DNA from: a virus
Reading direction: 5' to 3' (one strand)
DNA length: 24,654 nt
IMG/VR virus record: IMGVR_UViG_3300031566_010334
Location: 1 to 24,654 of that record
Shown: in pieces, positions 1-24,654 of the stretch
How the letters are laid out: every line of letters begins with the position of its first letter
How positions within the stretch are numbered: position 1 is the first letter of the stretch
Notes under the pieces: model-generated
Seen by the model: the letters and a program-made list of their open reading frames with translations, nothing else
Database searches by the model: none
What the model was told of the DNA's origin: nothing
Made by a program: the position numbers and the translations under genes

Positions 1-255
1 CCAAGTTGGGATAATGGAGAAGATATGTTTTTCTCTTATGCGGCCCAAAAATATATGAATCTTAAAACATATGTACCACCACATATTCCAACAGACGTTG
101 AAACTTGGTCAAATGTTCCAGCAAGGGATAATAATTGGGGTTATGATAAAAACGCTCATTCATTAACTCATTCAAATCATATTGGATTAAGAAACCAAAT
201 AGTGGCCCAGTTGATTGATAAAGGTTGGAAAACTGTAAAAAACGTAAGAAAATGA
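1..255 (+). CDS. Putative glycosyltransferase, C-terminal fragment (5' end outside window)
   Basis: The reading frame is open from base 1, before the first ATG at 25, so this is the last 84 or so codons of a gene that begins upstream. The visible part opens with a W-D-N-G-E-D stretch followed by an aromatic-rich helix. A GED/ED element just before a helix is common near the catalytic base of GT-A family glycosyltransferases. The frame ends in a lysine/arginine-rich tail and its TGA overlaps the next ATG (ATGA at 252-255), so the two genes are probably translationally coupled. The downstream neighbours are all sugar-modifying enzymes, which supports a glycosyltransferase role. The family call rests on a short fragment and is tentative. 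Confidence 0.5.
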   Translation, partial: PSWDNGEDMFFSYAAQKYMNLKTYVPPHIPTDVETWSNVPARDNNWGYDKNAHSLTHSNHIGLRNQIVAQLIDKGWKTVKNVRK

Positions 256-1007
256 AAACATTTGAAGGACATTTTACTATGTTATTAGAAAAATTTAAAA
301 AAGGTGAGAACTTTGGTTATAGTAGATTTTCAGATGGTGAATTAAGAATAATGCAAAATTTAGAAACACAGATAGGTAGTAATTTTCATGTTATCGGTAA
401 TAAACGTGGTGGTGGTAATTATTACACTGAAGACTATAAACACTTTGACCCTAATAAACACCAATTTTATCATGGTAAATTAATGGAAGCATTTAGATTT
501 AAAAAAGACAATTATTATGTTGGATTAAGTTGTAGGTGCTGCGTGGGTGAAGCTGATTTTAAACAAATGTTAGAGTGGTATGAGGGTGATAGTGATAGTG
601 ATAATTTAACGTGGGCTAACATATTCCTTAACGGTAATTACCCAAAATTCATGAGTGAATTTGTACCAGAACTTAAAAATAAAAAAGTAGTATATATTGT
701 TAATGAAAATGCTAAATTAGCTGGATTACCATTTGACGTTATAAAAGATTTCAGAGTAGGACCTAATTGTATTGTAAATAATTACGATATGATTGAAGAG
801 ATAAAAGAATGGATTGATGATAATAATATAGAAAATCACGTATTCTTATTTTCAGCGTCTAGCTTAAGTAATTTCATGATACATCAATTATTTGAATATA
901 GTAATAAAAATACTTATCTTGATATAGGTACAACTTTAAACCCTTTTATGGGTATGAAAGGTAGACGAGGGTATCATGGGAGTAATACTAAAATGTGTAT
1001 ATGGTAA
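252..1007 (+). CDS. Putative GT-D type glycosyltransferase (DUF1792-like)
   Basis: A 251-aa protein read from the ATG at 252, which overlaps the upstream stop; a TTG at 225 would add nine residues but lacks this coupling. Near the N-terminus (residues 22-31) is a Y-S-R-F-S-D-G-E-L motif. It matches the R-F-x-D-G-E signature of the GT-D glycosyltransferase fold (DUF1792, as in streptococcal SP_1767-type enzymes), where the D-x-E acidic pair binds the nucleotide sugar and metal. The C-terminal third has an L-F-S-A-S-S-L-S segment and then Y-L-D-I-G-T, matching the family's late 'G-x-x-A...D-I-G' region. It likely transfers a sugar from a nucleotide donor during assembly of the glycan made by this cluster. 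Donor and acceptor are unknown. The fold call is moderately secure. Confidence 0.55.
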   Translation: MKTFEGHFTMLLEKFKKGENFGYSRFSDGELRIMQNLETQIGSNFHVIGNKRGGGNYYTEDYKHFDPNKHQFYHGKLMEAFRFKKDNYYVGLSCRCCVGEADFKQMLEWYEGDSDSDNLTWANIFLNGNYPKFMSEFVPELKNKKVVYIVNENAKLAGLPFDVIKDFRVGPNCIVNNYDMIEEIKEWIDDNNIENHVFLFSASSLSNFMIHQLFEYSNKNTYLDIGTTLNPFMGMKGRRGYHGSNTKMCIW

Positions 1008-1753
1008 TGGATTTAGAAGAAAAAATATTTAGTGAATTAGACACGAAAAGATTTGGTGTTAAAGTTGGTAAAGTAACTGAAGAAGTTTTACTAATACCAA
1101 ATGTAATGAATAAAATAAGAGATTTAGGTTTTGAATTATTAATTGCTAGAGTTGAATTAAAGAATATTCAATTAATTAATCGAATGGAAAATGATGGATT
1201 TGGCCTGAAAGATATTCAATGCACTTATTATTATAATTTAGAAGATTATGATAAAAATAATAATTCATTTAAAGAGGATGGATATATTATCAGAGAATTT
1301 AAAAGTACTGATACTGAAGAATTAATTAAAGTAGCTAAAGAATGTTTTGATGGTTATGGACATTATTTTAGTAATGATAGATTAGATAAAGATGATTGTA
1401 TAGAAGTTTATGGGGATTGGACATACAATTCATGCACCAACATTAAGGTAGCTGATAAAATATTTGTTAGTGAATTTGAAGGAACACCTGTAGGTTTTCT
1501 TTCATTTAAAATATATACCAAAGGTGATAAAAAATACGCTGCTGGTGGAATGGGTGCTGTTAGCCCTAAACATAGAGGCAAATCTATATTCCCTAGAATT
1601 GTAGCTAAAGGATTAGAATGGGGTGTTTGGGCTAATTTAGATTGGGAAGAGCATAATGTAATAGTCAATAATAAGTCAGTAAATAGGTCATTCACTAAAA
1701 TGGGCTTTAAACCTGATAATTTCGTAACCACAATGCATTGTTGGTTAGATTAA
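1007..1753 (+). CDS. GNAT-family N-acetyltransferase, WecD-like
   Basis: A 248-aa protein starting at an ATG that shares its A with the upstream TAA (TAATG). GTG 995 and ATG 1001 are alternative starts. The N-terminal half opens with L-D-T-K-R-F-G-V, like the 'L-D-x-x-F-F-G' opening of WecD/FdtC-type acetyltransferases acting on nucleotide-linked amino sugars. The C-terminal GNAT domain shows the acetyl-CoA pyrophosphate loop A-V-S-P-K-H-R-G-K-S (residues 184-193) and the usual late N-x-x-S-V-N-R-S-F-x-K-M-G-F element (224-234). The next gene is a sugar aminotransferase, so a likely job is to N-acylate the amino group that enzyme installs, as in TDP-fucosamine synthesis. The exact substrate is inferred from context only. 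Confidence 0.7.
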   Translation: MDLEEKIFSELDTKRFGVKVGKVTEEVLLIPNVMNKIRDLGFELLIARVELKNIQLINRMENDGFGLKDIQCTYYYNLEDYDKNNNSFKEDGYIIREFKSTDTEELIKVAKECFDGYGHYFSNDRLDKDDCIEVYGDWTYNSCTNIKVADKIFVSEFEGTPVGFLSFKIYTKGDKKYAAGGMGAVSPKHRGKSIFPRIVAKGLEWGVWANLDWEEHNVIVNNKSVNRSFTKMGFKPDNFVTTMHCWLD

Positions 1754-1766
1754 AAAATATATAAAA

Positions 1767-2402
1767 ATGTTTGATAGGAAAAAATATAATCCATACCAAG
1801 TAGTTAAATTATTTGAAGAATGTATAGCTGATTATACAGGTGCCAAATATGCCGTATCTGTTGATTCGTGCACAAGTGCATTATTTCTTTGTAGTAAGTA
1901 CCTTGAGGTTACAAAGGTAACAATACCTAATAAAACTTATTTATCAGTACCACAATCAATAATACACGCTGGCGGTGAGGTAATATTTGATACTAACGTA
2001 GATGTAAATAATTGGCAAGGAATATATCAATTAAAACCTTATCCAATATATGATGCGGCAAAAAGATTAACATCAAACATGTACATTGAAGACGCATTTA
2101 TGTGTTTATCATTCCACATTAAAAAGCATTTAAAAATTGGTAAAGGTGGTATGATATTGACTAATGATAAAGATGCGGTAACTTGGTTTAAAAAAGCTAG
2201 ATACGAAGGTAGGGGTGAAAAATTATACCATGAAGATAATATCACATCATTTGGTTGGAATATGTATATGACCCCTCAAGAAGCTGTTCATGGACTAGCG
2301 TTGATGCAAAATTATCCAGAACATGCAGAAGATTTAATGGAAAATGGGGGATATAGAGATTTAACCGAATTCGACATTTTTAAAAAAAATAAAAAAATAT
2401 AA
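1767..2402 (+). CDS. Miniature DegT/DnrJ/EryC1-type sugar aminotransferase (copy 1)
   Basis: A 211-aa PLP-dependent protein that aligns by eye with the core of the DegT/DnrJ/EryC1/StrS family (usually about 370 aa). It has a C-T-S-A-L phosphate-binding turn (residues 35-39, family S-G-T-A-A-L), Y-D-A-A (95-98) with the aspartate that contacts the PLP ring nitrogen, and S-F-H-I-K-K-H-L (115-122), where K120 takes the place of the Schiff-base lysine, followed by G-K-G-G-M-I. The usual C-terminal small domain and a large internal stretch are missing. A second compact copy lies at 4402-4998, and both end in a D-L-T-x-x-D-I-F-K tail, so this is a defined short family and not a broken gene. Expected chemistry is transfer of an amino group to a keto-sugar nucleotide. 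Confidence 0.7.
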   Translation: MFDRKKYNPYQVVKLFEECIADYTGAKYAVSVDSCTSALFLCSKYLEVTKVTIPNKTYLSVPQSIIHAGGEVIFDTNVDVNNWQGIYQLKPYPIYDAAKRLTSNMYIEDAFMCLSFHIKKHLKIGKGGMILTNDKDAVTWFKKARYEGRGEKLYHEDNITSFGWNMYMTPQEAVHGLALMQNYPEHAEDLMENGGYRDLTEFDIFKKNKKI

Positions 2403-2406
2403 TATA

Positions 2407-2982
2407 ATGAGCAATTTTAGCGTGAAAGATTATTGGGATGATAGATATAAAAAAAATGGCCATTCAGGGTGGGGTAGCCATGACAAATCATCAGTGAATT
2501 TTAAAAAAGACTTTGTTAATAAAATTATTAAGGAATATGAATGTAAGTCGGTTATTGAATTAGGGTGTGGTGACGGTAACCAACTAATGTATTTTAAAGA
2601 TTATGAAAAATATTATGGTCATGATATCAGCCCTACAATTATAGAAAAAAATAAAATAATATTTAAGGGTGATAATACCAAAATATTTGAGTCTGATGTA
2701 AATAAATTATTAAATAAGAAATATGATTTAGCTTTAAGTTTAGATGTTACATATCATTTAGTTGGTGACGACATGTTCGAAGAATATATGAATAATTTAT
2801 TTAGCTTATCCGATATAATTTGTTTATTCACTGTAAATACTGAAGAAGCTGAAACCATATCACATGTTAAACATAGAAGAATTACAGATTATATCACAGA
2901 TAATTTTCCAGAATACACCTTAATTAATACTGAAATGTTTGGGGAAACTAGGGTTGGCTTTTTTTTATATATAAAAAAATAA
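2407..2982 (+). CDS. Class I SAM-dependent methyltransferase
   Basis: A 191-aa protein with a Rossmann-type SAM site: motif I E-L-G-C-G-D-G (residues 51-57) after a beta strand, and an acidic residue at the end of the next strand (G-H-D-I-S, D73). The N-terminus (Y-W-D-D-R-Y near residues 9-14) resembles the substrate-side helix of TPMT/UbiE-like small-molecule methyltransferases. It starts four bases after the preceding stop and ends one base before the next start, so it belongs to the glycan operon. A role in O- or N-methylation of a sugar is inferred from context; the sequence does not fix the substrate. Confidence 0.7.
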   Translation: MSNFSVKDYWDDRYKKNGHSGWGSHDKSSVNFKKDFVNKIIKEYECKSVIELGCGDGNQLMYFKDYEKYYGHDISPTIIEKNKIIFKGDNTKIFESDVNKLLNKKYDLALSLDVTYHLVGDDMFEEYMNNLFSLSDIICLFTVNTEEAETISHVKHRRITDYITDNFPEYTLINTEMFGETRVGFFLYIKK

Positions 2983-2983
2983 T

Positions 2984-3523
2984 ATGAAAAATTTATTAAA
3001 AATTGGTTATGATGTGATTATTGATGATTTTGTTAAAATTAAAAGACCACATTTAGTTAATATAGGTAATCATATTGCAATAGATTGGGGGTTTTATTGT
3101 ACAACTTCATTAGATATTGGAGACTATACACACATATCCCCATACGTTACATGTATTGGTGGTGCCAAAGGTAAATTTATAACCAAAGGGTTTAATAATA
3201 TCATGGCTGGTGCACGTATTATATGTAGCTCTGATAGATTTGATGATAGTGGTTTATTTGGTGCTATGATACCAGATGATTTAAAAGGTAAACAAATCTT
3301 AGGTGATGTGGTTATGGAAGAATTCTCCAATATAGGTACCAACGCCATTGTTTTACCAAATTCTATTTTAAGAAAAGGTGTGTTATTAACCGCTGGAAGT
3401 TTATTAATGGGTGATACAGAAGAATGGGGAGTTTATAAAGGAAACCCAGCAGTATTAGTTAAAAAAATAGATAAAACAAAAATAATAGAAAGTGCTAAAA
3501 AATTAGGTTATAAAGGTGAATGA
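2984..3523 (+). CDS. Left-handed beta-helix (hexapeptide) O-acetyltransferase
   Basis: A 179-aa protein with the repeating I/V-G-x-x-x-x periodicity of the left-handed beta-helix acyltransferases over most of its length (for example I-G-N-H-I-A, I-G-D-Y-T-H-I-S, I-G-T-N-A-I-V-L-P). It carries the S-S-D-R-F-D-D-S-G-L loop that in the WbbJ/galactoside O-acetyltransferase subfamily reads S-D-D-F-S-G. The end has E-E-W-G-V-Y-K-G-N-P-A, the normal closing motif of sugar O-acetyltransferases (W-x-x-y-x-G-x-P-A). It probably adds an acetyl group from acetyl-CoA to a hydroxyl or amine on the nucleotide sugar or finished glycan. It overlaps the next gene by 8 bases. Confidence 0.75.
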   Translation: MKNLLKIGYDVIIDDFVKIKRPHLVNIGNHIAIDWGFYCTTSLDIGDYTHISPYVTCIGGAKGKFITKGFNNIMAGARIICSSDRFDDSGLFGAMIPDDLKGKQILGDVVMEEFSNIGTNAIVLPNSILRKGVLLTAGSLLMGDTEEWGVYKGNPAVLVKKIDKTKIIESAKKLGYKGE

Positions 3524-4400
3524 AAAAAAACTATACATCACCAACGGAATTACCCAAGATGGGTTTGGCGCAAGACTTCAAAGAGCGTTACATGCCATGG
3601 CGTTTACATTACACTTACGTGATACATTAAACATTAACGTAGAATACATCCACACCCCATTTACATACGAAGGTTTCGGTGAAAATTATCGAATGGGTGA
3701 ACAAGCAAGAGCTGTTGGTGATAATAAAGAACCTTATGATGAAATCAGCCGTGAAGGGTATCTAAAAAGAGCTAAATTGTGGGATGAAATGATAGCTTAT
3801 AATGGTATTAAAATCACTGATATTAATTTAGATAAATTTAATATTATAGATTCTACAGGTAAAAGCGTTAAAAATAAGATAAAAGAACAGACTTCCAACA
3901 CATTATTTATCGTTAAATATTTACAAAAAGATTTTAATAAAAACGAAATAGATTTCAACATTATCACTAAATATTATGACGAAATCAGTGAAAAATTAGG
4001 GTTTATAGATAAAAACGAAAAAAATAATGATTTTATTCTTCACATTAGGCGTAAAGATGCTATATTATACAGAGATGTTAGATTTCTTGAAGATGAATAT
4101 TATTTAGATATTTTAAAATTAATTGAACCAATTAAGGATAAATATAATGTTTCTATACATACACAATATAAAAATTTTAATAAAAATAGGTATAGTGGTT
4201 GGGAAATAACGTATGATAATGAAGAGGAAGATTATGATTTATTCAAGACTATGGTAAATGCCAAAGTTTTAATTATGGGTAAAAGCTCATTTAGTCTTAC
4301 AGCTGGAATGCTTAACCAAAATATAGTAATTTACCCACAACAACCAACCAAACCTTTGAGTAGGTGGATTAATAAAAGAGAATTAATAAAATACATTTAA
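3516..4400 (+). CDS. Putative GT-B fucosyltransferase-like glycosyltransferase
   Basis: A 294-aa protein with a GTG start at 3516, overlapping the previous gene by 8 bases; no in-frame ATG lies nearby. Residues 15-23 (D-G-F-G-A-R-L-Q-R) resemble the G-x-G-N-Q-L opening of GT11/GT23/NodZ/O-FucT-type fucosyltransferases. Residues 176-182 (H-I-R-R-K-D-A) match their H-x-R-R-x-D donor-binding motif, and G-K-S-S-F-S-L-T-A-G (255-264) matches the late S-S-F-S element. The best reading is a glycosyltransferase of the alpha-fucosyltransferase superfamily, perhaps using GDP-fucose or a related GDP sugar. The neighbouring Fcl-like dehydrogenase at 4995 is consistent with that, but the donor is inferred. 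Confidence 0.55.
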   Translation: MNEKKLYITNGITQDGFGARLQRALHAMAFTLHLRDTLNINVEYIHTPFTYEGFGENYRMGEQARAVGDNKEPYDEISREGYLKRAKLWDEMIAYNGIKITDINLDKFNIIDSTGKSVKNKIKEQTSNTLFIVKYLQKDFNKNEIDFNIITKYYDEISEKLGFIDKNEKNNDFILHIRRKDAILYRDVRFLEDEYYLDILKLIEPIKDKYNVSIHTQYKNFNKNRYSGWEITYDNEEEDYDLFKTMVNAKVLIMGKSSFSLTAGMLNQNIVIYPQQPTKPLSRWINKRELIKYI

Positions 4401-4401
4401 A

Positions 4402-4998
4402 ATGAGTTTTAAAGCAGTAGCAGAATTTGAAACCGAGATAGCAAAATATTTTGGCGCACCTTACGCAGTAGCAACCGATTGTTGTACACATGGAATAGAG
4501 TTGTGTTTACGATTAAGTGAGGTTACAGAAATAACGGTACCAAATAGGACATATCTTTCAGTACCAATGTTGGCAAACAAACTGAACATTGATTTACATT
4601 GGCGGGATAAAGAATGGAAAGATTATTACTATCTTGGTAGTTGGAACAATGTAATAGATGCCGCAGTTCTTTGGAAGCAAAATAGCTATATTCAAGGAAC
4701 AATGATGAACCTAAGTTTCCAATTCAGAAAACATTTAAGTCTTGGTAGGGGTGGTATGATATTACTTGATAACGAAGAAGATGCGAAGATGTTAAAAAAA
4801 ATGTCATATGATGGTAGATTACCCGACATTCCTTGGTCAAAACAAAATGTAGATACAATGGGATATCATTATTATATGACTCCCGAAACGGCACAATTAG
4901 GGTTAGATAAACTACCAAATGCTATTAAGACCGAACCAGAGAAATGGGAGTATACAGATTGGCCTGATTTAACACAAATGGATATATTCAAACAATGA
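4402..4998 (+). CDS. Miniature DegT/DnrJ/EryC1-type sugar aminotransferase (copy 2)
   Basis: A 198-aa paralogue of the 1767-2402 product. It shares the same landmarks: F-G-A-P-Y-A-V-A near the start, a cysteine/threonine phosphate-binding turn C-C-T-H-G (27-31), V-I-D-A-A (84-88, PLP-ring aspartate D86), S-F-Q-F-R-K-H-L (105-112) with K110 as the predicted Schiff-base lysine, then G-R-G-G-M-I. Both proteins carry N-K/R-T-Y-L-S-V-P and end in D-L-T-x-x-D-I-F-K. The C-terminal domain of classical enzymes is absent. Two diverged copies in one cluster suggest either two keto-sugar substrates or a heteromeric enzyme. The stop overlaps the next start (ATGA at 4995). Confidence 0.68.
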   Translation: MSFKAVAEFETEIAKYFGAPYAVATDCCTHGIELCLRLSEVTEITVPNRTYLSVPMLANKLNIDLHWRDKEWKDYYYLGSWNNVIDAAVLWKQNSYIQGTMMNLSFQFRKHLSLGRGGMILLDNEEDAKMLKKMSYDGRLPDIPWSKQNVDTMGYHYYMTPETAQLGLDKLPNAIKTEPEKWEYTDWPDLTQMDIFKQ

Positions 4999-5918
4999 AA
5001 AAGAAAATTTTAATATTAGGTGGATTTGGATTTTTGGGTAAAAGTCTAAATAAAGCATTAGAAGATGATTATATAATTTATAATGAAAGTAGGCGAACCG
5101 ATTGTGATGCGCTAAATTTAGAAGTTTTAACGTCTAAAATAGAAAAGATAACCCCTGATATAATAATTTTTACATCCGCACATGTAGGCTCTATTAATTA
5201 TGTGTCAGAACATGCTGCTGAAGTAATAAATGATAACATACAAATGTATATTAATTTGTATAAAGCGGTAACAGAAGTAAATAAAGATATCATAATCATA
5301 AATCCACTTGCAAATTGTTCATACCCTGGAGTTATTAATATTCAAAATGAAGAATATTGGTGGGATGGTAAAATACACGAATCAGTTGAGGCTTATGGTA
5401 TGTCCCAAAAAACCGCATTTATAATATCTGAATGTTATAAAAAACAATATGGTATTAAAACAATTAATTTAATTTTACCAGGGTTATACGGTGAGGGAGA
5501 TTATTTTGATGAAGAAAGAACTCACGCTATGAGTGGCATCATTATGAGAATGATAGGAGCGCAAAAAAATAATGATGAAGAATTTGAAGTTTGGGGTACG
5601 GGTTCACCAATAAGAGAATGGTTATTTGTTGATGATGTTGGTAGGATAGTAAAAGAGATTATAGATGATGATAAATACGATTTACCAAATCCGTTGAATC
5701 TTGGCCAAGAACATGGAATTTCTATAAAAGATATAGCACTTAAGGTTAAAGAATTATTAAATTATGATGGGAATATTGTATATGATACAACAAAACAAGA
5801 TGGGGCACCAATCAAAATATTGGATTCGAAATTATTTAACGAACATTTTCCAGAATTTAGATTTACTGGTTATGAAGTTGGGATAAATAATGCAATAAAC
5901 TATTATAAAAATGTGTAA
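4995..5918 (+). CDS. Extended-SDR nucleotide-sugar epimerase/reductase, GDP-L-fucose synthase-like
   Basis: A 307-aa extended short-chain dehydrogenase. The N-terminal NAD(P)-binding G-G-F-G-F-L-G is at residues 9-15. S-A-H-V-G-S-I (61-67), A-N-C-S-Y-P-G (106-112), L-Y-G-E-G-D-Y, W-G-T-G and R-E-W-L-F-V-D-D follow in the order seen in GDP-L-fucose synthase (Fcl/WcaG), which has S-S-C-I-Y-P and W-G-x-G-x-P-x-R-E-F. Such enzymes epimerise and reduce GDP-4-keto-6-deoxymannose. One oddity is that the catalytic Y-x-x-x-K reads Y134-G-M-S-Q138 with the lysine one place late at 139. No GMD-like dehydratase is in view, so the exact sugar is unproven. Confidence 0.65.
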   Translation: MKKKILILGGFGFLGKSLNKALEDDYIIYNESRRTDCDALNLEVLTSKIEKITPDIIIFTSAHVGSINYVSEHAAEVINDNIQMYINLYKAVTEVNKDIIIINPLANCSYPGVINIQNEEYWWDGKIHESVEAYGMSQKTAFIISECYKKQYGIKTINLILPGLYGEGDYFDEERTHAMSGIIMRMIGAQKNNDEEFEVWGTGSPIREWLFVDDVGRIVKEIIDDDKYDLPNPLNLGQEHGISIKDIALKVKELLNYDGNIVYDTTKQDGAPIKILDSKLFNEHFPEFRFTGYEVGINNAINYYKNV

Positions 5919-6626
5919 ATGAAAATAATAATACCAACATGTGATAAATACATTAATGTATTAGAAGGCGAAAAATATACCTTTGATAAGAATGGTGGGT
6001 CTAATTTAGATGTTACCATATTAGGGTTTAAAGAACCTAAATTTGAGTTGGGTAACTGGAAGTTTGTATCCTTAGGCGTTGATACTGGACCACAAAATCT
6101 TAGTCATGACCTTTGGAACTTCTTCGAAACGTTTGATGATGAATTTTTTATTTACGGTAATGATGATATTGTTGCGGTAGATACAATAGATTTAGAATTA
6201 TTAAATGAGATGGAACAAATGATGGTAGATAACCCAGATATTATGAAAATAAATATTACTTCAGCGTTTGGTCATTCATTATCACACTATGATACGTTTA
6301 AAGATATGGGAGATTATCAGTATAAGGTAGTGCCGCAAAATGCGGATTATAGATTATCACTAAATTCAAGTATTTGGAGAACATCTTATTTTAAAAAATA
6401 TTGTAAATTAGGTGCTGGGCATTGGGTTTGGGAAACTAGACCTGTGGCAAAAAATGACGGAGCAATACTTTTAGGAACTACAGGTAGGCATGTTATAGAT
6501 TTTGGGCATATTTTTAGAGAGGGAAAAATGAAAGCTTCTAAAGATTGGTTTAAATCTGAATACACTAATAAACAATTAACAGATGAAGATTATTCGTATG
6601 TTGATAACATAATAAATAATTTATAA
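5919..6626 (+). CDS. Putative GT-A glycosyltransferase
   Basis: A 235-aa protein that starts immediately after the upstream stop. It opens with a beta strand M-K-I-I-I-P-T-C-D-K like GT-A folds. F-F-I-Y-G-N-D-D-I-V (residues 76-85) occupies the place of the metal-binding D-x-D after a strand. Later S-L-N-S-S-I-W-R and H-W-V-W-E-T-R resemble the acceptor-side and catalytic-base region of small phage and capsule glycosyltransferases. I do not recognise a specific family. The glycosyltransferase call comes from this layout and from its place between two nucleotide-sugar SDR enzymes. Confidence 0.45.
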   Translation: MKIIIPTCDKYINVLEGEKYTFDKNGGSNLDVTILGFKEPKFELGNWKFVSLGVDTGPQNLSHDLWNFFETFDDEFFIYGNDDIVAVDTIDLELLNEMEQMMVDNPDIMKINITSAFGHSLSHYDTFKDMGDYQYKVVPQNADYRLSLNSSIWRTSYFKKYCKLGAGHWVWETRPVAKNDGAILLGTTGRHVIDFGHIFREGKMKASKDWFKSEYTNKQLTDEDYSYVDNIINNL

Positions 6627-6627
6627 T

Positions 6628-7566
6628 ATGAAAAAAGTTTTAATAACAGGTGGAGCTGGTTATTTAGGTTCCACATTAACAGAATTATTATTATATAAGG
6701 GTTATAAAGTAGACGTTCTAGATGATTTATCGTTAAGACAAACATCATTATTTCATTTATGTTATAATGAGAATTTTAATCTTATAGAAGCAGATGCTAC
6801 AAATTATAAGTACCTATCAAGTATAGTACCTAATTATGATGTTATAATCCCTTTAGCTGCTGTTGTTGGGGCACCAGCTTGCGAGGCAAATAAAGATTTG
6901 GCCACTAGATTAAATTTTGGCCACGTTAAGGTAATAGTGGATGCAATGAACCCTACTCAGAAATTACTAATGCCTAACACCAACAGTCAATATGGTAGTT
7001 CGGATAAAATAATAACTGAAGATAGTCCATTCAACCCATTATCACATTACGCCAAAACTAAATGTGATGCTGAAGATTATATTATGAAAAGTGGTAATGG
7101 AATTTGTTTTAGGTTAGCCACAGTCTTTGGTGCGTCACCAAGAATGAGAACAGATTTATTAGTTAACGATTTTGTACATAAGGCAATTGTTGATGGGTAT
7201 TTGGTGTTATTCCAAGCACATTTCAAAAGAAATTATATTCACGTTAAAGATATAGCAAACACATTCTTATTTGGTATTGAAAATTATGATAAATTAAATA
7301 ATGATGTTTTTAACGTTGGTTTATCAACTGCTAATTTATCCAAAAGGGAATTAGCTGATAAAGTTAAGGAATATATTCCAAATTTAGTTATTATTGAAAA
7401 TGACTTTAGTTCTGACTTCGACAATAGGAATTATATCGTCTCTAACGATAAATTAGAAAGTTTTGGATGGAAACCTACTCACACAATAGATAGTGGTGTA
7501 ATCGAGCTAATTAAAGCTTATAAGATGATAATTAAACATAATAATAAGAATTTTACTAATTTATAA
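6628..7566 (+). CDS. NAD-dependent epimerase/dehydratase (extended SDR)
   Basis: A 312-aa extended SDR with the N-terminal nucleotide-binding G-G-A-G-Y-L-G (8-14), an acidic residue ending beta-2 (V-L-D-D-L, typical of NAD preference), N-T-N-S-Q-Y-G (117-123, the S-S-x-x-x-Y-G element) and the catalytic Y-A-K-T-K (Y141, K145). The later Y-I-H-V-K-D-I-A and F-N-V-G are standard for UDP-glucose 4-epimerase/dehydratase-type enzymes. Length is normal for the family. It could be a 4-epimerase, a 4,6-dehydratase feeding the aminotransferases, or an HldD-like heptose epimerase; the sequence alone does not decide. Confidence 0.7.
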   Translation: MKKVLITGGAGYLGSTLTELLLYKGYKVDVLDDLSLRQTSLFHLCYNENFNLIEADATNYKYLSSIVPNYDVIIPLAAVVGAPACEANKDLATRLNFGHVKVIVDAMNPTQKLLMPNTNSQYGSSDKIITEDSPFNPLSHYAKTKCDAEDYIMKSGNGICFRLATVFGASPRMRTDLLVNDFVHKAIVDGYLVLFQAHFKRNYIHVKDIANTFLFGIENYDKLNNDVFNVGLSTANLSKRELADKVKEYIPNLVIIENDFSSDFDNRNYIVSNDKLESFGWKPTHTIDSGVIELIKAYKMIIKHNNKNFTNL

Positions 7567-7570
7567 AAAT

Positions 7571-8245
7571 ATGATTAAACAAATAAATAAAAAAAATGTT
7601 GGAATTGATATTACTGGTGACGCTGGCAATATCCCTTTGGGGTACCAACATGGTGATGGTTTGTTATTTGATGATACGCACCCTTCATGGATTCTACATA
7701 AGAATTATGAGATTTTATCAAAAGATATTTTAAAAGAATATCCTAAAGCGATGAAAATTTTGGATATTGGGTCTGGTGCGGGTAATTTAAGATATTGCTT
7801 CAAAGAATCTAAACCAGAATTAGTCGTGGTAACATTAGATGGAAATATGGAAACAATAAATAGCCCATTGATAGATGTTGATACTCATTTTTTATTAAGA
7901 ACAGATGTTGATTATACGTTATCGGATGAAAATGATGAAATCATAAAGTTTGATGTTATTTGTTCTTTTGAACATTTTGAACATATTGAACCACAATATT
8001 TCGATGTTTTTATTAATAATATAAAAAAGCATTCACATAAAGACACTGTTTTAATTGCAAGTGCTGCCAATTGGAAATATGATAATTCTGATGTTCATTG
8101 TAATGTTAAAACATCACAAGAATGGGAAGCCGAATTAACTAAAAAATATGGAATGAAAAAAATAAATAAGCAAATGTTAAACCACATCAATTGGTCAACG
8201 AGAATAAAGCATACGTTTGAATTATATTATAAAGTATATGAGTAA
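7571..8245 (+). CDS. Class I SAM-dependent methyltransferase
   Basis: A 224-aa protein with SAM motif I L-D-I-G-S-G-A-G-N (residues 64-72), an acidic residue closing the second strand (T-L-D-G, D90), and F-D-V-I-C-S-F-E-H-F-E-H in the motif II/III region typical of methyltransferase 11/12-type enzymes. The first 60 residues form a separate cap (G-Y-Q-H-G-D-G, H-P-S-W). It is unlike the other methyltransferase in this cluster (2407-2982) outside the SAM site, so the two probably methylate different positions. It overlaps the next gene by 8 bases. Confidence 0.65.
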   Translation: MIKQINKKNVGIDITGDAGNIPLGYQHGDGLLFDDTHPSWILHKNYEILSKDILKEYPKAMKILDIGSGAGNLRYCFKESKPELVVVTLDGNMETINSPLIDVDTHFLLRTDVDYTLSDENDEIIKFDVICSFEHFEHIEPQYFDVFINNIKKHSHKDTVLIASAANWKYDNSDVHCNVKTSQEWEAELTKKYGMKKINKQMLNHINWSTRIKHTFELYYKVYE

Positions 8246-8651
8246 AAATATGGAAAGAAAATATTTACCGACATTATCAGAATTAATTGATAGATTATCA
8301 ATAATTCAATTAAAAGAAGTGTTCATCGTTGAACATAAAGAAGAATATGCTAAAGAAATTGATGAGATTGTTCATGACATTAATATATTATTAAAAGAAA
8401 GCGATAAAGTGGATGGTGAGTTTATCCGAGCTACTATTGTTTTAGCCCAAATGAATTTACATATTTGGCATAATGAATCAAATTATCGTAAGGGTATTAA
8501 AGATGGTAATAATTTAGAATTAACCCATGGGTTAAATGGCATTAGAAATGTTGCTAAAAATAAGATTCAAGAAATAAATGGCGGTAGAAAGGATTATAAA
8601 ATTGATTGTTTAGCGGCAGAGTTTAAAGATTGGGAAATATCTTGGAAATAG
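8238..8651 (+). CDS. Small helical protein, weakly DUF4254-like
   Basis: A 137-aa protein read from the ATG at 8238; a TTG at 8217 would lengthen the overlap with the upstream gene. It is charged and predominantly helical, with no signal peptide or membrane segment. The stretch N-L-H-I-W-H-N-E-S-N-Y-R near the middle resembles the N-x-x-L-W-H-x-E-D-x-x-R pattern of DUF4254 proteins, which often sit beside glycosyltransferases in LPS-type clusters. Function is unknown. It lies directly upstream of the heptose block and is probably part of the same transcription unit. Confidence 0.4.
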   Translation: MSKNMERKYLPTLSELIDRLSIIQLKEVFIVEHKEEYAKEIDEIVHDINILLKESDKVDGEFIRATIVLAQMNLHIWHNESNYRKGIKDGNNLELTHGLNGIRNVAKNKIQEINGGRKDYKIDCLAAEFKDWEISWK

Positions 8652-9403
8652 AAAATAAAAAAATATTAGTTATAGGTGATACATGCAAAGATGTTTACAT
8701 TTATGGAAAATGTGAACGGTTATGTCCTGACGCACCCGTACCAGTTCTGATACCAAAAAATAGGGTAGAAAGTGATGGTATGGCTGGTAATGTTGTTCGA
8801 AATGCGGAAGCTCTAGGCATTAAAGTAAATTATATTTTAAATAAAAATTACCCAACAAAAATAAGATATGTAGACCAAAAAACAAATCAAATGTTAGTTC
8901 GTGTAGATGAAGGTGAATATGATACAGAACGAATATTTGGGATTAGAAATATTGATTTATCCGAATTTGACGCAATCATTATATCTGATTATAATAAAGG
9001 ATTTTTAATGGAAGAAGATATTAAATATATTTGCGATAATCACAATTTGGTATTTATCGACACTAAAAAAATTATAAATAGTTTTTGTGAAAATGCAAGA
9101 TTTATAAAGATAAATGATACTGAATATCAATTATCAAAACAAAATATTGATACTATGAATTTATATGAATCCCTAATTGTTACTACTGGAAGTAAGGGTG
9201 CGATTTATAAAGATGTTATATTCCCAGTAGAATTGGTAGAAATAAAAGACCAAACAGGTGCTGGGGATACCTTTATGGCATCTTTGGTGGTTAAATATTT
9301 AGAAACAAGTAACATAGAAGAATCGATAAAATTCGCCAATAGGTGTGCATCGTGGGTGGTAACACAACGTGGTGTAAACATAATAAATGTAAATAAAATA
9401 TAA
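8630..9403 (+). CDS. HldE-type heptose 7-phosphate kinase (PfkB/ribokinase fold)
   Basis: A protein of up to 257 aa matching the N-terminal kinase domain of HldE/RfaE, which phosphorylates D-glycero-D-manno-heptose 7-phosphate at C1. Landmarks in order: V-I-G-D-T-C-K-D-V near residue 14; C-P-D-A-P-V-P-V (32-39, HldE S-P-E-A-P-V-P-V); M-A-G-N-V-V-R-N (51-58, the G-G-A-A-N-V-A site); D-Y-N-K-G-F (120-125, HldE D-Y-x-K-G); and the PfkB catalytic Q-T-G-A-G-D-T-F (208-215, catalytic D213). It is shorter than the usual 315-330 aa domain, with a deletion after the substrate loop. The start is non-ATG (TTG at 8630, or TTG at 8642 giving 253 aa) inside the end of the previous gene. Confidence 0.8.
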   Translation: MGNILEIENKKILVIGDTCKDVYIYGKCERLCPDAPVPVLIPKNRVESDGMAGNVVRNAEALGIKVNYILNKNYPTKIRYVDQKTNQMLVRVDEGEYDTERIFGIRNIDLSEFDAIIISDYNKGFLMEEDIKYICDNHNLVFIDTKKIINSFCENARFIKINDTEYQLSKQNIDTMNLYESLIVTTGSKGAIYKDVIFPVELVEIKDQTGAGDTFMASLVVKYLETSNIEESIKFANRCASWVVTQRGVNIINVNKI

Positions 9404-9709
9404 ATGGAAAGTGGTGAGCCAAAATTAATTTATGTAGATATTGATGGTACCATATGTAATTCAGATAATGGATATGTTAATGCAATCCCTATCGTAGAAC
9501 ATATTGAAAAAATAAATAAGTTATTTGATGAAGGCCACACCATTATATATTGGACAGCTAGAGGTGGGCATAGCAAAGTAGATTACACTGAATTAACCAC
9601 AAAACAATTAGAAGAGTGGAATTGTAAATTTCACAATTTAATCATGAATCAAAAACCAAGTTATGATTTATTAATTTGTGATAAAACTAAACGAATTGAA
9701 GAAATATGA
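9404..9709 (+). CDS. Small HAD-superfamily phosphatase, possible GmhB substitute
   Basis: A 101-aa HAD-fold protein. It has the nucleophile motif V-D-I-D-G-T-I-C (D12 and D14), motif II W-T-A-R-G with T51, and a late K84...Y-D-L-L-I-C-D-K in the motif III region. No cap domain is present. This is a minimal HAD like those in capsule/LPS clusters. It lies between the HldE-type kinase and the HldE-type nucleotidyltransferase with zero spacing (stop at 9403, start at 9404; ATGA overlap with the next gene), so it plausibly removes the C7 phosphate from heptose 1,7-bisphosphate, the GmhB step. True GmhB proteins are about 180 aa with a zinc site that I do not see here, so this role is inferred from position. 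Confidence 0.65.
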   Translation: MESGEPKLIYVDIDGTICNSDNGYVNAIPIVEHIEKINKLFDEGHTIIYWTARGGHSKVDYTELTTKQLEEWNCKFHNLIMNQKPSYDLLICDKTKRIEEI

Positions 9710-10116
9710 ATATATGGGTAAATGGGTGTTTTGACATCATACATAGCGGCCACATAGATTTATTATGGTATGCGAAAAGATTTAAATCACATGATAATAA
9801 GTTAATTGTTGGTTTAGATGAAGATGAACGAATAAGACTAACTAAAGGTAAGAATAGACCAATTAATAATATTCTGGAACGTATTAAGATAATGGAAAAT
9901 TTAAAAATGGTTGATGAAGTGGTTACATTTAACAGTGATGATGAATTAAAAAATTTAATACTAGAGTATAATATAGATTATATAATTATTGGTGACCAAT
10001 ATAAGGATAGAAAGATTATAGGTAGAGAAAATTCAAATTTTGGTATCCATTTATACCCAGTAAATGAATATTCAACTACAAATATAATAAATAAAATAAC
10101 AAATAATGGTGATTAA
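9706..10116 (+). CDS. HldE-type heptose-1-phosphate nucleotidyltransferase
   Basis: A 136-aa protein of the cytidylyltransferase-like superfamily. G-C-F-D-I-I-H-S-G-H (7-16) contains the H-x-G-H nucleotide-binding signature. K-G-K-N-R-P-I-N (48-55) and N-x-x-x-R-I-K-I-M follow as in the HldE C-terminal domain (K-G-x-x-R-P-x-N), and the end has S-T-T-N-I-I-N-K-I (123-131), almost identical in pattern to the HldE S-T-T-N-I-I-x-K-I. The reaction expected is ATP (or another NTP) plus heptose 1-phosphate to NDP-heptose. It is a stand-alone domain, whereas many bacteria have the kinase and this domain fused. It overlaps its upstream (ATGA) and downstream neighbours. Confidence 0.82.
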   Translation: MNIWVNGCFDIIHSGHIDLLWYAKRFKSHDNKLIVGLDEDERIRLTKGKNRPINNILERIKIMENLKMVDEVVTFNSDDELKNLILEYNIDYIIIGDQYKDRKIIGRENSNFGIHLYPVNEYSTTNIINKITNNGD

Positions 10117-10318
10117 AGAAACTAAGAAAAGAAGTATATTCAAATCTATTTCATGGAGGGTGGTAGCAGTGATTAATTCATGGACTGTGTTGTGTTTTAA
10201 CTTAATTGATTCTAATTTATGGAATGCAATCATAATGAATATCAGTGGGTTTTTATTATTTTATATATTTGAAAGAATTTGGAGCAATATAACTTACGGT
10301 AGATATTATGAAAATTAA
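10106..10318 (+). CDS. DUF2061-like small membrane protein
   Basis: A 70-aa protein with a basic N-terminus (K-K-R-S-I-F-K-S-I-S-W-R) and two hydrophobic stretches, about residues 18-34 and 38-56, followed by F-E-R-I-W-S-N-I-T-Y-G. This is the pattern of DUF2061 proteins (K-x-x-S-W-R-x-x-x ... H/E-R-x-W-x-x-x-x-x-G), small two-helix inner-membrane proteins often found beside sulfate- or nucleotide-sugar genes. The molecular function of the family is not established. It lies inside the heptose block, overlapping the nucleotidyltransferase stop, and may help dock the enzymes at the membrane, but that is speculation. Confidence 0.7.
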   Translation: MVIKETKKRSIFKSISWRVVAVINSWTVLCFNLIDSNLWNAIIMNISGFLLFYIFERIWSNITYGRYYEN

Positions 10319-10326
10319 AATAATAA

Positions 10327-10908
10327 ATGATTCAGAAAATTAAAAATATAATAAGGGAAGACCTTAAAGTTAAAACTAGAATGATTAGGGACGAGGTTTT
10401 GGTAGATAAAATTAATCAAATAGTTTTAGTCTGTCACCAAGCATTATCCAGAGGTAATGCAGTTTATTGGTGTGGAAATGGTGGTTCTGCCGCAGATGCA
10501 CAACATTTGGCCGCAGAATTATCAGGTAGATTTTATTACGATAGGGACCCATTACCTTCGGATGCTTTACATTGCAACACATCTTATATTACAGCAGTAG
10601 CCAACGATTATCATTATGATATAATTTATTCAAGACTTATAAAAGGTATTGGTAAAAAAGGAGATGTATTAATCGGTTTATCAACATCAGGTAAATCAAA
10701 TAATGTTGCCAATGCTTTCAACACAGCAAAACATATCGGAATGAGAACAATCGGTTTCACAGGTGAACAAAGTAATAAATTTGAATTCGTTTGTGATTTA
10801 GTATTAAACATTCCAAGTAGTGACACCCCAAGAATTCAAGAAGGTCATATGTTATCTGGACATATAATTTGTCAACTATTAGAAGAAAAATTATTCCCAA
10901 AAAAATGA
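10327..10908 (+). CDS. gmhA: Sedoheptulose 7-phosphate isomerase (phosphoheptose isomerase)
   Basis: A 193-aa SIS-domain protein of normal GmhA length. It converts sedoheptulose 7-phosphate to D-glycero-D-manno-heptose 7-phosphate, the first step of NDP-heptose synthesis. Seen in the sequence: G-N-G-G-S-A-A-D-A-Q-H (50-60), A-A-E-L-S-G-R-F with E64, S-T-S-G-K-S (119-124, the SIS phosphate-binding loop) and R-I-Q-E-G-H-M-L-S-G-H with H179. E64 and H179 correspond to the catalytic E65 and H180 of E. coli GmhA. The stop overlaps the next start (ATGA at 10905), and the kinase, phosphatase and nucleotidyltransferase lie just upstream, so the whole pathway is in one unit. Confidence 0.92.
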   Translation: MIQKIKNIIREDLKVKTRMIRDEVLVDKINQIVLVCHQALSRGNAVYWCGNGGSAADAQHLAAELSGRFYYDRDPLPSDALHCNTSYITAVANDYHYDIIYSRLIKGIGKKGDVLIGLSTSGKSNNVANAFNTAKHIGMRTIGFTGEQSNKFEFVCDLVLNIPSSDTPRIQEGHMLSGHIICQLLEEKLFPKK

Positions 10909-11924
10909 TATTAGTAATTTACGGAACAAGACCAGAATACATAAAAATTAGACCGCTTCTTAAGCAGTTTAGAGAAGAAAGTATTTTATATAAAACACTT
11001 TTCACTGGGCAACACAAAGATTTATTAGATGCTGAATTAACAGAAATTGATAAAGCTGATTATGTTATAGATATATCACCGTCTTTAGGTAATAGATTAA
11101 ATGATGTGGTCAAATCATGCCTTTCAACCCCAGAACATGTTTTTCAAGGAATAACACATATTTTAGTTCAAGGAGATACATCATCAGTAGTTGGATTAGC
11201 ATTGAATGGTTTACATAGAAAAATACCAGTAATTCATTTAGAAGCTGGATTAAGAACCAACGATTATAATAATCCTTACCCAGAAGAAAATAATAGAAGG
11301 ATTGTTTCTACCATAGCACAAATACATTTATGCCCAACAAGTTTAAATTACCGTAATTTAGAAGAAGAAAATATTTTAGGTAATAAATTCATTGTGGGTA
11401 ATACTGTCTTAGATGAAATGTTAGAATATAGAAAAAACATGGAATACCAAGACAAGATTCTCGTTACTTTACATAGAAGGGAAAATCATGATAAAATGGA
11501 TAAATGGTTTAAAGAATTAGAAGACTTGGCTCTATATCATCAAGATTTGAAATTTATTTTACCGATTCACCCAAACCCCAATGTAACAAAACATAGACAC
11601 ATATTAAAAAGAGTTAACGTAATTGAACCGTTGAGTAGGGATTCGCTTTTAGAATTACTATCTAAATGTAAAATGGTAATAACTGATAGTGGTGGCATTC
11701 AAGAAGAATGTTCTTTCTTAAATAAAAAATGTTTAGTATGTAGAGAAACAACTGAAAGACCAGAAGTATTAGGTTTATCAAGCTTTATTGTTAAATCCCC
11801 AGATAATTTATTTGACTTATTTAATACACATTTGAACGATTATAAAATAGAAATTGAATCACCATATGGTGATGGTAAAGCATCGGAAAAAATTTGTAAA
11901 ATATTAAAGAATTATGGAGTATAA
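10905..11924 (+). CDS. wecB: Non-hydrolysing UDP-N-acetylglucosamine 2-epimerase
   Basis: A 339-aa protein from the ATG at 10905, which overlaps the gmhA stop; a TTG at 10869 is an unlikely longer start. It carries the full WecB/MnaA signature set: G-T-R-P-E-Y-I-K near the N-terminus, V-Q-G-D-T-S-S, H-L-E-A-G-L-R-T, P-E-E-N-N-R-R, L-H-R-R-E-N-H, I-H-P-N-P, D-S-G-G-I-Q-E-E and T-E-R-P-E. These line both domains of the GT-B-like fold and bind UDP. The enzyme interconverts UDP-GlcNAc and UDP-ManNAc in the cytoplasm. Slightly shorter than typical (about 370 aa) but no key motif is missing. It supplies ManNAc or a derivative to the glycan; no dedicated UDP-ManNAc dehydrogenase is in view. Confidence 0.92.
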   Translation: MILVIYGTRPEYIKIRPLLKQFREESILYKTLFTGQHKDLLDAELTEIDKADYVIDISPSLGNRLNDVVKSCLSTPEHVFQGITHILVQGDTSSVVGLALNGLHRKIPVIHLEAGLRTNDYNNPYPEENNRRIVSTIAQIHLCPTSLNYRNLEEENILGNKFIVGNTVLDEMLEYRKNMEYQDKILVTLHRRENHDKMDKWFKELEDLALYHQDLKFILPIHPNPNVTKHRHILKRVNVIEPLSRDSLLELLSKCKMVITDSGGIQEECSFLNKKCLVCRETTERPEVLGLSSFIVKSPDNLFDLFNTHLNDYKIEIESPYGDGKASEKICKILKNYGV

Positions 11925-12603
11925 GGTATTGGTGTTAGGTGATGGATTACTAGGTTCCGAATTGATTAAACAAACTGGTTGGGATTATTTATCTAGGAAG
12001 AAAAATGGTATTGATATTAAAGATTTCGATTCGTGGAAGCATAATATGTTAAATTACGATATAATCATAAATTGTATTGCTGACACAAATACCTATTCCA
12101 ATGAAAAAGAATCACATTGGAACACCAACTATAAATTTGTTGATTATCTAATTACCTTTTGTAATAAAACAGGGACCAAACTTGTCCATATTTCAACTGA
12201 CTATGTTTATGTAAATTCCATTGCTGATGCATCAGAAAATGATGTGCCAGTACATTCAAGTAATTGGTATAGTTATACCAAGCTTTTAGCCGATGGTTTA
12301 ATTGAGCTTAAATGTGATAATTATTTGATTTGTAGGTGCAGTCATAAACCAACTCCATTTAAATATCCTGAAGCTTGGGTTGACTTTGTTGGAAACTTTG
12401 ATTATGTTGATAAGATATCAAGTCTAATTATTGATTTGGTTAAGAAAGAGGCTAATGGTATTTATAATGTAGGGACTGAATTAAAAAATATGTATGAATT
12501 AGCCAATAAGACTAGAAAAATTTCTGGAATATTTAAACCAGAACATGTACCAGATGATGTCTCAATGGATATTAAAAAATTGAAAAAATGCTTAGATATT
12601 TAA
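11914..12603 (+). CDS. Compact RmlD-like SDR (nucleotide-sugar reductase)
   Basis: A 229-aa SDR similar to dTDP-4-dehydrorhamnose reductase (RmlD) but about 60 residues shorter. It has a degenerate N-terminal glycine motif G-D-G-L-L-G (9-14), I-I-N-C-I-A-D-T, H-I-S-T-D-Y-V-Y (92-99, the RmlD S-T-D-Y-V-F element) and a proper catalytic Y119-S-Y-T-K123. The C-terminal region retains G-I-Y-N-V-G. It likely reduces a 4-keto sugar nucleotide or epimerises one. It overlaps the wecB stop by 11 bases, and an acyl- or amino-sugar reductase role next to WecB (as in capsule L-FucNAc-type clusters) is possible. This is the last gene of the glycan island. Confidence 0.65.
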   Translation: MEYKVLVLGDGLLGSELIKQTGWDYLSRKKNGIDIKDFDSWKHNMLNYDIIINCIADTNTYSNEKESHWNTNYKFVDYLITFCNKTGTKLVHISTDYVYVNSIADASENDVPVHSSNWYSYTKLLADGLIELKCDNYLICRCSHKPTPFKYPEAWVDFVGNFDYVDKISSLIIDLVKKEANGIYNVGTELKNMYELANKTRKISGIFKPEHVPDDVSMDIKKLKKCLDI

Positions 12604-12611
12604 AAAATAAA

Positions 12612-13619
12612 ATGGCTATATTATCACTAGCTTTGTCTAGAGTTGAAAAACAATCCTTAAATCAAAAATCTGATGCTTTGGGCACCGAAGGTGCCATGGA
12701 ACAAAGTTATCACCAAGGTATGTTAGCTGATGCCTTATTAAGGGGTGAAATCACTATGCCAGTAAAAGAATTAAGATGGCGTTTATACAAAGTATTAAGC
12801 GAATCAAAAAATAGAACAGCTAAAATAACGGGTTATGATAAAGATGGTTTACCAATAGTAGAAACATACACCATCGAGAAATATAAATTAGATAAGATAA
12901 AATGTGATAATTTTGACCCATATCCAGTTGAACTTGTGGTTAGTAATAATGATATAATGAAATCAACTTATGAGACTTTTAGTAATGAAAAATTAAAAGT
13001 TCATACTGAAAAAGAAATTGAAACCTTTGATGAAACCAATGAGATGTTTGATTTAGTATCTAATAAGAAATACACAACTAATAACTTTGGAGAAATAATT
13101 GAAGAGGAAGAGGAAGAGGAAAAAGAACCAACTAGAACATTGGGTCAAATTACTTTTGATGATATGGTGGCTACAATGAGAACTAAAAAGACTCTATATG
13201 TGCACAGGGAACTAAAACCAAAATTTGAAATTGAATATTATACTAAGAAGATGTTGGTTAGAACTATAAATGAAGATAAAAAATTATTGGAATTTTATTT
13301 ATCTTCATATCCAGATGAATTTGATAGGAAAACACGATTATTAATTTCAGAAATTAAAAAAAGTATTAAAAACCCCAGAGCATCAGATATACTAGATATT
13401 AAAAAGGTTGGGTTTATTTCAGATAAGACAATTGGTTCAATCGATGGGTTAGAATATGAATATGAGATTAAACACTTTGATAAGATAGTAGAATTCAACG
13501 GACATTACGTTATTAAGTTTGTGGCTGAAGCGACAATAAAGGGTGAAAATATATTCGAAAAGTATAAATTAGCGGAATTAGAAAAGCGTTACGAAAATAA
13601 AGAAGCAAAAAAACGATAG
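12612..13619 (+). CDS. Phage protein of unknown function, 335 aa
   Basis: I do not recognise this protein. It is read from the ATG at 12612; an upstream in-frame ATG at 12588 would overlap the previous gene by 16 bases. It is rich in charged residues, with an N-terminal helical region (E-Q-S-Y-H-Q-G-M-L-A-D-A-L-L-R-G), an acidic linker with seven consecutive glutamates near the middle, and a mixed alpha/beta C-terminal half. No signal peptide or membrane helix is seen. It sits between the glycan island and phoH and is followed by a terminator-like hairpin, so it probably closes the upstream transcription unit. It is most likely a phage core protein and not a sugar enzyme. Confidence 0.6.
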   Translation: MAILSLALSRVEKQSLNQKSDALGTEGAMEQSYHQGMLADALLRGEITMPVKELRWRLYKVLSESKNRTAKITGYDKDGLPIVETYTIEKYKLDKIKCDNFDPYPVELVVSNNDIMKSTYETFSNEKLKVHTEKEIETFDETNEMFDLVSNKKYTTNNFGEIIEEEEEEEKEPTRTLGQITFDDMVATMRTKKTLYVHRELKPKFEIEYYTKKMLVRTINEDKKLLEFYLSSYPDEFDRKTRLLISEIKKSIKNPRASDILDIKKVGFISDKTIGSIDGLEYEYEIKHFDKIVEFNGHYVIKFVAEATIKGENIFEKYKLAELEKRYENKEAKKR

Positions 13620-13655
13620 TTTTTGTTTAGTTTTTAAAATTTGTAAGTATATTTA

Positions 13656-13686
13656 ATGTGAGTTATCAAACAGCTCACATTTTTTT
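13656..13686 (+). terminator. Rho-independent terminator-like hairpin abutting the phoH start
   Basis: An 8-bp stem pairs 13656-13663 with 13673-13680 (seven Watson-Crick pairs, GTGAG/CTCAC core, plus one G-T), with a 9-base loop. It is followed by six T residues at 13681-13686. It lies 36 bases after the 12612-13619 stop. The T-run ends exactly at the phoH ATG (13687), so the element is also the immediate 5' leader of phoH. Confidence 0.7.
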
Positions 13687-14412
13687 ATGACAAAAAAACG
13701 AAACGGACAGGTACCACAAATTAGTGAAAAGGTGAGACCTGTAAATGAAATTTTACCAACTAAAGTAAGATTAAAGTGCAAAAACACCAAACAAAAAGAC
13801 TTTGTAAATCTAATTAAAGAAAAAGAAATCGTTCTTTGTTCTGGCCCCGCTGGTGTTGGTAAGAGCTTCGTAGCAATCGCAGTAGCTTTAGAATTACTTC
13901 AAGACCCCACCAATTCATTTAATAAAATTTTAATAGTTAAACCAGCAATTGAAGCTGAAGAGAATTTAGGATTCTTGCCAGGTAATCTAAAAGAAAAACT
14001 AGAACCTTATTTAGCTTCATCAATTGATATCGTAGATAAAATAATTGGTGAAGATGCTAGAAGAAAATTAGAAGATTCTAAAGAATTAATGGCAGAACCT
14101 TTAGGGTTTATTAGAGGTAAAAGTATAGATAATTCAATCTTAATTGGTGAAGAAGGGCAAAATACATCACCGTCTCAAATGAAAAGCTTATTAACTAGAA
14201 TTGGATATGGTTCAAAGTATATCATTTCTGGTGATATGGACCAATCTGATAGATATGATGATGCCACTAAAACAGGTTTATATGACGCAATGAATAGACA
14301 TAGAAATATTGAAGAGATTGGTTTCTTTGAATTTGATGAAAACGACATTGTTAGGAACCCATTAATAACTAAAATGGTTAATAACTATAAAAAAACGAAT
14401 AAAGATAAATAA
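13687..14412 (+). CDS. phoH: PhoH-family P-loop ATPase
   Basis: A 241-aa PhoH-like protein, the stand-alone form common in tailed phages. Walker A is G-P-A-G-V-G-K-S (residues 53-60). The PhoH-specific I-V-K-P-A-I-E-A-E-E-N-L-G-F-L-P-G follows (83-99), where bacterial PhoH has T-R-P-x-V-E-A-G-E-x-L-G-F-L-P-G. Walker B is I-L-I-G-E-E-G-Q-N-T (151-160) with the usual D-E-A-Q-N changed to E-E-G-Q-N, then S-Q-M-K-S-L-L-T-R-I-G and the sensor S-G-D-M-D-Q-S-D. PhoH in phages is thought to act as an ATPase linked to RNA or phosphate metabolism, but the role is not settled. There is no space for a ribosome-binding site except within the hairpin. A GTG at codon 16 is the only alternative start before the P-loop. 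Confidence 0.9.
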   Translation: MTKKRNGQVPQISEKVRPVNEILPTKVRLKCKNTKQKDFVNLIKEKEIVLCSGPAGVGKSFVAIAVALELLQDPTNSFNKILIVKPAIEAEENLGFLPGNLKEKLEPYLASSIDIVDKIIGEDARRKLEDSKELMAEPLGFIRGKSIDNSILIGEEGQNTSPSQMKSLLTRIGYGSKYIISGDMDQSDRYDDATKTGLYDAMNRHRNIEEIGFFEFDENDIVRNPLITKMVNNYKKTNKDK

Positions 14413-14414
14413 TT

Positions 14415-14445
14415 CTCAATTTTTATTTACTTTGAGTTATTTTTC
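14415..14445 (+). terminator. Weak terminator-like hairpin after phoH
   Basis: A 5-bp stem pairs 14415-14419 (CTCAA) with 14432-14436 (TTGAG) around a 12-base T-rich loop, followed by a T-rich tract (14437-14444). The stem is short and the loop large, so this is only suggestive, but it lies just after the phoH stop where a terminator could be. Confidence 0.25.
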
Positions 14446-14459
14446 ATTAAACTAATACA

Positions 14460-15038
14460 ATGAGAATAGGAATAACATTAAACGAAGTTATTAGAGACTT
14501 CATAGGACAATTAAAATATGTCTATGGGAAATACTACCAAAAAGATTTGGAAGATGTTGAAATAGAAGAATGGGATTTACTTAAATACTTTAAATTCCCT
14601 TCTGAAGAGAAACTAAACGAATTTCTTTATAGTGAGGCACCCATGGAGATTTTCGCACATGCGGACCAATTACATACGAACATTGGGCCTATATTAAATA
14701 GGTTTATTTCGGATATTAACGATGAAGAAGAACACGAGGTAATTATTATAAGTCGAGACGCTCATAAAAGCCGACCTTCAACACTTTTCTTTTTATCTAA
14801 ATTAGGATTTACAGGTGATAATATAAGATTTGTCATGGACACTTCTAAAAAATGGGATGGTATTGATATTTTAGTAACAGCCAACCCGATAGCTTTAGAA
14901 GCTAAACCAGAAGGTAAAATATCCGTAAAAATAAAAACTTCTTATAACAAAAACTCTAAAGCCGATTACGAGCTGGAAAATATTTTAGAATTTGTTAATG
15001 ATGAAGAAACATTTAATAAAATTATAAACAATGATTAA
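14460..15038 (+). CDS. HAD/5'-nucleotidase-like protein with lost catalytic aspartates
   Basis: A 192-aa protein whose layout follows NT5C-type 5'(3')-deoxyribonucleotidases of the HAD superfamily. It begins M-R-I-G-I-T-L-N-E-V where active family members read M-R-I-G-x-D-x-D-G-V, so both the nucleophile and acid/base aspartates are replaced (T6, N8). The motif II strand I-I-I-S-R-D is present (95-100). The motif IV D-x-L-I-D-D-N-P is replaced by D-I-L-V-T-A-N-P (136-143). The overall fold looks intact, so it is likely a catalytically dead relative used for binding or structure. It precedes a small gene (8-base overlap) and two glycosyltransferases. Confidence 0.6.
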   Translation: MRIGITLNEVIRDFIGQLKYVYGKYYQKDLEDVEIEEWDLLKYFKFPSEEKLNEFLYSEAPMEIFAHADQLHTNIGPILNRFISDINDEEEHEVIIISRDAHKSRPSTLFFLSKLGFTGDNIRFVMDTSKKWDGIDILVTANPIALEAKPEGKISVKIKTSYNKNSKADYELENILEFVNDEETFNKIINND

Positions 15039-15378
15039 ATTATTCGGTGAACATTATTTTATAGACTTTGAAGAATTGGATAACTTCTTACTTTTAGATA
15101 AAGATGAGAAAGATAAAATAACAACAACCAAAACAACAGAAACTTTTAATGACCATGGAAAGTCTTCTGGTGTTGTTGTAGAAAATAAAGAACACATAAA
15201 ACATAAAGAAATTAATGGAGTTAAATTTGAACTAGTTAGAAGTTTTATATCCGACTTGGGAGATGAACAAGAAGCTGATTCAATGTTAGCATCAAATAGC
15301 TTAAAAGAAACAAGTGTTAGATTTAAATTAGCTTTTAACACTTTATTAATATATGGTATACTTAAAAAAATGGATTAA
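15031..15378 (+). CDS. Small phage protein of unknown function, 115 aa
   Basis: I do not recognise this protein. It is acidic, with a lysine/aspartate-rich segment near residues 24-32, a threonine-rich stretch that may be a flexible linker (residues 32-40), and a C-terminal region that looks helical (residues 85-112). No membrane segment or metal-binding pattern is visible. It overlaps the HAD-like gene by 8 bases and is followed two bases later by the GT-B gene, so it is co-expressed with them. Confidence 0.5.
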   Translation: MIKLFGEHYFIDFEELDNFLLLDKDEKDKITTTKTTETFNDHGKSSGVVVENKEHIKHKEINGVKFELVRSFISDLGDEQEADSMLASNSLKETSVRFKLAFNTLLIYGILKKMD

Positions 15379-15380
15379 AA

Positions 15381-16469
15381 ATGGAAAATAAACAAGAAAA
15401 AATTTTAGAATTTGTTGAAAGAATTGATAATAATGACTTCGGTTTTTATTTCTTTACTTTGGACACAAAAGGGAACCCACTTGCTGGGATTGCCAATATT
15501 TATGAACACGTAAAAGTCTTAAATGAATTAGGTTATAAGGCTTATATTTTACATGATAAAGATGATTATCACGGTGTCGGTGAATGGTTAGGCGAAAGTT
15601 ACGCTAAATTACCTCACGTATCAATAGAAAAAAAAGAATTAAATTTAAGTCCTATTGATTATTTGATTATCCCAGAAATATTCGCTAACGTGATGGAATC
15701 TGTTAAAGATTTCCCATGTAAAAAAATTGTACTTTCACAATCATATAATGCTATTCTAGAATTATTAAGAATAGGTGAAAGATGGGATTTTACTTATGGA
15801 TTTAGAGATATAATAACTACAAGTCAAAAACAAGGTGATTACATTAAAAGATTATTCCCAAGTGTGATTAACCATATTATCCCACCATCAATTCCTGATT
15901 ATTTCAAACCGAGTAACAAATTGAAGAAACCGATTATCTCTATTTTAACTAGAGACCAAAAATCAGCATTAAGGATTATTAAATCATTCTACTTACAATA
16001 TCCTATGTATAAATGGTTATCATTTAGGGAATTAAGAGGGTTGCCTAGAAAAACATTTGCAGAACAATTAGGGCAATCCTGTTTAGCTGTATGGGTTGAT
16101 GACATTTCAAGTTTTGGTACGTTCCCATTAGAATGTATTCAATCTGATACACCAGTTGTTGGTAAAATCCCTGATATGGTACCAGATTGGATGGAAGATG
16201 AAGGTTCAACCACATCAAACATTAAATTAAAAAATAATGGTATTTGGACCAACGATATTTTAGCAGTCCCAACATTGATTGCTGACTATATGAGGGCTTG
16301 GTTAGAAGATTCGATTCCTCAAGAATTTATAGATGGAATTAATGCATCTAAAGACCAATTTACTGAAGAAATTGTAAATGAGAAAATAAAGAATGTTTAC
16401 GGAAACTTCGTTCAAAAAAGAAAAGAAGAATTTGAAACATTACTAAAAATAGAAGAAAAAACCAAATAA
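15381..16469 (+). CDS. Putative GT-B fold glycosyltransferase (GT4-like)
   Basis: A 362-aa protein with two Rossmann-like halves. The N-terminal half has G-I-A-N-I-Y-E-H-V-K-V-L-N-E-L-G-Y-K-A, the typical 'G-x-x-x-x-x-x-x-x-A-L-x-x-x-G-H-x-V' acceptor-domain opening of GT4 enzymes. The C-terminal half has S-S-F-G-T-F-P-L-E-C-I-Q-S-D-T-P-V-V-G, matching the donor-binding E-x-F-G-x-x-x-x-E-A-M-A-x-G-x-P-V-V region, with the first glutamate not obvious. It lies well outside the glycan island, beside a GT-A enzyme and upstream of the sigma factor, and may glycosylate a phage component. The donor is unknown. Confidence 0.6.
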   Translation: MENKQEKILEFVERIDNNDFGFYFFTLDTKGNPLAGIANIYEHVKVLNELGYKAYILHDKDDYHGVGEWLGESYAKLPHVSIEKKELNLSPIDYLIIPEIFANVMESVKDFPCKKIVLSQSYNAILELLRIGERWDFTYGFRDIITTSQKQGDYIKRLFPSVINHIIPPSIPDYFKPSNKLKKPIISILTRDQKSALRIIKSFYLQYPMYKWLSFRELRGLPRKTFAEQLGQSCLAVWVDDISSFGTFPLECIQSDTPVVGKIPDMVPDWMEDEGSTTSNIKLKNNGIWTNDILAVPTLIADYMRAWLEDSIPQEFIDGINASKDQFTEEIVNEKIKNVYGNFVQKRKEEFETLLKIEEKTK

Positions 16470-16470
16470 G

Positions 16471-17259
16471 ATGAAAGAAGAAAATCAAATAAGTATAATT
16501 ATCCCAGTATTCAATGCTGATGAAACCTTTTTAAAGAGAGCAATTCTTAGTGTTTCTAAACAAATAGTAACACCAGATGCGTTAATTTTAGTTGTTAAAA
16601 AAGACTCTGATGATGTAAAATTAGTAGAAAAATTAACAAAAGAGATAAAAGTGCTTAATTATCAGATAGTTATTAATGAAGGCAATACAAATTTTCAAGC
16701 CCAATTAAATTTAGGTGTAAAAGAATGTAAAACCGATTGGTTTATATTTCTTGAGCAAGATGATGAATTGGCCAGAATATGGGTTAATAATGTAATCGAC
16801 TATAGATTGGACCAACCGAATGTTAATATCTTTTTACCAATGGTATTAGATGTAACACCAGCGGACCAATTTTTGAACTTTACAAATGAAGCCGTTTGGG
16901 CATCCCAATTCTCTGATGAACTTGGAATTTTAGACAATGCATCTTTATTAAGATATCAAAATTTTAATATCGATGGTATGGCAGTACTTAAAGAAGCCTA
17001 CGAAGAATATGGTGGGCTTAAAGAAAGTATGAAATTAAGCTTTATCTATGAATTCTTATTAAGAATGACCCATAACCCATGTAGAGTTATGGTAATACCT
17101 AAATTAGCGTACAAACACGTAAACGAAAGAGAAGGTAGTCTTTGGAGTACATATAAAAAAGAACTTTCCCTAGATGAATCAAGATGGTGGTTAAGTTTGG
17201 CTAAGAAAGAATGTTATCATCTTGATGATAGAAACATTCTTTACAAAAAAAAGGACTAA
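16471..17259 (+). CDS. Family 2 (GT-A) glycosyltransferase
   Basis: A 262-aa protein with a clear GT2 start: I-S-I-I-I-P-V-F-N-A-D (residues 7-17), then a helix with L-K-R-A-I-L-S-V-S-K-Q, N-E-G-N-T-N-F-Q-A-Q-L-N-L-G-V and D-W-F-I-F-L-E-Q-D-D-E-L, where Q-D-D occupies the D-x-D metal site. Later E-Y-G-G-L-K-E-S and Y-E-F-L-L-R-M match the acceptor and E-D regions. It begins one base after the GT-B stop, so the two glycosyltransferases probably act in succession on the same acceptor. Confidence 0.75.
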   Translation: MKEENQISIIIPVFNADETFLKRAILSVSKQIVTPDALILVVKKDSDDVKLVEKLTKEIKVLNYQIVINEGNTNFQAQLNLGVKECKTDWFIFLEQDDELARIWVNNVIDYRLDQPNVNIFLPMVLDVTPADQFLNFTNEAVWASQFSDELGILDNASLLRYQNFNIDGMAVLKEAYEEYGGLKESMKLSFIYEFLLRMTHNPCRVMVIPKLAYKHVNEREGSLWSTYKKELSLDESRWWLSLAKKECYHLDDRNILYKKKD

Positions 17260-17265
17260 GTATTA

Positions 17266-18009
17266 ATGACTAAACGAAGAGGTCGTAAAAGAAAAAATGG
17301 TTTATATTTTGGTGCAGTACAAGAAAAAGCAGTTGTAGAATTTTTAAATGAAGAAGACCCAGCAATTAGAAATAAAATTTATAATGAGCATTTAAGAGAT
17401 GCATTTGACACCATGATTGATTCAATCATTAGACGTTATAAATTATATAGAAACAGCTATTCATTTGAAGCTATTCACAGTGATACTTTATCATACCTTA
17501 TACTGAAAGCAGATAAATTCGATTCCAGTAAGGGTAAACGTGCCTATTCTTATTATGGTACCATATGTAAACATTATCTTTTAGGTTTATTAATAAAGGA
17601 CGATAAACAGTTAAATCAAATGGCTGATTTCGATTCTTCAATGTCAACAATACATAAACAAGACGATTATGTATATTCATTACCCGAAAGTGATTACGGG
17701 TTATCTGATTTAATAGACACTATCATAGAAGAACTTAAAATAGAACTTAAAACCAATGAAAATGATAGTAAGAAGAAGTTAACTGAAAATGAAAGAAAAG
17801 TAGGTGAAGCGTTAGTTGATATACTTAGTGAGTGGGAAAACCTATTTGAATCTTTACAAGGTGGTAGTAAATTCAATAAAAATATGATTTTAGCTACCAT
17901 TAGGGAAAACACCAACCTTGTAACTAAAGATATTAGACTTGCAATGCGTAGGTATAAAAATATTTACAACCTAATCAAAGAAGATAAAATAGATAAGGGT
18001 TATTTGTAA
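17266..18009 (+). CDS. Late-transcription sigma factor, T4 gp55-like
   Basis: A 247-aa protein with a very basic N-terminus (T-K-R-R-G-R-K-R-K). The segment D-T-L-S-Y-L-I-L-K-A-D-K-F-D-S-S-K-G-K (73-91) followed by A-Y-S-Y-Y-G-T-I-C-K-H-Y-L-L-G (93-107) is the sigma region 2-like core as it appears in gp55-type late sigma factors of T4-related phages, matching the F-D-x-x-x-G-x-x-F-x-x-Y-x-x-x-x-I pattern. The C-terminal half is a charged helical extension. gp55 directs host RNA polymerase to TATAAATA late promoters; such octamers lie at 23698 and 23752. The family call is made by eye and would be easy to confirm by profile search. Confidence 0.7.
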   Translation: MTKRRGRKRKNGLYFGAVQEKAVVEFLNEEDPAIRNKIYNEHLRDAFDTMIDSIIRRYKLYRNSYSFEAIHSDTLSYLILKADKFDSSKGKRAYSYYGTICKHYLLGLLIKDDKQLNQMADFDSSMSTIHKQDDYVYSLPESDYGLSDLIDTIIEELKIELKTNENDSKKKLTENERKVGEALVDILSEWENLFESLQGGSKFNKNMILATIRENTNLVTKDIRLAMRRYKNIYNLIKEDKIDKGYL

Positions 18010-18027
18010 TAAAAGCCTAAAACCACC

Positions 18028-18043
18028 TATTTATAATAAAAAG
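18028..18043 (+). promoter_or_regulatory. 16-base AT element upstream of the morphogenesis block (copy 1)
   Basis: TATTTATAATAAAAAG lies seven bases before the ATG at 18051. It matches the element at 21425-21440 at 14 of 16 positions. It could be a late promoter of the phage sigma factor or an A-rich translation enhancer. Function is not shown by the sequence. Confidence 0.35.
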
Positions 18044-18050
18044 ATATATT

Positions 18051-18422
18051 ATGCCCAGAGCCACAAAACAAAAAATAGAAATTAATAACAGCAATTCTCT
18101 TCAGAATATAATGCAAGAAGTTTACAATAATGCTTGCGGTATGATTCAAGATGCTCAAAAAGTAATCAATGAAGTTGATTCTGGTTCATCACCAGAAGAT
18201 GTTGATGATTGGGTTAAAATAGCCAAAGCAAAAACAGACGCTTTAAAACTTAAGGATTCAGCAATAAAAATCAAATTAGATGTTGGTAAATTACAAAGTG
18301 ATATCATTAAACATAATGGTGATATTGCTGCGGCAGTTGGTAATAACCAAGAAATTGTTAGTAAAGATAGTTTTGCCAGAATTAGAGAAATGGTTAACAA
18401 TAGAGACTCAAAATCTGAATAA
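18051..18422 (+). CDS. Small helical phage protein, 123 aa
   Basis: The protein begins basic (P-R-A-T-K-Q-K), then is mostly helical with heptad-like hydrophobic spacing from about residue 17 to 95, including a D-A-L-K-L-K-D-S-A-I-K-I-K-L-D-V run. It has no signal or membrane segment. The size, helical content, and position at the head of the morphogenesis genes would suit a small terminase-like subunit (gp16 type) or an assembly chaperone, but I see no decisive motif. It follows the sigma factor gene by 41 bases, the largest plus-strand gap in this part, and has a candidate regulatory element immediately upstream. Confidence 0.5.
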   Translation: MPRATKQKIEINNSNSLQNIMQEVYNNACGMIQDAQKVINEVDSGSSPEDVDDWVKIAKAKTDALKLKDSAIKIKLDVGKLQSDIIKHNGDIAAAVGNNQEIVSKDSFARIREMVNNRDSKSE

Positions 18423-18431
18423 AATTTTATA

Positions 18432-19889
18432 ATGGATGTTACTAGAGAAAAATCTAATGTATTCGGTCAAATAGCTGCATTAAGGGTTTCCAGCGAAGGT
18501 TACCCTAAAATGTCTTTGCTGAATTCTCTAGAATCCATATCCCAAAAAACAAATAGCTTAGATTTCCTAATAGACTTACACAAGGCTTTAATTGGTTTCG
18601 AATCACTTAAAGAATCTTTAGTAGAAGTATTAACATATAATTTAGAAGAAATTGAATTAGAGATTAAAAAAGCACTTAAAAAATCTTTAAAATCTATGGT
18701 TAGTTGTAGTATAAACCCTTCTATACCACAAGACTTCATTGATAATGGAATTACATTAGAATTAAATAAAATTGATTTACTTGATATCTTTAAAGTAGAC
18801 CCTTTATCTAGTGCTGGTAAATTATTTTATGATGATAGGGAAAGTTTATTAAATAGTACCGACTTCAACACATACTTGTATAACACAATCCAAGATAATG
18901 GTGGAACCAACGCTTGGGGATTACAAACAACTAATAATGAAATCCTTCAAATAAGATTTGATGAAAATGGGTCAGACGCTAACTCACCTAACAATACTAT
19001 AAACGTAAAACCAAGTGATTATTACAGTAACACAGCATACAATAGAAAATTACCAGATTTAAATAATGATTATATTGATAGTATAAAGTTATTCAATCCT
19101 CAAAAATTGATTAACAATATTATTGAATCTATTTTTGGCACTCTTAGTATACACATAGGTAAAAGCAAAGAACAAATAAAAAATGAGATTAGAATTGAAG
19201 ATATTATCAATAGGATTATAAATACTGATGAAGAAATCGTTATCGATGATAGTTATTTTCTTTTTAGCAACGAAGAAATAAGTTCAATTGATTATAGAGC
19301 TGAGATTAGAAGACAAGGTAAAACTATAATAACCACTTGCGGTAATGTCGAATCAACAGTATCTATTGAAAATTTATCTAATTTAAACGATGAATTAGAT
19401 GATTTAAATGATGAACCTAATACTCCACAATTAATTGAAATAACCAACACTATAGTTAAAAGCGGTTTAGACACATTAGCTGATAATTCAGCCGATAATG
19501 TGAATGAAAAAGATAAGTTAAATATTAAAATTAATTTTATTGAAAAAATGTTAAAACATTTGATGTCAGCAATAGTGAATGTAATCTTATCACCAAAATT
19601 AATTATAATATTAGCCGTAAATCATGCTATTGTTTATGGTGAAACATTTAATAATACAGAAGACTTTATTAGTAAAAATAGAAGTTTAATTACTGAAGTT
19701 TTAAAAACTATTAGAAATGCGGTAATCGCTATTTTAATGGAAAAGATATTAAAACAAATAAAAATTTTAGTAACAGATAATATAATAAAAACTCAAATTG
19801 AAAGAGTTAAATTTAAAAAAGCTCAGACAGCTAGTTTAGTAGGTATACCAACTGACTTACTTAGACAAATATCTGGATTAATAACTTAA
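18432..19889 (+). CDS. Large helical virion-region protein of unknown function, 485 aa
   Basis: I do not recognise a named family. The N-terminal 90 residues and the C-terminal 130 residues are strongly helical. The middle is rich in N, D, S and T (N-N-T-I-N-V, D-D-L-N-D-E-P-N), as in linker or beta regions of virion proteins. Residues about 375-400 form a long apolar helix (V-I-L-S-P-K-L-I-I-I-L-A-V) that could be buried in an assembly or cross a membrane. The next genes run from 3 bases after its stop to the gp5-like hub. Best guess is a baseplate or tail component, inferred from location only. Confidence 0.5.
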   Translation: MDVTREKSNVFGQIAALRVSSEGYPKMSLLNSLESISQKTNSLDFLIDLHKALIGFESLKESLVEVLTYNLEEIELEIKKALKKSLKSMVSCSINPSIPQDFIDNGITLELNKIDLLDIFKVDPLSSAGKLFYDDRESLLNSTDFNTYLYNTIQDNGGTNAWGLQTTNNEILQIRFDENGSDANSPNNTINVKPSDYYSNTAYNRKLPDLNNDYIDSIKLFNPQKLINNIIESIFGTLSIHIGKSKEQIKNEIRIEDIINRIINTDEEIVIDDSYFLFSNEEISSIDYRAEIRRQGKTIITTCGNVESTVSIENLSNLNDELDDLNDEPNTPQLIEITNTIVKSGLDTLADNSADNVNEKDKLNIKINFIEKMLKHLMSAIVNVILSPKLIIILAVNHAIVYGETFNNTEDFISKNRSLITEVLKTIRNAVIAILMEKILKQIKILVTDNIIKTQIERVKFKKAQTASLVGIPTDLLRQISGLIT

Positions 19890-19892
19890 ATT

Positions 19893-20297
19893 ATGGCACA
19901 AGCAAGTTCAATGACAAACGTTATAAATACGCTAAAAGCAGCTTTCTCTGTACCTAGAACACCAATAGAGAGCATACCACCTCAATTACTTTTGGTTGGT
20001 GCTAGATTAAGACCAGGTTTAAGTTCTAGAAATGTAGCCGCTAGAGTTATAGCTAGACAATCAGAAACTGGTGCGCCAGTAGGTGATATTTTTTCTGAAA
20101 ATTCCAACGTTATGGAATCAATGATTGTTGTAATTGTTGAAGAGGTAATCAGTGCTTTACAGTTAGATGCTAAAATAGAAATTGTTGTTCCACCTGGTGT
20201 TCAGGTAACCACAACAGGTTTAGGTAATATGGGTGGCCCTGTTATAAGTCAAGGCGCAACAACAGCGATAGCTAAAGGTGAAGGCGTAATTAGATAA
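19893..20297 (+). CDS. Conserved-type phage structural-region protein, 134 aa
   Basis: A compact protein with a P-P-Q-L-L-L-V-G-A-R-L-R-P-G-L-S-S-R segment (24 to 43) followed by A-A-R-V-I-A-R-Q-S-E-T-G-A-P-V-G and a C-terminal half rich in glycine and threonine (I-E-I-V-V-P-P-G-V-Q-V-T-T-T-G). I recall this arrangement from uncharacterised proteins beside baseplate genes in T4-like phages, but cannot name a function. Fewer lysines and more alanine and glycine than its neighbours, as expected for a packed structural subunit. The next small gene starts three bases after its stop. Confidence 0.5.
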   Translation: MAQASSMTNVINTLKAAFSVPRTPIESIPPQLLLVGARLRPGLSSRNVAARVIARQSETGAPVGDIFSENSNVMESMIVVIVEEVISALQLDAKIEIVVPPGVQVTTTGLGNMGGPVISQGATTAIAKGEGVIR

Positions 20298-20299
20298 TT

Positions 20300-20470
20300 A
20301 TGAATTACGAAGAAATGTCAAATACAGAGATAATTACTATTCATATAGAAATGAATGAAGAATATGAGGCTATCAAAACCCAAATCCTTCAACTCGTAGA
20401 AAAAATGGATAGAATGGATGTTGAATATGCTAAAGGAAAAGCAGTTTTAAATAAAAGATTACAAAGATAA
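20300..20470 (+). CDS. Small helical protein, 56 aa
   Basis: An ATG at 20300 opens a 56-codon frame ending at the TAA 20468-20470, whose last base is the first base of the next ATG (TAATG). Without it there would be a 172-base hole in an otherwise packed operon. The product is acidic at the N-terminus (N-Y-E-E-M-S-N-T-E) and has one long amphipathic helix (Y-E-A-I-K-T-Q-I-L-Q-L-V-E-K-M) ending in a basic tail (N-K-R-L-Q-R), suited to coiled-coil contact with a partner. Function unknown. Confidence 0.65.
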   Translation: MNYEEMSNTEIITIHIEMNEEYEAIKTQILQLVEKMDRMDVEYAKGKAVLNKRLQR

Positions 20471-21414
20471 TGAGTAATAAATATGCATATGGTGGTGGCA
20501 GTATATATAATAAAGGCTCTAAGAGGCGTTTAGAGAGCACTATATACTATTATGGCAAGGTTGTGTCCAATTTTGATGAAGTGGGCGCAAATCGCATTAA
20601 AGTGCGTATTACTGGCGTTGATGACACTATTGTTAACGATGAGTTAACCTACGCATTCCCAATGTTGCAAAAATTCTTTCATGTTGTACCAAAAGTAGGT
20701 GAAACTGTTTTGGTATTTATTCCAGATAGTAGAAATCCTTTCATTGATAGATTATATTTAGGCCCAATTATTTCTCAACCGCAAAATTTATTAAAAGATA
20801 GTGAATTATTTTCTTCTAAATCAACTTTAAGTAGTGGAATAAAACAAGCTCAACCAGCACCGTTTACCATACCTGAAAATAAAGGTGTTTACCCTAATAT
20901 AACCGATATCGCCATTCAAGGTAGAAACAATTCTGATATAATTCTTAAAGAAAAACAAGTATTACTTAGAGCTGGACAATTTGATTCAAATATATCAAAA
21001 GGAGAAATTCCTAAATTCAATTTAATAAATCCATCATATATTCAAATTAAGCATGATGTGGTATTGGTTGAAAAAACGGAAAATAGGGCTACCGAATTTG
21101 GTGGTACCATAAACGTGGTGAGCAATAAAATTAATTTATTGACTCATAAAAATGGAACACCAAGATTTAAATTGAATAACCAAGATGATATGGTTACTGA
21201 TGAAGAAATTCAAAAGATTATAAATGAAGCACACCCATTGGTCTTTGGCGATAACTTAATCGATTTTATAAAAATATTAATAAACGCATTCACAAATCAT
21301 GTGCATGCATATCCAGGTATGAAACCACAAGACCTTTCTGGTTCTAATGATATTGATAAATTGCTTGAATACAATTTACAATCATTACTATCTAAAAATA
21401 TACGGATTAATTAA
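20470..21414 (+). CDS. Baseplate hub/spike protein with gp5-like OB domain
   Basis: A 314-aa protein. Residues about 25-105 read like the N-terminal OB-fold of T4 gp5/VgrG-type hub proteins: Y-Y-G-K-V-V-S-N-F-D, R-I-K-V-R-I-T-G-V-D-D, A-F-P-M-L-Q-K-F-F-H-V-V-P-K-V-G-E-T-V-L-V-F-I-P, then D-R-L-Y-L-G-P-I-I-S. No lysozyme domain is visible, and the C-terminal half lacks a long V-x-G-x-x-x-x repeat needle, so this is a short hub form. A late segment, F-T-N-H-V-H-A-Y-P-G, resembles the H-x-H tip motif of some phage spikes that bind metal. The protein would sit at the tip of a contractile tail. Confidence 0.65.
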   Translation: MSNKYAYGGGSIYNKGSKRRLESTIYYYGKVVSNFDEVGANRIKVRITGVDDTIVNDELTYAFPMLQKFFHVVPKVGETVLVFIPDSRNPFIDRLYLGPIISQPQNLLKDSELFSSKSTLSSGIKQAQPAPFTIPENKGVYPNITDIAIQGRNNSDIILKEKQVLLRAGQFDSNISKGEIPKFNLINPSYIQIKHDVVLVEKTENRATEFGGTINVVSNKINLLTHKNGTPRFKLNNQDDMVTDEEIQKIINEAHPLVFGDNLIDFIKILINAFTNHVHAYPGMKPQDLSGSNDIDKLLEYNLQSLLSKNIRIN

Positions 21415-21424
21415 TATTATTAGA

Positions 21425-21440
21425 TATTTATTATAAAAAC
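21425..21440 (+). promoter_or_regulatory. 16-base AT element (copy 2)
   Basis: TATTTATTATAAAAAC lies five bases before the ATG at 21446, in the 31-base gap after the hub gene. It matches the element at 18028-18043 at 14 of 16 positions and stands at nearly the same distance from a start codon. Promoter or translation element, undecided. Confidence 0.35.
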
Positions 21441-21445
21441 AAGTA

Positions 21446-22864
21446 ATGGTAATAAGAACATATTTTGACAGGAACAATACTTTAGTGTATAACCAAACTA
21501 CAAACACTGGTAAAAATCCTGTAGCTGAATTATTTTATGGTGGTGTTCCAGAAACGAAAAATCCACTATTCACAAGATATATTTTTCAATTCGATACTTC
21601 AAGAATTGAAGGATTTAGGTCAAAAGGTATGTTCCCAGATTTATCTAAAATAACCCACACTCTTAGAATGACCAACACAAGTACATTTGATGAAACTTTA
21701 TTGGGAAAAGAAACAGGTGATGGTAAAGATAGAAATTCTTCATTCAACTTAAACTTATTCGCAGTAAATCAAGATTGGGATGAGGGTATTGGTTATGATT
21801 TTGCTGGTCAAAAATATTTTTCATTATCTGATGCAACAGTATTAAGTAATGCCGCATCAAATTGGGGTGAAGCTCAAACTGGAACCGATTGGAGTAATAG
21901 TGGTGTATTTAGTGCTTGGACAGGCATAACTATTTTAGCCACACAACATTTCGAAGATGGTAATGAAAATCTTGAAATTGATATTACTAATATTGTAAAT
22001 GCTTACTTAACAGGTGGTACAAATTATGGTTTGGGTTTAGCATTCGATGAAGGTATGGAAATATCCATTGAAGATAATCTAAAATATGTCGGTTTCTTTA
22101 CCAGACATACACAAACATTCTATGAGCCTTATATAGAAACAAGATATGCAGATTCTATCATAGATAATAGAGGTAATTTTTACTTAGATAAACTTAACAA
22201 ACTTTATTTATATGTTAATTTAGGTGGCGTACCAACTGATGTAGATTCTATGTCAGGCATGGGCGTAACTATTTTAGACAATGCTGGTGAAACTTTTTCA
22301 TCATTTACAAGTAGTGACATCACTCATGTAACTCAAGGAGTATATTCAATTGAATTATTGGTACCTACCACAAATGTTGGTTGTGTATTATATGAAGATA
22401 TTTGGACTGGAGTAACCATCAATGGAATTACTAGACCAGCCATTGAATTAGAATTTGAGTTGAAATCTGCTGATGGTTATTATAACATCGGTTCTGATTC
22501 TTCAGTACCTAAACAGTTCACTTTTAACGTTTCAGGTATTAAAGATAAAGAAAAAATCAATAGGGGTGATATAAGGAAAGTTAGAATTATGGCTAGAGTT
22601 CCTTACACAACAAACCAACAAGAAGTGTTGGATTCATTAGAATATAGGCTATATACCAGAGAAGGTAAAGCTGAATATACAGTTATTGATTATGCGCCAG
22701 TAGAATTGGCATTTAACTACAATTATTTCTTATTAGATACAGCTAGTCTTGTCCCAACAAGATACTACTTAGATGTTAAAGCAACATCAAGCTACGAAGT
22801 GACCACAACTAAAAATATTATTAGTTTTGACATTACGAGCCAAGTAGATGAAAGAAAGGGTTAA
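21446..22864 (+). CDS. Beta-rich virion protein with DNRLRE-like N-terminal domain
   Basis: A 472-aa protein rich in aromatic residues, T, N, G and D, with few lysine-rich helices, typical of a tail or baseplate surface protein. The first 230 residues follow the layout of DNRLRE-type beta-sandwich domains: R-Y-I-F-Q-F-D-T-S-R-I, T-H-T-L-R-M-T-N-T, L-N-L-F-A-V-N-Q-D-W-D-E-G, a glycine/tryptophan-rich loop, L-E-I-D-I-T-N-I-V-N-A-Y, then G-L-G-L-A-F-D-E. The remainder looks like two further Ig-like or beta-sandwich domains. A carbohydrate- or surface-binding role is plausible, but specificity is unknown. Its last codons overlap the next small gene. Confidence 0.55.
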   Translation: MVIRTYFDRNNTLVYNQTTNTGKNPVAELFYGGVPETKNPLFTRYIFQFDTSRIEGFRSKGMFPDLSKITHTLRMTNTSTFDETLLGKETGDGKDRNSSFNLNLFAVNQDWDEGIGYDFAGQKYFSLSDATVLSNAASNWGEAQTGTDWSNSGVFSAWTGITILATQHFEDGNENLEIDITNIVNAYLTGGTNYGLGLAFDEGMEISIEDNLKYVGFFTRHTQTFYEPYIETRYADSIIDNRGNFYLDKLNKLYLYVNLGGVPTDVDSMSGMGVTILDNAGETFSSFTSSDITHVTQGVYSIELLVPTTNVGCVLYEDIWTGVTINGITRPAIELEFELKSADGYYNIGSDSSVPKQFTFNVSGIKDKEKINRGDIRKVRIMARVPYTTNQQEVLDSLEYRLYTREGKAEYTVIDYAPVELAFNYNYFLLDTASLVPTRYYLDVKATSSYEVTTTKNIISFDITSQVDERKG

Positions 22865-23012
22865 AATAGAAGATTCTAAATGTATCAACACTAAATGTCC
22901 AATAAATCAATATTGCTACACTTACAATAATTCAGCAACCAAAATAGTTTGGTTCGACTTCTTTTATATTAACAAAAACCACATGGGTTGTGATTTTTAT
23001 TCAAAATTATAG
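22848..23012 (+). CDS. Small cysteine-containing protein, 54 aa
   Basis: An ATG at 22848, overlapping the previous stop by 17 bases, opens a 54-codon frame ending with TAG 23010-23012. The protein is M-K-E-R-V-K-I-E-D-S followed by a region with four cysteines at positions 12, 17, 23 and 48 (K-C-I-N-T-K-C-P, Q-Y-C-Y-T, G-C-D-F-Y). The spacing could bind a zinc ion or form disulphides. It fills the end of the plus-strand operon before the convergent minus-strand gene. I do not recognise it; the regular frame and coupling support a real gene. Confidence 0.55.
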   Translation: MKERVKIEDSKCINTKCPINQYCYTYNNSATKIVWFDFFYINKNHMGCDFYSKL

Positions 23013-23041
23013 TTTACTTATTTGAAATTTTAGGTTCATAA

Positions 23042-23695
23042 TTAAGCTTTGAATATTTTATTTCTAAGTCCAGAAACATCAATTTCTTTATCTTCAATTT
23101 CTAATGCCTCAATTTTTATTGGGGTATTTTTAAATAGAGTGATTTCTCTTTCATCTTCACCAATTTGCGGGTCTATATTGGCTATAATAGTTTGATTCCA
23201 ATCAACATAACTTTGATTTATTGAAGTTTGAATTTTAATTCGTTTTCCAGCACCACCCCAATGAGCCTCAGCCGAATTTTTATCAAAGGACCAATATCTG
23301 CCTAAACGTTTAGCTTCTCTAGGTAATGATTGAATCCATTTATCATCAACAGTCATTTCACGCCAAATGGTGATTATATCACCATCAATATAATCTTGAA
23401 TATCACTTATAAATTGCTCAATTCTATATTCAACTTCATATGTTATCCATTGTTTAAATCTATCCAATTCAAGGATTTCATCTTCATCCATATCCATCAA
23501 GGCTTCTTTTTCTTCTGAGTTTAGATTATAATCATCTTGCATTTCATATTTAAACATCGTTACAGGTGTTTCCGTAGAACTAGATAACCACGAATCAACG
23601 ATTTTCTTAACATTAAAGTCTTGTAATGAAATGTTTGAAATGGGCATTTCATTCATTAAACCTTCCCTTAATAACTTTTTAATTGATTGTGACAT
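23042..23695 (-). CDS. Putative ADP-ribosyltransferase (R-S-ExE type) on the minus strand
   Basis: A 217-aa protein, the only minus-strand gene in the window. Residues 108-114 (I-T-I-W-R-E-M) give a strand with R112. R-L-G-R-Y-W-S-F-D (130-138) gives S136, followed by A-E-A-H-W-G. E-D-E-R-E-I-T-L-F-K-N-T-P-I-K-I (180-195) gives an E182-R-E184 pair before a strand. This order (R, then S with a following A-x-x-x-W/F, then E-x-E with a 'g-t-x-x-x-i' strand) is the R-S-E signature of arginine-type ADP-ribosyltransferases such as T4 Alt, ModA and ModB. The N-terminus (S-I-K-K-L-L-R-E-G-L) resembles a cleavable targeting peptide. The family call is mine by eye and needs structural confirmation. Confidence 0.45.
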   Translation of the reverse strand: MSQSIKKLLREGLMNEMPISNISLQDFNVKKIVDSWLSSSTETPVTMFKYEMQDDYNLNSEEKEALMDMDEDEILELDRFKQWITYEVEYRIEQFISDIQDYIDGDIITIWREMTVDDKWIQSLPREAKRLGRYWSFDKNSAEAHWGGAGKRIKIQTSINQSYVDWNQTIIANIDPQIGEDEREITLFKNTPIKIEALEIEDKEIDVSGLRNKIFKA

Positions 23696-23697
23696 AC

Positions 23698-23705
23698 TAT
23701 AAATA
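23698..23705 (+). promoter_or_regulatory. TATAAATA octamer, candidate late promoter (plus strand)
   Basis: An exact match to the T4 late-promoter consensus in the 168-base intergenic region, about 160 bases upstream of the plus-strand gene at 23864. If used, it would give a leader of about 150 bases containing the three hairpins. The octamer also occurs by chance inside genes (9073, 19217, 19922), so a match alone is weak. Confidence 0.3.
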
Positions 23706-23751
23706 GTTTATTCCCCATAATTGTTTACATTTTTTTATTTTTTCATATATT

Positions 23752-23759
23752 TATTTATA
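23752..23759 (-). promoter_or_regulatory. TATAAATA octamer, candidate late promoter (minus strand)
   Basis: The reverse complement of 23752-23759 is TATAAATA, 56 bases upstream of the ADP-ribosyltransferase-like gene start at 23695. A transcript from here would have a leader of roughly 45 bases. Together with the plus-strand octamer this suggests a divergent, gp55-dependent promoter pair. Confidence 0.35.
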
Positions 23760-23769
23760 ACGTGATTGA

Positions 23770-23824
23770 ACTAGCGTGTTAGTCTTGAGTCGCAAATCGA
23801 CTTTAGAGTTATCCAAAAGGTAAC
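23770..23824 (+). other. Three consecutive small hairpins in the leader of the last gene
   Basis: Three hairpins lie in a 55-base stretch: ACTA/TAGT (23770-23773 with 23780-23783, loop 6); AGTCG/CGACT (23788-23792 with 23798-23802, loop CAAAT); and GTTA-CC/GG-TAAC (23808-23814 with 23819-23824, one bulged T, loop AAAA). Each is short, but three in a row with a GC content above the surroundings suggests a structured 5' leader or small RNA. They end 39 bases before the ATG at 23864. Confidence 0.4.
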
Positions 23825-23863
23825 GAAAATATTAGCACATTAATTTTAAATTAAAAAGTAATT

Positions 23864-24654
23864 ATGACAATTAAAACAATTTCGGATAAAAATCCGACAG
23901 CTAATCTTGCTATCAATAGAAGTAGGATTAAAAAGTATGGGAAGAATAAGAGTATTCCTTCATACTATTTAGAAAAGGGACAAGAGTTCCAAATCGAACT
24001 GTACAATCCAACTCAGGAAAAAGTACTTACAACAATCAAATTAAATAACAAACCAATTTCAGGTGGCTTAGTTTTAAGACCAGGTGAACGTGTATTCCTT
24101 GATAGGTTTTTAGACACAAACAAAAAGTTTCTATTTGATACCTATAAAGTGGATAATACCAAATCTTCACGAAAAGCTATTGAACCTAATGGTGACGTAG
24201 AAATCGCATTCTTTAAAGAAATCCAAATTCAACCTTTTATGAGTTATGCTAGTGGTACCGTAACATTAGATTGGACGGATAATAGTACTGGTAATATTGG
24301 TAATTCATTTATAACCACCAATGGTAATGTTGGTATAGGAACAACTACTGACTTAAAAAATGTACTTTCTACCAATACTGGTGGAGTTACATTTTCAGGG
24401 CCAGCTGTTACAAATAGTGTTAACTGTAGTTATAACTTAAGTGATGTGGGTCAAGATTTTTATATTCCTGTTAGGGGTGTATTGAAGGGTTCTACTTTTG
24501 CAAAAGCTTTAAAATCTAGAGCTAGAAATGTAACACCTACTAAAATTGAAACTGGTAGAGTTGAACAAGGTTCAAAATCAGACCAAAGTTTATGTGAAGC
24601 AACTGGTGAATTCGAAACAAGTTCATTTCATGTTGTTAGGTATAAATTATTACC
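23864..24654 (+). CDS. Virion-type structural protein, N-terminal part (3' end outside window)
   Basis: An ATG at 23864 opens a frame that stays open to the last base (263 complete codons). The N-terminal 110 residues contain K-K-Y-G-K-N-K-S-I-P-S-Y-Y, G-Q-E-F-Q-I-E-L-Y-N-P, G-G-L-V-L-R-P-G-E-R-V-F-L-D-R-F and R-K-A-I-E-P-N-G-D-V-E-I-A-F-F-K-E. I recall this arrangement from uncharacterised virion-region proteins of large phages, where a beta-sandwich displays a 'L-R-P-G-x-R-V-x-L-x-R' turn. The following region is rich in G, T, S and N (G-N-V-G-I-G-T-T), like a tail-fibre stalk. It is probably a late structural or fibre gene under the divergent promoter region. Confidence 0.55.
   Translation, partial: MTIKTISDKNPTANLAINRSRIKKYGKNKSIPSYYLEKGQEFQIELYNPTQEKVLTTIKLNNKPISGGLVLRPGERVFLDRFLDTNKKFLFDTYKVDNTKSSRKAIEPNGDVEIAFFKEIQIQPFMSYASGTVTLDWTDNSTGNIGNSFITTNGNVGIGTTTDLKNVLSTNTGGVTFSGPAVTNSVNCSYNLSDVGQDFYIPVRGVLKGSTFAKALKSRARNVTPTKIETGRVEQGSKSDQSLCEATGEFETSSFHVVRYKLL

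Follow-up and report, generated by a model that had tools for sequence, protein, structure and literature searches.

Avoidance of restriction sites by phages is well known, and its extreme form is typical of non-temperate double-stranded DNA phages; among phages whose hosts carry GATC enzymes, GATC is underrepresented (Rusinov et al. 2018, PMC6286503). Complete loss of this word is likewise established in Staphylococcus: the Twort-like phages K and fRuSau02, both large virulent myoviruses, have no GATC anywhere in their genomes (PMC5618024). Within the T4 superfamily, the Far-T4 phage RM378 of Rhodothermus (NC_004735), at best a distant relative of the phage described here, has lost the palindromes CTAG (0 observed of 90 expected) and GGCC (0/118) in 100 kb. 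Because RM378 lacks CTAG and GGCC but has a normal frequency of GATC, the missing palindromes differ from phage to phage within the superfamily. Rhodothermus marinus makes RmaI, a CTAG enzyme, for which our literature search returned no confirmation. Among the nearest cultured relatives is Flavobacterium phage vB_FspM_immuto (Immutovirus), with identities of 27% in the terminase, 37% in the portal and 38% in the capsid protein and, as here, leaders without Shine-Dalgarno motifs. It differs in encoding 7-deazaguanine DNA-modification genes (DpdA, QueC/D/E/F) and in its near-normal GATC content (327/373 expected).

The phage lineage described here resembles the non-temperate phages of PMC6286503, as a virulent-type phage that purges palindromic type II sites, GATC included, but its loss is absolute (0 of ~3,800 expected GATC sites in 1.38 Mb), involves several words and is conserved across an uncultured lineage. 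Compared with phages K and fRuSau02, the probable hosts belong to another phylum and GATC content switches from zero to normal and back among relatives of one family. A literature search for earlier GATC-free phages found only other lineages. Absolute loss of several words in dozens of members of an uncultured T4-like lineage, with on/off switching within the family, is new.

The window (the whole stretch of 24,654 nt that was analysed) is a complete 24.6 kb virus record on its own. A 50.5 kb contig, G001, represents the same virus, matching the window at 99.98-100% identity across 15.3 kb. G001 encodes the complement expected of the T4 superfamily, namely a terminase (gp17), a portal protein (gp20) and a major capsid protein (gp23) of T4 type. 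The best annotated matches of these three proteins share 27-43% identity with them and come from Flavobacterium phage immuto and from Microcystis phage Mel-JY01. These genes place the window in a T4-superfamily phage. Mel-JY01 has neither GATC (0/95) nor CTAG (0/42) over its first 50 kb (PP395634 1-50000); its leaders are rich in Shine-Dalgarno motifs, and it encodes several N6_N4 methyltransferases. Features of the window are as follows, with site counts given as observed/expected.

1-24654, no strand: whole window, free of GATC (0/62.5), CCGG (0/10.1) and CGCG (0/7.2), also assessed by synonymous shuffles
225-12603, plus strand: island of glycan and sugar-nucleotide genes (GATC 0/29)
12588-22864, plus strand: conserved phage block common to all close relatives, including PhoH and the gp5-like baseplate hub (GATC 0/33 over 12,601-24,654)
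13687-14412, plus strand: PhoH-like ATPase gene (Pfam PF02562, E 2.5e-58)
20470-21414, plus strand: baseplate hub or tail lysozyme-like protein, a weak match (phrog_430, E 1.2e-4)
23042-23695, minus strand: protein of unassigned function (phrog_35613, E 2.4e-5), part of the codon analysis

The first-pass annotation had reported that GATC is absent from the window, that about 60 copies would be expected and that GAT and ATC are both frequent, at hundreds of copies each. A string count indeed returned zero, GAT and ATC occur 621 and 311 times, and the Markov check it had called for (maximal order, c(GAT)*c(ATC)/c(AT)) gave an expectation of 62.5, not near zero. Similar palindromes are present, as it had also stated (GTAC 44, CATG 57, AGCT 78, TCGA 33 and GGCC 17), and GATC is missing to the same extent from the glycan island (1-12,600, 0/29) and from the remainder with the structural genes (12,601-24,654, 0/33). 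That annotation missed the absence of CCGG and CGCG, for which the Markov expectations are 10.1 and 7.2. All three words are palindromes and are therefore missing on both strands of the window.

The glycan island encodes an acetyltransferase, DegT-type aminotransferase fragments, a SAM methyltransferase, epimerases, a PfkB kinase, a SIS isomerase and a UDP-GlcNAc 2-epimerase. About half of its genes are matched at 42-68% identity in the GATC-free contig G002 (IMGVR_UViG_3300025645_000042) and almost none in contig G003. This distribution suggests that related phages drawing on a GATC-free gene pool have passed the island between them as a module; its history is compatible both with purging in place and with arrival in an already clean state. 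Between positions 8630 and 10908 the PfkB kinase, a small nucleotidyltransferase-like protein and the SIS isomerase lie in close proximity, and judged by sequence these genes together look like a split, phage-carried ADP-heptose pathway.

Codon choice in the window separates selection on DNA from selection on proteins. In 500 synonymous-codon shuffles of the coding sequence, which keep both the proteins and the codon usage, GATC was expected 35.7 +/- 4.3 times and never fell below 24. The corresponding values were 14.8 +/- 3.2 for CCGG, where none of the 500 shuffles was as low as the observed zero, and 3.8 +/- 1.8 for CGCG, where eight were. Aspartate before C is encoded by GAC in all 20 cases and never by GAT, against 451 GAT and 68 GAC elsewhere. 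None of the 72 isoleucines after a codon ending in G uses ATC, and the four serines that follow an NGA codon are all AGY, none TCN, against 287 TCN and 159 AGY elsewhere. Where one member of a sister pair carries GATC and its partner has none, conserved residues reveal the synonymous replacements (DQ, GATCAA to GACCAA; GS, GGATCT to GGTTCA; KI, AAGATC to AAAATT). The loss of GATC is selection on DNA, not on proteins, and is synonymous where possible, as in avoidance of type II sites.

The PhoH-like ATPase gene served as the marker for collecting relatives and building a tree. All 29 first-round relatives (40-100% PhoH identity) had zero GATC. The 1.38 Mb without GATC comes from nine long contigs, each belonging to a GATC-free member of the family and covered whole or in large part: G001 (0/146), G002 (0/320), G003 (0/551), G040 (0/337), G043 (0/500), G048 (0/473), G051 (0/761), G009 (0/525) and G039 (61 kb, 0/195). 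In the wider family, defined as the 71 non-redundant loci reached by the PhoH profile, GATC content is bimodal, being exactly zero in 47 loci and near normal in most others. The zero class requires about ten changes on the PhoH tree, at least seven of them forced by well-supported branches, and the state is reversible. In the clade of the window (n=22), 21 loci have zero GATC and one is intermediate. Across 67 loci only palindromic tetramers drop below 0.1 of expectation, GATC in 48 and any other word in at most five. The affected sites are thus palindromes far below their Markov expectation, as in type II avoidance, with the five-base GCAGG/CCTGC of the window clade as the exception.

CCGG and CGCG are wholly missing from the window, G001, G002, G003 (197 kb; 0/88 and 0/69) and G016. 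Because GATC is merely halved in G016 (168/310), though CCGG and CGCG are gone, the three words were lost independently. CCSGG was rejected as an independent purged word, since it contains CCGG. The asymmetric GCAGG/CCTGC is missing from G001, G002, G003 (0/40 and 0/30) and G040, and CGNCG is nearly gone in the same four contigs, with a single copy in G002; neither GCAGG/CCTGC nor CGNCG could be paired with an enzyme. Contig G009 (IMGVR_UViG_3300031998_000008) lacks CGCG, CTGCAG, CTTAAG, GATATC, GGTACC, GTATAC and ATCGAT together with GATC. Besides zero GATC, G048 (IMGVR_UViG_3300042898_003677) has a CATG count of 4/425, and its CTGAAG is about six-fold over-represented (296/49).

We consider it very likely that GATC was purged under type II restriction by the hosts of this T4-superfamily phage, which are probably Bacteroidota. 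Type II restriction by hosts is indicated because the purge is specific to palindromes, total, made by synonymous replacement and reversible, and because purging is absent from phages expected to modify their DNA. The proposal of the first-pass annotation, that a GATC-cutting enzyme has been avoided over a long time, is accordingly the best fit to a palindrome-only purge, synonymous codon choice and a state that differs among relatives. It gains further support from the immuto-like group, in which none of 55 loci has lost any tetramer and whose immuto reference, the one member read for these genes, encodes 7-deazaguanine DNA modification. None of 75 loci of T4-like cyanophages is GATC-free, and single loci lack CCGG, GGCC, TCGA or ACGT; the cyanophage and immuto-like control sets span less diversity than the PhoH family, making the samples unequal. 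Among flavobacterial crAss-like phages, 6 of 42 are GATC-free.

We infer the host, its enzymes and restriction as the selecting force from these patterns, and hypothesize that the hosts would long have carried a GATC-cleaving type II system (MboI/DpnII/Sau3AI-like) together with others directed at CCGG and CGCG. On entering the host, phage DNA without modification would be cut at every site, so that variants with fewer sites would survive. All sites would eventually be lost, often synonymously (GATC.. to GACC.., AAGATC to AAAATT, GGATCT to GGTTCT), and incoming genes would be subject to the same site-free rule. Such enzymes exist in the phylum, with an active MboI-like GATC system in the Bacteroidota member Prevotella intermedia (PMC5608340). 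In the restriction-modification table of Flavobacterium psychrophilum CSF259-93, the palindromic tetramers are GATC, CCGG and CGCG only, assigned to a GATC methyltransferase, an HpaII-like and an FnuDII-like system (PMC11837570). This three-word match is post hoc and does not name the host; against it, the GATC methyltransferase there is an orphan, CCWGG is only partly depleted in the lineage and GCSGC is over-represented. Against restriction itself, the window clade also lacks the asymmetric GCAGG/CCTGC, a loss beyond the reach of orthodox type II palindromes, and GATC-bearing members have no consistent methyltransferase.

Shine-Dalgarno motifs were found in 1 of 25 leaders in the window and 2 of 29 in immuto, against 12 of 33 in cyanophage S-RSM4 and 20 of 34 in Mel-JY01; leaders poor in this motif fit a Bacteroidota host without being proof of one. 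Far-T4 phages, including RM378 of Rhodothermus, are predicted to infect marine Bacteroidetes (PMC7198788), and their kinship with the window phage is plausible; the branches of RM378 and S-RSM4 are very long in the portal tree built for this grouping. The Bacteroidota-type promoter pattern TTTG-N17-22-TANNTTTG occurs 45 times in G002 against 11 expected but shows no enrichment in G001, in G003 or in the window itself, making it weak evidence for the host. A host search with terminase and PhoH across the genome collection returned no match, which counts against the restriction reading in that it yielded no cognate enzyme.

Within the families searched, window-clade phages show no recognisable protection genes, with no match to PF02086, PF01555 or PF04556 and none to QueC in contigs that may be incomplete. 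Self-methylation in this clade is therefore not supported for the PF02086/PF01555-type families searched. A methyltransferase was also considered as the cause of the GATC-bearing state and rejected, as there is no clear association across members. D12 and N6_N4 methyltransferases are present in the GATC-bearing G023 and G031 and absent from the GATC-bearing G016 and G035. Among GATC-free members, G051 has both and G009 bears a D12-family DNA methyltransferase alone, yet lacks GATC.

The alternative that survives best, although we regard it as unlikely, is a host methyl-dependent nuclease (DpnI-like, type IIM or IV) that selects against GATC methylated in GATC-methylating hosts; the first-pass annotation had named such an enzyme as well. 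Phages of hosts with type IIM GATC enzymes do avoid GATC (PMC6286503), and F. psychrophilum often carries a GATC methyltransferase with no accompanying nuclease (PMC11837570). Such a life history, however, needs both methylating and methyl-cutting hosts, and CCGG and CGCG would need separate pressures.

Considerably less probable is a GATC-specific endonuclease encoded by the phage itself, which would destroy host DNA and thereby prevent the phage from keeping GATC. Degradation of host DNA by T4-like phages is known, and the GATC state is heritable in the window clade. However, none of 13 records contains a DpnII-family nuclease gene, and among the genes of G003 no family is common to all long GATC-free contigs and missing from the GATC-bearing ones. 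The best state-tracking G003 gene, present in 5 of 7 GATC-free contigs, encodes a 140-aa protein unlike a nuclease. Among G003 genes and long contigs, no phage nuclease is thus conserved in GATC-free and absent from GATC-bearing members, and the loss of CCGG and CGCG would be left unexplained.

We give still less credence to counter-selection of unmethylated GATC by MutHLS mismatch repair, a mechanism documented in E. coli phages that would hit GATC alone, whereas CCGG and CGCG, untouched by it, are purged from the same genomes. MutH and Dam characterise some Gammaproteobacteria rather than Bacteroidota, which counts against MutHLS as far as the host is indeed a member of that phylum. The proposal was made for enterobacteriophages (Deschavanne and Radman 1991, as cited in PMC4687349). 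Chance, or removal of GATC by composition, assembly or library preparation, has a negligible probability: the sequences are metagenome assemblies, but the Markov expectation already accounts for trinucleotide content, the absence spans 1.38 Mb, and a library or assembly artefact is excluded because the same metagenomes yielded GATC-bearing contigs of other phages (in 3300025645, 22/29, 24/35 and 15/27 against 0/54 for the family; in 3300024346, 17/22 and 24/22 against 0/28).

Under type II restriction by hosts, the lineage illustrates how thoroughly and for how long restriction can act on large phages in nature. The switching between zero and normal GATC, set against the unpurged group with modification genes in its reference, amounts to a natural experiment on two routes of evading restriction, and the missing set of GATC, CCGG and CGCG provides a testable fingerprint for the host. 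We suggest only tentatively that hosts across the family may share a near-universal, long-lived defence targeting GATC, which would hold most of this diverse T4-like family at zero GATC. If so, losses and regains of GATC would read out host shifts and, together with CCGG and CGCG, could identify the hosts.
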